64,000 nt of DNA, from the NCBI GenBank assembly GCA_018375675.1, contig JAHACW010000002.1, positions 1 through 64,000 on the forward strand, written 5' to 3'. Below, piece after piece: positions 1 to 64,000 of this stretch (positions within the stretch are counted from its first letter, which is position 1; the number at the start of each line of letters is the position of its first letter). This DNA is from Actinomyces sp. GTDB lineage: Bacteria; Actinomycetota; Actinomycetes; Actinomycetales; Actinomycetaceae. A model generated the notes under the pieces. The model saw nothing but the letters and a program-made list of their open reading frames with translations, searched no databases and had not been told where the DNA came from. The position numbers and the translations under genes are program-made.

Positions 1-91
1 GCCCAGCCTCCATTCCGAACCTGGAAGCTAAGCCCGGCAGCGCCAATGGTACTGCAACCGCCAGGTTGTGGGAGAGTAGGACACCGCCACA
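1..91 (+). rRNA. rrf: 5S ribosomal RNA, 3' part (truncated by window edge)
   Basis: The window opens inside a 5S rRNA gene. The stretch from CCATTCCGAACCTGGAAG through GGGAGAGTAGGACACCGCC matches the conserved second half of bacterial 5S rRNA. The exact 3' end is approximate. A strong terminator follows, so this is the end of an rrn operon whose 16S and 23S genes lie upstream of the window. Confidence 0.93.
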
Positions 92-102
92 ACACACTTA
101 CG

Positions 103-141
103 GAAGCGGCCAGAGACTTTTCAGTCTCTGGCCGCTTCTTT
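103..141 (+). terminator. rho-independent terminator of the rrn operon
   Basis: A perfect 16-nt inverted repeat (GAAGCGGCCAGAGACT and its complement) encloses a short T-rich loop and is followed by CTTTG. It lies directly after the 5S gene. Confidence 0.9.
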
Positions 142-312
142 GCTTGCGCAATGCTCTTTTTGCTGATGTCTCTTTCCGCGGGTCGTTTATCGGATGGACG
201 GTGCGCCCGGGTCCGGCACGTGGTTGCGTGCCTGACGTCCAGTAGATGAAAAGCCACACGTCACGGACCAACGTCGCCCACGTTTGGCCGATTTGCATGC
301 GATGCTATACCT

Positions 313-1677
313 ATGGTCACTTCTGCACACCCGCTTGAGCCTCGCCACCACGGTGGTAAAGATGAGGTCCTCGCCCAACGTATGGCGGCGCACGATCGCC
401 TCGCCCATCAATCCCAGGTAGTTCTCCGACTCGGCCAGATGCTTCTGTCGTTTGGCGCGAGTGCCTATCGCGTCAAGAAGTCGATGGCTGACCTTGCGCG
501 TGCCGTCGGTATTTCTGAGCACCGAGCACAGGTTACGTACACGGAGATCATCGCGACTGCGTACGCGAACGGCACATTCCGAACGGAGCTCGCCGAGCAG
601 CGCCTCATGGGCGTGAACGCAGACAAGATCGACCGCATCAACAACTACGTGGCGTCTTTGCACGGCAAGTCCGTGCGAGTCGAGGATGTGTCCGATGAAC
701 TCGACAAGATCGCCAAGGTTCCAGGCCTCTACGACTGGTTCTCCAACGCGCTTGCCTCCGGCCTCGCCTGTGCGGCGTTCGCATTCCTCAACGGCGGGGG
801 ATGGGTCGAGTGCTCTGCCGTCGCCGTCGCCTCGTTCTTCGGACAAGCGCTGCGCCGCCAGATGCTGATCCGCCACATGAACCACTTTGGCGTGTGGATG
901 GCCTGTGGCGCTCTCGCCGCGATGATCTACATTTTGTTGGTCGCACCGGCTCAGCATTTCCTCGGTATCGAATCGACGCACCAGGCCGGCTTTATTTCCG
1001 CGCTGCTCTTCCTGGTCCCTGGCTTCCCGCTGGTGACTGGCCTGATCGATTTGGTGCGACAAGACTTCCAAGGTGGAGTCGGTCGCCTCGTGTACGTGAC
1101 GATGCTCGTCATGTCAGCGGGTGTGGCTGTCTGGGCTATTTCGGCTGTCTTCGGCTGGTCGGTGACGCCCGAGTACGGTGTATCGCTCGTTCCATGGCTG
1201 CACTACCTTCTGCGCTTCCTCGCCAGCTTTGTCGCTGCATACGGGTTTGCGATGCTCTTCAATTCACCGCAACGCGTGTGCGCGACGGCCGCGCTCATCG
1301 GTGCCGTTATCAACACTGCTCGTATCGCCCTGCACCTGGAACTCGGCGTTCCTGCCCCGGCTTGCGTCGGTCTTGCCGCGCTCGCAGCTGGCCTTCTCGC
1401 CGTCTTTGTGGCCCGCAGGACGCGCTTCTCGCGCGTGACCCTGTCCGTGCCTGCTGTCGTCATCATGATCCCCGGTGTGCCGCTCTATCGTGCTCTGACC
1501 TACCTGAACAACCAGCAGATCGACGATGCGCTCGGCGCGCTCTTCACGGTCATGTTCACGATCGTCGCGATCGGCATGGGCCTCGCGCTCTCCCGTATGC
1601 TGACGGATAAGAACTGGCTCGTCGAAAAGCAAGAACGAGTACCGAACCTGTGGGAGTACGAGGAGGAGAACGTATGA
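313..1677 (+). CDS. threonine/serine exporter family protein (ThrE/DUF1212 type)
   Basis: A predicted 454-residue inner-membrane exporter. The N-terminal soluble region (about residues 35-140, with LRLGQMLLSFGASAYRVKKSM) is typical of the DUF1212 half of ThrE. About ten hydrophobic segments follow (about 145-435), including FLVPGFPLVTGLIDL and VVIMIPGVPLYRAL, one in each half, as expected when the two halves are fused in one chain. Family knowledge points to proton-coupled export of Thr/Ser or related metabolites; the substrate is not shown here. The start is uncertain: no clear ribosome-binding site precedes ATG 313, and ATG 382 is an alternative. The stop overlaps the next small gene. Confidence 0.85.
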   Translation: MVTSAHPLEPRHHGGKDEVLAQRMAAHDRLAHQSQVVLRLGQMLLSFGASAYRVKKSMADLARAVGISEHRAQVTYTEIIATAYANGTFRTELAEQRLMGVNADKIDRINNYVASLHGKSVRVEDVSDELDKIAKVPGLYDWFSNALASGLACAAFAFLNGGGWVECSAVAVASFFGQALRRQMLIRHMNHFGVWMACGALAAMIYILLVAPAQHFLGIESTHQAGFISALLFLVPGFPLVTGLIDLVRQDFQGGVGRLVYVTMLVMSAGVAVWAISAVFGWSVTPEYGVSLVPWLHYLLRFLASFVAAYGFAMLFNSPQRVCATAALIGAVINTARIALHLELGVPAPACVGLAALAAGLLAVFVARRTRFSRVTLSVPAVVIMIPGVPLYRALTYLNNQQIDDALGALFTVMFTIVAIGMGLALSRMLTDKNWLVEKQERVPNLWEYEEENV

Positions 1678-1829
1678 AATTCGAGATCGAAGCGGGCCTG
1701 AAGCCGCCGTCGTTTGAGTTTGAGTACGAGATTGACCGCGACGAGATCCGCGCCGTCGGCCGCAACATCGCGATTGTGTGCGTGGCGGCTGTGACCGCTC
1801 GAGTGCTCGTCGCGCTGATTTCACGCTGA
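1674..1829 (+). CDS. small single-pass membrane protein, unknown function
   Basis: A 51-codon ORF starting in an ATGA overlap with the stop of the exporter gene, a typical sign of translational coupling. The N-terminal half is acidic and aromatic (SFEFEYEIDRDEIR). The C-terminal half is one hydrophobic segment (IAIVCVAAVTARVLVALI). I do not recognise a family. Its position suggests a partner or regulator of the exporter (inference). It is followed by a terminator, which fits it being the last gene of the unit. Confidence 0.6.
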   Translation: MKFEIEAGLKPPSFEFEYEIDRDEIRAVGRNIAIVCVAAVTARVLVALISR

Positions 1830-1842
1830 CGCTCATTCATTG

Positions 1843-1880
1843 ACGAGGCCGTGGCCGGGAAACCGGTCGCGGCCTCGTTT
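1843..1880 (+). terminator. terminator of the exporter unit
   Basis: ACGAGGCCG and CGGCCTCGT form 9-bp arms around an 18-nt loop and are followed by TTTG. The arm matches the first nine bases of the dispersed 13-mer ACGAGGCCGGGGC found elsewhere in the window. Confidence 0.7.
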
Positions 1881-2331
1881 GTGCGTAGGCCGAGTTGGCA
1901 GGCATGCAGGGCCACGGCACCGTACTGAGCAAGCGTCGCCCTTGTGGAGGGCGCCGCAGGGCCTGCGGGGCCTGGCCGGGCTTCGAGGCGACGCGCCGAG
2001 CGCAGCTCGCGGCGCGGGCGACGAGCGGGCGGGCAGGCCATGCGGTGCCCGGAACAAAGGCGACGCCGCGAGGATTGATCAGGTGAGTGCGTCGCAGCAG
2101 GCGCTCGTTCCTGGCTACCAGGCCCCGCCACCACCCACGGGCACCGCAGCCAGGCCTCACAAGCGCCGTGTCTACCTTCAACCAGGCGGGGCGGTGCAGT
2201 CAGGCCTCGCAGGCCGCGTGTTGGCTTTTGATTACCTGACCCCGGTGTCGCCCACGGGCACCGCAGCCCGAGTGCCCTTGAGAGCTTCGCGGTGGCCTTG
2301 ATGGTTTGAGGGGACGACAAGAAGGCATACG
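1881..2331. repeat. intergenic stretch with imperfect internal repeats
   Basis: This 450-base gap carries no gene I can support. An 18-mer, CCCACGGGCACCGCAGCC, occurs at 2134-2151 and 2251-2268, so the unit is about 117 bases. Related blocks (CAGGCCTC followed by CAAG or GCAGG, then CGCCGTGT or CCGCGTGT) repeat with mismatches at the same spacing. The first part (1935-2000) is GC-rich with similar words. Open frames here lack start signals and have atypical Arg/Pro-rich composition. It may be a decayed gene or a dispersed intergenic repeat. Confidence 0.5.
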
Positions 2332-2363
2332 AATGGGGCCGACCCGAAAGGGCCGGCCCCATT
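2332..2363 (-). terminator. hairpin terminator for the AspT-type transporter gene
   Basis: AATGGGGCCG and CGGCCCCATT form a 10-bp stem around a 12-base loop, 37 bases past the transporter stop codon on the minus strand. The T-tract is poor. Confidence 0.55.
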
Positions 2364-2399
2364 GTTGTCGCGGGATCGAACCCGCGGGAGACGTTGCCG

Positions 2400-3992
2400 C
2401 TACATGCCACCCAGGATCGTGGCGACAAGGATCTTGCCGACCATGGCGACCGGGTAGACCAGCGCGTAACCGAGGGAGACACGCGGGTCGGCGTTGGTAC
2501 GGCCGTTCGCGAAAGCGAGGACGGCAGGCTGCGTCTGCGCGCCGCCGAGCAGGCCGGCGAGCTTCGTGCCGCCCATCTTGAAGACCCAGCGCATCGTGCA
2601 GTACAGACCGACCGCCATAATCGACGTCATGACGAGGCCCAGTGCGAAGATGCGGATCCAGGCGCCCGACGTGAAGGCCTCGAGGATCTGGCCGCCAGCC
2701 TTGGCGCCGGCCTGCGCGAGGAAGACCAGCAAGCCGAGCTCGGCTATCACCTGGCAGGTCGTGAAGGGCAGGGCGGTGGCGATGGGACCGATGCGGCCGA
2801 TGCGGCCGAAGACGAGGCCGACGATCAGTGTGCCGGCGGCGGAGCCGATCGAGAAGTACTGGCCGTCGGGGGTCAGGATCGGCAGCTCGCCGATCGCGAT
2901 ACCCAGCGCCATGCCGATGCCCAGGGCGATCGGGTTGAGGTCCGTGAGGCCTCGGGACGAGTCGCCGAAGAACTTGGTGATTTCAGCCATCTTCGAGGTG
3001 GGGGCGACGACACGCACACGGTCACCCTGCTGGAGGACGAGACCCGGCTCGGCGACCATGTCGACGTCACCGCGGCGCACGCGCGAGATCGTCGCGGAGA
3101 ACTCCTTGGCGAGGCCGAGCGAGGCGACCGTGCGGCCCGATACCTTCGGGTTGGAAATCGTCACGCGGCGGAAGTCCAGGTAGGAGCGGTCCTGCATGAG
3201 GGAGTGCGAGGAGGCGTGGCCCAGCTCGGTGGCTGCGCGAGCGACGAGCTCGCGGGGACCGACGACCGTCACGAGGTCGCCGGGATCGAGTGTGTCGGAC
3301 ATCTGGGGACGGGTGATCGGACCGGTCTCGCCGCGGCGCAGGCGGGAGAAGGAGACCTTCTCGCCGAGCTTCTCGTAGATGTCGCCGACGAAGGGGTGGT
3401 CGTCGCGCTCGACGCGGATCGTACGGTTCGACAGGGGAGAGGGGGCGTCCTTGTCGTTGCGGCCGTAGTGCAGTGCGGCCATCGAGGCTGCCAGCATACC
3501 GATGACGCCGAAGAGGTAGGCGATCGAATAGCCGACGGTTGCGCGTGCAGGATCGCCAGAGGCATCGCCGGCGGCGGCCAGAGCGGGCGTGTTCGTCACC
3601 GAACCCGCGAAGGTACCGGCGATGAGCGGAACGTCCATACCCATGGCCTTACCGAGGTAGAGACCGACGGTGGCAGTGATGCCGTAGAGGGCAACCATCG
3701 TCAGGATCGGGCCGACGGCGGTCTTCAGATTGTGGAAGAACGACGCGCCCGAGTTGATGCCGATCGCGAACGTGAAGAGCGTCAGGCCGAGAGTTCCCAG
3801 CTGGGGGGTGACTCGCAGCTCGATGCCGTAGGACTGCGCCCACGCAGCCAACGCGATGGCAAAGAACAGAACGGCGGCGGCGCCGAGGCTAATGCCCCTG
3901 ATTTTCACATGGCCGAACGCCATGCCTATACCGATGAGAATGAAGAGGAACAGAACCGGCTGTTCGCTCAGAATCTCGAACACCTGATGCAC
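2400..3992 (-). CDS. AspT/YidE/YbjL family transporter with two TrkA-C domains
   Basis: An integral membrane protein of about 530 residues with the aspartate:alanine exchanger fold. An N-terminal block of five to six membrane helices is followed by a cytosolic part with two TrkA-C (RCK-C) domains (about residues 190-350: GDLVTVVGPRELVA and GDRVRVVAPTSKMAE), then a second membrane block ending in YPVAMVGKILVATILGGM. Each membrane half has the duplicated family signature (TFAGSVTNTPALAAA and LLGGAQTQPAVLAFA). Family members exchange or export amino or organic acids; the substrate is unknown here. GTG 3992 was chosen because GGAG lies 8 bases upstream; TTG 4037 is in frame but less likely. The gene stands alone and is divergent from the ilv leader. 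Confidence 0.85.
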   Translation of the reverse strand: MHQVFEILSEQPVLFLFILIGIGMAFGHVKIRGISLGAAAVLFFAIALAAWAQSYGIELRVTPQLGTLGLTLFTFAIGINSGASFFHNLKTAVGPILTMVALYGITATVGLYLGKAMGMDVPLIAGTFAGSVTNTPALAAAGDASGDPARATVGYSIAYLFGVIGMLAASMAALHYGRNDKDAPSPLSNRTIRVERDDHPFVGDIYEKLGEKVSFSRLRRGETGPITRPQMSDTLDPGDLVTVVGPRELVARAATELGHASSHSLMQDRSYLDFRRVTISNPKVSGRTVASLGLAKEFSATISRVRRGDVDMVAEPGLVLQQGDRVRVVAPTSKMAEITKFFGDSSRGLTDLNPIALGIGMALGIAIGELPILTPDGQYFSIGSAAGTLIVGLVFGRIGRIGPIATALPFTTCQVIAELGLLVFLAQAGAKAGGQILEAFTSGAWIRIFALGLVMTSIMAVGLYCTMRWVFKMGGTKLAGLLGGAQTQPAVLAFANGRTNADPRVSLGYALVYPVAMVGKILVATILGGM

Positions 3993-4156
3993 GATGAAAT
4001 CTCCGTGTTGTGGATTGTGATATGAGGTATGAGTCAATTAAACCAGCAATAAGTGCTGTGCATCTCAGTCCATCGTCCTAGATGGCGATCAGAGCCCGAA
4101 GGTCCGCACAATGAGATGAAGAAGAGCGCAGCGCCCAGGCGAGATACGGTAAAGGC

Positions 4157-4228
4157 ATGCTCAACGTTCGCGGAATTGGAATCCTCGCCCTGGTCATCGT
4201 ACCCGGGCGTGCGATGCCTGCCGTGTAA
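4157..4228 (+). CDS. ilv operon leader peptide (Ile/Leu/Val-rich)
   Basis: A 23-codon ORF ending in TAA, 98 bases upstream of ilvB. Eleven of the 23 codons specify Ile, Leu or Val, and the core reads IGILALVIV followed by PGRAMPAV. This is the expected form of a leader peptide for transcription attenuation of branched-chain amino acid biosynthesis: charged tRNA shortage would stall the ribosome on this core. The 3' codons overlap the first arm of a downstream hairpin, and a terminator-like hairpin with six T follows. It was found by reading the leader directly. Confidence 0.85.
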   Translation: MLNVRGIGILALVIVPGRAMPAV

Positions 4229-4294
4229 CGTGAGGATGGATCGCACGCCGAATTCCCCGCATCCGCGCATCTGCCGGACCTGACGGGGTTTTTT
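4206..4294 (+). promoter_or_regulatory. transcription attenuator upstream of ilvB
   Basis: Seen: GGCGTGCGA (4206-4214) and TCGCACGCC (4241-4249) form a perfect 9-bp stem starting within the leader peptide codons. CCCCG (4255-4259) and CGGGG (4284-4288) flank a run of six T (4289-4294), giving a terminator. Inferred: a ribosome stalled on the Ile/Leu/Val codons would cover the first arm, freeing GGATG (4234-4238) to pair with CATCC (4260-4264) beside the terminator arm, acting as antiterminator. Actual folding was not computed. Confidence 0.7.
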
Positions 4295-4326
4295 CTTTGA
4301 GACGGTCCCAACGATTGAGAGGACGA

Positions 4327-6093
4327 ATGGTGAGCGACACCGCCAACACCACCCGCATGACTGGAGCAGAGGCTATTGTGGCCAGCCTCGAGGCCCTGGG
4401 CGTCACCGACGTGTTCGGTATGCCCGGCGGCGCAATTCTGCCGACCTACGACCCGCTGCTGGCGTCGACGTCCATCCGCCACATTCTTGTCCGTCACGAG
4501 CAGGGTGCAGGCCACGCCGCCGAAGGCTACGCCCTGGCCACCGGTAAGGTCGGCTGCGCGATCGTGACGTCCGGCCCCGGCGCCACCAACGTGCTCACCG
4601 CCCTGGGCGACGCCTGCATGGACTCGGTCCCGATCGTCGTGATCTCGGGCCAGGTCGGCGCATCCCTGATCGGCACCGATGCCTTCCAGGAAGCCGACGT
4701 CGTGGGCGCATCGATGCCCATCACCAAGCATTCCTTCCTCGTCACCGATCCCGCGGAGATCCCCGCGCGCCTGGCCGAGGCCTTCCACCTCGCGGGCACC
4801 GGCCGCCCCGGCCCGGTCCTCGTGGACATCACCAAGTCCGCGCAGGTCGCCGAGATGGACTTCTCCTGGCCTCCCGCCCTCGACCTGCCCGGCTACCGCG
4901 TCGCGGACAAGCCGAACATGAAGCAGGTGCGCGCGGCTGCCCGCGCGATTGCTGACGCTCAGGCACCCGTGCTGTACGTGGGTGGCGGCATCGTGCGCTC
5001 CGGTTCCACCGACGCCCTCGCCGACCTCGTCGAGATTACGAACGCCCCCGTTGTCACCACGCTGACCGCCCGCGGCGCGTTCCCTGACTCCGATCGCCAC
5101 AACCTCGGCATGCCCGGCATGCACGGCACCGTGGCGGCCGTCGGCGCCCTCCAGCGCGCCGACCTGATTGTCGCGCTCGGCGCCCGCTTCGACGACCGCG
5201 TGACGGGCCGCCTCGACTCCTTCGCACCCCGCGCCACCGTCGTGCACATCGACATCGACGCCGCGGAGATCTCGAAGAACCGCCACGCCGACATCCCGAT
5301 CGTCGCAGACCTGGCGACCGCCCTGCCGATCCTCACCGAGGAAATCGCCCAGGCCTCGTCGGAAAACAAGGCGGACATCTCCGGCTGGTGGCGCTACCTC
5401 GACCGCCTGCGCACCAAGTACCCGATCGGATGGGCTGAGCCCGAAGACGGCATGATGGCGCCCCAGGAAGTCCTCAAGAAGCTCTCCGACAAGGTCGGCC
5501 CCGAGGCGATCTACGTGACGGGCGTGGGCCAGCACCAGATGTGGGCCGCGCAGTTCATCACGCTGGACAACCCGCGCAGCTTCATCTCCTCCTCCGGCTC
5601 CGGCACCATGGGCTACTGCATCCCCGCAGCCATGGGTGCCCAGGTCGCGGCCCCCGACAAGGTCGTGTGGGCGATCGACGGCGACGGTTCCTTCCAGATG
5701 ACCAACCAGGAACTGGCCACCTGCACGATCAACAACATCCCAATCAAGGTTGCCCTCATCAACAACTCGGTGCTGGGCATGGTGCGCCAGTGGCAGTCCC
5801 TGTTCTTCGGCAAGCGCTACTCGAACACGACGCTCAACCCCGTCGAGGGCGAGCAGATCCCCAACTTCGAGATGCTCGCGCAGGCCTACGGCATGGCCGC
5901 GCGCACCGTTCGCTCTATCGACGAGGTCGACGAGGCCATCGAATGGGCCATGTCGATCAACGATCGCCCCGTTCTCATTGACTTCCGCGTCTCCAAAGAC
6001 TCGATGGTCTGGCCGATGGTCGCCGCGGGCGTGTCCAACGATGAGATTCGTTACGCCAAGGGCATGGCGCCCGACTGGGAGGTGGAAGACTGA
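4327..6093 (+). CDS. ilvB: acetolactate synthase large (catalytic) subunit
   Basis: A 588-residue thiamine-diphosphate enzyme that condenses pyruvate with pyruvate or 2-ketobutyrate, the first common step of Val/Leu/Ile synthesis. The N-terminal cofactor domain has MPGGAILPTYD and the catalytic glutamate in RHEQGAGHAAEG (about residue 60). The central FAD-domain motif is GALQRADLIVALGARFDDRVTG. The C-terminal diphosphate and Mg site is GDGSFQMTNQELATC to NNSVLGMVRQW. ATG 4327 is preceded by GAGAGGA; an upstream in-frame start at 4297 lacks family similarity and falls by the attenuator. Its stop overlaps the ilvN start by one base. Confidence 0.97.
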   Translation: MVSDTANTTRMTGAEAIVASLEALGVTDVFGMPGGAILPTYDPLLASTSIRHILVRHEQGAGHAAEGYALATGKVGCAIVTSGPGATNVLTALGDACMDSVPIVVISGQVGASLIGTDAFQEADVVGASMPITKHSFLVTDPAEIPARLAEAFHLAGTGRPGPVLVDITKSAQVAEMDFSWPPALDLPGYRVADKPNMKQVRAAARAIADAQAPVLYVGGGIVRSGSTDALADLVEITNAPVVTTLTARGAFPDSDRHNLGMPGMHGTVAAVGALQRADLIVALGARFDDRVTGRLDSFAPRATVVHIDIDAAEISKNRHADIPIVADLATALPILTEEIAQASSENKADISGWWRYLDRLRTKYPIGWAEPEDGMMAPQEVLKKLSDKVGPEAIYVTGVGQHQMWAAQFITLDNPRSFISSSGSGTMGYCIPAAMGAQVAAPDKVVWAIDGDGSFQMTNQELATCTINNIPIKVALINNSVLGMVRQWQSLFFGKRYSNTTLNPVEGEQIPNFEMLAQAYGMAARTVRSIDEVDEAIEWAMSINDRPVLIDFRVSKDSMVWPMVAAGVSNDEIRYAKGMAPDWEVED

Positions 6094-6605
6094 TGACGAA
6101 TCGTCACACTCTGGCCGTGTTGGTCGAAAACAAGCCCGGCGTGCTCACTCGCGTCGCCGCGCTTTTCGCCCGCCGTGCCTTTAATATCAAGTCGCTGACC
6201 GTGGGAGAGACGGAACATCCCGAAATCTCCCGCATGACCATCATCGTGGACGCAGACTCCGCGCCCATCGAGCAGGTGGTCAAGCAGCTCAACAAGCTCA
6301 TCAACGTCCTGAAGGTCGTGGAGCTTGAACCCGAAGACTCCGTCGAACGGCGTCTGCTCATGATGAAGGTCCAGGCTGACGAGACCCGTCGCACCTCGGT
6401 CCTGCAGATCGTGGACCTGTTCCGCGCACACGTCGTCGACGTGCAACCCGAGTCGGTCGTGATTGAATCGATCGGCTCCCTACCCAAGCTGGAGGCGCTG
6501 CTGCGGGCCCTGGAGCCCTACGGCGTCACAGAACTCGTCCAGTCGGGCGCCGTGGCTATCGGCCGCGGGTCGCGCTCGATCACGGATCAACTGAAGGAGA
6601 AATGA
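6093..6605 (+). CDS. ilvN: acetolactate synthase small (regulatory) subunit
   Basis: A 170-residue regulatory subunit that binds IlvB and confers valine feedback inhibition in this family. The N-terminal ACT domain (about residues 5-75: [29 protein letters not shown] in part) is followed by the C-terminal ALS small-subunit domain (about 85-165). The start ATG is in a TGATG overlap with ilvB, so the two subunits are translationally coupled. Length is normal for the family. Confidence 0.96.
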
Positions 6606-6607
6606 AA

Positions 6608-7633
6608 ATGGCAGAGATCATCTACGACGACGGCGCAGACCTGTCGCTGATCCAGTCCAAGAAGGTTGCCATCATTGGTTACGGTTCGCAGGGTCACGCG
6701 CACGCGCTGAACCTGAAGGATTCCGGAGTTGACGTGGTCGTCGGCCTGCGCCCCGGTTCCTCCTCCTGGGCCAAGGCTGAGGCCGCCGGCCTCGAGGTCA
6801 AGGACGTGGCCGAGGCCGTCGCCGAGGGCGATGTCGTCTCGCTGCTGCTGCCCGACCAGGTCCAGCGCTACGTGTACGCCGAGCAGGTTGCCCCCAACCT
6901 GAAGGAAGGCGCCGCCCTCCTCTTCGCGCACGGCTTCAACATCCGCTACGGCTACATCGAGGTTCCCGAGGGCCACGACGTCGTCATGGTCGCCCCCAAG
7001 GGCCCCGGCCACAAGGTCCGTGAGACCTACACCCAGGGCAAGGGCACCCCGGACGTCGTCGCCGTTGAGGTGGACGCCTCCGGCCAGGCCTGGGATCTCG
7101 TCCTGTCCTACGCGAAGGCCATCGGCGGCACCCGCGCCGGCGTCATCAAGACGACCTTCACCGAAGAGACCGAGACCGACCTGTTCGGCGAGCAGGCTGT
7201 CCTGTGTGGCGGCGTCTCCCACCTGATCCAGGCCGGCTTCGAGACCCTGGTCGAGGCTGGCTACCAGCCCGAGATCGCCTACTTCGAGGTCTGCCACGAG
7301 ATGAAGCTGATCGTCGACCTCATCAACGAGGGTGGCATCACCAAGCAGCGCTGGTCCTGCTCCGACACCGCTGAGTACGGCGACTACGTCTCCGGCCCGC
7401 GTGTCATCAACGAGTCCTCCAAGGAGGCCATGAAGGCTGTTCTGGCCGACATCCAGGACGGCACCTTCGCCCGCAAGTTCATCGCCGATCAGGATAACGG
7501 CGCCCTCGAGTTCAAGGCGCTGCGCGCCGAGGAAGAGGCCCACCCGATCGAGAAGACCGGCCAGAAGCTGCGCAAGGCCTTCGGCTGGACCGACTCCGAC
7601 GAGGACTACACCGAGGGCAGCGCCGCGCGCTGA
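6608..7633 (+). CDS. ilvC: ketol-acid reductoisomerase (class I)
   Basis: Converts acetolactate or acetohydroxybutyrate to the dihydroxy acid using NAD(P)H and Mg, the second step of Val/Ile synthesis. The N-terminal Rossmann motif is [17 protein letters not shown] (about residues 20-36). The C-terminal knotted domain has the metal-binding acidic residues in [12 protein letters not shown] and [15 protein letters not shown]. At about 341 residues it is a class I enzyme. GGAG at 6596-6599 sits 8 bases before ATG 6608, which I prefer to ATG 6602; the latter overlaps the ilvN stop and has only a 2-base gap. A terminator follows. Confidence 0.96.
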
Positions 7634-7660
7634 TCTCGCGGTCCGTTTCGGATAGCTTCA

Positions 7661-7706
7661 AGCCCAGGCCTCGTTCCCAACATGGGACGAGGCCGGGGCT
7701 CTTTTG
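7661..7706 (+). terminator. terminator of the ilvBNC operon
   Basis: AGCCCAGGCCTCGTTCCC pairs with GGGACGAGGCCGGGGCT (two mismatches) around a 5-base loop, followed by CTTTTG. The right arm contains an exact copy of the dispersed 13-mer ACGAGGCCGGGGC at 7687-7699. Confidence 0.85.
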
Positions 7707-7747
7707 TGCTGACAGGCGCGGGTGGGCTCGGCAGTTTTGCGCGCGAG

Positions 7748-7903
7748 TTAGTTCGATGGTGCTTCGTCGGAGCCGTTCGTCCACGGAAGGGGCGCGGGGG
7801 AGAGAGCATCCGCGTTGGAGACGGTGGAGATCGGTGCAACGATCACGAGGGAAGCGACGGCGGCCGACGCGACGCGTGTCAGAGTTCGACGGGAGGGGCG
7901 CAC
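7748..7903 (-). CDS. short secreted peptide or remnant of a secreted protein
   Basis: A 51-codon frame on the minus strand, starting GTG 7903 with AAGGA 7 bases upstream and ending TAA 7748. The N-terminus reads MRPSRRTLTRVASAAV, then a hydrophobic stretch ASLVIVAPISTVSNADA. This is a textbook signal peptide with a likely cleavage after ADA. Only about 18 residues follow (LSPAPLPWTNGSDEAPSN), too short for a known secreted enzyme. It could be a genuine exported peptide, or a secreted protein (perhaps a hydrolase paralogous to the neighbouring sialidase) cut short by a premature stop. I found no recognisable continuation. Confidence 0.5.
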   Translation of the reverse strand: MRPSRRTLTRVASAAVASLVIVAPISTVSNADALSPAPLPWTNGSDEAPSN

Positions 7904-7920
7904 TGTGATTCCTTGCTGTG

Positions 7921-8295
7921 AAAGACTGATTGACAGGACTAGTTTACAGGTAAGTGCTTGCTGAGCAACTAGCAGTGACCTGTTCTACTGCCCAGTGTTG
8001 GTCGGCATGTCCTGGTGAGGCGAATTGTTTGTTGGATCGTTTGGTTTGACAGGGGAGGGGTTGGCATTGTTAGGCGGTGTGGGGATTGGGGGTCTGAGTG
8101 TGTAGGCCTGTTGTGGAATGAGGGGTTGACAGGCGTGTGTGAATGTCGATAGTTCTAATGTAATTGTCCTAGACGTTGATAAAAGTTGTCTGTCATATAA
8201 CTGGTTAGCGAGCATCTAAATTTATATGATGAATCTCGTGGATAGTGAGTCACGACTCACTGACCGCTGATTGACAACCCATATCGGAAGGACCA
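7921..8295 (+). promoter_or_regulatory. AT-rich upstream region of the sialidase gene
   Basis: This 375-base stretch is visibly lower in GC than its surroundings. It has three copies of TTGACAGG (7930, 8044, 8126), one of which could serve as a -35 box with GATAGT at 8148 (16-base spacing), and many runs of G and T. The proximal part (8150-8240) is rich in TA steps. No gene is supported on either strand. The composition suggests a regulated promoter acquired together with nanH (inference). Confidence 0.5.
8244..8261. promoter_or_regulatory. palindromic operator candidate upstream of nanH
   Basis: A perfect palindrome with 8-base arms, AGTGAGTC and GACTCACT, separated by AC. It lies 34 bases before the nanH start codon. 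The size and symmetry fit a dimeric repressor site, for example a GntR- or RpiR-type sialic-acid regulator. No regulator gene is present nearby, so the protein is unknown. Confidence 0.55.
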
Positions 8296-10554
8296 ATGAT
8301 GACCCTCCGCCACTACGGGCGCGCCCTCGCGGCTGCCTCGGGAGCCGTGCTACTGTGCGCGACTCTCTCGGTTCCCGCGTTCGCGACCCCGACCAGTGAC
8401 ACCGGTGCAGCTGCTCCGGTGACGGCCTCGGCAACCGACGAAGGTTCGGCCCCCATCACCGTCACCGTCACGCGCACCGACTCCCACGGAGACAAGGTGT
8501 ACGAAGGCGACCTGATCACCGTCACCGTCACCTACACCAACAACACCGACAGTGTTCTCACCGTCTTCCCGGTGGACTCGAACCTGTCCGGTGTCCTCAC
8601 CACCGGCGCTCCGAACTGCCGCTGGCATAACCTCGCCGCGCACACCACCAAGCAGTGCACGACCGCCACGCACACCGTGAACGCCGACGACGTCGCGGCC
8701 GGCACCTTCACCCCGATGACCACGTGGGCGGCCACCCGTGACCGCAACGGCACCGACGTCATCGCCGGTGGCATCACCGCCAATGCTGACCCAGTGACCG
8801 TCGCCCAGGGCGAGCGTCCCCCGGCCCCGGACCCGCTGGAGACCCCGCAGGACTACGCGATCGGTGACAAGGTCCGCCTCGCGTCCCCCGGCCTCGCCGG
8901 TTTCAGCTGCCACCGCATCCCCGCTCTGACCACCGCCAACAATGGATGGATCATCGCCTCGTGGGACGGCCGCCCCAACACCTGCCAGGATGCGCCCCAG
9001 GCCAACTCCATCGTCTACCGCATCTCCAAGGACGGCGGTAAGTCCTGGACGCCCATCAAGACCGCCCTCGCCGGCACCCCCGGCGCCCAGAAGATCGGCT
9101 ACTCCGACCCGTCCTTTGTCGTGGACCGCACCACCGGAACGATCTTCCTGTTCTCAGTCAAGTCCTACGACGCCGGCCTCTTCCAGTCCCAGCTGGGCAC
9201 CGATCCCGCGGCGCGTAACATCCTGCACGCCCACGTCGTCGAGTCCCACGACAACGGTGAGACCTGGGTGAACCCGCGCACCATCACCGACCAGGTGACC
9301 GCCGGATACGAGGGCAAGTGGTTCACCCGCTTTGCTTCCTCCGGTGAAGGCATCCAGCTGCGCTACGGCGCCCACGCTGGCCGCCTCATCCAGCAGTACG
9401 CTGTCGCCAATGCCGGCACGACCTCGCTCATGGCCGTCTCCGTCTTCTCCGACGACCACGGGCAGACCTGGAAGCCTGGCGAGCCCACCGAAGGCAGCGC
9501 CGACGAAAACAAGGTCGTCGAGCTCTCCGACGGTCGCCTGCTGCTCAACTCGCGCACGCAGGGCACCGCCGGCCAGCGCCTCGAAACCATCTCCTACGAT
9601 GGCGGGCAGACCTGGGGTCCCTTCCGACACAACTGGGACCTGACGGATCCGCGTAACAACGCCTCCATCGTGCGCGCCTACCCGGATGCCCCCGAGGGCT
9701 CCGCGCGCGCTCGCGTCCTGCTCTTCTCGAACGCCGACTCCTCCAGCGCCCGCGCGAACGGCACCATCCGCGTCTCCTACGACGATGGCTTCACCTGGAA
9801 CGACGGCAAGGTCTTCGAGAGCGGCGAGATGGCCTACTCGACGCTGCACCCCCTCGGTGACGGCACGTGGGGCCTGCTGTACGAGTCCGGCGGCTACAAG
9901 AACATCGAGTTCATGCGACTGGACGCCACCTACCTCGGCCTGACCGACCCTGGTGAGGAGCCCGCTCCCGAGCCGCAGCCGACCCCGGACCCGACCCCGG
10001 AACCGCAGCCGACCCCGGACCCGACCCCGGACCCGCAGCCCACCCCTGAGCCCGCCCCCGCGGTCACCCCCGCGCACTGGGTGAACACCGGCTCGGGATG
10101 GAAGTGGCAGCTGGAGGACTCCAGCTACGCGACCAACCAGACCATCACGATTGGTGACGCCACCTACCGCTTCAACGCAGCGGGCATGATGGTCACCGGC
10201 TGGGACCTCCAGGACGGCAAGTGGAGCTACTACAACGCCTACGGCGCTCGCGTGAGCGGCTGGGTCAAGGACGGTTCCTGGTACTACCTGGATCCCGCGA
10301 CCGGCGTGATGGCGACCGGCTGGGTGCAGGTCGACGGCACCTGGTACCTCTTCTCCGCCTCCGGCGCGATGCTCACCGGCTGGCAGCGCGCCGGTAGCTG
10401 GTACTACCTGGCTCCCTCGGGCGCCATGCTCACCGGCTGGCAGCACGTCGGCGTTACCTGGTACTACTTCGCCGCTGATGGTCACATGGTCACCGGCTGG
10501 CAGATGATCGACGGACGCTGGTACTACTTCGCATCTTCGGGTGCGTGGATCTGA
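8296..10554 (+). CDS. nanH: secreted exo-alpha-sialidase with cell-wall-binding repeats
   Basis: A 752-residue surface sialidase predicted to release terminal sialic acid from host glycans. Order: signal peptide (about 1-30, cleavage after AFA); a beta-rich domain (about 55-170, [19 protein letters not shown]); the GH33 catalytic domain with the FRIP-type motif in CHRIPALT (about residue 207) and five Asp-boxes ([40 protein letters not shown]; about 245-500); a Pro-rich linker of [10 protein letters not shown] repeats (about 553-593); and about six aromatic repeats ([15 protein letters not shown] type, about 600-752) of the choline/glucan-binding class. There is no LPXTG motif, so anchoring is probably non-covalent. 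SD GGAAGGA precedes ATG 8296. A terminator follows. Confidence 0.92.
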
Positions 10555-10572
10555 CCCGTATCTATCGCGGTC

Positions 10573-10615
10573 GGGGCCGGGGGAGCGTGTATGCCCTCCC
10601 GGCCCCGGCCTCGTC
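10573..10615 (+). terminator. terminator-like hairpin after nanH
   Basis: GGGGCCGGGGGAG and CTCCCGGCCCC form a nearly complete inverted repeat about 20 bases after the nanH stop. The right side carries the dispersed 13-mer in minus orientation at 10602-10614 (GCCCCGGCCTCGT). There is no T-tract. Confidence 0.6.
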
Positions 10616-10696
10616 TATGGGGGACGTCACGGCGCAAAGAGACCACGGGTTGGACCCGTGCGGACGCGCGGCGCACACGCGGGGGAAGATGGAGTC

Positions 10697-11746
10697 ATGA
10701 CACTGAACATCGCAGTAATCCCCGGCGACGGCATCGGCAAGGAAATCGTCCCTGAAGGCCTGAAGGTCCTGGACCGCGTCCTGGCAGACAAGGGCATCGA
10801 CTACTCCACGACCCACTTCAACCTGGGAGCCGAGCGCTGGCACGCCACCGGCGACACCCTGACCGACGAGGACCTTGAGGCGATCAAGCGTCACGACGTC
10901 ATCCTCCTGGGTGCGGTCGGTGATCCCTCCGTGCCCTCCGGCGTCCTCGAGCGCGGGCTGCTCCTCAAGCTGCGCTTCGCCCTCGACCACTACGTGAACC
11001 TGCGACCCTCCAAGTACTACGAGGGCGTGCCCAGCCCCCTGGCCAACCCCGGCGATATCGACTTCGTCGTCGTTCGCGAAGGCACCGAGGGCCTCTACTG
11101 CGGCAACGGTGGCGCCGTGCGCGTGGGCACCCCGCACGAGATCGCGACCGAGGTCAGCGTCAACACCGCCTACGGCGTCGAGCGCGTCGTGCGCTACGCC
11201 TTTGAGGCGGCCACCTCGCGCAAGAAGCACCTCACCCTCGTCCACAAGCACAACGTCCTGGTCAACGCCGGACACATGTGGCGCCGCATCGTCGACGAGG
11301 TGGGGGAGGAGTACCCCGACGTGAGCGTTGACTACTGCCACATCGATGCCGCCACCATCTACATGGTCACCGACCCGGGCCGCTTCGACGTCATCGTCAC
11401 CGACAACCTGTTCGGCGACATCCTCACCGACGAGGCCGGGGCCGTCACCGGCGGCATCGGCCTGAGCGCGTCTGGCAACCTGAATCCCTCGCGTGAGTAC
11501 CCCTCCATGTTCGAGCCCGTGCACGGATCCGCCCCCGACATTGCGGGGCAGGGTAAGGCCGACCCGACCGCGACCATCTCCTCGGTCGCGCTCATGCTCG
11601 ACTTCATGGGATTCGTCGAGGAAGCCGAGCGGGTGCGCGCGGCGATCGACGCCGACATGGCGGCGCGTGCCGAGGCTGCGGCAGCCGGAACGCCGCTCGT
11701 CCGTTCCACCTCTCAGATCGGCGACGACATCGCCGCCAGGGTCTGA
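10697..11746 (+). CDS. leuB: 3-isopropylmalate dehydrogenase
   Basis: A 349-residue NAD-dependent beta-decarboxylating dehydrogenase of leucine synthesis, oxidising 3-isopropylmalate. It starts with the family signature [19 protein letters not shown]. It has the substrate-binding arginines around [21 protein letters not shown] and the metal-binding region in [23 protein letters not shown] 10697 follows GGAG; the frame stays open back to 10541 but has no family similarity there. Tartrate- or isocitrate-type relatives are possible, but length, motifs and the nearby ilv genes favour LeuB. An exact copy of the 13-mer (11430-11442) encodes the residues DEAGA. Confidence 0.93.
11430..11442 (+). repeat. 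dispersed 13-mer ACGAGGCCGGGGC inside leuB
   Basis: Exact copy, plus orientation. It is read in the frame D-E-A-G-A. Confidence 0.75.
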
Positions 11747-11755
11747 GTCATCAAT

Positions 11756-11794
11756 ACAACAGGGCCGCTCCCCGGACGGGGAGCGGCCCTGTTG
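11756..11794. terminator. bidirectional terminator between leuB and the lipoprotein gene
   Basis: A perfect 17-base inverted repeat (ACAACAGGGCCGCTCCC and its complement) with a 5-base loop, followed by TCT. It lies between two convergent genes and can serve both. Confidence 0.9.
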
Positions 11795-11829
11795 TTCTAT
11801 CTGCTGGAGTGCCGGCCTCGCGCCGCGTG

Positions 11830-12834
11830 TTAGCGTGTGCCGATGAGAGCGGGCAGGGACGTGCGTGAAGCCCACTGTTCGATGTCGACGAGGGCGGCGC
11901 TAGCCCCCGCCGCGCGCACGTCGGCGGAGTCACTGATGAGCATCGCGGCGTCGGCCGCGAGCAGGTTTGAGGCCAAGGACGCGCCGTCGAGGGCGTCGAG
12001 CGTGCAACGCGACGTGCGGGTGTCCGCTGCGCCAGCGCGCAAAGCCGTATCGACGCGGACGAGCAGCTCGCCGGATACGTTGTACGCGTCGCTCAGCGTA
12101 CCGGTGCTCACCTGGGCCTTCGGCAGGGATGATGCGGTGCAATCCCATGTGGCGACAGCCTGTGAGAGTTCCGCCGAAGAAGACAGATCCTTGCCGGAAG
12201 GGGCGAACGTGGGGGAGATGGAGGACTCATTGAACAGGTCGATCGCCCAGGTCTGAACGCCCTGACGCGACGCCGTGTTCACGCGGTCGTTGATGAGTTG
12301 CGCCGCGTCGTCGCCGGCCTCGAGATCGATACCGTAGACGTGGGCGAGGGTCACCGCGCTCGCGTAGCGTCCGAGCGCGGAGGCGCCGAGTGTGCGTGCC
12401 TCATCGGCGGAGGTCTTGTCCGGGGTGGCGGCAATCTCGAGGTCGCGCGTGGCCGTGCGCGCCAGCCATGACACGTACGCCGAGACGTCGGTGGGCGCCT
12501 CGGATATGGCTGCCGGAGCGGACTCACCCTCGGGCGTCGCCCCGCCCCACGGATCCCACAGTCCGCCGAGCGCCTCGAGCCGTGCCTGCGAGGACGAAGC
12601 CACGTCGCGCAGAGCGGACGAGCAGGACGCGCAATCCGTCGCGATGTCCGCCAGTTGGGTCGCGCGAGCCGCAGCGGCAGCCTCCGTGCGCGCGGCCTGG
12701 TCGCGAACCGCCGCGAAACCAGACAGGGTGGGCAGCGACGACGCGCCGCACGCGGACAGCGCGAAAACCGCAGCCGACGTCACGACGAGGCCGGGGATGC
12801 GGTGTGTGGTCAAAGTCAGTTTTGCGAAACGCAC
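11830..12834 (-). CDS. predicted lipoprotein with DUF4439-like domain
   Basis: About 334 residues. The N-terminus is a lipoprotein signal peptide (IPGLVVTSAAVFALSAC), with a lipobox LSAC around residue 29, so the mature protein should be anchored to the outer face of the membrane. The rest is Ala-rich and helical. The C-terminal part (about 190-330) resembles the actinobacterial DUF4439 ferritin-like domain, and a gene of this type often lies beside rimP. No function is established. GTG 12834 is chosen to leave an intact signal peptide; the frame is open further upstream. It is divergent from rimP. The 13-mer minus its last base lies at 12785-12796. Confidence 0.7.
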   Translation of the reverse strand: MRFAKLTLTTHRIPGLVVTSAAVFALSACGASSLPTLSGFAAVRDQAARTEAAAAARATQLADIATDCASCSSALRDVASSSQARLEALGGLWDPWGGATPEGESAPAAISEAPTDVSAYVSWLARTATRDLEIAATPDKTSADEARTLGASALGRYASAVTLAHVYGIDLEAGDDAAQLINDRVNTASRQGVQTWAIDLFNESSISPTFAPSGKDLSSSAELSQAVATWDCTASSLPKAQVSTGTLSDAYNVSGELLVRVDTALRAGAADTRTSRCTLDALDGASLASNLLAADAAMLISDSADVRAAGASAALVDIEQWASRTSLPALIGTR

Positions 12835-12905
12835 ACCCGCATCATCCCACACCCCCGGGTAGGATAGGGAACTGACCCGCGTACGCGAGAGAAAGATAGG
12901 CGCAT

Positions 12906-13376
12906 ATGGCATCGTCCACGTCAGAGGGACCGCTCGAGGAGCTGCTGGCTCCCGTGGTCGCACGCTCGGGACTGGAACTGGACTCGGTGACCCGCTCACG
13001 CTCCGACGCGATGCCCCTCCTGCGGGTCATCGTCGAAGCGCCCATCGGTGCCGACGGAATTGACTCGGACACCCTCGCTGAGGTGTCCCGCGCCGTCTCG
13101 AAAGCCCTGGACGTTGCGGACCCGATCGACGGCGAATACCTGCTCGAAGTGTCCACGCCGGGAGCCGAACGCGAGCTCACGAAGGTCGGACACTGGATGC
13201 GGCAGATCGGACGCCTCGTGCGCATCAAGCTGCGAGCCGGTGGCTACGTCTCCGGACGCGTCGTTGCCGCGAACGAGACCAGTGCAACGATCGATGTTGA
13301 CGGCGAAACGACTACCATTGACTATTCTGACATGAGGAAGGCGCGTTCCCGCGTCGACTTTGGAACGGGGAAGTAG
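12906..13376 (+). CDS. rimP: ribosome maturation factor RimP
   Basis: A 156-residue factor needed for 30S subunit maturation. The N-terminal alpha/beta domain (about 8-90) contains the conserved DGEYLLEVSTPGAERELT. The C-terminal SH3-like barrel (about 92-150) ends in DYSDMRKARSRVDF. It opens the conserved block rimP-nusA-ylxR-infB and ends 6 bases before nusA. Confidence 0.96.
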   Translation: MASSTSEGPLEELLAPVVARSGLELDSVTRSRSDAMPLLRVIVEAPIGADGIDSDTLAEVSRAVSKALDVADPIDGEYLLEVSTPGAERELTKVGHWMRQIGRLVRIKLRAGGYVSGRVVAANETSATIDVDGETTTIDYSDMRKARSRVDFGTGK

Positions 13377-13382
13377 GAGACC

Positions 13383-14411
13383 ATGGAAATCGATATGACC
13401 GCTCTGCGGATGGTGGAAAACGAGAAGGGCGTCAGCCTCGAAACCCTCGTCGACGCCATCGAAGAGGCGCTGCTCAAGGCGTACCACAACCTGCCCGGCG
13501 CTATCTCCCAGGCCCGCATCGAAATCGACAAGAAGACCGGACGCGTCACCGTCATGGCCATGGACGAGGACGAGGACGGCAACCCGATCGGCGAGTTCGA
13601 CGACACCCCGAAGAACTTTGGCCGCATCGCCCAGTCGACTGCGCGCTCCGTCATCATGCAGCGTCTGCGCGACGCCGACGACCAGCGCGTCTTCGGTGAC
13701 TTCGCCGGCCGTGAAGGCCAAATCATCACGGGCACCGTCCAGGCCCCGCGCCCCGGCCGCCCCACGATGGTTCAGGTCTCCGACGACTTCGAGGCCGTCC
13801 TGCCCGACGGTGAAAAGGTCCCCGGCGAGTCCTACCGCCACGGCGACCGCATCCGCGCCTATGTCGTGGGCGTCGAGCGCACTGAGCGCGGCCCGCGCAT
13901 CACCCTGTCGCGCACCCACCCCAACCTCGTCGCCGGCCTCTTCCAGCGTGAGGTTCCCGAAATCCAGCAGGGCCTCGTCAAGATCAAGGCCATCGCCCGA
14001 GAGGCCGGCCACCGCACGAAGATCGCCGTGGCCGCCACCCGCGAAGGCATCAACGCCAAGGGTGCCTGCATTGGCCCGATGGGTGCGCGCGTGCGCTCCG
14101 TCATGGCCGAGCTGGGCGGGGAGAAGATCGACATCGTCGACTACTCTGACGATCCGGCGCGCTTCGTCGCCAACTCGCTGTCGCCCGCGCGCGTCACCCG
14201 CGTCGTCGTCCACTCCGTGGACAACCGCACGGCGACGGCCATCGTCCCCGACTTCCAGCTCTCCCTCGCCATCGGCAAGGAAGGCCAGAATGCTCGCCTT
14301 GCTGCGCGCTTGACGAACTACCACATCGACATCCACGCCGACACGGAAACCGGCGACGACGCGATCGCCTCGCGCGTCTCGACCCCCGACGACGTGACAA
14401 GTCGCTCATAG
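13383..14411 (+). CDS. nusA: transcription termination/antitermination factor NusA
   Basis: Binds RNA polymerase and RNA and modulates pausing, termination and antitermination. At 342 residues it has the short actinobacterial form, without the acidic repeats of E. coli. Order: N-terminal RNAP-binding domain (1-125), S1 domain (about 128-200, REGQIITGTVQA), KH1 (GINAKGACIGPMGARVRSV) and KH2 (VPDFQLSLAIGKEGQNARLAARL). GGAG lies 4 bases before ATG. Confidence 0.97.
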   Translation: MEIDMTALRMVENEKGVSLETLVDAIEEALLKAYHNLPGAISQARIEIDKKTGRVTVMAMDEDEDGNPIGEFDDTPKNFGRIAQSTARSVIMQRLRDADDQRVFGDFAGREGQIITGTVQAPRPGRPTMVQVSDDFEAVLPDGEKVPGESYRHGDRIRAYVVGVERTERGPRITLSRTHPNLVAGLFQREVPEIQQGLVKIKAIAREAGHRTKIAVAATREGINAKGACIGPMGARVRSVMAELGGEKIDIVDYSDDPARFVANSLSPARVTRVVVHSVDNRTATAIVPDFQLSLAIGKEGQNARLAARLTNYHIDIHADTETGDDAIASRVSTPDDVTSRS

Positions 14412-14424
14412 AATCTGAGACGAG

Positions 14425-14456
14425 CAATCCCTTAGCTGGACTAAGCTAGGGGATTG
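14425..14456 (+). promoter_or_regulatory. hairpin occluding the ylxR start codon
   Basis: CAATCCCTTAGCT (14425-14437) pairs with AGCTAGGGGATTG (14444-14456) over 13 base pairs, one of them G-U, with a 6-base loop. The last paired base is the G of the GTG start codon of ylxR. No T-tract follows. It could limit ylxR translation or be a NusA-responsive pause site. Function is inferred only. Confidence 0.5.
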
Positions 14457-14743
14457 TGTCGTATTCTGTGCCGCCAGTGCCCACCCGTGGGCCCCAGCGC
14501 ACCTGCATTGGATGCGGCGCACAGGCGCAACGATCCGCTCTCGTGCGGATTGTTCGCTCGCCGGACGGTTCGATTCGTCTCGACCGAACGGCCACTCTTC
14601 CAGGCCGAGGGGCCTGGGTTCACCCCGACGTGGGGTGCGTCCAGAAAGCCCGAGCCAGGCGCGGCCTCGCGCGCTCGTTCCGAACGGGAAACGTGACGGA
14701 CGGCGTGTGGGACGACGTGGAGGAGTTGATCAACCACCAGTGA
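14456..14743 (+). CDS. ylxR: YlxR/RnpM-family RNA-binding protein (DUF448)
   Basis: A 95-residue small basic protein with the family signature RTCIGCGAQAQRSALVRIVRSPDG, then GRGAWVHPDVGCVQKA. It belongs to the conserved nusA-ylxR-infB cluster. In Bacillus the homologue (RnpM) binds RNase P RNA and affects its activity; elsewhere it has been proposed as a nucleoid-associated regulator. GTG 14456 was chosen because it is the first start after nusA giving the full domain. A hairpin covers this start. Confidence 0.9.
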   Translation: MSYSVPPVPTRGPQRTCIGCGAQAQRSALVRIVRSPDGSIRLDRTATLPGRGAWVHPDVGCVQKARARRGLARSFRTGNVTDGVWDDVEELINHQ

Positions 14744-14841
14744 TGGCCACAGGCCATCAACGCCGAGAAAATGGAAGCGGGTTGGAAGCTGATGGGCACC
14801 CGATGAGTACCCAGCGATGAGCTGCCAGCAATATCAGTAAG

Positions 14842-14862
14842 GCGTCTCCGGACCGGAGACGC
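14842..14862 (+). promoter_or_regulatory. perfect hairpin in the infB leader
   Basis: GCGTCTCCGG and CCGGAGACGC are separated by a single A, so at least the innermost pairs must open in RNA. It lies about 17 bases before the infB start, next to its ribosome-binding site. It may be a processing or regulatory element; T-richness is too low for a clear terminator. Confidence 0.45.
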
Positions 14863-14879
14863 TTCCGGAATGGAGAAAT

Positions 14880-17672
14880 GTGGCAAAGTTGCGTGTCCAC
14901 GAGCTCGCCAAAGAGCTCGGAATCACCAGCAAAGAACTGATGGGTCACCTGAAGGAAGCAGGTGAATTCGTCAAGTCGTCGTCGTCCTCGCTCGAACCGC
15001 CCGTCGTGCGGCAGATGCGCGAGAAGTTCGCGACGGCCCCCAAGACCAAGAAGGCGGACGCCAAGCCTGCCGCCAAGGCCCCCAAGCCCAGCGCGGCCAA
15101 GCCCGCCGCGAAGAAGCCCGCTGCCCCCAAGGCGGAGGCTCCCGCGGCCGAGGCTGCCCCCAAGGCCGCTGCGCCCAAGGGTGACGCGCCCAAGCCCGGC
15201 GCGCCCAAGCCTCGTACGAAGAAGGCGGACGCCGCCCCCAAGCCCGCCACCCGCAAGAGCGCGGATGCTGGCGCCCCCAAGCCCGCGCCTCGTCGCACTG
15301 ACGCCCCGCGCCCGGCTCACCCCGGCGGCCCGCGCCCCGGCGGCCCGCGCCCGGGCAACAACCCCTACGCCTCCTCCCAGGGCATGCCCCGCCCCGGCGG
15401 CTCCGGCGGTCCGCGTCCCGGCGCCCCGCGCCCGGGCGGCTCCGGCAACGGTGGCCCGCGCCCCGGCGCCTCGCGTCAGGGTGCCTCCGGCAACGGTGGC
15501 CCCCGTCCCGGCGCTCCGCGCCCCGGCGGCAACCGTCCGAACCCGGGCATGATGCCCGGCCAGGCGAACTTCGCACGTAACGCCGCCTCCGGTAACGGTG
15601 GTGGCGAGCGCACCGGCCGCGGTGGACGCGGTCGCGGCGGCGCACGTCCCGGCGGCGGTGCAGGCGCAGGCGCAGGCGGTCCCCAGAACAACGGCGGCGG
15701 CTTCGGCGGTCCCCGCGGCGGTGGCCGCGGCGGTCGCGGCTCCACGCCGGGCGCATTCGGTCGCGGAGGCGGCCGTTCGCAGCGCGGACGCAAGTCGAAG
15801 CGCGCGAAGCGTCAAGAGTACGAGCAGCAGAACGCACCCGTCATCGGCGGCGTGTCGATCCCGCGCGGTAACGGCGCGCAGATCCGCATCCGTCAGGGCG
15901 CATCCCTTGCTGACTTCGCCGAGAAGATCGACGTCAATCCCGCAGCGCTCGTGACGGTCCTCTTCGCCCTGGGCGAGATGGCGACCGCCACGCAGTCCCT
16001 CGACCAGGACACCTTCGAGGCCCTGGGCGCTGAGCTCGGCTACGACGTCAAGGTCGTCTCCCCCGAGGACGAGGACCGCGAGCTGCTTGAGTCCTTCGAC
16101 ATCGACCTTGAGGCCGAAGAGCTCGACGACGCCGAGAACATGGTGCCCCGTCCGCCGGTCGTCACCGTCATGGGTCACGTCGACCACGGTAAGACCAAGC
16201 TGCTCGACGCGATCCGTCACACCGACGTCGTCGACACCGAGCACGGCGGCATCACCCAGCACATCGGCGCCTACCAGGTCACGGTCAAGGCTGAGGACGG
16301 CACCGCCCGCCCGATCACCTTCATCGATACCCCCGGTCACGAGGCCTTCACAGCCATGCGTGCTCGTGGTGCCCAGGTCACCGACATCGCGATCCTCGTG
16401 GTCGCAGCCGATGACGGTGTCATGCCCCAGACGGTTGAGGCCATCAACCACGCGCAGGCCGCCGGCGTTCCGATCGTCGTCGCGGTCAACAAGGTCGATA
16501 AGGACACGGCGAACCCGGAGAAGATCCGCTCCCAGCTCACCGAGTACGGCCTGGTCGCGGAAGAGTACGGCGGCGACGTCATGTTCGTGAACATCTCCGC
16601 CAAGCAGCGCCAGGGCATCCGCGAGCTGCTCGAGGCCGTCCTGCTGACCGCCGACGCGGCGCTGACCCTCGAGGCCAACCCGAACACCGATGCGCGCGGC
16701 GTCGCCATCGAAGCGAACCTGGACAAGGGCCGCGGCGCCGTCGCGACCATGCTCGTCCAGCGCGGCACGCTCCACGTGGGCGACTCCCTCGTGGTCGGCT
16801 CGTCCTACGGCCGCGTGCGCGCCATGTTCGATGACGCCGGTAACGACGTCTCCGAGGCCGGTCCGTCGACCCCCGTCGCGGTCCTCGGTCTCACGTCCGT
16901 CCCGCGCGCCGGCGACTCGTTCCTGGTCGCCTCGGATGACCGCACGGCCCGCCAGATCGCCGACAAGCGTGAGGCTGCCGAGCGTCAGGCCCTGCTGGCC
17001 AAGCGCCGCAAGCGCGTCTCCCTGGAGGACTTCGACAAGGTCTTGGCCGAGGGCGAGGTCGACACCCTCAACCTGGTCATCAAGGGCGACGTGTCCGGTG
17101 CCGTCGAGGCCCTGGAAGACTCGCTGCTGCGCATCGACGTGGGCGACGAGGTCGCGCTGCGTATCATCCACCGCGGCGTCGGTGCGATCACGCAGAACGA
17201 TGTCAACCTGGCGACCGTCGACAACGCGGTCATCATCGGCTTCAACGTCCGTCCCGCCGAGCGCGTGGCCGAGATGGCGGATGCCGAGGGCGTCGAGATC
17301 AAGTACTACAACGTCATCTACTCCGCGATCGACGACATTGAGGCTGCCCTCAAGGGCATGCTCAAGCCTATCTACGAGGAGGTCCAGCTGGGTACCGCGG
17401 AAATCCGTCAGGTCTTCCGCTCCGGCAAGTTCGGCAACATCGCCGGTTCGATCGTCCGCTCTGGCACGATCAAGCGCGGCACCAAGGCTCGCCTGGTGCG
17501 CGATGGCGTGGTTGTCGCCGAGAACCTCGAGATCGCGTCCCTGCGTCGCGAGAAGGACGACGTCACCGAGGTCCGCGAGGGCTACGAGTGCGGTATCACG
17601 CTGGGTCACAAGGACATCGCCGAAGGCGACATCATTGAGACCTGGGAGATGCGCGAGAAGGCTCGTGACTGA
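14880..17672 (+). CDS. infB: translation initiation factor IF-2
   Basis: A 930-residue GTPase that places fMet-tRNA on the 30S subunit. The N-terminal IF2_N domain ([23 protein letters not shown]) is followed by an Ala/Pro/Lys-rich segment (about 50-130) and a long Gly/Arg-rich tract (about 140-310) with RGG-like runs. A second IF2_N-like domain follows, then the G domain with GHVDHGKT (about 431), DTPGH (about 483) and NKVDK (about 536), and domains II-IV. GTG 14880 has GGAG 5 bases upstream. At 930 residues it is longer than Gram-positive low-GC IF-2; the extra length is the disordered N-terminal region. Confidence 0.97.
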
Positions 17673-17688
17673 TCGCATGGCTTGAAGT

Positions 17689-17724
17689 ATCGGGGTCCGG
17701 GCACGCTCGGACCCCGATCTTCTC
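17689..17724 (+). terminator. terminator after infB
   Basis: An 11-base perfect inverted repeat, ATCGGGGTCCG and CGGACCCCGAT, with an 8-base loop and CTTCTCT following. Confidence 0.8.
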
Positions 17725-17770
17725 TCACCAAGTGTTTTGACCAGGGCATACCGCCCGGAAGGAGGGCGCG

Positions 17771-18223
17771 ATGGCTGACGAAGCTCGCGTTCGAAAGGTG
17801 CAGGAGCGAATCCTGCAGACCGTCGCGTCGATGATCGGACGCCAGGTGAAGGATCCTCGCCTGGAGCTCGTGACCATCACGGACGTGCGTGTGACGGGCG
17901 ACCTGCAGCACGCATCCATCTTCTACACGGTGCTCGGCGACGACGAGCAGCGCGAGAAGGCAGCGCGCGCGTTCGCGTCCGCGCAGGGTCTTTTCCGCTC
18001 CCGCGTGGGCAAGGCTTTGGGCCTGCGCCTGACCCCGACCCTGGAGTTCATCCTCGACGCGCTGCCCGAGAGCGCGGCCGCGCTCGAGGACGCCCTGGCC
18101 AAGGCCAAGGCAAAGGACGAGGCGATTGCCGCCGCGTCCGCAGGAGCGACCTACGCCGGTGACGCCGACCCCTACCGTCGCGACGACGAAGAGGACGAGG
18201 TCGACGCGAAGGATTGGGCCTGA
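17771..18223 (+). CDS. rbfA: 30S ribosome-binding factor A
   Basis: A 150-residue KH-fold protein needed for 16S 5'-end processing and 30S maturation. The signature is RVRKVQERILQTVASMI near the N-terminus and DVRVTGDLQHASIFYTVLG in the middle. The C-terminal tail (about 125-150) is acidic. SD GGAAGGAGG precedes ATG 17771. truB begins 5 bases after its stop, so the pair is probably co-translated. Confidence 0.96.
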   Translation: MADEARVRKVQERILQTVASMIGRQVKDPRLELVTITDVRVTGDLQHASIFYTVLGDDEQREKAARAFASAQGLFRSRVGKALGLRLTPTLEFILDALPESAAALEDALAKAKAKDEAIAAASAGATYAGDADPYRRDDEEDEVDAKDWA

Positions 18224-18228
18224 CCCTC

Positions 18229-19281
18229 ATGGCTCGTCGACCCGATAATCCTCGTCCGGGCCTGCTTGTCATCGACAAGCCACAGGGGCTCACCAGCCAC
18301 GATGTGGTCTCACGCGTGCGACGCCTGGCCCACACCCGCAAGGTGGGGCACGGCGGTACCCTGGACCCGATGGCCACGGGAGTCCTCGTGATCGGCATCG
18401 GCAAGGCGACGAAGCTGCTTACCTGGGTGAGCGGCCACTCGAAGGAATATCGGGCGACGATCCGCTTCGGCGTCGCCACCAACACGGACGATGCCGAGGG
18501 CGTCGCGATCGCGGCCGTTGGCTGCGCTTCGCTGAGTGAGGAGCAGCTCGAGGCTGCGCTCGCGCCGCTGCGCGGGGACATCATGCAGGTGCCCTCGACT
18601 GTCTCGGCGATCAAGGTGAACGGTAAGCGCGCCTACGCACTCGCCCGCGCCGGCGAAGACGTCGAGCTGGCGGCGCGCCCGGTGCGCATTTCTCGCCTGG
18701 AGGTCCTCGAACCCCCGCGCCCCGTCGAGTGCGTGCTCGAGGGGACGGGCGCTGACAACACACCCAACGAATCGGCTCCCTCCGGTCCCGTTCGCGTGGT
18801 CGACGTTGACGTCGTCGTCGAGTGCTCCTCGGGTACCTACGTGCGCGCCCTCGCGCGCGACGCCGGCGAGGCGCTCGGTGTGGGTGCTCACCTGACCGCG
18901 CTGCGCCGCACGCGCGTGGGCGACGTTCCCCTGGAGACGGCGATGACGCTCGAGGAACTGAGTGCCGCCGTCGAGTCAGCCACCCCGGAAGGAGAACCGG
19001 ACGCGGAGCCGGTCCTGCCCCTCGTCCCCCTGGGCGAGGCTGCGCGCACCATGTTCCCCTCCTTGCTCATGACCGAGGCCGAGGCCGGGGCATTCGCGCA
19101 CGGCCAGGCCCCGAGGCGCTCGCGCGGTGAGCTGGCCCAGTGGGCGTCCGAGGCTGGCTACTGCCCGCAGAGCGCCCCCGAGGAGGAGGCCGCGCCGATT
19201 GCCGCCGTCGCGCCTGACGGCACAGTCCTGGGCCTGCTTCGCATTGACGGGACTCGCCTGCGCACCGTCCTGGTTTTCTAG
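18229..19281 (+). CDS. truB: tRNA pseudouridine-55 synthase
   Basis: A 350-residue enzyme that forms pseudouridine 55 in the T-loop of tRNAs. The N-terminal catalytic domain has GLLVIDKPQGLTSHDVV and the catalytic aspartate in GGTLDPMATGVLVIGIGKATKLL (about residue 43). The motif SSGTYVRALARDAGEALGVGAHL is also intact. The C-terminal PUA-like region (about 265-350) is present. ATG 18229 directly precedes the conserved block; an in-frame TTG at 18214 is unlikely. Confidence 0.95.
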   Translation: MARRPDNPRPGLLVIDKPQGLTSHDVVSRVRRLAHTRKVGHGGTLDPMATGVLVIGIGKATKLLTWVSGHSKEYRATIRFGVATNTDDAEGVAIAAVGCASLSEEQLEAALAPLRGDIMQVPSTVSAIKVNGKRAYALARAGEDVELAARPVRISRLEVLEPPRPVECVLEGTGADNTPNESAPSGPVRVVDVDVVVECSSGTYVRALARDAGEALGVGAHLTALRRTRVGDVPLETAMTLEELSAAVESATPEGEPDAEPVLPLVPLGEAARTMFPSLLMTEAEAGAFAHGQAPRRSRGELAQWASEAGYCPQSAPEEEAAPIAAVAPDGTVLGLLRIDGTRLRTVLVF

Positions 19282-19291
19282 AAAGAGACTC

Positions 19292-20281
19292 ATGAACGTT
19301 TGGTATTCCCTCTCTGACATTCCCGGCAACGAGGCCAGTGTTGTCACCATCGGCAACTTCGATGGCATGCACAACGGACACAAGAAGGTCATCTCCACCT
19401 GCATCGAGCGCGCCCATAAGCTCGGCGTCGACGCGGTGGCCATTACGTTCGACCCACACCCCATCCAGGTCCACAAGCCCGAGGTGGGTCTCCAGCTGAT
19501 CTCCCCGCTGCGCGACCGCCTCGACGCGATGGCCGCCGCCGGACTGGATGCCACGCTCGTCGCCCACTACGACGCAAGCGTCTACAGCCTCGAAGCCGAC
19601 GAGTTCGTGTACGAATACCTGGTCGAGCGCTGCGGTGCACGCGAGGTCGTCGTCGGTGAAGACTTCCGTTTCGGACGCGGCAACGCGGGCACGATCGATA
19701 CGCTGCGTGAGCTCGGGCGCCGCTACGGCTTCAACGTCATTACGGTCACCGATATCGAGGCACCCGAGGGGCGCCGCTGGTCCTCCTCCTGGGTACGCGA
19801 GCTCCTCGCCGCCGGCGATGTGTCCGGCGCCGCCCGGGTTCTCGGCCACCTCCACCGCATTCGTGGCACCGTGTGCCACGGCTTCAAGCGGGGCCGCACC
19901 CTCGGCTTCCCGACCGCAAACCTGTCCGAGGACGTCGAAGGCGTCATCCCCGCCGACGGTGTCTACGCCGGGTGGGTCGTGCGCGCCGTGCCCGGTACCC
20001 AGTCCGCCGAGTTCCTCCCCGCCGCCATCTCCGTGGGCACCAACCCCCAGTTCAACGGCGTCGAACGCACCGTCGAAGCACACGTCCTGGGCCGCTCGGA
20101 CCTCAACCTGTACGGCGAACGTATCGCGGTCACCTTCGTGTCGCGTATCCGCCCCATGCTTTCCTTCGACTCCCTCGACGAACTGCTCACCCAGATGGAC
20201 GATGACCTGCGTCAGACGGCCTCCGTCCTCGGCATCGGCGTCGCCGGCCGCGTCGACCCGGACTCCGTCACCGCGCGATAG
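19292..20281 (+). CDS. ribF: bifunctional riboflavin kinase / FAD synthetase
   Basis: A 329-residue cytosolic enzyme converting riboflavin to FMN and then FAD. The N-terminal FMN adenylyltransferase domain carries SVVTIGNFDGMHNGHKKVI (HxGH-type, about 17-33) and VVGEDFRFGRGNAG. The C-terminal kinase domain carries GRTLGFPTANL (about 205) and SVGTNPQFNG. It follows truB by 10 bases, as in many actinobacteria. Confidence 0.95.
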   Translation: MNVWYSLSDIPGNEASVVTIGNFDGMHNGHKKVISTCIERAHKLGVDAVAITFDPHPIQVHKPEVGLQLISPLRDRLDAMAAAGLDATLVAHYDASVYSLEADEFVYEYLVERCGAREVVVGEDFRFGRGNAGTIDTLRELGRRYGFNVITVTDIEAPEGRRWSSSWVRELLAAGDVSGAARVLGHLHRIRGTVCHGFKRGRTLGFPTANLSEDVEGVIPADGVYAGWVVRAVPGTQSAEFLPAAISVGTNPQFNGVERTVEAHVLGRSDLNLYGERIAVTFVSRIRPMLSFDSLDELLTQMDDDLRQTASVLGIGVAGRVDPDSVTAR

Positions 20282-20520
20282 GGCACCCTCCGCTGTACCC
20301 GTCCCGCGGTCACGGAGGCGGCCACTCGGCGCGAGGCCGAGGCCGGCAGAACGGGGGAGGAGAAAACTCCTCGTGAGAAGGAAGAATCGTTAGCTTGGTC
20401 GCTCATTGTGGGGATAATGCCGGTGGCGTGCTACTGTAGAAAGGCCGTACACCGGCCGCGGACTGTCAGCACCCGGGAAAAGCCCGGATGCCCCGCGCAA
20501 CGAACACAAAGGAGAAGCCT
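20282..20520 (+). promoter_or_regulatory. rpsO promoter and leader region
   Basis: This 239-base gap holds a small GAGGAG-AAAA-CTCCTC hairpin (20357-20372). A promoter-like TTGTGG and TACTGT pair lies about 20415-20440, and a CCGGG-AAAAG-CCCGG hairpin at about 20473-20487 sits just before the rpsO ribosome-binding site. The last could be part of an S15 autoregulatory leader. That is inference by analogy with other bacteria. Confidence 0.4.
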
Positions 20521-20790
20521 GTGCCGCTGAGCAAGGACGTCAAGGACCAGATCATCGCCGAGTACGCGACCCACGAGGGCGACACCGGTTCCCCCGAGGT
20601 GCAGATCGCGCTGCTGACCCGCCGCATTAAGGATCTGACCGAGCACTTCAAGACCCACACGCACGACCACCACTCCCGTCGTGGCCTGCTGCTGCTGGTC
20701 GGTCGTCGTCGCCGCCTGCTGGGTTACCTGGCTGACATCGACATCGAGCGTTACCGTTCGCTCATCGAGCGTCTCGGCCTGCGCCGCTGA
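20521..20790 (+). CDS. rpsO: 30S ribosomal protein S15
   Basis: An 89-residue primary 16S-binding protein. The conserved core includes [19 protein letters not shown] and [24 protein letters not shown] 20521 is the start, with AAAGGAG 6 bases upstream; length from this start equals the family standard. It precedes pnp, as in most bacteria, but a strong terminator separates them. Confidence 0.97.
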
Positions 20791-20797
20791 TTTTGGG

Positions 20798-20834
20798 CCG
20801 GCCCGCCTCCCGTAGCGGAGACGGGCCGGTTTTC
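20798..20834 (+). terminator. terminator after rpsO
   Basis: CCGGCCCG and CGGGCCGG arms with an inner CTCC/GGAG pairing, followed by TTTTC. Confidence 0.85.
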
Positions 20835-20974
20835 ACACGCCCGCCTCGGGCAAACCGTTATTTCTCGCGCGAAAGCCGCCGGTTTTCGACAGTGGCCTAC
20901 GGAGCGTTTATCCGTGGGCTTCGATCGAAGGCCGAAGTGGAGCGCGACACCAACAAACCAAGGAGAAACGCCCC

Positions 20975-23320
20975 ATGATGGAAGGCTCCGACATCATCGC
21001 CGCAGAGGCGATTATCGATAACGGCCGTTTCGGCAAGCGCACCGTGCGCTTCGAAACCGGCCGTCTCGCCAAGCAGGCCGCCGGCTCCGCCCTGGCCTAC
21101 CTGGACGATTCCACCACCGTTCTGTCCGCCACCACGGTGGGCAAGAACCCCAAGGACCAGTTCGACTTCTTCCCGCTGACCGTCGACGTTGAAGAGCGTC
21201 AGTACGCCGCGGGTCGCATCCCCGGTTCCTTCTTCCGCCGCGAAGGCCGCGCGGGCACCGAGGCCATCCTGGCCGCCCGCCTCATCGACCGCCCGCTGCG
21301 CCCCGGCTTCGTCAAGGGCCTGCGCAACGAGGTCCAGGTCGTCGAGACCGTCCTGACGATTGATCCGGACGACGCCTACGACGTTCTGGCGATCAACGCC
21401 GCGTCCATGTCTACCCAGATCGCCGGCCTGCCCTTCACCGGCCCGATCGGTGGCACCCGCCTGGCGCTCATCGACGACCAGTGGGTCGCGTTCCCGCGCT
21501 GGAGCGAGCTCGAGCGTTCCGTGTTCAACATCGTTGTCGCGGGCCGCATCGTCACCAAGGAAGACGGCTCCGAAGATGTCGCGATCATGATGGTCGAGGC
21601 CGGCGGCGGCAAGAACCAGTGGGAGCTCATTCAGGCTGGCGCCACCGCCCCCACCGAAGACATCGTGGCCGACGGCCTCGAGGCCGCCAAGCCCTTCATC
21701 AAGGTCCTGTGCGAGGCTCAGCTCAAGGTGGCCGAGAAGGCCTCCAAGGAGACCGTCGAGTTCCCGCTGTTCCTGGACTACACCGACGAAGAGTACGCGG
21801 CGGTCGAGGAATACGCGGCTGAGAAGGTCGCCCAGGCTCTGCTGACCGAGGGCAAGCTCGCCCGCGACGAGGCCGTGGACGCCGTCAAGGAAGAGATGCT
21901 CGAGGCACTGGCCGAGCGCTTCCCCGAGTCGGAGAAGGCGCTCAAGGCTGCCTTCCGCTCGCTCGAGAAGGCCACGATCCGTAACCGTACCCTGCGTGAA
22001 GAGATCCGCATGGACGGTCGCACCCCGCGCCAGATCCGTTCCCTCTCCGCCGAGGTCGAGGTTCTGCCCCGCGTGCACGGTTCCGCCCTGTTCCAGCGTG
22101 GCGAGACCCAGATCCTGGGCGTCACCACCCTGGCCATGCTGCGCATGGAGCAGCAGATCGACAACCTGTCGCCCGTCAACGCCAAGCGTTACATGCACCA
22201 GTACAACTTCGCTCCGTTCTCGACGGGTGAGGTCGGCCGCGTCGGCTCCCCGAAGCGCCGCGAGATCGGCCACGGCGACCTGGCCGAGCGCGCCCTGGTC
22301 CCCGTCCTGCCCTCGCGTGAGGACTTCCCCTACGCGATCCGTCAGGTCTCCGAGACCATGGGCTCCAACGGCTCCTCGTCGATGGGCTCCGTCTGCGCCT
22401 CGACCCTGTCCCTCCTCCAGGCCGGCGTGCCGCTGCGCGCCCCCGTCGCGGGCATCGCGATGGGCCTCATGACCGGTGAGGTCGATGGCCAGTTCAAGGC
22501 CGTCACCCTGACCGACATCCTGGGCGCCGAGGACGGCTTCGGCGACATGGACTTCAAGGTTGCCGGTACCCGTGACTTCATCACGGCCCTGCAGCTGGAC
22601 ACCAAGCTCGACGGCATCGACTCCCAGGTGCTGCGCGCCGCGCTGGCCCAGGCCCGCGACGCCCGACTGGCGATCCTCGACCTGATCAACCAGGCGATCG
22701 ACGGCCCGGATGAGATGAGCCCCAACGCTCCTCGCATCATCACCGTCAAGGTCCCCGTCGACAAGATCGGCGAGGTCATCGGCCCCAAGGGCAAGATGAT
22801 CAACCAGATCCAGGACGAGACCGGCGCTGACGTCACCATCGAGGACGACGGCACCGTCTACATCGCCTCCTCCGACGGCGCCTCCGCCGAGGCCGCCCGC
22901 ACGATGGTCAACCAGATCGCGAATCCGCAGATGCCCGAGGTCGGCGAGCGCTTCGTCGGCACGGTCGTCAAGACCACCTCGTTCGGTGCCTTCGTGTCGC
23001 TGACCCCCGGCAAGGACGGCCTCCTGCACATCTCGCAGGTCCGTCGCCTCGTGGGTGGCAAGCGCATTGACTCCGTGGACGATGTCCTGCAGGTCGGCCA
23101 GCAGGTCGAGGTCGAGATCGCCGAGATCGGCGACCGTGGCAAGCTGAGCCTGCATGCCGTCATCGACGGCGAGGCCGGCGAGCTCGAGGCCGCCGAGGGC
23201 GAGCAGACCGAGCAGCGCCGTGAGCGCCGCGACCGCTCCGAGCGTCGCGAGCGTCGCCCCCGTACCCGCACCCGTCGCCGCCGTGACGACGAGCGCGAGG
23301 ATGGCGCTTCCGAGGAGTGA
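20975..23320 (+). CDS. pnp: polyribonucleotide nucleotidyltransferase (PNPase)
   Basis: A 781-residue 3'-5' phosphorolytic exoribonuclease. Two RNase PH domains (about 15-230 and 335-560) flank a helical linker. The second has the catalytic [19 protein letters not shown] region, seen here as [16 protein letters not shown], and [20 protein letters not shown] domain ([24 protein letters not shown]) and an S1 domain ([21 protein letters not shown]) follow. The C-terminus has an Arg-rich tail (about 740-775). In actinomycetes this enzyme is also annotated as guanosine pentaphosphate synthetase (gpsI). SD AAGGAG precedes ATG 20975; ATG 20978 is also possible. Confidence 0.96.
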
Positions 23321-23344
23321 GTAGCTCCCGCTAGTTGAATCGGA

Positions 23345-23392
23345 CCGGTGGCCGGGACGGAGCGTGTGCTCCGCCCGGCCACCGGCCTTTTT
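23345..23392 (+). terminator. terminator after pnp
   Basis: A perfect 12-base outer repeat (CCGGTGGCCGGG and its complement) with an inner CGGAG/CTCCG stem, followed by CCTTTTT. This is one of the strongest terminators in the window. Confidence 0.93.
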
Positions 23393-23454
23393 GCGGCTAC
23401 ACTGTGAACGTTTCGTGCCAACCCCCGGATCATGGGGGACGCAAGAGGAGAAGT

Positions 23455-24759
23455 ATGACGCCCAAGCCGCTGCCGCTCGACGAGGCCCGCCTATCCATCG
23501 AGGATGGCGACACCCGCATTGAACGCACGATCCTGGGAGCCGGGACGCGCGTCCTGACCCAGGAGATTCCCGCAACGAAGAGCGCGGGCGTGTCCCTGTG
23601 GGTGCCCGTGGGGTCGCGCGACGAGGGACCGCGCACGGCTGGATCGACTCACTTTCTCGAGCACCTTCTGTTCAAGGGCACGAACAAGCGTTCCGCCCTC
23701 GACATCGCCGTCGCCTTCGACAGCGTGGGCGGCGAGTCGAACGCGGAGACTGCTCGTGAGCACACCGCCTACTGGGCGCGCGTGCGCGACGCGGACCTCG
23801 ATATGGCGATCGAGACGCTGACCGACATGGTCACCGACTCGCGCCTGGACGAGGAAGATTTCTCGATGGAGCGCGGCGTGATCCTCGACGAACTGGCGAT
23901 GGGGGAGGACTCGCCCACGGACACGGTCCACGACACCTTCCAGCTGGCCGTCCACGGCGACCGCCCGATCGGACGCCCCGTCGGCGGCACGCCACAGGCC
24001 ATCCGTGAGGTCGAGCGCGCGGATGTGTGGGAGCACTACCAGGCCCACTACGGCCCCTCATCCCTCATCGTGGCCGCCGCCGGCAACGTCGACCACGATT
24101 CAGTGTGCGAACGCGTGCAGGCTGCGCTGGAGGGATCGCCCTGGGACGAGAGCAGCGCTGCCTCGCCCCGGCCTCGTCGATCCACGACCGTGACACCGAT
24201 TGCCGACCACGATAAGGACATCACCCGCCGACGCGACGTGACCCAGGCACACGTCATCATCGGCTGCGAGGGCCTGCCAGCAACGGACCCGGCTGGCCCG
24301 ACCATGAGCGTCCTGCTGTCGGTCCTGGGCGGCTCCATGTCGTCACGCCTCTTCCAGGAAGTGCGAGAAAAGCGCGGATTGGCCTACACGACCTACGCCT
24401 TTGACGTCGCCTACTCCGATACCGGAACCTTCGGCATGTACGCGGGTTGTAGCCCCGACAAGGTCGGTGAGGTCGAGTCCATCATGCGCGCTCAGCTGGA
24501 AGACCTCGCCGTTGACGGCCCGACCGAGGAAGAGATGACGCGCGTGCGCGGACAGGTGCGCGGAGGTGTCGTCCTTGGCTTGGAAGACAACTGGTCGCGC
24601 ATGATGCGGCTGGGCCGCTCGGAGATCATCGGTCGCTACCGGCCCATCGACGAGTCCCTCGCCGAGTTCGACGCGGTGGAAGCGACCGACGTGCGCGCCC
24701 TGGCGGCCTCCCTCATCACCAAGCTGGATTGCCGCGCCCTCGTCCTGCCCACCGAGTGA
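23455..24759 (+). CDS. M16-family zinc metalloprotease (PepR/processing-peptidase like)
   Basis: A 434-residue insulinase-type peptidase. The inverted zinc motif HxxEH is seen in STHFLEHLLFKGT (about residue 65), and the downstream metal-binding glutamate lies in the ETAREHTAYWARV to LTDMVTD region. The second, inactive M16 half follows with the RxxY-type motif in REKRGLAYTTYAF (about 304). ATG 23455 follows AGAGGAG. The gene always lies next to pnp in actinobacteria; substrates are not known. The 13-mer at 24165-24177 falls in a variable loop (SPRPRRS). Confidence 0.92.
   Translation: MTPKPLPLDEARLSIEDGDTRIERTILGAGTRVLTQEIPATKSAGVSLWVPVGSRDEGPRTAGSTHFLEHLLFKGTNKRSALDIAVAFDSVGGESNAETAREHTAYWARVRDADLDMAIETLTDMVTDSRLDEEDFSMERGVILDELAMGEDSPTDTVHDTFQLAVHGDRPIGRPVGGTPQAIREVERADVWEHYQAHYGPSSLIVAAAGNVDHDSVCERVQAALEGSPWDESSAASPRPRRSTTVTPIADHDKDITRRRDVTQAHVIIGCEGLPATDPAGPTMSVLLSVLGGSMSSRLFQEVREKRGLAYTTYAFDVAYSDTGTFGMYAGCSPDKVGEVESIMRAQLEDLAVDGPTEEEMTRVRGQVRGGVVLGLEDNWSRMMRLGRSEIIGRYRPIDESLAEFDAVEATDVRALAASLITKLDCRALVLPTE
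24165..24177 (-). repeat. dispersed 13-mer inside the M16 protease gene
   Basis: Exact copy in minus orientation, read by the gene in a P-R-P-R frame. Confidence 0.75.
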
Positions 24760-24858
24760 ACAGCGGGGGAGTGAGAAACCCCCTGTCCATCCGCGCTCGT
24801 CGCGCCGCCCGTGGGAATACCCTGAAGACAGCCACATAACCGTAAGAAGGAGAGCGCA

Positions 24859-25599
24859 ATGATTCGCGTCGCAGTGACAGGAGCCAAGGGCCGCATGGGC
24901 TCGACCGTCGTATCGGCGGTCACCGACGCCCCGGACATGGAGGTCGTTGCCCTCTTCGACTCGGGCGACAAGATCACGACCGAGAGCGTGAATGGCGCGC
25001 AGGTCGCCGTCGACTTCTCGATCCCCAGCGTCACCGAGTCCAACGTGCACGCGCTCCTCGACGCGGGAGTGGATGTCGTTGTGGGCACGACCGGCTGGAC
25101 GGAAGAGTCCTATGCGCGCGTGCGCGTGCACGCCGAGGCCGCTGGGCGCGCCGTCCTGATCGCCCCAAACTTCGCGATGGGTGCGGTGCTCGCCATGAAG
25201 TTCGCCGCCATGGCCGCCCCCTACTTCGAGTCAGCAGAGGTCATCGAGATGCATCACCCCGCCAAGGTGGACGCCCCCTCGGGCACCGCCGTGGCGACCG
25301 CACGCGGCATCGCGAAGGCGCGCGCCGAGGCCGGCCTGGGCGAGATGCCCGACGCGACCGAAACCGATGAGCTCGGCAGCCGCGGTGGCCGTGTCGATGG
25401 TGTCCCCGTCCATGCCGTGCGCCTGCGTGGCCTGACCGCCTCGGAGGAGATCCTCCTGGGCAATGCGGGCGAGCAGCTGGTCATTCGCACGGATTCCTTC
25501 GACCGTGTCTCGTTCATGCCCGGTGTCCTGTTGGGCGTGCGCCGCGTGATCGGCCGTACGGGCCTGACGATCGGCCTCGACCAGGTGATGGGCCTGTGA
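24859..25599 (+). CDS. dapB: 4-hydroxy-tetrahydrodipicolinate reductase
   Basis: A 246-residue NAD(P)H enzyme of the DAP/lysine pathway. The Rossmann motif is VTGAKGRMGSTV (about 5-16) and the catalytic and substrate loop is EMHHPAKVDAPSGTA (about 130-145), with the conserved His pair and Lys. The C-terminal motif is EILLGNAGEQLVIRTDSFDR. SD AAGGAGA precedes ATG 24859. Its stop overlaps the next gene (GTGA). Confidence 0.96.
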   Translation: MIRVAVTGAKGRMGSTVVSAVTDAPDMEVVALFDSGDKITTESVNGAQVAVDFSIPSVTESNVHALLDAGVDVVVGTTGWTEESYARVRVHAEAAGRAVLIAPNFAMGAVLAMKFAAMAAPYFESAEVIEMHHPAKVDAPSGTAVATARGIAKARAEAGLGEMPDATETDELGSRGGRVDGVPVHAVRLRGLTASEEILLGNAGEQLVIRTDSFDRVSFMPGVLLGVRRVIGRTGLTIGLDQVMGL

Positions 25600-26138
25600 G
25601 CCAGACCGTGGGTCCAGACCGCTCCGTGCGCCCTGCTCAGAGCGGCGACGCGCGCGCGATCGCTCGCCTGCAGCGCGAGGCCTGGAACTCCCTCATGGGG
25701 CAGAACGCTCTCGATGCCCAGGGCATCACTGAGGAGGCGCTCGCCGCCCAGTGGAAGGCAACGCTGGCCTCCCCGCGGCCGGGCGGCACCGCCCTCCTCG
25801 TCGCCCTCCACGGCAATACAATCGTGGGCTTCGCGCTCGCCGGTCCCGACGAGGCCGGGGCTACCTCGGGCGACTCCGCTTCACCGGGTGAGGCGGCGGT
25901 GGTTGCGACGCAGGTGTATGAGCTGACGGTGGATAAGAACTTCCGCCGGTCGGGGCATGCGTCGCGCCTGCTGTCGGCGGTCGCGGACCTGACGAGTGGC
26001 CAGTTGCGCGTGTGGGTTGGCGTGGATGATGAGGAGCGCCAGCGCTTTTACACGTCGGCGGGCTTCGCGCCCTCGGGTGCGGTGCGAGTGCTGGGCGATG
26101 GCCCCACGCAGCACATGTGGTGGGCGGAGCGCGACTAA
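25596..26138 (+). CDS. GNAT-family N-acetyltransferase
   Basis: A 180-residue acetyltransferase of unknown substrate. The GNAT core is visible as AIARLQREAWNSLMG (N-terminal helix), LLVALHGNTIVGFALAG (strands 2-4) and the acetyl-CoA loop VDKNFRRSGHASRLLSAVADL (R-x-x-G-x-x/A type, about 115-135). It ends in the typical GVDDEERQRFYTSAGFAPSG. It is translationally coupled to dapB through the GTGA overlap. The 13-mer at 25849-25861 encodes DEAGA in a loop. Confidence 0.85.
   Translation: MSQTVGPDRSVRPAQSGDARAIARLQREAWNSLMGQNALDAQGITEEALAAQWKATLASPRPGGTALLVALHGNTIVGFALAGPDEAGATSGDSASPGEAAVVATQVYELTVDKNFRRSGHASRLLSAVADLTSGQLRVWVGVDDEERQRFYTSAGFAPSGAVRVLGDGPTQHMWWAERD
25849..25861 (+). repeat. dispersed 13-mer inside the GNAT gene
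   Basis: Exact copy, plus orientation, read D-E-A-G-A. Confidence 0.75.
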
Positions 26139-26233
26139 GGGCCCACGGCGCGAGCGGCGCCACGCGGGTGTGTGCGTGGTGCCCCGTCCACGTCTGGGGC
26201 GGTGCGCGCCCATTGCGAGGGGCCGTGCGTATC

Positions 26234-27139
26234 ATGGAACGCATGAGCAACATTCCTCCCCGCCGCTTCGGTTCCCTCGCAGCCGCCATGGTCACGCCGA
26301 TGACCCCTACCGGTGAGATTGATCTGCCTTCCGCGCAGCGTCTGGCGATCAAGCTGGTCGACGAAGGGTGCGACACGATTCTGCTGTCCGGCACGACGGG
26401 CGAGTCACCGACGACTCACCAGCCGGAGAAGAACGACCTGACGGACGCCGTCCGCGAGGCCGTGGGGGATCGAGCGTTCATCCTGTGCGGCGCGTGTTCG
26501 AACGACACCGCCCACGCGGTGCGCATCGGTGAGGGTGCCCAGGAGCACGGCGCCGACGGCATCTTGATCGTCTCCCCGTACTACAACCGCCCCTCCCAGG
26601 AGGGCCTGCGCGCGCACGTGCGCGCCGTGACGGATGCGACCGACCTTCCCGTCATGCTCTACGACATTCCGGGGCGCACGGGCATCGCGTTCTCTGACGC
26701 GACCCTCGACATCCTCGCCCAGCACCCGCGGATCTTGGGCGTCAAGGACGCGACGGGCGACGTGGAAACCGGCGTGGAGCGCATGCACCGCACGGGCTTG
26801 GAATACTACTCGGGCGACGATGGCCTGAACTTCGCGTGGATGACGGGCGGCGCCTCGGGCTTCATTTCCGTGGTCACGCACGTGGCCTCGGCCCAGTATC
26901 GTCGCATGATCGAGTTGCTTGACACCGACCAGGTGTGGGAGGCGCGCGAGCTGTCGTACTCTCTGCGTCCCCTCGTGCACGCCATCATGGGCGGCGGACA
27001 GGGAGCGGTCATGGCGAAGTACGCCCTGTGGCTCCAGGGCGTCATCGACAGCCCGGCTGTGCGCCTGCCGATGGTGGGCATCAGCGACGATGAGGTGTCG
27101 GCCCTGCGTCGCGCCCTGTGCTCCGCCGGCCTGCTCTGA
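26234..27139 (+). CDS. dapA: 4-hydroxy-tetrahydrodipicolinate synthase
   Basis: Condenses pyruvate and aspartate semialdehyde, the first committed DAP/lysine step. About 301 residues with a TIM barrel. Motifs: AMVTPM, SGTTGESPT (about 47-55), PYYNRPSQEG with the catalytic tyrosine, PGRTG, and the Schiff-base lysine in GVKDATGD (about residue 175). GAGGGG lies 11 bases before ATG 26234; ATG 26243 is a close alternative. The frame is open upstream to 26117 without family similarity. Confidence 0.95.
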   Translation: MERMSNIPPRRFGSLAAAMVTPMTPTGEIDLPSAQRLAIKLVDEGCDTILLSGTTGESPTTHQPEKNDLTDAVREAVGDRAFILCGACSNDTAHAVRIGEGAQEHGADGILIVSPYYNRPSQEGLRAHVRAVTDATDLPVMLYDIPGRTGIAFSDATLDILAQHPRILGVKDATGDVETGVERMHRTGLEYYSGDDGLNFAWMTGGASGFISVVTHVASAQYRRMIELLDTDQVWEARELSYSLRPLVHAIMGGGQGAVMAKYALWLQGVIDSPAVRLPMVGISDDEVSALRRALCSAGLL

Positions 27140-27180
27140 CACGTATCGCCCCCGTCGAGTTCCGGCGGGGGTGACGTGTA
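27140..27180 (+). terminator. hairpin after dapA
   Basis: ACACGT...ACGTGT encloses CCCCCG...CGGGGG with small bulges. The T-tract is weak. Confidence 0.5.
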
Positions 27181-27221
27181 TGTTGCGGGTGGCCGGAGCG
27201 CTGCGTCGGCTTCGACGGTCG

Positions 27222-27261
27222 TTGACGAGCGGTGAAAGTTAGGCTTAATATACTTAGGTAA
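27222..27261 (+). promoter_or_regulatory. promoter overlapped by TTAGG repeats (DtxR-type box candidate)
   Basis: TTGACG (27222) and TTAATA (27245) form a -35/-10 pair with 17-base spacing. The -10 region overlaps TTAGGCTTA (27239) and a second TTAGGTAA (27254). TTAGG is the half-site of DtxR/IdeR iron boxes, but here the two copies are direct rather than inverted, so the match is partial. Metal-dependent repression of the following operon is an inference. Confidence 0.45.
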
Positions 27262-27293
27262 AGCTCATCAATACTGATCGTTGTCTTCAAGGA

Positions 27294-27719
27294 ATGGATA
27301 CCGTGGCAAAGAAGGACGTCATCATTCCCCTGGTCCCCGCCGCCCTCAGTGCCCTGCTGCTCGCCGGAGGCGTCACCGTCTTTTCGGCGTGCGAGCAACG
27401 GGCCGACGGCTCGTGGATGCACTGCCACCAGTGCCAGAACATGGTGGCCGGCAGCGCCGTCGGCCTCATCGCGCTGTACGGCGCCTCCTCCCTCGTGAAG
27501 AACAAGCCCGTGCGCCTGGCCCTGCTCGTGCTCGCGGTCATCGCCAGCGTCGTTGTGTTCTTCATTCCCGGCGGTATCTGCCCGCTGTGCGCGATGAAAA
27601 CGATGCGCTGCCACACCGTCTTCCAGCCCTTCGTGCGCATTATGAGCGTCCTGGTCGCCGGTAGCGGTATTGGGGCGCTGGTGGCGTCTTGGAAGAAGGA
27701 CACGAGGCCCTCCGCCTGA
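27294..27719 (+). CDS. DUF4418 family membrane protein
   Basis: 141 residues with four predicted membrane segments (about 10-30, 50-65, 75-95, 115-133). Between them lie conserved cysteine/histidine-rich loops: FSACEQRADGSWMHCHQCQNM (residues split across the first outer loop) and GICPLCAMKTMRCHTVF. The Cys/His pattern suggests metal binding or redox activity. Members of this family are often found beside FtsX-type ABC transporters, as here. ATG 27294 follows AAGGA. First gene of the operon extending to 31716. Confidence 0.75.
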   Translation: MDTVAKKDVIIPLVPAALSALLLAGGVTVFSACEQRADGSWMHCHQCQNMVAGSAVGLIALYGASSLVKNKPVRLALLVLAVIASVVVFFIPGGICPLCAMKTMRCHTVFQPFVRIMSVLVAGSGIGALVASWKKDTRPSA

Positions 27720-27750
27720 CGTATCGCCCCGGATGGGAGACAATGGCGGC

Positions 27751-28614
27751 GTGAGGGCCCTAGGACGTTCGAAAACCGTGCGCATCGGCGCGGTTCTCCT
27801 TGTGCTATCCCTCGTCGCCGTTCTCACGATTGTCGTGCGCAACGCAGTGCGCTATCGCGAGGCCGTCGCCCTGGACGAGGCCGGGGACGCCCAGGGGGCG
27901 TACGAGCTGTTCCATGCGCTCGGCGGGTACGCTGATGCGGCGCAGCGCGCGCAGGCCCTCGTCGAAGCCGACCCCGCGCTGCCGTACCGCTCAGTATCCA
28001 AGGGTGACACCGTGTCCTTTGGCTCCTACGAGCAGGACGGAAACGCACAGAACGGTCCTGAGCCGATTCAGTGGATTGTCCTCGACAAGATCGACGGCCA
28101 ACTCCTGCTCCTGAGCGCCGACGTCCTCGAGGCACGCCAGTACCACCACGTGCCCTTCGAGGAGGTCACGTGGGAGAACTCCGATCTGCGCGCGTGGATG
28201 AACGGCGACTTCTATGACGGCGCGTTCACCCCCGTTCAGCGCGGGCTCATCGAGACGGTGCATAACGAGAATGCGGATCAGTCGATCACCGGTGCGAGCG
28301 GCGGAGCTGCGACCGACGACCGGGTTTTTGCGCTCAGTGAGACCGAGAGCGTTATCTACCTGAACACGCCCGCCGCGCGCAGTGACATTGGAGCGGCGCC
28401 CGCCAGCGTTCACGCGGCCGCCGGACCCCTGAGCGTCTCCGAGGACGGCACGGCAGACTGGTGGCTGCGCTCTCCCGGAACATACGGTTTCGCGACGCAA
28501 TTCGTCGACGCGACGGGCGTGCCCTCGCTCAGCGGAGCGAACGTCGACCTGCAGTACGGGGTGCGTCCCGCGCTGTGGATCAACGTCGAAGGGGTCGGTG
28601 AGGGGAGCCGATGA
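27751..28614 (+). CDS. membrane-anchored protein with DUF6273-like domain
   Basis: About 287 residues. An N-terminal membrane anchor (IGAVLLVLSLVAVLTIVV) is followed by a TPR-like helical pair (EAVALDEAGDAQGAYELFHALGGYADA, in two parts), then a domain with VSFGSYEQDGNAQNGPEPIQWIVLD, SDLRAWMNGDFYD and DWWLRSPG. This resembles DUF6273, known mostly from Firmicutes surface proteins. The C-terminal part should face outside. GTG 27751 follows GGGAG by 11 bases; ATG 27733 is possible. Its stop overlaps the next start (ATGA). Its role in the transporter operon is unknown; a substrate-binding or sensing part is conceivable. Confidence 0.65.
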   Translation: MRALGRSKTVRIGAVLLVLSLVAVLTIVVRNAVRYREAVALDEAGDAQGAYELFHALGGYADAAQRAQALVEADPALPYRSVSKGDTVSFGSYEQDGNAQNGPEPIQWIVLDKIDGQLLLLSADVLEARQYHHVPFEEVTWENSDLRAWMNGDFYDGAFTPVQRGLIETVHNENADQSITGASGGAATDDRVFALSETESVIYLNTPAARSDIGAAPASVHAAAGPLSVSEDGTADWWLRSPGTYGFATQFVDATGVPSLSGANVDLQYGVRPALWINVEGVGEGSR

Positions 28615-29801
28615 GTAACGCGCTGTCCCTGCGCCGCGTTCCCCTCCTGACCATCCGCGCGCATCCCGTCCGTTCCCTCATCATCGCTGTGCTTGCACTC
28701 GCGCAGGCAGCCTGCGTGTTCGGCGGATTGATCCTCGTGGGTGCGATGCGGGCGGAGCTCACCCTCGCTGAGCGCAGGCTCGGCGCTGACCTCGTCGTGT
28801 ACCCGACGACCTGCTTGAACCAGGTGGAGAAGAAACGCCTCCTGATGCTCGGGACCCCCGTGGGCTGTCACCAGCCGCGCTCGGCTCTGGCGCGTATGTC
28901 GTCCAACGAGGACATTGCCGCTGTGTCCTATCAGCTCTATGTCTCCGAAACGTTGGCGGATGGCACCACGCGGTGGATTGTCGGTTTCGAACCCGAGACG
29001 GATTTCGCGCTCTCGCCGTGGATTGCCGAGGGGGAAGGGTCGTCGCTGCCGCGAGGCTCGGTCCTCGTCGGTAGTGCCGTGCCTAGCGCGGACGGACAGA
29101 GCCTCTCCGTCTTTGGGCGAGAACGCCCGATCGGAGCTCACCTGCTTGCCACCGGCTCGGAGCTCGATGATGCCGTCTTCGTTTCCATGGACACTCTGAC
29201 GGACATGATGGCGGACGCGCGCGCGGCGGGGGAGGGCATCGACGCTTCCGTCGACCCGAGTACCGACTACTCTGCGGCGCTCGTGCGCGCCTCGGACAGC
29301 GACGCCATCGAGAGCGTGACCAACTGGATCAACCTCTACGTGCGCAAGGTCAGCGCGGTGCGCAGCTCCGAGGCGCTCGTCGGCGCCGCATCGGGCATCC
29401 GCGCGCACCGTGGGGTCGCGATCGGTGTCCTGGGAGCGACCTGGCTCGTCCTGCTGGGCGCCCTCATCATCGTGCAGGTGAGCCTCATGAACGAACGGAT
29501 GGCGGAACTGGCAGTGTGGCGCTCCATCGGGGCATCGCGGTCCGTCGTGAGCCGTGTGATGCTGAGCGAATCGGCCCTGCTTCACGCGGCCGGAGCGCTC
29601 GCGGGAGTCTGCCTCGCGGCCGTGACCGTGCCATTCGTGGGGGACGGGAGCCTCGTCGAGGTCCTTGCTGCCCCCGCGACGTCACTGCCCCTCGCGGGCC
29701 TGTCACTAGTCGCCGTCACCTGCGTCGGCGTCGCCGGAACGCGCCTCGCGCTCGCTCGGGTCAGCCGGGCGGCCACGGGGAATAAAACTGTCCTGGTGTA
29801 G
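28611..29801 (+). CDS. FtsX/MacB-type ABC transporter permease (first)
   Basis: A 396-residue permease with one N-terminal membrane helix (about 20-45), a large extracellular MacB-PCD-type domain with RRLGADLVVYPTTCLN and IVGFEPETDFALSPW, then three C-terminal helices (about 265-385) forming the FtsX domain. It pairs with the second permease and the ATPase downstream. The extracellular domain has two cysteines (VYPTTC, TPVGC) that could bind metal. Start ATG 28611 overlaps the preceding stop. Confidence 0.85.
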   Translation: MSNALSLRRVPLLTIRAHPVRSLIIAVLALAQAACVFGGLILVGAMRAELTLAERRLGADLVVYPTTCLNQVEKKRLLMLGTPVGCHQPRSALARMSSNEDIAAVSYQLYVSETLADGTTRWIVGFEPETDFALSPWIAEGEGSSLPRGSVLVGSAVPSADGQSLSVFGRERPIGAHLLATGSELDDAVFVSMDTLTDMMADARAAGEGIDASVDPSTDYSAALVRASDSDAIESVTNWINLYVRKVSAVRSSEALVGAASGIRAHRGVAIGVLGATWLVLLGALIIVQVSLMNERMAELAVWRSIGASRSVVSRVMLSESALLHAAGALAGVCLAAVTVPFVGDGSLVEVLAAPATSLPLAGLSLVAVTCVGVAGTRLALARVSRAATGNKTVLV

Positions 29802-29828
29802 GGACAACGGTCAAGGAGGAATGACGCA

Positions 29829-31037
29829 ATGCTGTCGCTGTCGCGACTACCGTGGATGAACCTGCGCGGCTACCCCGTGCGGACGGGGACCCTGATCCTC
29901 TTCTCCATGCTCATGACGATGACGATCTTCGGCGGAACGCTGGTCGTCCAAGGCATCGAACACGGCCTGCGCACGACCCAGTCGCGCCTCGGAGCCGACA
30001 TCATGGTGACGCCCGACGAGGCCGACACCGACTTCGACGCGCAGACCTTCCTCGTCAACGCTGAACCGTCGTACTTCTACATGGACGCGTCCACGCGCCA
30101 GGCAGTCGCAGCCGTTGACGGGGTCGAGGCCGCCTCCTCTCAACTCTTCCTGGCCTCGGCGAGGGCGAGCTGCTGCTCGGGCCGCTATCAGGTGATCGCC
30201 TACGACCCGGCCACTGACTTCACGATCCAGCCGTGGATGAACGACGCCGTCGGGCAGACGCAGCTCGGGGAGAACGAGGTGATCGTCGGCGCCAACGTGC
30301 TCGCCAACGACCCGGACAACTTCCAGCTCTTCGACAACACCCTGCGGGTCGTCGGCCAATTCGACCCGACCGGATCAACCCTCGACAACGCGGTCTACAT
30401 GAACTTCGAGACCGCGAAGAAGGTCATCGACTCCTCACTGCGCAAGGGACTCAACAAGTACTCGACGCTCGAAACCGACCGCATCATCTCCTCGGTCATG
30501 GTCAAGGTGGCACCCGGATACGACGCCGAGGCCGTGGCCGCGCAGATCCGCGAGCAGGTCCCCGGCGTCTCGGTGGCCACGTCGACAAAGCTTGTCAGCG
30601 GCATCGCGCAATCACTGGAGGCGACCTCCCGTACGGTCACCACCCTCATCGCCGTTGCGTGGGGAGCCGGCCTGCTCATGATCACCCTCATGTTCGTTCT
30701 GATGATCGTTGAGCGCAGGAGAGAGTTCGCAACCCTCATCGCTGCCGGAGCACACCGTCGGCTGATCTCGCGCATCATCATTCGCGAGGCCCTCGCGGTC
30801 AACGCGCTCGGTGGCGTCGGCGGCATCGTCGTCTCCGGTGTCCTCCTCACGTCCTTCTCCGGCCTCGTACGCCAGAGCCTGGGAGGGGGATTCCTCGTTC
30901 CGTCGCTGCCCACTCTGGCGCTGCTCGCGCTGGCGGCGCTCGCGTCGGTGGGCCTCGTCGCCCTTGTGTCCTCGTGGATAGCGCTACGGTACGTGACGAC
31001 AATGGACGCCAGCCTGGCCCTGAAGGAAGGGGAATGA
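29829..31037 (+). CDS. FtsX/MacB-type ABC transporter permease (second)
   Basis: A 402-residue paralogue of the preceding permease with the same layout: N-terminal helix (about 17-40), extracellular domain with SRLGADIMVTPDEADTDFD and a vicinal cysteine pair in SARASCCSGRYQVIAYDP (about 118), and three C-terminal helices (about 270-395). The shared phrase RLGAD(L/I)(V/M)V.P in both permeases is reminiscent of the FtsX pair found in P19/FTR1 iron-uptake loci (knowledge-based, not checked). SD AAGGAGG precedes ATG 29829. Confidence 0.85.
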   Translation: MLSLSRLPWMNLRGYPVRTGTLILFSMLMTMTIFGGTLVVQGIEHGLRTTQSRLGADIMVTPDEADTDFDAQTFLVNAEPSYFYMDASTRQAVAAVDGVEAASSQLFLASARASCCSGRYQVIAYDPATDFTIQPWMNDAVGQTQLGENEVIVGANVLANDPDNFQLFDNTLRVVGQFDPTGSTLDNAVYMNFETAKKVIDSSLRKGLNKYSTLETDRIISSVMVKVAPGYDAEAVAAQIREQVPGVSVATSTKLVSGIAQSLEATSRTVTTLIAVAWGAGLLMITLMFVLMIVERRREFATLIAAGAHRRLISRIIIREALAVNALGGVGGIVVSGVLLTSFSGLVRQSLGGGFLVPSLPTLALLALAALASVGLVALVSSWIALRYVTTMDASLALKEGE

Positions 31038-31038
31038 C

Positions 31039-31716
31039 ATGATCATCGAGGCAACGGGACTCACGAAAGAATTCGCCCGGGCCCGCGGGGGAAAGCGCCT
31101 CTTCACGGCCGTACACCCGCTGGATATCGGCCTGGAGGAACGCCAACTAACCCTCGTCTCGGGGCACTCCGGCAGCGGCAAGAGCACCCTGGCGAACATG
31201 CTCGCCGGCATCCTCACGCCGACCGCAGGACACGTACGACTGGACGGCACGGACCTGTACTCGCTGCGCGACGAGGAGCTCTCGCGCCTGCGCAATGAGC
31301 GCATCGGCCTCATCCCCCAGGGGCACACGGCCCTGCGAGCCCTGACGGTCCTTGACAACGTGCTGCTTCCCTCGATCCTCTACGCCAAGGCCGAGGCGCC
31401 CGTGGATCGTGCCCGTGAGCTGCTGGCCGCCGTGGGCTTGGACGACCTCGCGGATGCTGCGCCCACCGAGCTCTCGGGCGGTGAGCTGCGGCGCATGGCG
31501 ATTGCGCGCGCCCTCCTCATGGACCCGGCCATCGTCCTCGCAGACGAGCCGACCGCCGGCCTCGATAGCGCGAACGCCGCCGCTGTCCTCACCCTCCTGC
31601 GCGACGCTGCCGATCGGGGAACAGCCGTTCTCGTCGTCTCGCACGAGGCCGAGGCGCAGCGCTTCGCGGACCGCAGCTACGTCATGGAGGACGGCCATCT
31701 GCGCGAGAGCGAGTAG
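31039..31716 (+). CDS. ABC transporter ATP-binding protein
   Basis: A 225-residue ATPase partner of the two FtsX permeases. Walker A is GHSGSGKST (about 40-48), the Q-loop is IPQGHTA, the signature is LSGGELRRMAIARALL (about 145-160), Walker B is IVLADEPT and the H-loop is VVSHEAEA. It starts one base after the permease stop. This is the LolD/MacB subgroup by motif spacing. Last gene of the operon. Confidence 0.93.
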   Translation: MIIEATGLTKEFARARGGKRLFTAVHPLDIGLEERQLTLVSGHSGSGKSTLANMLAGILTPTAGHVRLDGTDLYSLRDEELSRLRNERIGLIPQGHTALRALTVLDNVLLPSILYAKAEAPVDRARELLAAVGLDDLADAAPTELSGGELRRMAIARALLMDPAIVLADEPTAGLDSANAAAVLTLLRDAADRGTAVLVVSHEAEAQRFADRSYVMEDGHLRESE

Positions 31717-31813
31717 CTGGGCGGCCTCCGAACGCGTCAAATGTGAGAGGGCCGACCTGCCCAACATGTCTTCCGATGCAGGCAAAGCGGTGCCAACGTG
31801 GCAGACTGGCACC

Positions 31814-33505
31814 ATGAAGTCTTTGTACGAGAACCTCAGCGAACCCGCGCCCCTGGAAGATGGCGCACTGCGAGTGATCCCGCTGGGAGGTCTCGGCGAG
31901 GTCGGCCGCAACATGAATGTCCTCGAATACCGGGGCAAGCTCCTGGTCGTGGACTGTGGCGTCCTCTTCCCCGAGGAGACCCAGCCCGGCGTCGACCTGA
32001 TCCTGCCGGATTTCTCTTGGATCGAAGAGCGCATGGACGACGTCGTCGGCCTCGTCCTCACCCACGGCCACGAGGACCACATCGGCGCCGTGCCCTACCT
32101 GTTCAAGCTGCGCTCTGACATCCCGGTCTACGGCTCCGACCTGACCCTGGCCTTCGTCGCACCCAAGCTGCGCGAACACCGCCTGCCAGACCCCGACCTC
32201 AACGTCGTCGCCGAGGGCGACCGCCTCACCGTCGGCCCCTTCGACCTCGAGTTCGTCTCCGTCACCCACTCGATCCCCGACGCGCTCGCGATCTTCGTGC
32301 GCACCGATGCGGGCAACGTCCTCATCACGGGTGACTTCAAGATGGATCAGCTGCCGCTGGACCGTCGCCTCACCGACCTGCGCGCCTTCGCCCGTATGGG
32401 CGAGGAGGGCGTCGACCTGTTCATGGTGGACTCCACGAACGCGCTGGTGCCCGGATTCATCACGCCTGAGCGCGAGATCGGCCCGGTCCTCGACCAGGTG
32501 TTCGGCGAGGCCACGGGCCAGATCGTCGTCGCCTCCTTCGCCTCGCACGTGCACCGCGTCCAGCAGGTCATCAACGCCGCCGCCCACCACGGGCGTCGCG
32601 TGGCCTTCGTGGGCCGGTCCATGGAGCGCAACATGCGCATCGCGGAAGAAAAGGGCTACCTGTCGATCCCCGAGGGCATCATCGTGGACCTCAAGGGCAT
32701 CGGCGAGCTGCCGCCTTCCGAACGCGTCTACATGGCGACCGGTTCGCAGGGTGAGCCGATGGCCGCGCTGTCGCGCATGTCGGTGGGATCGCACCGCACT
32801 GTGACGATTGAGCCGGGCGACATGGTTGTTCTGGCCTCCTCGCTGATCCCGGGTAACGAGAACTCCGTGTACCGCGTCATCAACGATTTGACGCGCCTCG
32901 GTGCGCGCGTCGTGTCGAAGGAGAACGCGAAGGTGCACGTGTCCGGTCACGCGAGCGCCGGCGAGCTCATCTACTGCTACAACATTGTTCAGCCCAAGAA
33001 CGTCATGCCCATCCACGGCGAGGTCCGCCACCTGGTGGGCAACGGCCAGCTGGCCGTCAAGACGGGCATCGACCCGCAGAACGTGGTCCTGGCCGAGGAT
33101 GGCGTGACGGTCGACCTCAAGGACGGCGTCGCGCGCGTGTCGGGCATCGTGCCCTGCGAGTACGTGTACGTGGACGGCCGCTCGATCGGAGAGATCTCCG
33201 AGGATGAGCTGGAGACCCGCCGCACCCTGGGGTCGGAGGGCTTCATCTCGATCTTTGCGGTCGTCGAGCACGATTCGGGCATGGTTCTGGCTGGTCCCGA
33301 GATTCGCGCGATCGGAATGGCCGAGGACGACTCGGTGTTCGAGGAGATCCTCCCCGACGTCGCGCAGGCGCTCAAGGACGCGGCCGCTCCCGGCGGGCAG
33401 GACCCCTACGTCCTGCAGCAGGCGATGCGCCGCGTGATCGGACGCTGGGTTGCGCGACGCTTGCGTCGTCGTCCTATGATCGTTCCGGTCGTCACCGAAC
33501 AGTAG
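31814..33505 (+). CDS. rnj: ribonuclease J
   Basis: A 563-residue metallo-beta-lactamase/beta-CASP ribonuclease (5'-3' exo and endo) for mRNA decay and rRNA maturation. The zinc site is LTHGHEDHIGAVPYL (about 82-96), followed by VTHSIPDALAIFVRT, the beta-CASP domain (GRSMERNMRIAEEKGYL) and the motif HVSGHASAGEL. The C-terminal domain ends in RRPMIVPVV. ATG 31814 starts the conserved N-terminus; ATG 31766 is in frame. rnj normally follows dapA in actinobacteria, but the FtsX operon is placed between them here. Confidence 0.95.
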   Translation: MKSLYENLSEPAPLEDGALRVIPLGGLGEVGRNMNVLEYRGKLLVVDCGVLFPEETQPGVDLILPDFSWIEERMDDVVGLVLTHGHEDHIGAVPYLFKLRSDIPVYGSDLTLAFVAPKLREHRLPDPDLNVVAEGDRLTVGPFDLEFVSVTHSIPDALAIFVRTDAGNVLITGDFKMDQLPLDRRLTDLRAFARMGEEGVDLFMVDSTNALVPGFITPEREIGPVLDQVFGEATGQIVVASFASHVHRVQQVINAAAHHGRRVAFVGRSMERNMRIAEEKGYLSIPEGIIVDLKGIGELPPSERVYMATGSQGEPMAALSRMSVGSHRTVTIEPGDMVVLASSLIPGNENSVYRVINDLTRLGARVVSKENAKVHVSGHASAGELIYCYNIVQPKNVMPIHGEVRHLVGNGQLAVKTGIDPQNVVLAEDGVTVDLKDGVARVSGIVPCEYVYVDGRSIGEISEDELETRRTLGSEGFISIFAVVEHDSGMVLAGPEIRAIGMAEDDSVFEEILPDVAQALKDAAAPGGQDPYVLQQAMRRVIGRWVARRLRRRPMIVPVVTEQ

Positions 33506-33574
33506 TCTGGCAGTCTTCATTGACGATGCCCTGGCACGCTGGGCGGTAGCGTGCGCTTGAAGGAAGGAATCTAC

Positions 33575-34522
33575 GTGTCGGGTCGTTTTATTTCGACGCA
33601 CTCCGTTGCGCTCGTGTTGCCGATGCATATCGCGTACGTGCCGGAGCGCGGTGGATCCGTTCATGCGGATGCCGCCAGCTCGCGCCCGGGCGGCGGCTTC
33701 ACGACCCTGTGCGCCGCTGCGGCCATGGGCGTGCCGACTGCAGCCGCGTCGCCGCTAGGCACGGGTCCGAACTCTTTCGCCGTTCGTCAGCAGCTGGTCG
33801 AGGCCGGCGTCGAGGTCCTGACCCCCGAACTGGTGGGTGACATCGGCGTCGTTATTCAGCTCATCGTCGAAGACGGGTCGATGCGTTCGGTCGTGACGGC
33901 CGGCGTCGAATCGGAACCGTCGCGCGGTGCCCTTGCGAGCATCGAGCTGCGCGAGGGGGATGTGGTCCACGTGGCCGCCTCCGACATGACGAGCGCGCAC
34001 GCGGCTTCCGAGCTGAGCGAGTGGGCCGCGTCCCTGCCTCCCTTCGTAACTCTCGTCGTCTCGGTGTCTCCCGCAGTCGCGCAGGTTCCCGTTGAAGCGT
34101 GGGAGGTGATCTTCCCCCGCGCCGACGTCGTGACGATGAACAGCTGGGAGGCCTCCACGCTTGCCGGCATTCTCGACGCCAACCGTCACGGATCCACGAT
34201 CCGCACCTACATGCGCCCGGACGCCGCCACGGTTCGCCGCGTGGGGGAGCGGGGCTGCGAGCTGCAGAAGGTCGCGGATGCTCCCGTCATCTCGATACCC
34301 GCGTTCCAGTCGCGTATTGCGGACACCGCGGGCGTGGGCGATACACATATCGGAGAGATGTGTGCGGGCCTGGCCATGGGCTACGACCTCGAGACCGCGT
34401 GCCTCATGGCGAACGCAGGTGCCGCGCTGGCCATCTCCCACGAGTCGGCCCTGCCCGTCCCCACGCGTGAGCAGGTTGAAAACGTGCTCGAAACCGGGGT
34501 TGTTACGAACATCCTGCGCTGA
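33575..34522 (+). CDS. PfkB/ribokinase-family carbohydrate kinase
   Basis: A 315-residue sugar or nucleoside kinase of unknown substrate. The N-terminal lid with the double-glycine substrate motif is SRPGGGFTTLCAAAAMGV (about 35-52). The catalytic region is DTAGVGDTHIGEMCAGLAMG (about 250), where the family usually has DTTGAGDAF; the catalytic Asp of GVGD is kept. GTG 33575 has AGGAAGGA 7 bases upstream. It lies between rnj and ftsK and is probably transcribed with them. Confidence 0.85.
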   Translation: MSGRFISTHSVALVLPMHIAYVPERGGSVHADAASSRPGGGFTTLCAAAAMGVPTAAASPLGTGPNSFAVRQQLVEAGVEVLTPELVGDIGVVIQLIVEDGSMRSVVTAGVESEPSRGALASIELREGDVVHVAASDMTSAHAASELSEWAASLPPFVTLVVSVSPAVAQVPVEAWEVIFPRADVVTMNSWEASTLAGILDANRHGSTIRTYMRPDAATVRRVGERGCELQKVADAPVISIPAFQSRIADTAGVGDTHIGEMCAGLAMGYDLETACLMANAGAALAISHESALPVPTREQVENVLETGVVTNILR

Positions 34523-34579
34523 TCTCGCGCGGCGCGCCTGGCTGAGTGGGGCCGCGGCGGGCGATATGGTGGAAGGATC

Positions 34580-37429
34580 ATGGCACAATCGTCTCCACGC
34601 TCTTCGTCCGGTAAGGCTCCCGCGCGCCCGCGCGCCAAGGGAGCCTCGAACAAGTCCGCCCAAGCGCCCCAGCCCGAAGCAACGCAGCCAGGCTTCCTGG
34701 CACGCTTCTTTTCCGCGCTCGGCCGCGCCGGTGTCGGTGCCGTGCGCGCGTGGAAGGCGACCGATTCGCAGGTCAAGCGTGACGCTGCGGCCTTCGTCGC
34801 TGTCGCCGCGGCCATCGTTATCGCGCTGCGCGAGTGGTTCCAGATTTCCGGCGAGGCCGGGGACGCGATCCACCACGCCTCCGCCGGCCTGTTCGGCATC
34901 TTCTCCGTTGTCCTGCCCCTCGTCCTGATCGCCCTGGCCGTCGAGCTCGTCTCTGCGCGATCCGGGCGATCCGCGCTGCCCCACCACGTGGCAGGCGGCA
35001 TCGGCATCACCGCAGCGCTCACCGGCCTGGTCCACATCTCGCGTGGAAATCCCGCGATGGGCACCGAACCCGGCATTGAGGCGGCCGGTGGCTTGCTCGG
35101 TTGGTTCGTCGCACGCCCCCTCGCGCTGCTGCTGTCCGGCTGGGGTGCGGGTGCCCTCATGATCCTCCTCCTGGCCTACTCGATCCTGCTCGCCACGCGT
35201 ACGGCCGTCGCCGACGTTCCCGCGCGCCTGCGCGACCTCGCCGCCCACCTCAGCGGTGAGCGCCCCGAGGGCAACGCCGAGGCCACCGATCAGGCTGGCG
35301 GCGATCCCGCCAAGGAAGCCCGCCGTAAGGCGCGCAAAGACCTCGCGGCCGGAGATGACGCCTTCCTCGACGAATACGACGGGGACGAGTCCTTCCGCAA
35401 GGCCACCGACACCGAGTCGGTGGGGGAGACCCGCCTCCTGGAATCCGGTGCCATCGCGGCCCCCGCGTCCGCCCCGACTCCCGCGCCCCGGCCTCGTGCG
35501 ACGACGCCCGACGCGCCCACCGAGATGCTCACCCAGATGCGTCCCGCCGTGGCCCCCGCGCCCGTCCAGGTGCCCGCGCACGTGCCCGAGCCCGAGCCTG
35601 AGGACGAGCCGGCGCCTCCGCCGATCACCGACGAACCCGAGGGGGCCTTCCAGCCCAACCTCGACGACTCGATCAGCTACACGCTGCCGTCGGAGGACCT
35701 CCTGGTCTCCGGCCCGCCCCACATGACCCGTTCCTCCGTCAACGATCAGGTCGTCGCGGCCCTGGGGCAGGTCTTCGCGGACTTCAACGTCGACGCGCGC
35801 GTCACCGGCTTCTCCCGAGGCCCGACAGTCACCCGCTACGAGGTCGTCCTCGGCGCCGGTGTGAAGGTCGACAAGCTCACCAACCTGTCGAAGAACATCG
35901 CCTACGCCGTGGCCTCCGCCGACGTGCGTATCCTCGCGCCGATCCCCGGCAAGAGCGCCATCGGCATCGAGATTCCCAACGCCGACCGCGAAAACGTGGC
36001 CCTCGGCGACGTCCTGCGCTCCGCAGCCGCCCGCCGCAACCAGCACCCGCTCGTCGTCGGCGTCGGCAAGGACGTCGAAGGCGGCTACGTCGTCACCAAC
36101 CTGGCCAAGACGCCCCACATGCTGGTGGCCGGCCAGACCGGTTCCGGTAAGTCCTCCTTCGTCAACTCCATGATCACGTCGATCATGATGCGTGCGACGC
36201 CCCAGCAGGTGCGCATGATCCTGGTCGACCCCAAGCGCGTGGAGCTCACGATCTACGAGGGGATCCCGCACCTCATCTCGCCCATCATCACCGACGCCAA
36301 GAAGGCCGCCGAGGCCCTCGAATGGGTCGTCAAGGAGATGGACGCGCGCTACGACGATCTGTCGGACTACGGATTCAAGCACATCGACGACTTCAACAAG
36401 GCGGTGGCCGCCGGACAGGTCCAGGCCAAGCCCGGGCTGGAGCGCACGCTGCACCCCTACCCGTACCTGCTCGTGGTCGTCGACGAACTCGCCGACCTCA
36501 TGATGGTCGCCCCGCGAGACGTCGAGGCGTCGATTCAGCGCATCACGCAGCTCGCGCGCGCCGCCGGCATCCACCTGGTCCTCGCCACGCAGCGCCCCTC
36601 CGTCGACGTCGTCACCGGCCTCATCAAGGCCAATATCCCCTCGCGCCTCGCGTTCGCGACCTCCTCGCTGACCGACTCGCGCACGATCCTCGACCAGCCC
36701 GGCGCCGAAAAGCTCATCGGCCAGGGTGATGCGCTCTATTTGCCCGCGGGTGCCTCCAAGCCCATGCGTGTCCAGGGTGCCTGGGTCTCCGAATCTGAGA
36801 TCCACCAGATCGTCTCCCACGTCAAGAGCCAGATGGAGACGCACTACCGCGACGACGTCGTGCCCGAAAAGAAGGAAGCCAAGGTCGCCGAAGACATCGG
36901 AGACGATCTCGAAGACCTGCTGCAGGCCGCCGAGCTCGTCGTCTCCACCCAGCTCGGCTCCACCTCGATGCTCCAGCGCAAGCTGCGCGTCGGCTTCGCC
37001 CGCGCCGGTCGCCTCATGGACCTGCTCGAGTCGCGCGAAATCGTCGGCCCCTCCGAAGGATCCAAGGCGCGCCAGGTGCTCGTCACCCCCGAGCAGCTGC
37101 CCGAGGTCCTCGCCATGCTGCGCGGAGAGTCCGCCGGCATCGCCGAGCCCGAGCCTGAGCCCGCCCCCGCGCCCGCTCCGGCCGCTCCCGAGGGGGCGCC
37201 CAGCCCGGCCATCGGTGCTGCGGTGGGTGCTGCGGGGGAAGCTCCTGCCTCGTCTGCGGCCAATGCGGAGCCCGCATCCGGTTACGAAATGGGCACGGCA
37301 TCGGCCGGCGATTCGCGCGGCAGTGGGGTTGACCCGTACTCTGGTCATAACTTTGGTGGTTCCTCGCCCGACTGGGTTGATGAGGAGCCCGAGGATAACG
37401 AGGATGCTTGGCAGCTCACGGGCCGCTGA
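34580..37429 (+). CDS. ftsK: DNA translocase FtsK
   Basis: A 949-residue septal DNA pump for chromosome segregation. The N-terminal membrane domain (about 70-215) has four or more helices. A long Pro/Ala/Glu linker (about 225-370) follows. The motor has Walker [15 protein letters not shown] (about 516), Walker [15 protein letters not shown], and [16 protein letters not shown] switch seen as [19 protein letters not shown]. The C-terminal gamma winged helix ([28 protein letters not shown]) reads polar DNA motifs in this family, followed by an extra 90-residue acidic/Ala-rich tail. The 13-mer at 35485-35497 lies in the disordered linker. Confidence 0.96.
35485..35497 (-). repeat. dispersed 13-mer inside the ftsK linker
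   Basis: Exact copy in minus orientation, read A-P-R-P-R-A by the gene. Confidence 0.75.
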
Positions 37430-37446
37430 GCGGGAAGGAAAAGGTC

Positions 37447-38160
37447 ATGAGCGAGAACGTGTCGCGCGTGCAGCGAGACAGCAAGGTTCCCGTGGTGAAC
37501 CTGCCTAACGCGCTGACCGTTTTGCGTCTGGTCTTCGTTCCGGTCTTCATTGTTCTCGGCCTTCAGCAGTCGTGGACCGCGCTGTGGGCGGCCTTCGTCG
37601 TCTTCGCCGTCGCCGCGATCACGGACCGCTTCGACGGGGAGCTCGCGCGTTCGTGGGGGCAGATCACCGACTTCGGTCGCATCGCCGACCCCATCGCCGA
37701 CAAGGCGCTGACCCTGTGCGGCTTCGGCCTGCTGTCCTACCAGGGGTATCTGCCCTGGTGGCTGACGATCCTTATCGCCGTTCGAGAGCTCGGCATCACG
37801 GCGATGCGCGCCTTCTTCCTGCGCCGCGGCGTCGTCGTGTCCGCGAATCAGGCGGGCAAGATGAAGACCTTCATGCAGATGGTGGCCCTGGGGACCCTGC
37901 TGATCCCGTGGGCGCACTTCACGGCGATAAATGAGGCTAACGAGGGATGGGTGGTCCTGCTTATTCGCCTCGGCCAGATTTTCGCGGGCGTCGCGCTTGC
38001 TCTGACGCTCTACTCGGGCTTCATGTACGTCATCGACGGCGTGCGCCTCATGCGCGGGGCGAGCGCTGGCGAGGTCGTGGCGGACTCTGGCGACGACGAT
38101 GCCCCTGAGGAGCCTGCGCCGTCACGCAGCGGCACTGCGGGCCAGCATGTCCAGAGTTGA
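37447..38160 (+). CDS. pgsA: CDP-diacylglycerol--glycerol-3-phosphate 3-phosphatidyltransferase
   Basis: A 237-residue membrane enzyme making phosphatidylglycerol phosphate. The CDP-alcohol phosphotransferase motif D-G-x2-A-R-x8-G-x3-D-x3-D is complete in FDGELARSWGQITDFGRI and the following ADPIAD (about residues 60-85). Five or six membrane helices. The C-terminal 35 residues are a polar tail. ATG 37447 follows GGAAGG. In actinobacteria this pgsA-type gene commonly precedes clgR and recA. Confidence 0.92.
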   Translation: MSENVSRVQRDSKVPVVNLPNALTVLRLVFVPVFIVLGLQQSWTALWAAFVVFAVAAITDRFDGELARSWGQITDFGRIADPIADKALTLCGFGLLSYQGYLPWWLTILIAVRELGITAMRAFFLRRGVVVSANQAGKMKTFMQMVALGTLLIPWAHFTAINEANEGWVVLLIRLGQIFAGVALALTLYSGFMYVIDGVRLMRGASAGEVVADSGDDDAPEEPAPSRSGTAGQHVQS

Positions 38161-38220
38161 GCGTGGGTGACGCAACCCATAGAGCGATCGACTCGTCGGC
38201 GGAATAAGCCTGAAATGGCC

Positions 38221-38248
38221 CGCGTTGTACGGGTATGAATGCAACGCG
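38221..38248. promoter_or_regulatory. inverted repeat upstream of clgR
   Basis: CGCGTTG and CAACGCG form 7-base perfect arms 14 bases apart, 82 bases before the clgR start. The spacing fits a dimeric HTH regulator. Autoregulation by ClgR is a guess, since the sequence does not match the ClgR box closely. Confidence 0.4.
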
Positions 38249-38330
38249 AGGAATGACAGTGGAACGTCACAGCGTTTCGATGCGCGAACTAACAATGCGT
38301 CCCTCGAAACAGAACGGCTACAGTAACAGT

Positions 38331-38645
38331 ATGGAAAAGACACTGAGCGAAACTCCGCTGCTGCGCAGCGAACTGGGCGATGTCCTGCGCGGCATCCGCC
38401 AGCGCCAGGGTCGAACCCTGCGCGAAGTCTCTTCGGAGGCCCAGGTCTCCCTCGGCTACCTGTCCGAGGTTGAGCGTGGCCAGAAGGAAGCCTCCTCGGA
38501 GCTGCTCGAGGCGATCACCTCGGCTCTGCGCGTGCCGCTGTGGTTCGTGCTTCGCGAAGTTTCCGAGCGCATGGCGATTATCGATGGTGCGGTCATTCCC
38601 GACGCGGTGCCCGACGATATCGTGCCCGTTACGCTGATTTCCTGA
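38331..38645 (+). CDS. clgR: HTH-type transcriptional regulator ClgR
   Basis: A 104-residue XRE-type regulator. In relatives it activates clp protease genes and stress responses. The HTH is [24 protein letters not shown] (spanning about residues 26-49), followed by the highly conserved [11 protein letters not shown]. Position between pgsA and the DUF3046/recA genes matches ClgR in mycobacteria and corynebacteria. ATG 38331 is preferred because it gives the family length; ATG 38295 is also in frame. Confidence 0.92.
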
Positions 38646-38648
38646 CGC

Positions 38649-38873
38649 GTGAAGCACTCTGAGTTTTACGAGGCGGTCGAGGCGACCTTCGGGTCGGCCC
38701 TCGGCCGTTCGTATGTCTCCGACCTCTATCTCGCCTCGCTAGGGGCGACCGCGCGCGAGGCGCTGTCCGCTGGCGTGAACCCGGACGAGGTCTGGGCGAC
38801 CCTGTGCGAGGAAACCGGGCGCGAGGATGCGCGCTGGATTCATCGCGTGGATCCGCGTGAGCGGGGGCGCTGA
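38649..38873 (+). CDS. DUF3046 domain-containing protein
   Basis: A 74-residue small protein of the actinobacterial DUF3046 family, always found just upstream of recA. It starts MKHSEFYEAVEATFGSALGRS and continues with a conserved ALSAGVNPDEVWATLCEE. GTG 38649 follows the clgR stop by 3 bases, so it is likely translationally coupled. Function is not established. Confidence 0.85.
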   Translation: MKHSEFYEAVEATFGSALGRSYVSDLYLASLGATAREALSAGVNPDEVWATLCEETGREDARWIHRVDPRERGR

Positions 38874-38936
38874 CCGACTCGGGTTGTCGGTGTGATCGAT
38901 GTCCGTCTGATTGGTGGGCGGCGTGTCGATCGATGG

Positions 38937-38952
38937 TCGAACATGTGTTCCA
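38937..38952. promoter_or_regulatory. LexA (SOS) box upstream of recA
   Basis: TCGAACATGTGTTCCA matches the actinobacterial SOS box TCGAAC-N4-GTTCGA at all but one position. It lies 170 bases before the recA start codon. Confidence 0.85.
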
Positions 38953-39121
38953 TTTAAGCTTGTGGGCGACGACGCTCCGACGCGTGTCATCCACAGGGGT
39001 GACGTGCGCGGGACGCAGATGACGATGGCCGGTCGCATACTCGTCATGTCGCCTCGGAGAGGGGTGGCATTCCAGGCCAGGACACCCGCAGGCCGGAGAG
39101 GCCGCAGACGAAAGGATCACC

Positions 39122-40213
39122 ATGGCAGCCCGTAAAGCACCCGCCGCAAAGCCCGCGACCAACGATCGCAATAAGGCTCTCGAAGTCGCCCTGTCGCAGA
39201 TTGATAAGCAGTTCGGCAAGGGCTCCGTCATGCGCCTGGGCGACGACAACCGCCCGCCCGTTCAGGTGATCCCCACGGGTTCCCTTGCTCTCGACGTCGC
39301 CCTCGGCATCGGTGGCCTCCCGCGCGGCCGAGTCATCGAGGTCTACGGCCCCGAGTCCTCCGGTAAGACCACGGTCGCCCTGCATGCCGTCGCCAACGCT
39401 CAGAAGGCCGGTGGTAACGCGGCCTTCATCGACGCTGAGCACGCCCTCGACCCCGTCTACGCCCGCGCCCTGGGCGTGGACACCGATTCCCTCCTGGTCT
39501 CCCAGCCCGACACGGGTGAGCAGGCCCTCGAGATCGCCGACATGCTGATCCGCTCGGGTGGTATCGACATCATCGTTATCGACTCCGTTGCGGCGCTTGT
39601 GCCCAAGGCGGAAATCGAAGGCGAAATGGGTGACTCTCACGTCGGCCTGCAGGCCCGCCTCATGAGCCAGGCCCTGCGTAAGATCACGGGCGCCCTGTCC
39701 GCCACTGGTACCACCGCGATCTTCATCAACCAGCTGCGCGAAAAGATCGGCGTCTTCTTCGGCTCTCCGGAGACCACGACGGGTGGTAAGGCCCTGAAGT
39801 TCTACGCATCTGTGCGTATCGATGTGCGCCGCATCGAGACCCTCAAGGAGGCCGGCGCCCCCGTCGGTAACCGCACGCGCGCCAAGGTCGTCAAGAACAA
39901 GATGGCCCCGCCCTTCAAGCAGGCCGAGTTCGACATCGTGTACGGCAAGGGCATCTCGCGCGAGGGCTCGATTATCGACATGGGCGTCGAGGCCGGTATC
40001 GTGCGCAAGTCAGGGTCCTGGTTCACCTACGGCGACGACCAGCTGGGCCAGGGCAAGGAGAACGTGCGTCAGTTCCTCGTGGACAATCCCGAGCTGGCCA
40101 ACGAGATCGAGCAGAAGATCCTCGTCTCGCTGGGCATCGGCGAGGCCCAGGATCCGGATCAGGCGTCTCAGGACGTGCCCGACATCGATCCTGATGAGGA
40201 TGCGGGCTTCTGA
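39122..40213 (+). CDS. recA: recombinase RecA
   Basis: A 363-residue strand-exchange protein and LexA/UmuD co-protease. The P-loop is GPESSGKTT (about 76-84), followed by [39 protein letters not shown] and the L2 loop [20 protein letters not shown]. No intein is present. The C-terminal tail is acidic. The SOS box upstream predicts damage induction. recX follows after 3 bases. Confidence 0.98.
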
Positions 40214-40216
40214 GTC

Positions 40217-40843
40217 GTGGTCCGCTACCTGGATCCTGAAGATCATCCTGAGCTGGGGGAGGAGCGCCGGCGGCGCTCCTCCCCGGGTGAGAGGCTCGCG
40301 CGCGCCCGTGAACGCAATGCGGCCCTGACGGGCACGGCGGCGATCGAGGCCGCGCGCGAGGTCGCCCTGCGTAAGCTCGACGCGCGCGCATGTTCTCGTT
40401 CGGAGTTGACCAGCGCGATTGAAGGGCGCGGCTTTAGCGCCGAGATCGCCGCCCGCGTCGTCGACCGTCTCGAGGCCGTTGGTCTCGTCGATGATCAGGC
40501 GTATGCGGACGCGCTCGTCCGCTCGCGTTTCTCGGGAACGGGAGCGTCCGGTCGTGCGCTGCGCGAGGTTCTCGTGCGCAAGGGGTTGGACTCCTCGACG
40601 ATCGAGCGTGCCCTGTCTCAGATCGATCGGGACGACGAGGCCGAGCGTGCGGCGCAGCTGGTGGCTCGCAAACGTCGCTCCCTCGCGGGCGTCCCGCGCG
40701 AGACCGCCTACCGTAGACTGAGTTCCATGCTCGCACGCAAGGGGTATTCGCCGTCCGTCGCGTCTGCCGCCGTGCGCGACGCCCTCGACTCGTGGGGCGA
40801 CGAGGATAGCGGTACTGAGGAGGCCTGGCAGTGGGGACTGTGA
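40217..40843 (+). CDS. recX: regulatory protein RecX
   Basis: A 208-residue inhibitor of RecA filaments. Three-helix RecX repeats are visible: ALRKLDARACSRSELTSAIEGRGFS, VVDRLEAVGLVDDQAYADALVRSR (in parts), and REVLVRKGLDSSTIERAL. The N-terminal 35 residues are charged and variable. GTG 40217 immediately follows recA, implying co-transcription under SOS control. The end overlaps the cinA-like gene by 13 bases. Confidence 0.93.
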   Translation: MVRYLDPEDHPELGEERRRRSSPGERLARARERNAALTGTAAIEAAREVALRKLDARACSRSELTSAIEGRGFSAEIAARVVDRLEAVGLVDDQAYADALVRSRFSGTGASGRALREVLVRKGLDSSTIERALSQIDRDDEAERAAQLVARKRRSLAGVPRETAYRRLSSMLARKGYSPSVASAAVRDALDSWGDEDSGTEEAWQWGL

Positions 40844-41343
40844 CCGCAGTAAGCGATGAGGCACTCGCCGACCTGATAGCGGATCTGACCCAGCGCGGCC
40901 TGACGGTTGCGACGGCGGAGTCGCTGACCGGAGGAGGCCTCGTCGCGCGCCTCGTGGACGTACCTGGCGCCTCTCACGTCGTGCGTGGGGGTGCGTGCAC
41001 CTACGCGGTCGATACCAAGGCCTCGGTGTTGGGTGTCTCGGAGAGCCGGTTGGCGTTGACGGGTCCGGTGGACGAGCAGGTTGCTCGCCAGATGGCCCGA
41101 GGGGCGCGCGAGCTGTTCCGCGCCGACATCGGCGTATCGACGACCGGTGTCGCGGGACCGGGGCCCGCTGACGGTTTCCCCGCGGGAACCGTCCACATTG
41201 CCTGCGTTCACCCGGCGGGGGAGGAGCATCGCCTCCTGCGCCTCGACGGTGATCGAGCGGCCGTGCGTGCGGGTGCGATCGACGCGGCTATCGCCCTGGT
41301 GCGTGACGTGCTCGACTTCGCCGGTGCGCAGGTGGGCGACTAG
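40831..41343 (+). CDS. pncC: CinA C-terminal domain protein (nicotinamide-nucleotide amidohydrolase type)
   Basis: A 170-residue stand-alone CinA-C domain, predicted to deamidate NMN to NaMN. Motifs: [23 protein letters not shown] (in part, about 27-48), [17 protein letters not shown] and [22 protein letters not shown]. The N-terminal MoCF/COG1058 domain of full CinA is absent. GTG 40831 is preferred because GAGGAGG sits 7 bases upstream; GTG 40840 overlaps the recX stop. Confidence 0.88.
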
Positions 41344-41354
41344 ACTTCACTGCG

Positions 41355-42893
41355 ATGAATACGATGACGCAGGACGGCACCGTGCTGCCCCGCACCTATG
41401 CGGTGCGCACGCTCGGCTGCCAGATGAATGAACACGACTCCGAACGCATGGCGGGCCTGCTGGAGCAGGCTGGCCTCGTCCCCGTTGAGAAGGTCCCCGA
41501 GGCTGCCGCCCGCGCGACCGACGCCGGCGACATGGGCGCCGACGTCATCGTGATCAACACCTGTTCTGTTCGTGAAAACGCCGCGACCCGACTCTTCGGT
41601 AACCTCGGCCAGCTCGCTGCGGTCAAGCGCAAGCGCCCCGGCATGCAGATCGCCGTCGGCGGCTGTCTCGCCCAGCAGATGCGTGACGGCATCGTCGAGA
41701 AGGCGCCCTGGGTGGATGCCGTCTTCGGCACGCACAACATCGACGTGCTCCCGGCGCTGCTGCGCCGCGCCGAGCATAACCGTGCGGCCGCCGTCGAGAT
41801 CGAGGAATCGCTCAAGGTCTTTCCGTCGACCCTGCCCACTCACCGCGAGAGCGCGTACGCCGCATGGGTGTCGATCTCCGTGGGCTGCAATAACACGTGC
41901 ACGTTCTGCATCGTCCCGCACCTGCGCGGCAAGGAGCGTGACCGCCGCCCCGGCGACATCCTCGCCGAGGTCGAGGCTGTCGCCTCGCAGGGCGCCATCG
42001 AAGTGACCCTGCTGGGACAGAACGTCAACTCCTACGGCGTCGGCTTCGGTGAGCGCGGCGCGTTCGCCGACCTGTTGCGCGCCGTGGGGCGCGTCGAGGG
42101 CATTGAGCGCGTGCGCTTCACCTCGCCTCACCCCGCAGCCTTCACGGACGACGTGATCGCCGCGATGGCGGAGACCCCCACGGTCATGCCGAGCCTGCAC
42201 ATGCCTTTGCAGTCCGGGTCGGATGCGATCCTGCGTCAGATGCGTCGCTCCTATCGCCGCGAGCGTTTCATGGGCATCCTGGAGCGCGTGCGCGCCGCCA
42301 TCCCGGATGCTGCGATCACGACGGACATCATCGTTGGCTTCCCCGGCGAGACCGAAGAAGACTTCCAGGCGACCCTCGACGTGGTCGAACAGGCGCGATT
42401 CTCCTCCGCCTTCACGTTCCTGTACTCGCCGCGTCCGGGTACGCCCGCGGCGGACCGTGAGGATCAGGTGCCCGACGATGTGGCGCTCGAGCGCTACCAG
42501 CGCCTCATCAAGCTTCAGGAGCGCATCTGCGCCGAGGATAACGCCGCGCTGGCCGGCACCGAGGTCGAGGTCCTCGTCTCCGAGGGGGATGGCCGCAAGG
42601 ATGGCGCCACGCACCGTATTTCGGGACGCGCTCGCGACAACCGTCTCGTGCACGTCGCCCTGCCCGAGGGGCTGGCGGAGGCCGATCGTCCGCGCCCGGG
42701 CGACATGATCCGCGCGACTGTCACGTACGGCGCGCCGCACCACCTGATCGCCGACTCGGGCGCGCAGGGTGGCCTGTTCGAGGTGCGCCGCACGCGCGCC
42801 GGTGACGCGTGGGAGGCGCGCCAGGCCTCGGACGAACCCGACACCACGGTGTCGCTGGGTATTCCCACGCTGCGCGTGGGCGCCCCGAGCTGA
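41355..42893 (+). CDS. miaB: tRNA-2-methylthio-N6-dimethylallyladenosine synthase
   Basis: A 512-residue radical SAM methylthiotransferase acting on i6A37 of tRNA. The N-terminal UPF0004 domain holds the auxiliary cluster cysteines in [20 protein letters not shown] and GGCLAQQ. The radical SAM cluster is CNNTCTFC (about residue 178). The C-terminal TRAM domain (about 400-465) is present. It acts on the product of MiaA, encoded at 44319. A large inverted repeat follows. Confidence 0.96.
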
Positions 42894-42910
42894 CCCTGAT
42901 CTGCACTGAT

Positions 42911-42947
42911 GTGAGCCTCCCCGGGCGATGCGCCCGGGGAGGCTCAC
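42911..42947 (+). terminator. inverted repeat after miaB
   Basis: A perfect 17-base repeat, GTGAGCCTCCCCGGGCG and its complement, around a 3-base loop. There is no T-run, so it may end transcription by the L-shaped mode proposed in actinobacteria. Confidence 0.75.
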
Positions 42948-43220
42948 GTATGTCGAGGTGTCGCGCGCGATGAGCGCTGCACGTTTGATCGTTTGTTTCA
43001 GTGACAAACGAGAAAATGTCTCACCGAAATACGCATGTGACCCACGACTCCTGCGTTACTTTTGTGTCGTGGCGATCGTCACGATGACGAGGCGATCGAC
43101 ATGCGGGAGCACTCTCGGTAGTGCGGGTCGATTCGAGCCCCCCCTATGCGACCCGTGGCCTCCCCGCGTACGCGGTACGCGCCGCGCCTTCGCATGTAGT
43201 CGGCGCACACTCCACCGAGA
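42948..43220. other. gene-free gap with a TCGTTTGT inverted repeat
   Basis: I see no gene here. The AT-richest part holds TCGTTTGT (42989-42996) and ACAAACGA (43004-43011), perfect 8-base arms with a 7-base centre. The rest contains short GC-rich palindromic words (GATCGTCACGATGACGAGGC, CGCGTACGCGGTACGCGC) and a T-arm-like GGGTCGATTCGAGCCC (about 43125-43140) without a tRNA around it. Confidence 0.4.
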
Positions 43221-43255
43221 GTGCCCCGCTCCTCCCTGACGGAGGAACGGGGCAC
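43221..43255 (-). terminator. terminator of the YbjN gene pair
   Basis: GTGCCCCG and CGGGGCAC with inner TCCTCC/GGAGGA arms, one mismatch, loop CTGAC. It lies 25 bases past the stop on the minus strand. Confidence 0.75.
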
Positions 43256-43279
43256 AATTCGTTGGAGACGTGGCTGGCG

Positions 43280-43819
43280 CTACTTGGCAGACTCGGCCAG
43301 CAGGCCGGGCAACTCATGAGCCGCGGACAGGCCAATAATGAGGCCGCGGCGCAGCATCGCGTGAATCTGGCGGTCTGAAAGCCCCTCGCCCACGAAGAAA
43401 CGCGAGGCGGCTACGAGGACCCACTGATCGCCGTCTTCGATCGGGATGACGGTGGGCTGGAGGTGCTCGGTGTTCCAGCGGTTGGCGTCCGCCTGGAGGG
43501 ACAGTTCGGTGTGGCCCTCGCCCTCGGGCTCGATACGGGTCTCGATCTGCAGCCAAGGGGCGTCGACCGGCTCACGGTGAATCTGGAAACGCACGTCCTC
43601 TAGCTGGGTGACGGCGATGAACTCGCTCGACCCGTGCGGTAGTCCGTCACCTTCGAGGACGTTCTCGATGCGAGCGATGCTCACCTCGGAAACCTCGGTG
43701 CCCCACTTGGCGGCGTACTCGTCGGCCTCCATCGCGGGGGAGGGGGCTGCGGGGGCGGGCGTGGCCTCGGGAACGGCCTCGCCGCCCTCCCCGAAGGTAA
43801 AGCTCTTCCACTCAGGCAT
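43280..43819 (-). CDS. YbjN domain-containing protein (downstream copy)
   Basis: A 179-residue cytosolic protein with a YbjN (type III secretion chaperone-like) fold. The first 40 residues are acidic and Pro/Ala-rich. The YbjN domain covers about 55-175 (SIARIENVLEGDGLPHG, then WLQIETRIEP and LSDRQIHAMLRRGLIIGLSA). ATG 43819 overlaps the stop of the upstream paralogue, so the two are coupled. Function is unknown; pairs of YbjN genes near miaB/miaA recur in actinobacteria. Confidence 0.8.
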   Translation of the reverse strand: MPEWKSFTFGEGGEAVPEATPAPAAPSPAMEADEYAAKWGTEVSEVSIARIENVLEGDGLPHGSSEFIAVTQLEDVRFQIHREPVDAPWLQIETRIEPEGEGHTELSLQADANRWNTEHLQPTVIPIEDGDQWVLVAASRFFVGEGLSDRQIHAMLRRGLIIGLSAAHELPGLLAESAK

Positions 43820-44258
43820 TGGTGCCCTCCTTGGTCCACTGGTCGGGGAACATGATGTCAAGCTGGTTCATCATGGCGACGGCGGCCATGATGAACTGGG
43901 AGACCTCGGCGGTGACCTGGTCGTCCGTTGCACCCACGACCCAGTTGAAAGTGTGCTGCAGGTGCAGGGCGATCGCCCCGGTCTCGGTCGTGCCGGAGGT
44001 GAGCTTCGGCAGGTAGGTGGAGGCGTTGAATCGGCGCACCGCGGAGGCGATCTGATCGGCGTGCGAAGGATCGAAGAAGCGCGGGTAGTCGGCGACGCCC
44101 TGGGCGGGGTGGCCCTCGGGGACAGCGATGCGGACGGTGCGGTTCGGCAGGATGGCCGCGACCTGGCCGGTGTTGGACACGAAGGGGATAAGCCCCACGG
44201 CCTCGACCGCTTGGGTGATCCGGTCGAGGGTGACCGGGAGAGTGTCAGTTGTGCTCAT
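43812..44258 (-). CDS. YbjN domain-containing protein (upstream copy)
   Basis: 148 residues covering one YbjN domain (LDRITQAVEAVGLIPFVSN, HADQIASAVRRFNASTYLPKL, VSQFIMAAVAMMNQLDIMFP). It resembles the adjacent gene in architecture and probably arose by duplication; divergence is high. The two products may form a heterodimer (inference from coupling). The start at 44258 is 60 bases from the divergent miaA start, so the two promoters share this short region. Confidence 0.8.
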   Translation of the reverse strand: MSTTDTLPVTLDRITQAVEAVGLIPFVSNTGQVAAILPNRTVRIAVPEGHPAQGVADYPRFFDPSHADQIASAVRRFNASTYLPKLTSGTTETGAIALHLQHTFNWVVGATDDQVTAEVSQFIMAAVAMMNQLDIMFPDQWTKEGTNA

Positions 44259-44318
44259 GGTCTTAAGCCTAGCCGTTGTTGGGTGGTATCTGCGGGAGGC
44301 ACCCGTACACTGGTGGCC

Positions 44319-45308
44319 ATGGAGACATCGGTGAGGCGCGCGTCGGACGTCGTGTGCGCGGTTGTGGGGCCCACGGCCTCGGGCAAGTCGGATCTGGCCC
44401 TGGAGCTGGCCTGCGTGCTTCCGGGTGCGCTGGGTGCGAGCGGTGCGGGTGAGATCGTCTCCGCGGACGCCCTGCAGCTCTACCGAGGCATGGACGTGGG
44501 GACGGCTAAGACTCCGGTGGAGGAGCGCCGTGGGATCGCCCATCACCAGATCGATGTGCTTGAGGTTCGCGACGAGGCCTCGGTGGCTGCCTACCAGAAG
44601 CACGCGCGAGCCGACGTGACGGGTATCCACGAGCGCGAAGGTGTTGCGGTGGTCGCGGGAGGCTCAGGCCTGTACCAGCGTGCCCTCCTGGACGTCATCG
44701 AGTTCCCGGGTACGGACCCGGTTGTGCGCGCCCGACTCGAAGAGGAAGCCGAGGGGCCGATGGGTTCGCGAGGCCTGCACGATCGTCTCACCCAGCTCGA
44801 CCCGGTCTCGGCCGAGCGTATCGACCCGCACAACGCTCGCCGGATCATCCGCGCCCTCGAGGTCATCGAGCTGACAGGGCGCCCCTATTCGGCGTCCATG
44901 CCTCGCCACGAGTTCGTGGCGCCCTCGCTCATGGTGGCACTGCGTCGACCGATGGAGGAGCTGGATGAGCGCATCGCGGTGCGTACCCGCGCCATGATGG
45001 ACGGCGGACTCATCGAGGAAGTGCGTGCCCTCATCGATGTGGGCCTGCGAGAGGCGAAGACCGCGTCCCGTGCCACGGGATACGCCCAGGCGCTCGCGGT
45101 CATCGACGGACAGATGAGCGAGGACGAGGCCGTGGAATCTATCGCGCTGGCCACGCGTCAGCTGGCCCGCCGCCAGGTCAAGTGGCTGCGACCGGATCCT
45201 CGCGTGCACTGGCTGGACGTGGAGAATTTTGACTCGAACGAGGCCGTGGTGCGCCACGTTGTTGAGCTGACGCAGCGGGAGGCCGAGGCCGCCCTGGGAC
45301 GCTCGTAA
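44319..45308 (+). CDS. miaA: tRNA dimethylallyltransferase
   Basis: A 329-residue enzyme adding the isopentenyl group to A37 of tRNAs, the substrate step for MiaB. The P-loop is VVGPTASGKSDLALELA (about 14-30), followed by SADALQLYRGMDVGTAK, GGSGLYQRALLDVIEFPG, and DPHNARRIIRALEVIELTG. ATG 44319 gives the normal family length; the frame stays open upstream across the YbjN gene but that is antisense. Confidence 0.96.
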   Translation: METSVRRASDVVCAVVGPTASGKSDLALELACVLPGALGASGAGEIVSADALQLYRGMDVGTAKTPVEERRGIAHHQIDVLEVRDEASVAAYQKHARADVTGIHEREGVAVVAGGSGLYQRALLDVIEFPGTDPVVRARLEEEAEGPMGSRGLHDRLTQLDPVSAERIDPHNARRIIRALEVIELTGRPYSASMPRHEFVAPSLMVALRRPMEELDERIAVRTRAMMDGGLIEEVRALIDVGLREAKTASRATGYAQALAVIDGQMSEDEAVESIALATRQLARRQVKWLRPDPRVHWLDVENFDSNEAVVRHVVELTQREAEAALGRS

Positions 45309-45355
45309 CACGGGCGGGGGCTGCATGCACTGGAGTCGGGGGCTACGGTGGAGCC

Positions 45356-46279
45356 ATGATGAACACGCAGCTGCCCGCCCACGCCCGCGTCGTCAAGGCC
45401 CACGGTGCCGGTAATTCCTTCGTCGTCGCCACGGACCAATACGACGACTACGATCCCAGCGAGGTCGAGGTTGCGACGCTGTGCTCGCCGGCCTTCGGGA
45501 TCGGTGCGGATGGATTTATCCGGGCCGTTGAACGTGACGGCCTGTGGTTTATGGACTACCGCAACGCGGACGGCTCGAAGGCGGAGATGTGCGGCAACGG
45601 CGTGCGTGTCTTCGTTGATCACCTGCGTCGTGAGGGCCTCGTGGATCTGCCGGTTGGACAGACGCTGGATGTGGCCACGCGCGGCGGCATCAAGCGCGTG
45701 ACCCCCGAATCCGAGGACGAAGGGCAGGGGGCGAGCTACCGCGTCGACATGGGTCCGGCGGCGTCTCCGGCGCGCGAGACGATCGACGTGCGAGTTCCCG
45801 GTATTGACGCGGTCCTGGGCGGTATCTGGGTGGACATGCCCAATCCGCACACGGTCGTCGAACTTGCCGACGAGGAAACCCTGCGCGAGGTTTTCCTGCC
45901 CACCGTTGATGTCTCCCAGATCCCGCAGGCACAGCGTCCCTCTTACGATCCGACGCCCCAGGCGGGGACCAACCTCGAGCTGGTCGTCGACCTGACCGAA
46001 CCCGGTGCGGAGAGCGGGCACATCGCGATGCGCGTGCTCGAACGAGGCGTGGGGGAGACCCAGGCGTGCGGCACCGGGTGCTGCGCAGCGGCCCTGGCCA
46101 CCGCCCTGCGACGCGGCCCCGAAGCCCCCACCCAGTGGGTCGTGGACATTCCGGGTGGAACGGTCATCGTTGGCCTCGACGGCGTCATCGACTGGGAGGG
46201 GGAGAGTCCCCGCATCACGGACGCGTCGGTGTTCCTCACCGGACCCGCGACCCGAGTCGCGGAGATCCGCCTGCCCTGA
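45356..46279 (+). CDS. dapF: diaminopimelate epimerase
   Basis: A 307-residue cofactor-free epimerase converting LL-DAP to meso-DAP. The two catalytic cysteines are in AEMCGNGVRVF (about residue 81) and TQACGTGCCAAALAT (about 236). The N-terminal motif HGAGNSFVV is intact. With dapA and dapB in the same window it completes three steps of the lysine/DAP pathway, though not in one operon. ATG 45356 or ATG 45359. Confidence 0.95.
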   Translation: MMNTQLPAHARVVKAHGAGNSFVVATDQYDDYDPSEVEVATLCSPAFGIGADGFIRAVERDGLWFMDYRNADGSKAEMCGNGVRVFVDHLRREGLVDLPVGQTLDVATRGGIKRVTPESEDEGQGASYRVDMGPAASPARETIDVRVPGIDAVLGGIWVDMPNPHTVVELADEETLREVFLPTVDVSQIPQAQRPSYDPTPQAGTNLELVVDLTEPGAESGHIAMRVLERGVGETQACGTGCCAAALATALRRGPEAPTQWVVDIPGGTVIVGLDGVIDWEGESPRITDASVFLTGPATRVAEIRLP

Positions 46280-46310
46280 GACCGGCCCCCAGAAAACGGC
46301 ACCGGACAGC

Positions 46311-46334
46311 TCGACGAGGCCCCGGCCTCGTCGA
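46311..46334. terminator. palindromic terminator between dapF and the RsmC-like gene
   Basis: TCGACGAGGCC and GGCCTCGTCGA are perfect 11-base arms separated by CC, located between convergent genes. It contains an exact minus-orientation copy of the 13-mer at 46319-46331. No T-tract. Confidence 0.6.
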
Positions 46335-46348
46335 TGACGAAGAACGCG

Positions 46349-46963
46349 TCAGGCGGGGCGGACCTCGATGATGCGGAAGCCCTTCTTGGATGCGTACTTC
46401 GAGGCCTGGAAGCCCTGGCCGTTCAGCCACGTGATCAGCGAATCCGCGCCCAGGTTGCGCTGGACGACGAGGTAGGCGACGCCGGTGGGGGCAAGCCTAC
46501 CCAGCCATGCCAGCAGCATCTCGTGCATCGCGTCCTTGCCGATGCGCACGGGCGGGTTCGACCAGATGACGTCGAACCGGGTGTCCGACTCCTGCGAGGT
46601 GGCCAGCGCCTCCTCCGCCTTGAGTGCGCGCACGCCGTTCGCCCCGTTGGACTGGGCGTTGCGCTGCGTCAGATCCACCGCGCGAGAGTTCACGTCCACC
46701 GCCCACACGGCAGCGTTCGGGGACTCCAACGACATGATCGTCGCGATCGGACCCCACCCGCAGCCCAGGTCCAGGAATGTCCCGTCCTTAGGCAGGTCCG
46801 GGGCGATCTCCAGGAGCTGACGCGTGCCCAGATCAAGCTTAGAGCCCGAAAACACGCGCGATGATACGCGCATCGACAGGTCGAAGCCGCGCGCGCTCAC
46901 CTCGATCGTGCGGATTTCCTCCGCGCTCGCCGGGGAAGAGTCGGTGAAATACTGTTCGTCCAC
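46349..46963 (-). CDS. class I SAM methyltransferase, RsmC/RlmG-like
   Basis: A 204-residue methyltransferase with the small-domain (MTS) fold. SAM motif I is FLDLGCGWGPIATI (about 65-78) and the catalytic N-P-P motif is FDVIWSNPPVRIGKD (about 130-144). This suggests guanine-N2 methylation of 16S or 23S rRNA; single-domain versions like this are common in Gram-positives. GTG 46963 gives VDEQYFT as the start of the conserved region. It is divergent from hflX with an 85-base gap. Confidence 0.85.
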   Translation of the reverse strand: MDEQYFTDSSPASAEEIRTIEVSARGFDLSMRVSSRVFSGSKLDLGTRQLLEIAPDLPKDGTFLDLGCGWGPIATIMSLESPNAAVWAVDVNSRAVDLTQRNAQSNGANGVRALKAEEALATSQESDTRFDVIWSNPPVRIGKDAMHEMLLAWLGRLAPTGVAYLVVQRNLGADSLITWLNGQGFQASKYASKKGFRIIEVRPA

Positions 46964-47048
46964 GGAAGAAAGCCTATCGCGCCCGCGCGCGCAGGCGCAG
47001 ATGGGGGCGGCGCGTGCGACACTAGAAGCCCCCACGAAAAGGACGGTT

Positions 47049-48581
47049 ATGGACACGACCCACACAGGTGCGGACTCCTCGAAAGAGGAGCGCGACCAGC
47101 GCGTCAACGACGTTGTCGCGCGTATCCTCGCGCGCTCGGGAACGGCGCTCGCATCGACGACGGGTCAGGACACCTCCCAGGACGCTGGTGCCCTCGAGCG
47201 CGAGGCCCGCGCGGGCACGCGCCGCGTCGACACGGGCGCCTCGGATCGCGAGGACATCTCTGAGGTCGAATACCGCCAGGTGCGACTCGAAAAGGTCGTG
47301 CTCGTGGGCCTGCGCACCACGCAGAGTGAGGAAGAGGCGGAGAACTCGCTGCGTGAGCTGGCCGCGCTCGCGGAGACCGCCGGTTCGCGCGTGCTCGACG
47401 GCATCATCCAGCGCCGCATGAAGCCCGACCCCGCGACCTACCTGGGGTCTGGCAAGGCCCGCGAGCTGGCCGACATTGTGCGCAGCGTCGAGGCCGACAC
47501 CGTCATCGTTGACGAGGAGCTGGCCCCCTCCCAGCGTCGTGGGCTGGAGGACGTTGTTGACGCCAAGGTCGTCGACCGCACGGCCCTCATCCTCGACATT
47601 TTCGCCCAGCATGCCAAGTCCCGTGAGGGCAAGGCGCAGGTGGAGCTCGCGCAGCTTGAGTACCTGCTGCCGCGTCTGCGCGGCTGGGGTGAGTCGATGT
47701 CCCGTCAGGCCGGCGGCCGCGTCGCGGGCGGTGCGGGTATCGGTTCGCGCGGCCCCGGTGAGACCAAGATCGAGCTGGACCGTCGACGCATCCGCACGCG
47801 CATGGCGAAGCTGCGCGCGGACATCGCGCGCATGGAACCCGCCCGTCGAACCCAGCGCAATTCGCGCCGCCGCGGGGCAGTGCCCTCGGTGGCCATCGCC
47901 GGGTACACGAACGCGGGCAAGTCGACGCTGCTCAATCGCTTGACGGACGCGGGCGTCCTCGTCCAGGACGCGCTGTTTGCGACGCTGGACCCGACGGTGC
48001 GCCGTGCGCGCGCCGCAGACGGTCGCGAGTACACCCTCACCGACACGGTCGGCTTCGTGCGCAACCTGCCCACCCAGCTGGTCGAGGCCTTCCGCTCGAC
48101 CCTGGAGGAGGTCGGCCAGGCCGACATCATCTTGCACGTCGTGGACGCCGCACACCCCGATCCTGTCTCTCAGGTGGAGGCCGTGCGCTCGGTCATCGAC
48201 ACGATTGAGGGAGCCTCGGACATTCCGGAGCTGATCGCTCTGAACAAGGCCGACCTGGCTTCGCCTGAGCAGATTGCCCTGCTGCGCACCGTCTTCCCGA
48301 ACGCTGTTCCGCTGAGCGCCCACACGGGCTGGGGCGTGGAGGCTCTGCGCGCCGCCCTCGAAGACATGCTGCCCCGGCCTCGCGTGGCCGTCGATGCGAT
48401 CCTGCCGTACTCGGCCGGCTCCCTCGTGCACCGCATCCACGAGGAGGGCGACGTCGAGCGCGAGGAGTACGTCGAGACGGGCACGCGTATCGTTGCGCGC
48501 GTCGACGAGGCCCTGGCCGCCGTCATCGCCCGCGAGGCGGTGGGCGGCACTGTGGGTGACGCGGCGGTGAGCGGGGAGTGA
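47049..48581 (+). CDS. hflX: ribosome-associated GTPase HflX
   Basis: A 510-residue GTPase that splits stalled or hibernating ribosomes. The N-terminal HflX domain (about 85-245) has AENSLRELAALAETAG and PDPATYLGSGKARELA. The glycine-rich linker GGRVAGGAGIGSRGPGETKIELDRR is typical. The G domain has GYTNAGKSTLLNRLT (about 285-299), DTVGF and NKAD. The first 80 residues are an extra charged extension. ATG 47049 follows AGGAC. Its stop overlaps the helicase start (GTGA). Confidence 0.95.
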   Translation: MDTTHTGADSSKEERDQRVNDVVARILARSGTALASTTGQDTSQDAGALEREARAGTRRVDTGASDREDISEVEYRQVRLEKVVLVGLRTTQSEEEAENSLRELAALAETAGSRVLDGIIQRRMKPDPATYLGSGKARELADIVRSVEADTVIVDEELAPSQRRGLEDVVDAKVVDRTALILDIFAQHAKSREGKAQVELAQLEYLLPRLRGWGESMSRQAGGRVAGGAGIGSRGPGETKIELDRRRIRTRMAKLRADIARMEPARRTQRNSRRRGAVPSVAIAGYTNAGKSTLLNRLTDAGVLVQDALFATLDPTVRRARAADGREYTLTDTVGFVRNLPTQLVEAFRSTLEEVGQADIILHVVDAAHPDPVSQVEAVRSVIDTIEGASDIPELIALNKADLASPEQIALLRTVFPNAVPLSAHTGWGVEALRAALEDMLPRPRVAVDAILPYSAGSLVHRIHEEGDVEREEYVETGTRIVARVDEALAAVIAREAVGGTVGDAAVSGE

Positions 48582-50518
48582 GCGCGGACCTGGTCGAGGC
48601 CTCGGGTCGCGTTCTCGACGCGGTCGTCGCCCAGATGGGCGGGTCCCCGCGCGAGGGGCAGGCCTCGATGGTCGCCGAAGGCGCCGCTGCCTTGGAGGAC
48701 CGCCAGCATCTTCTCGTGCAGGCGGGCACGGGCACGGGCAAGTCCGTGGGCTACCTCGTACCGCTGCTGACGCACTGTGCGACGAACGGCGTGCGCGGGG
48801 TAGTCTCGACGGCGACGCTCGCGCTGCAGCGCCAGATCCTCGTCAAGGACGCGCCTGTGGTCGTCGACGCGGTCGCCTCACAGACGGGCGCGCGCCTGAA
48901 GGTCGCGGTGCTCAAAGGCTGGTCGAACTACGCGTGCCTGCACAAGCTGGACGGCGGGTACCCCACCGAGGGCACCCTGTTTGAGGACCGGGACATGAGC
49001 GTCGGCCCGACGGGCGAGCTCGGCAAGGAGATCCTGCGCATCCGCGAGTGGATCAGCGAGACCACGACGGGGGATCGCGACGATCTGGTTCCGGGCGTCT
49101 CGGATCGCGCCTGGCACCACGCCTCGGTCGCTAAACCCGAGTGCCTGGGCAAGCACTGCCCGCTCATCGACGAGTGCTTCGCGCAGGCGGCCCGCCTGGA
49201 GGCCGCGGAGGCGGACGTTGTCGTCATGAACCACTCCCTCTTCGGTATCAACGCGTGCGGCGAGGGCGAGCTTTTCGGTGAGTACGACGCCGTCGTCATC
49301 GACGAAGCCCACGAACTGGCCGACCGCGTGCGCTCCCAGGCGGCCGCCGACCTGACGGTTGCCCGCGTGAGCCGCGTCGCCCGCTCCCTGCGCTCGAATC
49401 TCTCGATCGATTCCACCGACCTGGACGAGGCCGGGGCCGGGCTGGGCGCGGCCATGGCTCCCCTGGAGGCGGGGCTCCTCGAGTACCGGCCGAGCGCTCT
49501 CGTCGACGCGATGATCGTGCTGGACGGCGCGGCGCGTCGTGCCAGCCACGAGGTGTCCGAGGCCCAGGGAGAACCCGCCGCCAAGCTCCTGGCTCGCGCG
49601 GCCATCGACGAGCTGATCGGCGCTCTCGACGCGTGGGGGCGAGACCCCGACCAGTCGATCGCCTACATCACGAAGGACGAATCGGACAACGCGCGCTTGA
49701 CCGTCGGGCCTCTTGACGTGTCGGCTGCGATCGGTGGAACCGGCATTGGTGAGCGACCCGCGATCCTCACGTCTGCGACCCTCGCGCTCGGCGGAAACTT
49801 CGACTTCATGGCCGCACAGGCAGGTATGGCCGTCTCCGGCGTACCCTGGCACGGTATCGACGTCGGATCGCCCTTCGACCACGGTCGCCAGGGCATCCGC
49901 TACGTGGCGACCCACCTGCCCCTGCCGGGGAGAGACGGCCCCTCCGAGGAGCTGCTGGACGAGCTCGTGGAGCTGGCGCAGGCCTCGGGAGGCGGGATGC
50001 TCGCCCTCTTCGCGTCGCGACGCGGGGCGATGGCGGGAGCGCAGGCCCTGCGCGAGCGCACGGACCTGACCGTCTACCTGCAGGGCGAAGAGACCCTGGC
50101 GCAGCTGATCCAGCGATTCCGCCAGGAGCGCGACTCGTGCCTGGTGGGCACGATGTCCCTGTGGCAGGGCGTCGACGTCGTGGGGGACGCCTGCCGCCTC
50201 GTCGTCATTGACAAGATCCCGTTCCCGCGCCCGGATGATCCCGTCTCGCGCGCCCGCTCGATGGACGTCGAGCGCAGGGGAGGGAACGGCTTCGTGTCGG
50301 TATCCCTCACGCACGCGGCGCTCATGATGGCCCAGGGCGTGGGGCGCCTCCTGCGCTCGACCGACGACCGGGGCGTCGTGGCCATCCTCGATCCGCGCGT
50401 GGTGACCAAGCGCTACGGCGGTTTCATCATGCGCTCCCTACCGGCCATGTGGCCGACGACAGATCCTCAGGTTGTTCGCGGTGCGCTGCGGCGCCTCGCG
50501 AAGGGGGCTGAGCAATAG
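48578..50518 (+). CDS. dinG: DinG/XPD-family ATP-dependent DNA helicase
   Basis: A 646-residue superfamily 2 helicase. Walker A is VQAGTGTGKSVGYL (about 47-60), the DEAH box is AVVIDEAHELADR (about 235-247), and the Fe-S cluster cysteines appear as YACLHK, PECLGKHC and IDECF (about 112-205). C-terminal motifs are LVGTMSLWQGVDV and GVGRLLRSTDDRGVVAILDPR. DinG proteins unwind forked or R-loop structures. It is coupled to hflX. The 13-mer at 49425-49437 encodes DEAGA. Confidence 0.92.
   Translation: MSADLVEASGRVLDAVVAQMGGSPREGQASMVAEGAAALEDRQHLLVQAGTGTGKSVGYLVPLLTHCATNGVRGVVSTATLALQRQILVKDAPVVVDAVASQTGARLKVAVLKGWSNYACLHKLDGGYPTEGTLFEDRDMSVGPTGELGKEILRIREWISETTTGDRDDLVPGVSDRAWHHASVAKPECLGKHCPLIDECFAQAARLEAAEADVVVMNHSLFGINACGEGELFGEYDAVVIDEAHELADRVRSQAAADLTVARVSRVARSLRSNLSIDSTDLDEAGAGLGAAMAPLEAGLLEYRPSALVDAMIVLDGAARRASHEVSEAQGEPAAKLLARAAIDELIGALDAWGRDPDQSIAYITKDESDNARLTVGPLDVSAAIGGTGIGERPAILTSATLALGGNFDFMAAQAGMAVSGVPWHGIDVGSPFDHGRQGIRYVATHLPLPGRDGPSEELLDELVELAQASGGGMLALFASRRGAMAGAQALRERTDLTVYLQGEETLAQLIQRFRQERDSCLVGTMSLWQGVDVVGDACRLVVIDKIPFPRPDDPVSRARSMDVERRGGNGFVSVSLTHAALMMAQGVGRLLRSTDDRGVVAILDPRVVTKRYGGFIMRSLPAMWPTTDPQVVRGALRRLAKGAEQ
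49425..49437 (+). repeat. dispersed 13-mer inside the dinG-like gene
   Basis: Exact copy, plus orientation, read D-E-A-G-A. Confidence 0.75.
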
Positions 50519-50620
50519 GGGCGGTTGCTCCCTGAGGGCGTAAAACGTCGTGCAGATAACGGGCGCTTACGGGCCCCTATCTGAGACAATGGGGGTGCCC
50601 GCAGACTCTAGGAGACACTC

Positions 50621-51742
50621 GTGGAAAATAAAGCCCAGACCCTGTACCCGTCAAAGTCCTCCGGACGTCCCTCCAAGATCGCCATCATCGGTGCCGGTGC
50701 CGTCGGTACGGCCGTCGCGTACGCCTGCGCGATGCGCGGCGACGCCCGTTCGATCGTTCTTCAGGACATCAACAAGGCAAAGGTGGAGGCCGAGGCCCTC
50801 GACATGGCCCACGGCATCCAGTTCACGCCCGCCGGCTCGATCGAAGGCTCGGACGACGTTGAGATCGTTCGTGGTGCTGACCTGATTATCGTGACGGCTG
50901 GTGCGAAGCAGCAGCCCGGGCAGTCCCGCCTGGAGCTGGCCGGTTCGACCGTGAACCTGATGAAGAAAATCGTCCCGAACCTGCAGAATGTGGCTCCGGA
51001 TGCCCGCTTCATGTTCGTCACGAACCCCGTCGACGTCGTCACCTACGTGGCTCTGAAGCTCACGGGCCTGCCCCGCAACCAGGTCTTCGGCTCGGGCACG
51101 GTGCTCGACACGTCTCGCCTGCGTTACCTCGTGTCGCGTGAGACGGGCGTGGCCACTCAGAATATCCACGCGTACGTGGCGGGTGAGCACGGCGATTCCG
51201 AGGTCGCCCTGTGGTCCAGCGCTGAGATCGGCAACGTCCCGCTGTCGCAATGGGGCCCGACCCTGTCCGGCGGTGTCTTCGACTCGGCTCTGCGCAACTC
51301 GATCGCGCAGGAGGTCGTCCAGAGCGCCTACAAGATCATCGAGGGCAAGGGCGCGACCAACTACGCGATCGGCCTGTCCGCCGCGAATATCGCGGGTGCT
51401 GTCCTGCGTGACGAGCAGCGAGTCCTGACCATCTCGACCCTGCTCGAGGACTGGGAAGGCATCTCGGACGTCGTCATGGCTGCCCCGACCATCGTGGGCC
51501 GCGACGGCGCCGGACGAGTCCTTAACCCGCCGCTCACGCTCAACGAGCGCGACGGCCTGACCGCATCGGCCCAGCGCCTACGTCCGGTTGCCCGCGACCG
51601 GGGCTTCGGAGCCCCCTTCCCATACGCGTGGGGCGCCACCCCGGGGGGGGCGCCACTCGCTTATGTGGTGCGTCAGAGTGAACGAATGACGGTGACGACC
51701 TTGCCGAGGATGGTGGCGTCGTCGCCCGGGATGGGGGAGTAG
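50621..51742 (+). CDS. ldh: L-lactate dehydrogenase with anomalous C-terminal extension
   Basis: An NAD-dependent enzyme reducing pyruvate to lactate in fermentation. Motifs: KIAIIGAGAVGTAVAYA (about 19-35), VTNPVDVVTYVALK, the catalytic histidine in YVAGEHGDSEVALWS (about 185-199) and KGATNYAIGLS. The normal LDH fold ends at RDRGF (residue 329), where relatives stop. Here GGA stands where a TGA would be expected (51608-51610), and the frame runs 44 codons further, through a GC hairpin (51632-51654) and 70 bases into the antisense 3' end of lexA. This looks like stop-codon loss or a sequencing error. SD AGGAGA precedes GTG 50621. Confidence 0.9.
   Translation: MENKAQTLYPSKSSGRPSKIAIIGAGAVGTAVAYACAMRGDARSIVLQDINKAKVEAEALDMAHGIQFTPAGSIEGSDDVEIVRGADLIIVTAGAKQQPGQSRLELAGSTVNLMKKIVPNLQNVAPDARFMFVTNPVDVVTYVALKLTGLPRNQVFGSGTVLDTSRLRYLVSRETGVATQNIHAYVAGEHGDSEVALWSSAEIGNVPLSQWGPTLSGGVFDSALRNSIAQEVVQSAYKIIEGKGATNYAIGLSAANIAGAVLRDEQRVLTISTLLEDWEGISDVVMAAPTIVGRDGAGRVLNPPLTLNERDGLTASAQRLRPVARDRGFGAPFPYAWGATPGGAPLAYVVRQSERMTVTTLPRMVASSPGMGE
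51632..51654. terminator. GC hairpin between ldh and lexA
   Basis: GGCGCC (51632) and GGCGCC (51649) with inner CCC/GGG pairing. It includes a run of eight G (51643-51650), a site where sequence errors are likely. Confidence 0.5.
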
Positions 51743-52353
51743 TCCGCGTTGTGGGGCAGGAGCCAGACGTGACCGCCCGTGACGGATAGTTCCTTCACCG
51801 TCGCCTCGCCGTCGATCATGGCGGCAACAAATTCTCCGTTGCGGGCCTCGTTCTGCGAGCGGATGACAACGTAGTCCCCGTCGAAGATGCCCGCATCGAC
51901 CATCGACTCGCCGCTCACCTCGAGCATGAACAGATCGCCGTGTCCGGTCATGGACGTGGGAAGGCGGAAAACATCCTCCACGTGCTGCTCGGCCGTGATG
52001 GGGGCACCGGCAGCGATACGTCCGACGAGCGGAATCGCCGTGCCCTCCTCCTCGACGTGGGAGACGGGGACCTCGATACGAACAACCTTCTCAGAAGGCT
52101 GCGATGAAGGGGTGATACCGAGCTCGGCGCGCGCCCGATCGGTGAGGTCGAGAGCGCGAGGCAGGCCGGGCTCGCGGACCAGGTATCCGTCGGCCTCAAG
52201 TGCGTCAAGGTGATGCTTCACCGTTGAGGGTGACGCCAAACCGACTGCAGATGCGATCTCGCGCACAGATGGAGGGAAGCCGCTGGAAGCCAGCTTTTCG
52301 TTGATAACTCGCAAGATCGCGCGGTGTCGATCGCTGATCGAACGCTCGGTCAT
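51673..52353 (-). CDS. lexA: SOS repressor LexA
   Basis: A 226-residue repressor and self-cleaving protease. The winged HTH is FPPSVREIASAVGLASPSTV (about 26-45). The cleavage site is Ala115-Gly116 in GRIAAGAP. The catalytic dyad is Ser150 (in VSGESMVDAG) and Lys187 (in ATVKEL), with the same 37-residue spacing as in E. coli. ATG 52353 has AAGGAG 5 bases upstream. Two SOS boxes precede it, shared with the divergent gene, so autoregulation is expected. Confidence 0.97.
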   Translation of the reverse strand: MTERSISDRHRAILRVINEKLASSGFPPSVREIASAVGLASPSTVKHHLDALEADGYLVREPGLPRALDLTDRARAELGITPSSQPSEKVVRIEVPVSHVEEEGTAIPLVGRIAAGAPITAEQHVEDVFRLPTSMTGHGDLFMLEVSGESMVDAGIFDGDYVVIRSQNEARNGEFVAAMIDGEATVKELSVTGGHVWLLPHNADYSPIPGDDATILGKVVTVIRSL

Positions 52354-52439
52354 GGCTCTCCTTCGCATCGGGGTGGACGCAAATGTGCATGGGTGGGCGT
52401 CCACTAGATACGTCAAGGATAAGCCGATTTCGCGCAAAA

Positions 52440-52455
52440 TGAAACATATGTTCGA
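52440..52455. promoter_or_regulatory. LexA (SOS) box 1 in the lexA/divS-like intergenic region
   Basis: TGAAACATATGTTCGA, on the minus strand TCGAACATATGTTTCA. One mismatch to TCGAAC-N4-GTTCGA. It lies 87 bases before the lexA start. Confidence 0.88.
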
Positions 52456-52502
52456 GTGGGTCTCGACATTGGCCATGGAGCGTGCTATCGTACAAGTGTT
52501 CG

Positions 52503-52518
52503 ACGAACAGATGTTCGA
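52503..52518. promoter_or_regulatory. LexA (SOS) box 2 in the lexA/divS-like intergenic region
   Basis: ACGAACAGATGTTCGA, one mismatch to the consensus. It lies 22 bases before the divS-like start codon, where bound LexA would block its promoter or early transcript. Confidence 0.88.
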
Positions 52519-52540
52519 TGAAAGTGTTCTGGAGGTTCTC

Positions 52541-53005
52541 ATGAGTGTCCCCTTCGCGACGAAGACTGCCGTCTCCTTCCCCGCGCGCCGCTCTCCGCTT
52601 CGTGCAGTGGAGGATGCGCCGCTGGCGACCGTTCGTGACATCTCCACCGCTCCGTCCGCGCGTCGTCGGGTCGAGGCACAGCGGGTTGATGACCCCTCCT
52701 ACCTGCGGGCTCCCGCAGCTCCGCGTCGTCGCGCCCGTTCCTCTCGTCGCGGCATTATCGCCGGCGCGCTTGCGACGGTTGTTCTCTCCGTGGGGGCCGG
52801 CGCCCTTGGTCTTGCCATCCAGCCCGCAGCCTACGATGGCCCGACGGTGACGAAGGCAGTCGTCAGCGGTGACTCCGTGTGGTCGCTGGCTCAGAATGTC
52901 AAGACGGATCGTCCGCTCGAGCAGGTTGTCGCTGACATTGAGCGCATGAATGACGTGCAAGGGGCCCTGCAGCCAGGGCAGCGGGTCCTTGTGCCTGTCC
53001 GCTAA
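52541..53005 (+). CDS. SOS-regulated LysM membrane protein (DivS / Rv2719c-like)
   Basis: 154 residues: a basic, disordered cytosolic N-terminus (1-70, ending RRRARSSRR), one membrane helix (GIIAGALATVVLSVGAGALGLAI, about 71-93) and an extracellular LysM domain (VVSGDSVWSLAQNV to LQPGQRVLVPVR, about 105-154). Divergence from lexA and the SOS box at its start match corynebacterial divS and mycobacterial Rv2719c, which delay division during DNA damage. By analogy this is the SOS division inhibitor. GGAGG lies 5 bases before ATG 52541. Confidence 0.85.
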   Translation: MSVPFATKTAVSFPARRSPLRAVEDAPLATVRDISTAPSARRRVEAQRVDDPSYLRAPAAPRRRARSSRRGIIAGALATVVLSVGAGALGLAIQPAAYDGPTVTKAVVSGDSVWSLAQNVKTDRPLEQVVADIERMNDVQGALQPGQRVLVPVR

Positions 53006-53061
53006 CGGTGACGCGTGGGACTCCTGTGACAGACGGGGGTCTGAGCGTGTACCGTTGAGGG

Positions 53062-53649
53062 GTGCACTGCCCTTTCTGTCATAACCCGGATTCGCGCGTC
53101 GTCGATACGCGCATCGCGGACGACGGCGCCTCGATCCGGCGTCGGCGTGAGTGCACGCACTGCAAGAAGCGCTTTACGACCCTCGAAACGTCCTCGTTCC
53201 AGGTCGTCAAGCGCTCCGGCGTCGTCGAGTCTTTCTCCCGCAATAAGGTTGTGTCGGGTGTCAAGAAGGCCTGTCAGGGGCGGCCGGTCTCGGATGATCA
53301 GCTCGCGATTCTCGCTCAGCAGGTCGAGGAGCAGTTGCGCTCAACCGGTGTCTCCAACGTGTCGACGAACGAAGTTGGTAAAGCCATCCTCCCGTTCCTG
53401 CGCGACCTCGACGTGATCGCCTACCTGCGCTTCGCCTCGGTCTACCGTCAGTTCGACACCCTCGATGATTTCGAACAGGCCATTCAGGCGTTGCGTGAGC
53501 GTGCGCAGGGCGGTGACGCGGCGCCCGAGACCGGTGCCCACGCGCACGTCGAACCCGCGGCGCCCGCGCCCGCGAAGAAGCCTCGCAAGGCGCGTTCTTC
53601 GCGCAAGCGCTCCGTCTCTAACGCCCCGACGCTGCTGGGAGACGACTAA
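53062..53649 (+). CDS. nrdR: transcriptional repressor NrdR
   Basis: A 195-residue repressor of ribonucleotide reductase genes. The N-terminal zinc ribbon has Cys3, Cys6, Cys31 and Cys34, followed by the ATP-cone ([19 protein letters not shown] to [18 protein letters not shown], about 48-140). The C-terminal 45 residues are an Ala/Pro/Lys-rich extension not found in the roughly 150-residue standard form. GTG 53062 starts MHCPFC. The lexA/divS-nrdR order is conserved in actinobacteria. Confidence 0.95.
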
Positions 53650-53662
53650 TCAACGTGCGCGA

Positions 53663-53697
53663 ATGATGCCCGGTCCCGTGAAGGGGCCGGGCATCAT
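53663..53697. terminator. bidirectional terminator between nrdR and fadD-like gene
   Basis: ATGATGCCCGGTCCC and GGGGCCGGGCATCAT, 15-base arms with one mismatch, loop GTGAA, between two convergent genes. Confidence 0.85.
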
Positions 53698-53719
53698 CGC
53701 TGTGATGGTGGTGGGACGA

Positions 53720-55693
53720 CTACTCCTCGTCCGTCTCCTCGTGGTGCTGTTCCGGTGCGTCAGATGCATCGGTGGGCGTGGAAGGCTGCTCGGAGGAGGA
53801 CGCGCGAACCCCTGCGACGGCCTCGGCGACCGTCTCACGCGCACCAGCCATCGCCTCGGCGACAGAATCGCGTGCTCCGGCCATCGCCTCGGAGGCGCTT
53901 TCTCGGGCGCCCGCCACTCGCTCTGACATGGACTCGAGTGCCTCGGCCATGGCCTCCGAGACGGCGCCGCGCGCACCCGCGACGGCCTCGCGCGCGCCGG
54001 CAACCGCGTCGGTTGCGGCGGCCTGGGCACCCATGATCTGCTCGCGGACCTTCTTACGCATGACCTTGCCCAGCTGAGAGCGAGGCAGCTCCGTCATGAC
54101 GACGATCTGACGGGGGAGCGCGTAGTGGGCCAGGGACTTCTCCGCCCACTTGCGCAGCTCTGCGAGCGTGACGGAGGCGCCGGCTTCGAGGACGACGGCG
54201 GCGACGACGTCCTCGCCGGACTCGCCGGCCGGCACGCCGACTGCTGCGACATCGAGAACACCCGGCATCGAACGTACGGCGTTTTCCACCTGCGTGGGGT
54301 AGACGTTGAAGCCGGAGGCATTGATCATCTCCTTGCGCCGGTCCGCCATGTAGACGAAGCCGTCGCGTACCTGAACGAGGTCGCCCGTACGCAGCCATCC
54401 ATCCTCGGTGAACACTTCGGCGGTCTCGTCGTCCTGGTTCCAATAGCCGGAGAACACCTGCGGGCCGCGGGCAATGAGCTCGCCGACCTCGCCGTCGGCC
54501 ACCTCGCGGGAGGGGTTTTCCGGATCGACGATGCGCACCTGGGTGGAGGGGAAGGGGATGCCGAGCGCCCCGCGTGCTCGCGAGGAGGCGAGGGGTGATC
54601 CCAGGAGGATTGGGGAGGCCTCCGTCATGCCGTAGCCTTCGATCATGAGGCCGCCGGTGGCCTGCTCCCACTGTTCGGCCAGCGGCGCCGAGAGAGGCAT
54701 TGCGCCCGAGAGTGAGAAGTGGATCGAGGACAGGTCCGCGTTCGTGCCCTCCGCCGCCGCGAGCAGGCGCTCGTACATGGGCGGAACGCCCAGGAAGAAC
54801 GTGCACGGCAGCCGGCGCTGAGCGGCCAGTACCAGCGCGGTGTCGAACTTGGGGAACATAGCGATCGTCGCCCCCAGGCGCAAGCCCGCCAGGAAGCCAA
54901 TGGTGAACCCGAAGGCGTGGAAGAGGGGCAGGATACAGTAGAAGACCTCGGCGCCCTCGTGGAGGACGGGGACCCACGCGATTGATTCCTCGACGTTCGC
55001 CATGAGGTTGGCGTGCGTGAGAGCGGCGGCCTTCGGCACACCGGTTGTGCCACCCGTATGAATGAGGAGAGCGACGTCCTCCATGGCTGACGGGCACTCG
55101 CTGTGCCACGGGGTCGCGGTGCGCATGGCGCGTGTCCAGGAGCGAGCCCAGCTCGGGCGCGGGCTGGAGAGCTGTTCGCGCTTCTCGCGGGCCGCCTTGA
55201 CGGGAAGCTTGAGCGCCATGCGCGAGGCCGCGGGCAGAGCCGTCGTTAGGTCCATGCAGAAGGTGGTGTGGCCGCGCCCGAGGAAGGTCAGTTTCTCCAG
55301 GGACTTCGACCATGCGATGGTGACGCGAGCGCCGTGGCGCTCGTACTCGCCCTCCAGCTCGCCCGCGGGGGCGAGCGGATTGTGTTCGACGACAACGGCG
55401 CCGAGCAGCATCGTGCCCAGGACGGCGACGGCGTGCTGCGGGCAGTTCGGCATCACGAGGGCGACGCGGTCGCCGGGGCGTACGCCCGCCTGATAGAGGG
55501 CGCCCGCGGCCTGACGGATCTCCTGAGCAAGTTCCTCGTACGTGAGCTGGCGCGCGAAAAAGTCGATCGCGGCGCGCCTCGGGTAGCGGGAGGCGACTTC
55601 CAGGACCATGTCCGGGATCGGACGGTCGGGAATCGCGATGTTGTAGGCGACTCCCGGTGCGTATAGCTCGCGCAGCTTCGTCGTGAGATCCAT
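53720..55693 (-). CDS. long-chain fatty acid--CoA ligase (AMP-binding) with helical repeat tail
   Basis: A 657-residue acyl-CoA synthetase. ANL motifs: LLIHTGGTTGVPKAAALTH (phosphate loop, about 210-228), EGYGMTEASPILLGSP (about 348), DGWLRTGDLVQVRDGF and KEMINASGFNVYPTQVE, and the C-terminal lysine in PRSQLGKVMRK (about 553). After the catalytic domain a 100-residue tail repeats EAMAGAR(D/E)SVA-type 11-residue units (about 560-635), then an acidic end. AGGAGG precedes ATG 55693. The tail is unusual and could be an amphipathic or coiled helix. Confidence 0.9.
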   Translation of the reverse strand: MDLTTKLRELYAPGVAYNIAIPDRPIPDMVLEVASRYPRRAAIDFFARQLTYEELAQEIRQAAGALYQAGVRPGDRVALVMPNCPQHAVAVLGTMLLGAVVVEHNPLAPAGELEGEYERHGARVTIAWSKSLEKLTFLGRGHTTFCMDLTTALPAASRMALKLPVKAAREKREQLSSPRPSWARSWTRAMRTATPWHSECPSAMEDVALLIHTGGTTGVPKAAALTHANLMANVEESIAWVPVLHEGAEVFYCILPLFHAFGFTIGFLAGLRLGATIAMFPKFDTALVLAAQRRLPCTFFLGVPPMYERLLAAAEGTNADLSSIHFSLSGAMPLSAPLAEQWEQATGGLMIEGYGMTEASPILLGSPLASSRARGALGIPFPSTQVRIVDPENPSREVADGEVGELIARGPQVFSGYWNQDDETAEVFTEDGWLRTGDLVQVRDGFVYMADRRKEMINASGFNVYPTQVENAVRSMPGVLDVAAVGVPAGESGEDVVAAVVLEAGASVTLAELRKWAEKSLAHYALPRQIVVMTELPRSQLGKVMRKKVREQIMGAQAAATDAVAGAREAVAGARGAVSEAMAEALESMSERVAGARESASEAMAGARDSVAEAMAGARETVAEAVAGVRASSSEQPSTPTDASDAPEQHHEETDEE

Positions 55694-55778
55694 CTGTCCT
55701 CCTGTGGAAACGATTCCCCTACGATACCGTAAGTTGTGCCTCGTTTGACCAGCTGGGAACGCGATGAATGCGACAGTT

Positions 55779-56984
55779 TTACAGCGGCGTGGCGATCAGT
55801 CGGACAGTTTCGGGCAGGTGACTCAGTTCCTCGAGCGCCTCGCGTCCCAGGCCCGCCGAAATGTCGGTGAGCACGTAGCCGACCTCGTCGACGGTGGCCA
55901 GGATCTGGGCGTCGACGTTTGCTTCGGAGGAGGCAAAGATCTGGTTGACGCGCGCCATGACGCCGGGCACGTTGCGGTGGATGAGGCGCACGCGGTAGCG
56001 CGAGCGCTTGCCGATGTTCATCGTCAGGTTCGGCAGGTTTACGCTCATGTCGGTCGAGCCGCTGGCCTGGTATTCACCGATCTTGGCGGCCACGAAGCGA
56101 CCGATGTCGTATTGCGCCTCCTCTGTCGACCCGCCGATGTGGGGCGTGAGGATGACGTTGTCGAGGGTCGCCAGGGGCGAGTCGAAGGGGTCGCCGTTGG
56201 CGCGCGGCTCCTCGGGGAACACGTCGATGGCCGCGCCACCCAGGTGGCCCGAGACGAGCGCCGCGTGCAGCGCATCGACGTCGACGACGTGTCCGCGCGA
56301 CAGGTTGATGAACAGGGCGCCGGGCTTCATGAGCTCGAACTCGACTCGTCCGATGAGGTTCGTGTTGGATTCCTGGCCGTCCACGTGCACGGAGATGATG
56401 TCGGCTTCGCGTAGAACGGCCTCCATGGTCGGCATCTGCGTCGCGTTGCCCAGGGCAAGGCGCTCGGCTGCGTCGTAGAAGATGACGTTGAGACCCATGG
56501 CCTCGGCGAGGACGGAGAGCTGGGTGCCGATGTTGCCGTAGCCGATGATGCCCAGGGTGTGCCCGCGCACCTCGTGGGCACCGTCTGCGCTCTTGTCCCA
56601 CACGCCGCGGTGCAGACGCGAATTCTTGACGGTGACGCGGCGCGAGAGGTCGATGATCTCGCCGATCGCGAGCTCAACGACGGAGCGCGTGTTGGAGTAC
56701 GGAGCGTTGAACACGGCGACGCCCATCTCTGTGGCGGTCGCCAGGTCGATCTGGTTCGTGCCGATGCAGAAGGCTCCGATGGCCTTGAGTTCGGGGCGCG
56801 CACGAAGCACTCGCTCGGTGACCTCGGTCTTGGACCGCAGGCCCAGGTAGTCCACGCCTTCGAGCGCGTCGATCAGGTCGTCCTCGGACAGGGCGCCCGT
56901 CACGCGGGTCACCTCGATGCTGAACTTGGCGAAAATATCGTCGGCGATGTCGTGCGGGTTTTCCAGGAGCAGTGCGCGTGTCAT
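55779..56984 (-). CDS. serA: D-3-phosphoglycerate dehydrogenase
   Basis: A 401-residue enzyme for the first step of serine synthesis. The NAD motif is GIIGYGNIGTQLSVLAEAMG (about 145-164), catalytic residues are in NLSRGHVVD (Arg) and DNVILTPHIGGSTEEAQ (His, about 281), and the C-terminal ACT domain (about 325-398) is of the serine-sensing type. The length and arrangement are those of the E. coli type rather than the longer 530-residue mycobacterial type. It stands alone on the minus strand. Confidence 0.94.
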   Translation of the reverse strand: MTRALLLENPHDIADDIFAKFSIEVTRVTGALSEDDLIDALEGVDYLGLRSKTEVTERVLRARPELKAIGAFCIGTNQIDLATATEMGVAVFNAPYSNTRSVVELAIGEIIDLSRRVTVKNSRLHRGVWDKSADGAHEVRGHTLGIIGYGNIGTQLSVLAEAMGLNVIFYDAAERLALGNATQMPTMEAVLREADIISVHVDGQESNTNLIGRVEFELMKPGALFINLSRGHVVDVDALHAALVSGHLGGAAIDVFPEEPRANGDPFDSPLATLDNVILTPHIGGSTEEAQYDIGRFVAAKIGEYQASGSTDMSVNLPNLTMNIGKRSRYRVRLIHRNVPGVMARVNQIFASSEANVDAQILATVDEVGYVLTDISAGLGREALEELSHLPETVRLIATPL

Positions 56985-57043
56985 GCCCCCATCATGGCAG
57001 ACGGGAGCCGAAAGGGACGCGCGGTGTCAGCGTGTGGTCGCTC

Positions 57044-59317
57044 CTACCACTCTTCCATGCCGGCGGGCAGGGGAGCGCAGTGGACGACGTGCACGTCGTG
57101 GGTGGCGCGGGTGAGGGCGACGAAAAGGTCGCCGACGCCGTCGCTGAGGATCTCCGCGGGTTCGACGAGGATGACGGAGTCGAACTCGAGGCCCTTGGAG
57201 GCAACGGCCGACAGGAGGCTGACGCGCTCGGAGAGGGCTGTCTCGCCGTCCACGTCGGCTCCCCACGCGCGGGCGCGTTCGTTGCCGACAATGAGGGCGA
57301 TGCGGCCGCGGGAGGTGCCCGACTCGCGATCGAGGCGTTCCTCGGCCTCGTGCTGGGCCTGGGCGACGGCGCGACACAGGGGGCTGTTGTCCTTCGACGA
57401 GGCCGGGGCGTCCTCGGGCGCATCCACGTGGGTGACGCGGTAGCAATCCTCGACGTCGCGCACGGCAGTCATCGGGTAGAGGACGGGGACGCCGGCGCGC
57501 GCAACGACACCTTCTGCAAGGGTCGTGAGGGTCGCGGGCGTGCGGTACGAGACCGTCAGAGCGTACTCGGCCGCCAGGGCGCGGGCCGCAGGGCCGAGAG
57601 CTTTCTCCCACGTGGGCGGGCGCTTGGAGCCGCGACGCTGGTCGAGGTCGCCCACGACTGTGAATGAACGGGAGGGGCAGCGGCGCAGCAGGGCGCGCCA
57701 AGCCATGGGAGAGAGTTCCTGCGCCTCGTCGACCACGATGTGGCCGTACGCCCACGTGCGGTCCTTGGCGGCGCGCTCGGACAGCGGCGTCCAGGTGTCC
57801 TGCCCGGCCACTTGCTCGGCGAGCATCTGGGCGGTCACGATGCCGCCGCCCAGGTTTTGGGCCTCGATTGCCTCGCGGGCACGCTCGATCGCTCCCGCGT
57901 CGGCCTCACGCGACGAGGAGGAAGACGACGGCATGGGGCCGAGCAGTTCCTCGCACTCGTCCAGGATCGGCACGTCCGAGACCGTCCACGGCGCCGAGCG
58001 GGGGCGCACTAGGGCAGCGAGTTCGTCGGGACGCAGGGGCGAGCCGGCCTTGCGGTTTGCCGCCGCCAGCACCTCGGGGCGAGCATAGAGGCGGCGCAGC
58101 AGCGTCTGTGCGCTCGTCGGCATCCACGCCGTGTTGATCGCACGTCGGCAGTCCACGGAATCGCGGATTTCGACGAGCCAGGAGCGCTTGACCTCGGGAT
58201 CGACGCCGCCCTCGGAGTCGGCGTCCCCGGCCTCGCGCGCCAGTCGCAGGGCCAAAACGTCCATGAGCTCGCGCGCAAACGACTCACGCGCCACGTTATG
58301 TGCGCGGCCCGAGCGCTTCGCCCGGCGCCTCGCGCTCTCCACGTCGGCGCGCGTCAGCGTCACCTCGCGATTCCACACGCGCAGCACCTGGTCGCCGTCG
58401 GGGAGCTTGGCCAGCGCGCGCACGGCTTCCTTGACGATCTTCGCCCACGCGGGCAGGCCCTTGATCCGCGCCACGGCCTCGTCCTCGCTCACGCGAGCGT
58501 TCACGCCGGGCACCAGATCACCCAGCGTCACCGAGACGACACCCGTCTCGCCGAGCGACGGCAGGACCTGTTCGATGTAGCGCAGGAACAGGCGCGAGGG
58601 ACCGACGAGGAGGACACCCGATCGTTCGAGGCGCTCGCGGTGGGCGTAGAGCAGGTACGCGATGCGGTGGAGGGCGACTGCCGTCTTGCCGGTGCCGGGG
58701 CCGCCCTGGACAACTAGGAGACCCTTGTCGGACGCACGAATGATGCGGTCCTGCTCAGACTGGATGGTGGCAACGATGTCGCCCATGCGGCCGTCGCGGG
58801 CCTCGCTGAGGGCGTGCATGAGGGCTCCCTCGCCCTGGAGTTCCAGTCCGGACGCTCGGGAGGCGTCCAGCAACTCGTCTTCGAGGCCGGTGACGCGTCG
58901 GTCACGGGTGGAGATGTGGCGGCGACGCACGACGCCGTCCGGCTCGGCGGAGGTGGCCTGGTAGAAGGGGCGTGCGGCGGGTGCGCGCCAGTCAACGAGC
59001 AGGGGAGTGCCGTCCTCGTGGGACAGGGAGAGACGACCCACGTGGCGGGTTGAGCGATCAGCCATGTCGAGGCGTCCGAACACGAGGCGTTCCTCGACGC
59101 CTTCGAGGCGCGCGGCCATTTCGCCGAGGTGGGCCGATAGGGCCTCGCGCTCGGTCCATCCCTGGGCGTTGCCGACGCCGTGGGTCGAGTGGACGCGCCC
59201 CTGACGCTGCCGATATGAGGCTCGCAGAGCGTCCAGGCGTTCGTAGGCGCTGTCCACGAAATCCTGTTCGGGCAACGGAAGGTCGGTTGACGACTCGCGG
59301 TGCTCGTTCGTGGCCAT
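57044..59317 (-). CDS. helD: HelD-like superfamily 1 helicase (RNA-polymerase-associated type)
   Basis: A 757-residue UvrD-like ATPase. Walker A is VVQGGPGTGKTAVALHR (about 203-219), motif II is HIVVDEAQELSPMAW (about 525), motif III is FTVVGDLDQR and motif VI is VALTRATHDVHVVH. The N-terminal 190 residues, with a conserved RHVGRLSLSHEDGTPLLVDWRAP, mark HelD proteins that clear stalled RNA polymerase and can confer rifampicin tolerance in mycobacteria. GAGGAGG precedes ATG 59317. The 13-mer at 57397-57409 is in the APASS segment. Confidence 0.88.
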   Translation of the reverse strand: MATNEHRESSTDLPLPEQDFVDSAYERLDALRASYRQRQGRVHSTHGVGNAQGWTEREALSAHLGEMAARLEGVEERLVFGRLDMADRSTRHVGRLSLSHEDGTPLLVDWRAPAARPFYQATSAEPDGVVRRRHISTRDRRVTGLEDELLDASRASGLELQGEGALMHALSEARDGRMGDIVATIQSEQDRIIRASDKGLLVVQGGPGTGKTAVALHRIAYLLYAHRERLERSGVLLVGPSRLFLRYIEQVLPSLGETGVVSVTLGDLVPGVNARVSEDEAVARIKGLPAWAKIVKEAVRALAKLPDGDQVLRVWNREVTLTRADVESARRRAKRSGRAHNVARESFARELMDVLALRLAREAGDADSEGGVDPEVKRSWLVEIRDSVDCRRAINTAWMPTSAQTLLRRLYARPEVLAAANRKAGSPLRPDELAALVRPRSAPWTVSDVPILDECEELLGPMPSSSSSSREADAGAIERAREAIEAQNLGGGIVTAQMLAEQVAGQDTWTPLSERAAKDRTWAYGHIVVDEAQELSPMAWRALLRRCPSRSFTVVGDLDQRRGSKRPPTWEKALGPAARALAAEYALTVSYRTPATLTTLAEGVVARAGVPVLYPMTAVRDVEDCYRVTHVDAPEDAPASSKDNSPLCRAVAQAQHEAEERLDRESGTSRGRIALIVGNERARAWGADVDGETALSERVSLLSAVASKGLEFDSVILVEPAEILSDGVGDLFVALTRATHDVHVVHCAPLPAGMEEW
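57397..57409 (+). repeat. dispersed 13-mer inside the helD-like gene
   Basis: Exact copy, plus orientation, while the gene is on the minus strand and reads A-P-A-S-S there. This is a third reading frame relative to other copies. Confidence 0.75.
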
Positions 59318-59491
59318 GGGTCCTCCTCGATTATGGGCCTTCCATTGTTCCTTACTTTCGTCTCGTCTGCTCTTCTATGTGCGGTGTGTGTGCGACTTCG
59401 CCGCAAGCTCAAAACCATCTCCCGCGTGACGAGGTGGGCGCCGCCCGGGTACGTTAGACATGAGGCAGAAGAATCAGCATGAGGAGGAGAC

Positions 59492-60568
59492 GTGAGTATC
59501 AACGCCACTGACCTGTATGCCGACGGTCCCGCCGCCGGCGCGAAGGCGAAGATTCTCCTCATCCACTTTGATGGGGCGATTGACGCCGGCGCCGCAGGGC
59601 GCATGGCGATTGGCCAGCTCCTGCGCTCCCTGCACAACGAGCGGGTCGCGACCTTTGATGCGGACACGCTCATGGACTACCGTTCGCACCGCCCGATCGT
59701 GACCGTGGACAACTGGGTGTCCTCCCCGGACATGGTGATGCCGGAGACCGTCCTTGACCTCGTTGAAGACGATATGGGCAACCCGATCCTGGTCCTACAT
59801 GGCGCGGAGCCGGATGCGCACTGGGAGTCGTTCACGAACGCGATCAGCGAGCTGTGTGAGCGCGCCGGCGTCGAGATCACTTTCTCGCTGCATGGGGTGC
59901 CCTCGGGTGTGCCGCACACGCGACCGACGCCCGTGCACGTGCAGGCCACCGACGCGTCGCTGCTTCCCCCGGGGTCTGGCGCGATCTCGAACCACATGCA
60001 GTTCCCTTCGCCGCTGTCCACCTTCATGCAGATCCGCATGGGGCAACGAGGCATTGGCGGGCTGGCGTTGCTCGGCGCGGTCCCGTACTACATGGCGGAC
60101 ACCGGCTACCCGGCGGCCTCCTCGGCCCTGCTCACCTCCTTCGCGAAGTTCGCTGACCTGTCTTTGCCCGTCGGTGACCTCGAACAGGGGGCCGCGCAGG
60201 ACCAGGAGAACATCGCCAAGCTCGTGGAGGGTAACCCCGACATCTCGCACACGGTCTCCAACCTCGAGGAACACTTCGATGCGTGGACCGGAGGGGAGGG
60301 CGCGATCCCGCTGCCCGGACTCGGTCAGCGACCGTCGGCAGGCGGCGAGGAGAAGACCCCGAAGGATATCGGTGACGTCATCGAGGCCTACCTGGCGCAG
60401 GTCTCGCGCGCCCAGGACGAGGAGATCGAGTCAGTTCAGCGCGCTCCGCGCACCGAAGAAACCGAGGAACCTTCCACGCCCGACACGATCGAGGACGTGC
60501 TCGCACGCATCGAGGCGCGTCGCAACGGGCAAGGCCCGGGTCCCTCGGCTCCGCGTCACCGCGCCTGA
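59492..60568 (+). CDS. PAC2 family protein
   Basis: A 358-residue cytosolic protein of the PAC2 (proteasome-assembly-chaperone-like) family. The core covers about 18-265, with LLIHFDGAIDAGAAGRMAIGQL, FDADTLMDYRSHRP, PILVLHGAEPDAHWESF and GLALLGAVPYYMADTGYPAAS (each a conserved block). The C-terminal 90 residues are charged and low complexity. GTG 59492 follows GAGGAGGAGA. Actinobacterial PAC2 proteins have no firmly established role; a proteasome link is suggested only by the family name. Confidence 0.85.
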   Translation: MSINATDLYADGPAAGAKAKILLIHFDGAIDAGAAGRMAIGQLLRSLHNERVATFDADTLMDYRSHRPIVTVDNWVSSPDMVMPETVLDLVEDDMGNPILVLHGAEPDAHWESFTNAISELCERAGVEITFSLHGVPSGVPHTRPTPVHVQATDASLLPPGSGAISNHMQFPSPLSTFMQIRMGQRGIGGLALLGAVPYYMADTGYPAASSALLTSFAKFADLSLPVGDLEQGAAQDQENIAKLVEGNPDISHTVSNLEEHFDAWTGGEGAIPLPGLGQRPSAGGEEKTPKDIGDVIEAYLAQVSRAQDEEIESVQRAPRTEETEEPSTPDTIEDVLARIEARRNGQGPGPSAPRHRA

Positions 60569-60626
60569 GCTCTATCCACGCACCCGGGTTCGCCCGTGCG
60601 CACGAGTTCAATCGCGCGCAGGAGTG

Positions 60627-61448
60627 TCAGTCGGCCTGCGGGTAGCCCACCTGCGCGTCCGTCAGCGCCCGCGTGCCCGCGACCCAGCGTGTCAGGTCGG
60701 CCGGCCTCGTAATGCGGGCCGGGAGAGCCAGTGTGCGCAGGGCCCGATCGATCTGATCAACGTCCACGACGTCGGCGGCGCTCGCCAGGGCAACGACGTT
60801 GCCGCGCCGTCCCCCTCGACCCACCTTCGGGTCCTGGATGGAGGCCACGAAAGGGAACACCTCCTGCAGCGCAGCCACGTCCTGGCGCGCGTTGGCAACG
60901 CCTCCGTGCGCGCAATTGACGAGGTACACCCCCGAGGCTGTGAGGGCGCGCCGTGCCCGGTCGGCGCACTCCACCGTGCGCAGATGATCGGGAGTCACGC
61001 CCGACGCGAAGGCGTCGCGCACGATGACGTCGAAAGATCCCTCGCGCGCCCCATCGAGGACCGCGCGTCCATCGCCCATGCGGATCTTGACCTGCGGGGC
61101 CCCCGGGATGGGGAAATGCTCACGCACCTGCTCGGCCAAAAGACGGTCGACCTCCACGGCGACGTGGCGCGAATTCGGGTGCGACGAGGACCACGCGCAG
61201 GCCAGCGCGCAGGCCGCGCCACCCACGTGGAGCGCGCGGAAACGATCCTGGGGACCCCACAGCGAGGACACGACGGCGTCCATATGCTGCATGTACTCGA
61301 ACTCCAAGTATGTGGGGTCCGACGTGTCGACCGCGGATGATTCCACGTCCCCCAGGAACAGCGTCGCGCGCGGACCGTCCCAGCGGATCCGGGCCGGACC
61401 GAAATCCGTATCGAAGGAGATGTCGCGTGACGAAGATGAGCGTGCCAT
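60627..61448 (-). CDS. spermidine-synthase-like methyltransferase-fold protein
   Basis: A 273-residue protein of the polyamine aminopropyltransferase fold. Visible motifs: YLEFEYMQHMDAVVSS (substrate region), ALHVGGAACALACAW (nucleotide-binding, modified from GGGDG), VAVEVDRLLAEQVREHF, and FDVIVRDAFASGVTPDHL. The Gly-rich loop and the missing typical catalytic Asp-Tyr context suggest a different substrate from spermidine synthase. ATG 61448 is chosen; in-frame starts exist up to 61502. It overlaps no gene and is divergent from dinB. Confidence 0.8.
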   Translation of the reverse strand: MARSSSSRDISFDTDFGPARIRWDGPRATLFLGDVESSAVDTSDPTYLEFEYMQHMDAVVSSLWGPQDRFRALHVGGAACALACAWSSSHPNSRHVAVEVDRLLAEQVREHFPIPGAPQVKIRMGDGRAVLDGAREGSFDVIVRDAFASGVTPDHLRTVECADRARRALTASGVYLVNCAHGGVANARQDVAALQEVFPFVASIQDPKVGRGGRRGNVVALASAADVVDVDQIDRALRTLALPARITRPADLTRWVAGTRALTDAQVGYPQAD

Positions 61449-61495
61449 GGTGGACACTGTAACCATGGACGACGCCCACGGGCACAGGAGGTGAC

Positions 61496-62839
61496 ATGTC
61501 AAACGCTCCCAGGGACGCGCGCGCCAAACGCGACTGGGGATCGGACGATAGTGCCACGCCGATCCTGCACGTCGACATGGACTCCTTCTTCGCGCAGGTC
61601 GAAATGCGCGAGGACCCGAGCCTCATCGGCCGCCCCATCATCGTGGGTGGCACGTCCGGGCGCGGAGTCGTCACCTCCGCCACCTACGAGGCCCGATCCC
61701 TGGGCGTGCGCGCGGGCATGCCCACCTCGCGTGCCCGCGCCCTGTGCCCGAACGCCGCATTCATCCCCGGCAACCACGGCCTCTATCAACGCTATTCCCG
61801 CCAGGTGATGGCGATTCTTTCCACCGTCACCCCCGACCTCGAGCAGGTCTCCATCGACGAGGCCTTCCTTGACGTCTCCGGGGCGCGCCGCAGACTGGGG
61901 TCGCCGACCCAGATCGCTCGCCTGATCCGCTCCCGCATCCGCGAGGCCGTGGGATTACCTGCATCCGTCGGGATCGCCGCCACCAAGTCGGTCGCCAAAA
62001 TCGCCTCCTCGCATGCCAAGCCCGACGGCCTGCTCCTCATCCCGCACGCGGCCACCGTCGACTTCCTCCACGGATTGCCCGTTGGAGCGCTGTGGGGAGT
62101 CGGAGGAAAGACCGCGGCGATCCTCGATCGGGAGGGGATCGACACGATCGGGGACCTCGCCAACGCTCCACTCGCGCGCCTCACCAAGCTCCTTGGTGCG
62201 GCCTCCGCCCACCACCTGCACGACCTTTCGTGGGGCATTGACCCGCGTCCCGTCGCCCCCACCCGCGCGGAGAAATCGGTCGGTATGGAACGAACCTTCG
62301 AGGAGGACGTGCGCTCGCGGGCCGACATTGAAGAATTCATCCTGGCGGCCTCGCACGACTGTGCGCGCAGGCTTCGTGCAGGAGGCGTCGTGGGGTGGAC
62401 CGTGGGCATCAAGATGCGCGGCACCGATTTTCATACGATCACGCGCAGCGTGAGCCTCGTGGCGCCCACCGACACTGGGCGCGATATTGCGCAGGCGGCA
62501 CAGGGCCTGTTTGCCCGCGAGGACATGCCGATCGGGGGAGTACGGCTCTTCGGCGTGCGAGTGGAGGGGTTGCAGGCGCGCTCGGGCGGCGTCGCCGTCA
62601 CACTCGACCGTGATGAGAGGCCTGCCGCCTCCGAACGTGCGATGGATCAGATCCGTGACAAGTTCGGCGCCGGCGCCCTCGCCCCCGCCACGCTCCTGGG
62701 TAAGAAGGTGCCGGGCAGGCGCTCCTTCGGTGGGGATAGCAACGAGGCCGGGGCTCCTCCCGCCGATTCCAGCGCTCAGACGCACGGGCAGGGGAGAGGC
62801 CCCGGCAAAGAAGAATCCACGCAGGGAACGCTCCTGTAA
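61496..62839 (+). CDS. dinB: DNA polymerase IV (DinB)
   Basis: A 447-residue Y-family translesion polymerase. Catalytic carboxylates lie in LHVDMDSFFAQVEMRED (about 23-39) and VSIDEAFLDVSGARR (about 117-131). Thumb motif SVGIAATKSVAKIASSHAKPDG and the little-finger domain (about 260-360) are complete. The C-terminal 60 residues are disordered. AGGAGG lies 4 bases before ATG 61496. I see no SOS box in the short upstream gap. The 13-mer at 62742-62754 lies in the disordered end (NEAGA). Confidence 0.95.
   Translation: MSNAPRDARAKRDWGSDDSATPILHVDMDSFFAQVEMREDPSLIGRPIIVGGTSGRGVVTSATYEARSLGVRAGMPTSRARALCPNAAFIPGNHGLYQRYSRQVMAILSTVTPDLEQVSIDEAFLDVSGARRRLGSPTQIARLIRSRIREAVGLPASVGIAATKSVAKIASSHAKPDGLLLIPHAATVDFLHGLPVGALWGVGGKTAAILDREGIDTIGDLANAPLARLTKLLGAASAHHLHDLSWGIDPRPVAPTRAEKSVGMERTFEEDVRSRADIEEFILAASHDCARRLRAGGVVGWTVGIKMRGTDFHTITRSVSLVAPTDTGRDIAQAAQGLFAREDMPIGGVRLFGVRVEGLQARSGGVAVTLDRDERPAASERAMDQIRDKFGAGALAPATLLGKKVPGRRSFGGDSNEAGAPPADSSAQTHGQGRGPGKEESTQGTLL
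62742..62754 (+). repeat. dispersed 13-mer near the dinB 3' end
   Basis: Exact copy, plus orientation, read N-E-A-G-A in the disordered C-terminus. Confidence 0.75.
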
Positions 62840-62906
62840 GGCCAGTTCGTCTCCGGCATGTCACACGCGCTAAGCTGAGGACACTACCGTCCGAAAGGGG
62901 CACCCA

Positions 62907-63323
62907 ATGGCTCTCACCGAGTACGAGAAGAAGATCCTCGAGCAGATGGAAGCATCCCTGCGCGAGGAAGACCCGGCGTTGGCCTCCCAGATGTCCGCCC
63001 CCGCGGCCGAGGAGGAAACCGAGCCGGCTCGTGGTCCGCGCGCGCCGCGTCGCATTGCACTGGGCCTGACCGGAGCGGTCCTGGGCATGGTTGTCCTGGT
63101 CGCCGCCGTGTCCCTGGGCTACTCGATCCTCTCGATCCTCCTGGGGGTCGCCGGTTTCGCCCTGACGGTCGCCGGTATCCTCTACGCCCTGTCGCGACCG
63201 GGAACGTCGTCGTCGGAATCGGCCGATGAATCGTCCGAGCATGGCACGGACAAGAGCAGCGGATGGAACTCTTTCATCCAGGATCAGGAGCGCCGCTGGG
63301 ACGACCGTCGAGGCAACGACTAG
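62907..63323 (+). CDS. DUF3040 membrane protein
   Basis: A 138-residue actinobacterial protein of unknown function. The N-terminus MALTEYEKKILEQMEASLREEDP is the DUF3040 signature. Two membrane helices follow (about 50-71 and 74-95), and the C-terminal 45 residues are polar. It is routinely the last gene before mraZ in this phylum, which suggests a role near division or envelope synthesis. GAAAGGGG lies upstream of ATG 62907. Confidence 0.88.
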   Translation: MALTEYEKKILEQMEASLREEDPALASQMSAPAAEEETEPARGPRAPRRIALGLTGAVLGMVVLVAAVSLGYSILSILLGVAGFALTVAGILYALSRPGTSSSESADESSEHGTDKSSGWNSFIQDQERRWDDRRGND

Positions 63324-63342
63324 GCGTTCCAAACGACTGAAG

Positions 63343-63379
63343 AAGCGGGGCGAGCCGGATTAGCCGGCTCGCCCCGCTT
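63343..63379 (+). terminator. terminator after the DUF3040 gene
   Basis: A perfect 16-base inverted repeat (AAGCGGGGCGAGCCGG and its complement) with a 5-base loop, followed by TACTG. It isolates the mraZ cluster from upstream transcription. Confidence 0.88.
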
Positions 63380-63380
63380 T

Positions 63381-63440
63381 ACTGTGCTCCCCACTGTGCT
63401 CCCCACTGTGCTCCCCACTGTGCTCCCCACTGTGCTCCCC
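63381..63440. repeat. five tandem copies of a 12-base unit
   Basis: ACTGTGCTCCCC is repeated five times without mismatch directly after the terminator. The unit is a multiple of three, but no gene crosses it. It is a likely slippage-variable minisatellite between DUF3040 and mraZ. Confidence 0.9.
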
Positions 63441-63709
63441 GGGATTCCCCACCTCCCTCCCCGCTGTCTTCCCCGAGAGCGGCGCCGGTGCCCTCCAAAC
63501 GCTCCCATGCCTCGTGAAAACGCTGTAATAACAACGAATGATGGCTGATTGGTCGTGTGTTATCGACTCTGACAGTCATCGTTTGCTACGGCGCGACTCA
63601 CCGAGTGTGTGCAAGATTTCCCCACTTTTCTCCACCTGATTTTTTCATTGGAATTCCGCCATTATTGCTCGCTGTATCTCGCGCCACGCCGTAAGTTCCC
63701 GCGTAAATA
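63441..63709 (+). promoter_or_regulatory. gene-free leader of the mraZ (division/cell wall) cluster
   Basis: No gene is supported here. The first 60 bases are pyrimidine-rich; then the GC content falls (63520-63710) with runs such as CTGATTTTTTC and several T/A-rich hexamers, typical of a strong, multiply controlled promoter region. Exact promoters could not be assigned. Confidence 0.45.
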
Positions 63710-63734
63710 TGGGGTTTGGTGGGTTAAAGTGGGG
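63710..63734 (+). promoter_or_regulatory. three MraZ boxes upstream of mraZ
   Basis: TGGGG (63710), TGGGT (63720) and TGGGG (63730) occur at exact 10-base intervals, each followed by a 5-base spacer (TTTGG, TAAAG, GAAAG). MraZ is known to bind TGGGN-N5 repeats in its own promoter, so this is a strong candidate for autoregulation. Confidence 0.8.
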
Positions 63735-63763
63735 GAAAGTTCCGAACAGGGGAGGGCGGTGAC

Positions 63764-64000
63764 ATGTTCCTCGGTACGTACGAGCCCAAGCTCGACGACA
63801 AGGGTCGCATGTTCCTGCCCGCGCGCTTTCGCGAGGACATGGAGGGTGGCATCGTCCTCACTCGCGGACAAGAGCACTGCATTTACGCATTCCCTGCGTC
63901 GGAGTTCGAGAACATGACCGCGGAACTGCGCCGCGCGCCCCTGTCGTCCAAGCAGGCGCGTGACTGGATCCGCGTGATGCTCTCGGGTGCCTATAAGGAG
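63764..64000 (+). CDS. mraZ: transcriptional regulator MraZ, N-terminal part (cut by window end)
   Basis: The first 79 codons of MraZ. It begins [22 protein letters not shown], the first SpoVT/AbrB-like DNA-binding repeat with the conserved DxKGR motif, and continues into the second repeat (ending SGAYKE). MraZ forms a ring-shaped octamer that binds the TGGG boxes ahead of the division and cell-wall cluster. GGGAGG precedes ATG 63764. The rest, and presumably mraW and ftsI, lie beyond the window. Confidence 0.96.

Follow-up and report, generated by a model that had tools for sequence, protein, structure and literature searches.

A dispersed 13-mer with species dialects in Actinomyces, a putative DNA uptake sequence

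The word in the 64-kb window

The window, which is the whole 64-kb stretch of Actinomyces DNA analyzed here, holds ten exact copies of a 13-mer, ACGAGGCCGGGGC, all at the coordinates and on the strands given in the original prediction (Table 1). Seven of the ten lie within genes and three are intergenic, and each of these three folds into a stem, three stem-borne copies having also been predicted. The stem formed by the inverted pair at 7662 and 7687 is followed by TCTTTT and is terminator-like (-32.8 kcal/mol). When one mismatch is allowed, the window contains 20 copies, compared with a mean of 0.65 and a maximum of 4 in 100 dinucleotide-preserving shuffles. The near copies first proposed at 12785 and 27875 were correctly placed, whereas those given at 19083 and 48369 lie at 19079 and, on the minus strand, at 48371, and the one given at 34853 lies at 34851 and has two changes; six one-mismatch copies (1843, 5347, 7662, 21300, 31643, and 58470) had been overlooked.

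Table 1. Exact and one-mismatch copies of the 13-mer in the window and their state in aligned relatives
Copy	Position	Strand	Context	Relatives
One mismatch	1843..1855	+	reads ACGAGGCCGTGGC	
One mismatch	5347..5359	-		
One mismatch	7662..7674	-	left arm of inverted pair with 7687	
Exact	7687..7699	+	intergenic, 3' of gene ending 7633; right arm of inverted pair	
Exact	10602..10614	-	intergenic, in long stem, 3' of gene ending 10554	
Exact	11430..11442	+	within gene 10697-11746	
One mismatch	12785..12797	+		
One mismatch	19079..19091	+		
One mismatch	21300..21312	-		
Exact	24165..24177	-	within gene 23455-24759	G014 exact; G007 and G022 one change each
Exact	25849..25861	+	within gene 25596-26138	G007 and G022 one change; G014 four
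One mismatch	27875..27887	+		same in G007 and G014; G022 unaligned
One mismatch	31643..31655	+		
Exact	35485..35497	-	within gene 34580-37429, antisense to gene	G007 and G022 exact; G014 two changes
Exact	46319..46331	-	intergenic (between 46279 and 46349), perfect 10-bp stem	G007 and G022 exact; G014 one change
One mismatch	48371..48383	-		
Exact	49425..49437	+	within gene 48578-50518	exact in G007, G014, and G022
Exact	57397..57409	+	within gene 57044-59317	G007 and G022 exact; G014 three changes
One mismatch	58470..58482	-	reads ACGAGGCCGTGGC	same in G007, G014, and G022
Exact	62742..62754	+	within gene 61577-62839	

Across aligned relatives, the exact 13-mer is kept in 83 of 143 ordered pairwise comparisons, whereas 34 would be expected if it were kept as often as 13-mers in general and 22 if it were kept as often as neighboring ones; the counts are not independent because both directions are included and ancestry is shared. 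Around the first Tad locus, most of the exact copies of genome G021 are not kept.

Abundance and dialects across the genus

The nearest genome compared (G001) contains 267 exact copies, balanced between the strands (137 forward and 130 reverse), compared with 2 copies, one on each strand, of the reversed word. Relatives in a collection of named genomes, which may omit near records, are Actinomycetales with at best 79% protein identity, and the genus may be Schaalia/Pauljensenia. Within the genus, 12 of the 35 genomes have 69 to 303 exact copies, the remaining 23 have 0 to 29, and one-base dialects occur in others. The density of exact copies is about 1 per 9 kb, whereas the uptake sequences of Neisseria occur near 1 per kb. 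The spacing of the copies studied here is not regular, with an evenness no better than random. Motif deserts were considered as possible islands and rejected, as the largest gap measures 30.8 kb (random median, 32.9 kb) and inspection by eye shows ordinary genes in the three longest. Viral contigs with the 14-mer comprise at least 120 loci; each of these 120 has a single 13-mer, and none of them is rich in the tag.

Dialects are a feature that lay beyond the single-window view of the original prediction. The 35 genomes share the core ACGAGGxCG, in which the enriched base at x (position 7) depends upon the species; with a 1.5-fold cutoff that we set ourselves, C is enriched in 15 genomes, G in 9, and A in 1, and 10 have no clear bias. 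Counts of the core with C/G/A/T are, for example, 1062/240/228/251 in G021, 325/1717/498/456 in G016, 292/1586/294/124 in G032, and 285/257/1039/218 in G025. Placed on a MiaB+ComEC tree, which is built from two proteins only and has four rows that cover under half of the columns, the dialect labels require 8 changes, compared with a shuffled mean of 15.9, and none of 200 shuffles was as low. Thus, the dialects follow the species tree. Genome G029 has essentially no tag. C-type copies of the 13-mer number 159 in G005 and 128 in G032, although C is not the top base in either.

Amplification of the 13-mer was not found in 114 sampled genomes from 35 other genera of the family. A different dispersed word, AACGTCGGCCAC, is present in two genomes of one other genus of the same family, the genus to which G044 and G099 belong. 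Some core variants are raised two- to fivefold in 40-kb samples from other genera, on small counts, with observed/expected values of 11/3.9 for C in G072, 7/1.8 for C in G099, and 6/1.3 for A in G047. Two further candidates were dropped: G050 and G051 have ACGACGACG-type words that are mostly coding (6 of 7 and 7 of 8, respectively), and AACGTCGAG in G099 is a local tandem array with 12 of 13 copies at 28066-28490 of the joined stretch.

Strand, placement, and alternative origins

The orientation of the copies bears on whether the word serves a chromosome protein for binding or orientation, for example as a Chi-like recombination hotspot, an FtsK-orienting site, or a site for a nucleoid or segregation protein. 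Sites of this kind are short, over-represented, possible within genes, and variable among lineages, and the word matches these general traits. However, Chi and FtsK-orienting sites have a strong polarity along the replichore, and local tests over 64 kb and 400 kb did not reveal such a polarity: the orientation flips about half the time, at 6 of 9 steps between adjacent copies in the window and at 10 of 19 in 400 contiguous kb of G007, and the strand totals of G001 are even. Nor would such a site be expected to form inverted pairs within stems that lie between convergent genes, and we regard this explanation as improbable.

Copies are in excess between genes. Within 400 kb of G007, 14 of 22 copies are intergenic (3.6 expected), and the intergenic sites are 37 of 143 ACGAGGCCG sites in G007, where 16% of the sequence is intergenic, and 40 of 87 ACGAGGGCG sites in G016, where 20% is intergenic; the shares of G032, G029, G017, and G020 were left out because the simple gene caller used is unreliable below ~57% GC. 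In the intergenic DNA of G007 and G016, words with the other three bases at x are nearly absent. Intergenic C-dialect sites are found at 2.34 per kb between convergent genes, compared with 0.23 between tandem and 0.41 between divergent genes. Inverted pairs within 60 bp number 7 among the first 100 listed of the 267 G001 sites and 4 among the first 100 listed in G002, and, in addition to the three stems in the window, two tag-bearing stems adjoin comEC/comEA in G007.

Both the inverted pairs in stems and the convergent-gene excess are what would be expected if the word had spread with transcription terminators or as a REP-like mobile repeat. Yet, among the first 100 G001 sites listed, just 14 belong to such pairs, and most of the window copies are within genes. 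A REP-like or amplified repeat would have a longer conserved extragenic sequence, whereas 58 distinct flanks are unrelated (the median identity between pairs is 0.29), and G at position -1 is their only outstanding base (it precedes 8 of the 10 exact copies in the window, as had been stated), which indicates that no longer repeat has moved. An origin of this kind is therefore very unlikely.

Codon or peptide usage could also yield the word by chance, through Asp-Glu-Ala-Gly-type stretches in a GC-rich genome. All four core words are common in the GC-rich genomes G030, G026, and G005, each is found at 1.35 to 1.46 times the Markov expectation in 80 loci of other Actinomycetes, and DEAGA or NEAGA is read in 4 of the 7 coding copies in the window. 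However, the other copies read PRPR (2) and APASS (1), so that three frames are used, as originally proposed, and shuffles that preserve protein and codon usage give far fewer exact copies than are observed: a mean of 0.42 (maximum of 2 in 60 synonymous-codon shuffles) against 7 in the window, and 0.32 against 8 in 400 kb of G007, a 17- to 25-fold excess. The predicted frequency beyond codon usage is thus upheld, although the chance expectation of 0.02 put forward with it was too low, with the coding part alone reaching 0.42. Many sites are also intergenic and dialect-specific there. Codon usage is refuted as the whole explanation, in which role it is scarcely credible, and accounts for a background share. 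Recognition by a DNA methylase or restriction system, which a short fixed word with lineage variants could suggest, is hardly tenable, as the GGCC palindrome of the C dialect is absent from the G and A dialects, and we know of no reason for methylase sites to pile up 100-fold over chance, both in terminator stems and across most of a clade's species.

A putative uptake sequence and its counterparts

ComEC is encoded in 33, DprA in 34, and Tad/Flp-type pilus ATPases in 34 of the 35 genus genomes. Genes of the kind to which the prediction had pointed are therefore present, but the pilus genes are of the Tad/Flp type, and no match to the PilT family exceeded the cutoff in the 35 genomes. G007 has comEA/comEC and two tad-like loci, with matches to ComEA (SLBB and HHH_3), TadA, TadC, Flp-like DUF4244, and Tad domains. 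The conserved locus ssd-tadA-tadB-tadC-flp-tadE-tadF was mapped in 11 genomes, with gene calls failing in several of low GC. Possession of com, dprA, and tad genes does not imply a tag, because most of the ten dialect-less genomes have these genes. TadE/TadF-like proteins and ComEA are candidate tag receptors.

We interpret the 13-mer as one dialect of a putative DNA uptake sequence, a short non-palindromic tag that would let a naturally transformable actinobacterium favor DNA from its own kind, with a probability of about 0.78. The computed support consists of the excess over codon use, the occurrence on both strands, the intergenic and convergent-gene excess, the inverted pairs in stems, the unrelated flanks, the excess conservation, the tree-following dialects, and the com, dprA, and tad genes. 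Neither a chance-level frequency nor an absence from relatives coupled with a lack of mechanism was found, which supports the uptake-like reading of the original prediction. The best reading is a self-recognition uptake sequence that arose independently and that a Tad-type pilus probably serves; from these data we infer the role of the tag in uptake, the identity of its reader protein, the use of the Tad pilus for uptake, and the drive through biased transformation.

The tag on outside DNA would be bound by a surface component of the Tad/Flp pilus (a TadE/TadF-like minor pilin) or by ComEA, and the DNA would then cross the wall, pass ComEA, and enter single-stranded via ComEC, after which DprA and RecA recombination would bring the incoming strand into the chromosome. 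Tagged alleles would be taken up more often, so that tags could build up by biased transformation and settle where they do the least harm, namely in intergenic DNA, terminator stems, and codons that tolerate them. Drift in receptor preference may lead to drift of the species dialect at core position 7 (C, G, or A). It also seems likely, though with less assurance than the uptake reading itself, that such tags evolved more than once in Gram-positives, with a Tad/Flp-read actinobacterial system whose C, G, and A dialects act as mating-type-like barriers within one genus and with the second word in another genus.

Among the matches listed in the largely open-licence literature, none reports natural transformation in this group and none describes a word of this kind in actinobacteria; of 182 papers that contain parts of the string, the 15 listed are unrelated by title. 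If the uptake reading is true, the word would represent a third, unrelated origin of dialect uptake tags, in a host without an outer membrane and with tad rather than pilT-type genes, and thus convergent evolution of DNA self-recognition tags. It would provide a natural one-base dialect series in which covariation could point to the receptor, as well as a new system in which selection for kin mating could be tested against a by-product of a biased receptor. The correct tag on transforming DNA might also open poorly tractable actinobacterial commensals to genetics.

Dialect-bearing uptake sequences are described for two proteobacterial families, the Neisseriaceae and the Pasteurellaceae, in the accessible part of PMC12616744. 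Like the Neisseriaceae DUS, as portrayed in the available portion of PMC3630211, the word is short and non-palindromic, has hundreds of copies on both strands, both inter- and intragenic, forms inverted pairs at terminators, and has tree-congruent dialects that share a core and are one or a few bases apart. It is not the DUS proper, which has a CTG core, a GCCGTCTGAA-type word, and ComP/PilT: here, the word is of the form ACGAGGxCG..., the host is actinobacterial, exact copies are sparser, the pilus genes are of the Tad/Flp type rather than of a PilT-bearing type IV pilus, and no ComP is known. The Pasteurellaceae USS, to judge from the features given in that part of PMC12616744, is likewise an enriched word with two clade-following dialects, an invariant core, and pairs that double as terminators. 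However, the USS proper has a GCGG core and an extended AT-rich flank, whereas the present word is unrelated, shows no AT-rich tail (flank information is near zero), and belongs to another phylum and pilus type. Micrococcus luteus, an actinobacterium with Tad/Flp-based transformation in the portion of PMC6370729 available, has comEA/comEC together with two tad-like clusters, as G007 has comEA/comEC and two tad-like loci; unlike M. luteus, for which that portion reports no uptake sequence, these putatively transformable actinobacteria carry an uptake-like word.

Abundance of the word within and beyond the genus

All 10 exact copies of the 13-mer listed in the original prediction are present in the window, where 20 matches with at most one mismatch were found against a shuffle mean of 0.65. 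The word and its one-base shifts are the most over-represented 12- and 13-mers there, a local 12-bp tandem array excepted. The 12-mer ACTGTGCTCCCC forms five perfect tandem copies at 63381-63440, with a gene start about 320 bases further on, at 63764. The excess persisted under a codon-aware null, as the original prediction would have it: with synonymous shuffling within each gene (53 genes, 88.6% coding, called in the window with our own caller), seven coding copies were observed versus 0.42 expected, and in 400 contiguous kb of G007, a related genome, eight versus 0.32. The reversed word gave 0 observed and 0 expected across these two sequences.

Close relatives also carry the motif, a point on which the original prediction hung. 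In G001, the closest to the window of the genomes compared (42% of sampled 31-mers common to both), the 13-mer occurs 137 and 130 times on the two strands versus once on each for the reversed word. Among the 35 genomes of its genus, 12 have 69 to 303 exact copies and 23 have 0 to 29. In a family sample of 121 genomes (7 of this genus and 114 from 35 other genera), ACGAGGSCGGGGC has just 0 to 9 copies in each of the 114. Other Actinomycetes, sampled at 80 named loci (1.6 Mb), yielded four exact copies of the 13-mer, and the four core words (ACGAGGxCG) occur there at 1.35 to 1.46 times Markov expectation with no base favored at x.

Placement, flanks, and conservation

Exact copies lie outside genes more often than expected, both in G007 (14 of 22 in 400 kb; 3.6 expected) and in the window (3 of 10; 1.1 expected). 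Intergenic core sites number 40 of 87 in G016 and 30 of 70 in G025, while intergenic sequence makes up 20.5% and 28.7%, respectively; in these two genomes, whose dialects (the enriched base at x) differ, such sites carry almost only the genome's own base. C-dialect intergenic sites reach 2.34 per kb between convergent genes, versus 0.23 for tandem and 0.41 for divergent genes; the convergent excess is weak in the G and A dialects (1.65, 1.27, and 0.94). Orientation flips between about half of neighboring copies (6 of 9 in the window and 10 of 19 in G007). Inverted pairs within 60 bp number at least seven in G001, from the first 100 of 267 places, and at least four in G002, from the first 100 places. 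The stems previously proposed at three window copies were recovered.

Stems made by the word
Sequence	Position	Stems	Details
Window	7655-7712	1	-32.8 kcal/mol, then TCTTTT
Window	10555-10640	1	
Window	46280-46348	1	
G007	adjoining comEC/comEA	2	

The copies could be remnants of a longer, decayed repeat. However, the flanks of 58 distinct copies are unrelated (median pairwise identity, 0.29), with notable information confined to the G at -1; this alternative is therefore ruled out in favor of a word.

Exact copies were kept exactly in 83 of 143 cases, versus 34 expected from all 13-mers and 22 from 13-mers within 60 bp, in non-independent comparisons over three orthologous regions and 52 ordered genome pairs. 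Of six exact copies aligned in the window region, four are kept in G007, two in G014, and four in G022, one of them in all three. The word at 46319 is identical in G022 although its flanks are just 69% identical.

Dialects and a second word

Genomes poor in the 13-mer carry a sister word instead, according to k-mer scans of genome samples. The word picked from 80-kb samples was ACGAGGGCG in G018, G010, G016, G028, and G030, ACGAGGACG in G025, and [AC]CGAGGCCG in G017 and G020; 40-kb samples yielded further sister words. In G016 (stretches L093-L096), a periodic 23-bp word, AACAGAGCGGACTTCG..., also recurs in both orientations, its 22 occurrences within 80 kb forming small clusters.

When a dialect was called from whole-genome counts of the four core words (top base ahead of the runner-up by a factor of 1.5 or more), 25 of 35 genomes had one (C, 15; G, 9; A, 1). 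The other 10 have no top base by this rule (G003, G004, G005, G008, G009, G012, G026, G029, G030, and G035), G030 among them though it is enriched in its 80-kb sample; four of them (G003, G004, G012, and G035) tend toward G or G/A. The core words are almost absent from the low-GC G029 (22, 21, 50, and 9 in the whole genome), a candidate for loss of the tag. Despite this near-absence, comEC, dprA, and a tad ATPase are present there.

The dialect labels require 8 changes versus 15.9 when shuffled (0 of 200 shuffles as low) on a tree built from MiaB and ComEC for 34 genomes. C occupies one 10-species clade, to which G001 and G007 belong, and, apart from that clade, a group of five. The C-type 13-mer counts of G005 (no top base; 159 copies) and G032 (G dialect; 128 copies) do not fit this scheme neatly, and each genome possibly holds two dialects.

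In another genus of the family, g10, ACGTCGGCCA occurs nine times in a 40-kb sample of G099. AACGTCGGCCAC has 96 copies in G044 and 68 in G099 but a single one in the last of the three g10 genomes, and none of the other 118 family genomes sampled exceeds 4. Dispersed in G044 and G099 (L289-L290), this word is a candidate second, independent uptake sequence. At 28066-28490, the joined stretch L289-L290 of G099 also contains 20-bp units repeated locally in tandem around AACGTCGAGTTGAGGG.

Transformation genes and known uptake systems

The competence genes anticipated by the original prediction were found, ComEC in 33 of 35 genus genomes (the remaining two assemblies are 70% and 88% complete) and ComEA, with SLBB and HHH_3 domains, in G007, where comEC-comEA adjoins holA; DprA is present in 34 of 35. 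The anticipated pilus genes took another form: PilT-family matches in 34 of 35 genomes were all below the cutoff, and those of G007 are two T2SSE-type ATPases, each within tad loci. A first tad type (ssd-tadA-tadB-tadC-flp-tadE-tadF) accounts for 27 of 30 ATPase loci typed. Pfam supports T2SSE, T2SSF, DUF4244, and Tad in it; the TadE match is below the cutoff, and ssd has no Pfam matches. Since this type is the one retained by dialect-bearing genomes with a single ATPase match (G011, G017, G020, and G023), we infer that it is the preferred candidate for the uptake pilus.

As far as the accounts drawn on here describe them, the DNA uptake sequences (DUS) of Neisseriaceae and uptake signal sequences (USS) of Pasteurellaceae are marked by over-representation, terminator pairs, permissive intergenic sites, and phylogeny-following dialects around a core (PMC3630211; PMC12616744). 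The word of this genus resembles them in being over-represented, paired at terminators, and enriched between genes, with a core whose dialects track phylogeny. Tad-based transformation is described in an actinobacterium, Micrococcus luteus, in the portion of the literature considered (PMC6370729). Together, these points favor a convergent DNA uptake sequence, to which we assign a probability of roughly 0.78. By this sequence-based comparison, the word would work like a DUS, yet it belongs to neither the neisserial DUS family nor the pasteurellacean USS family.
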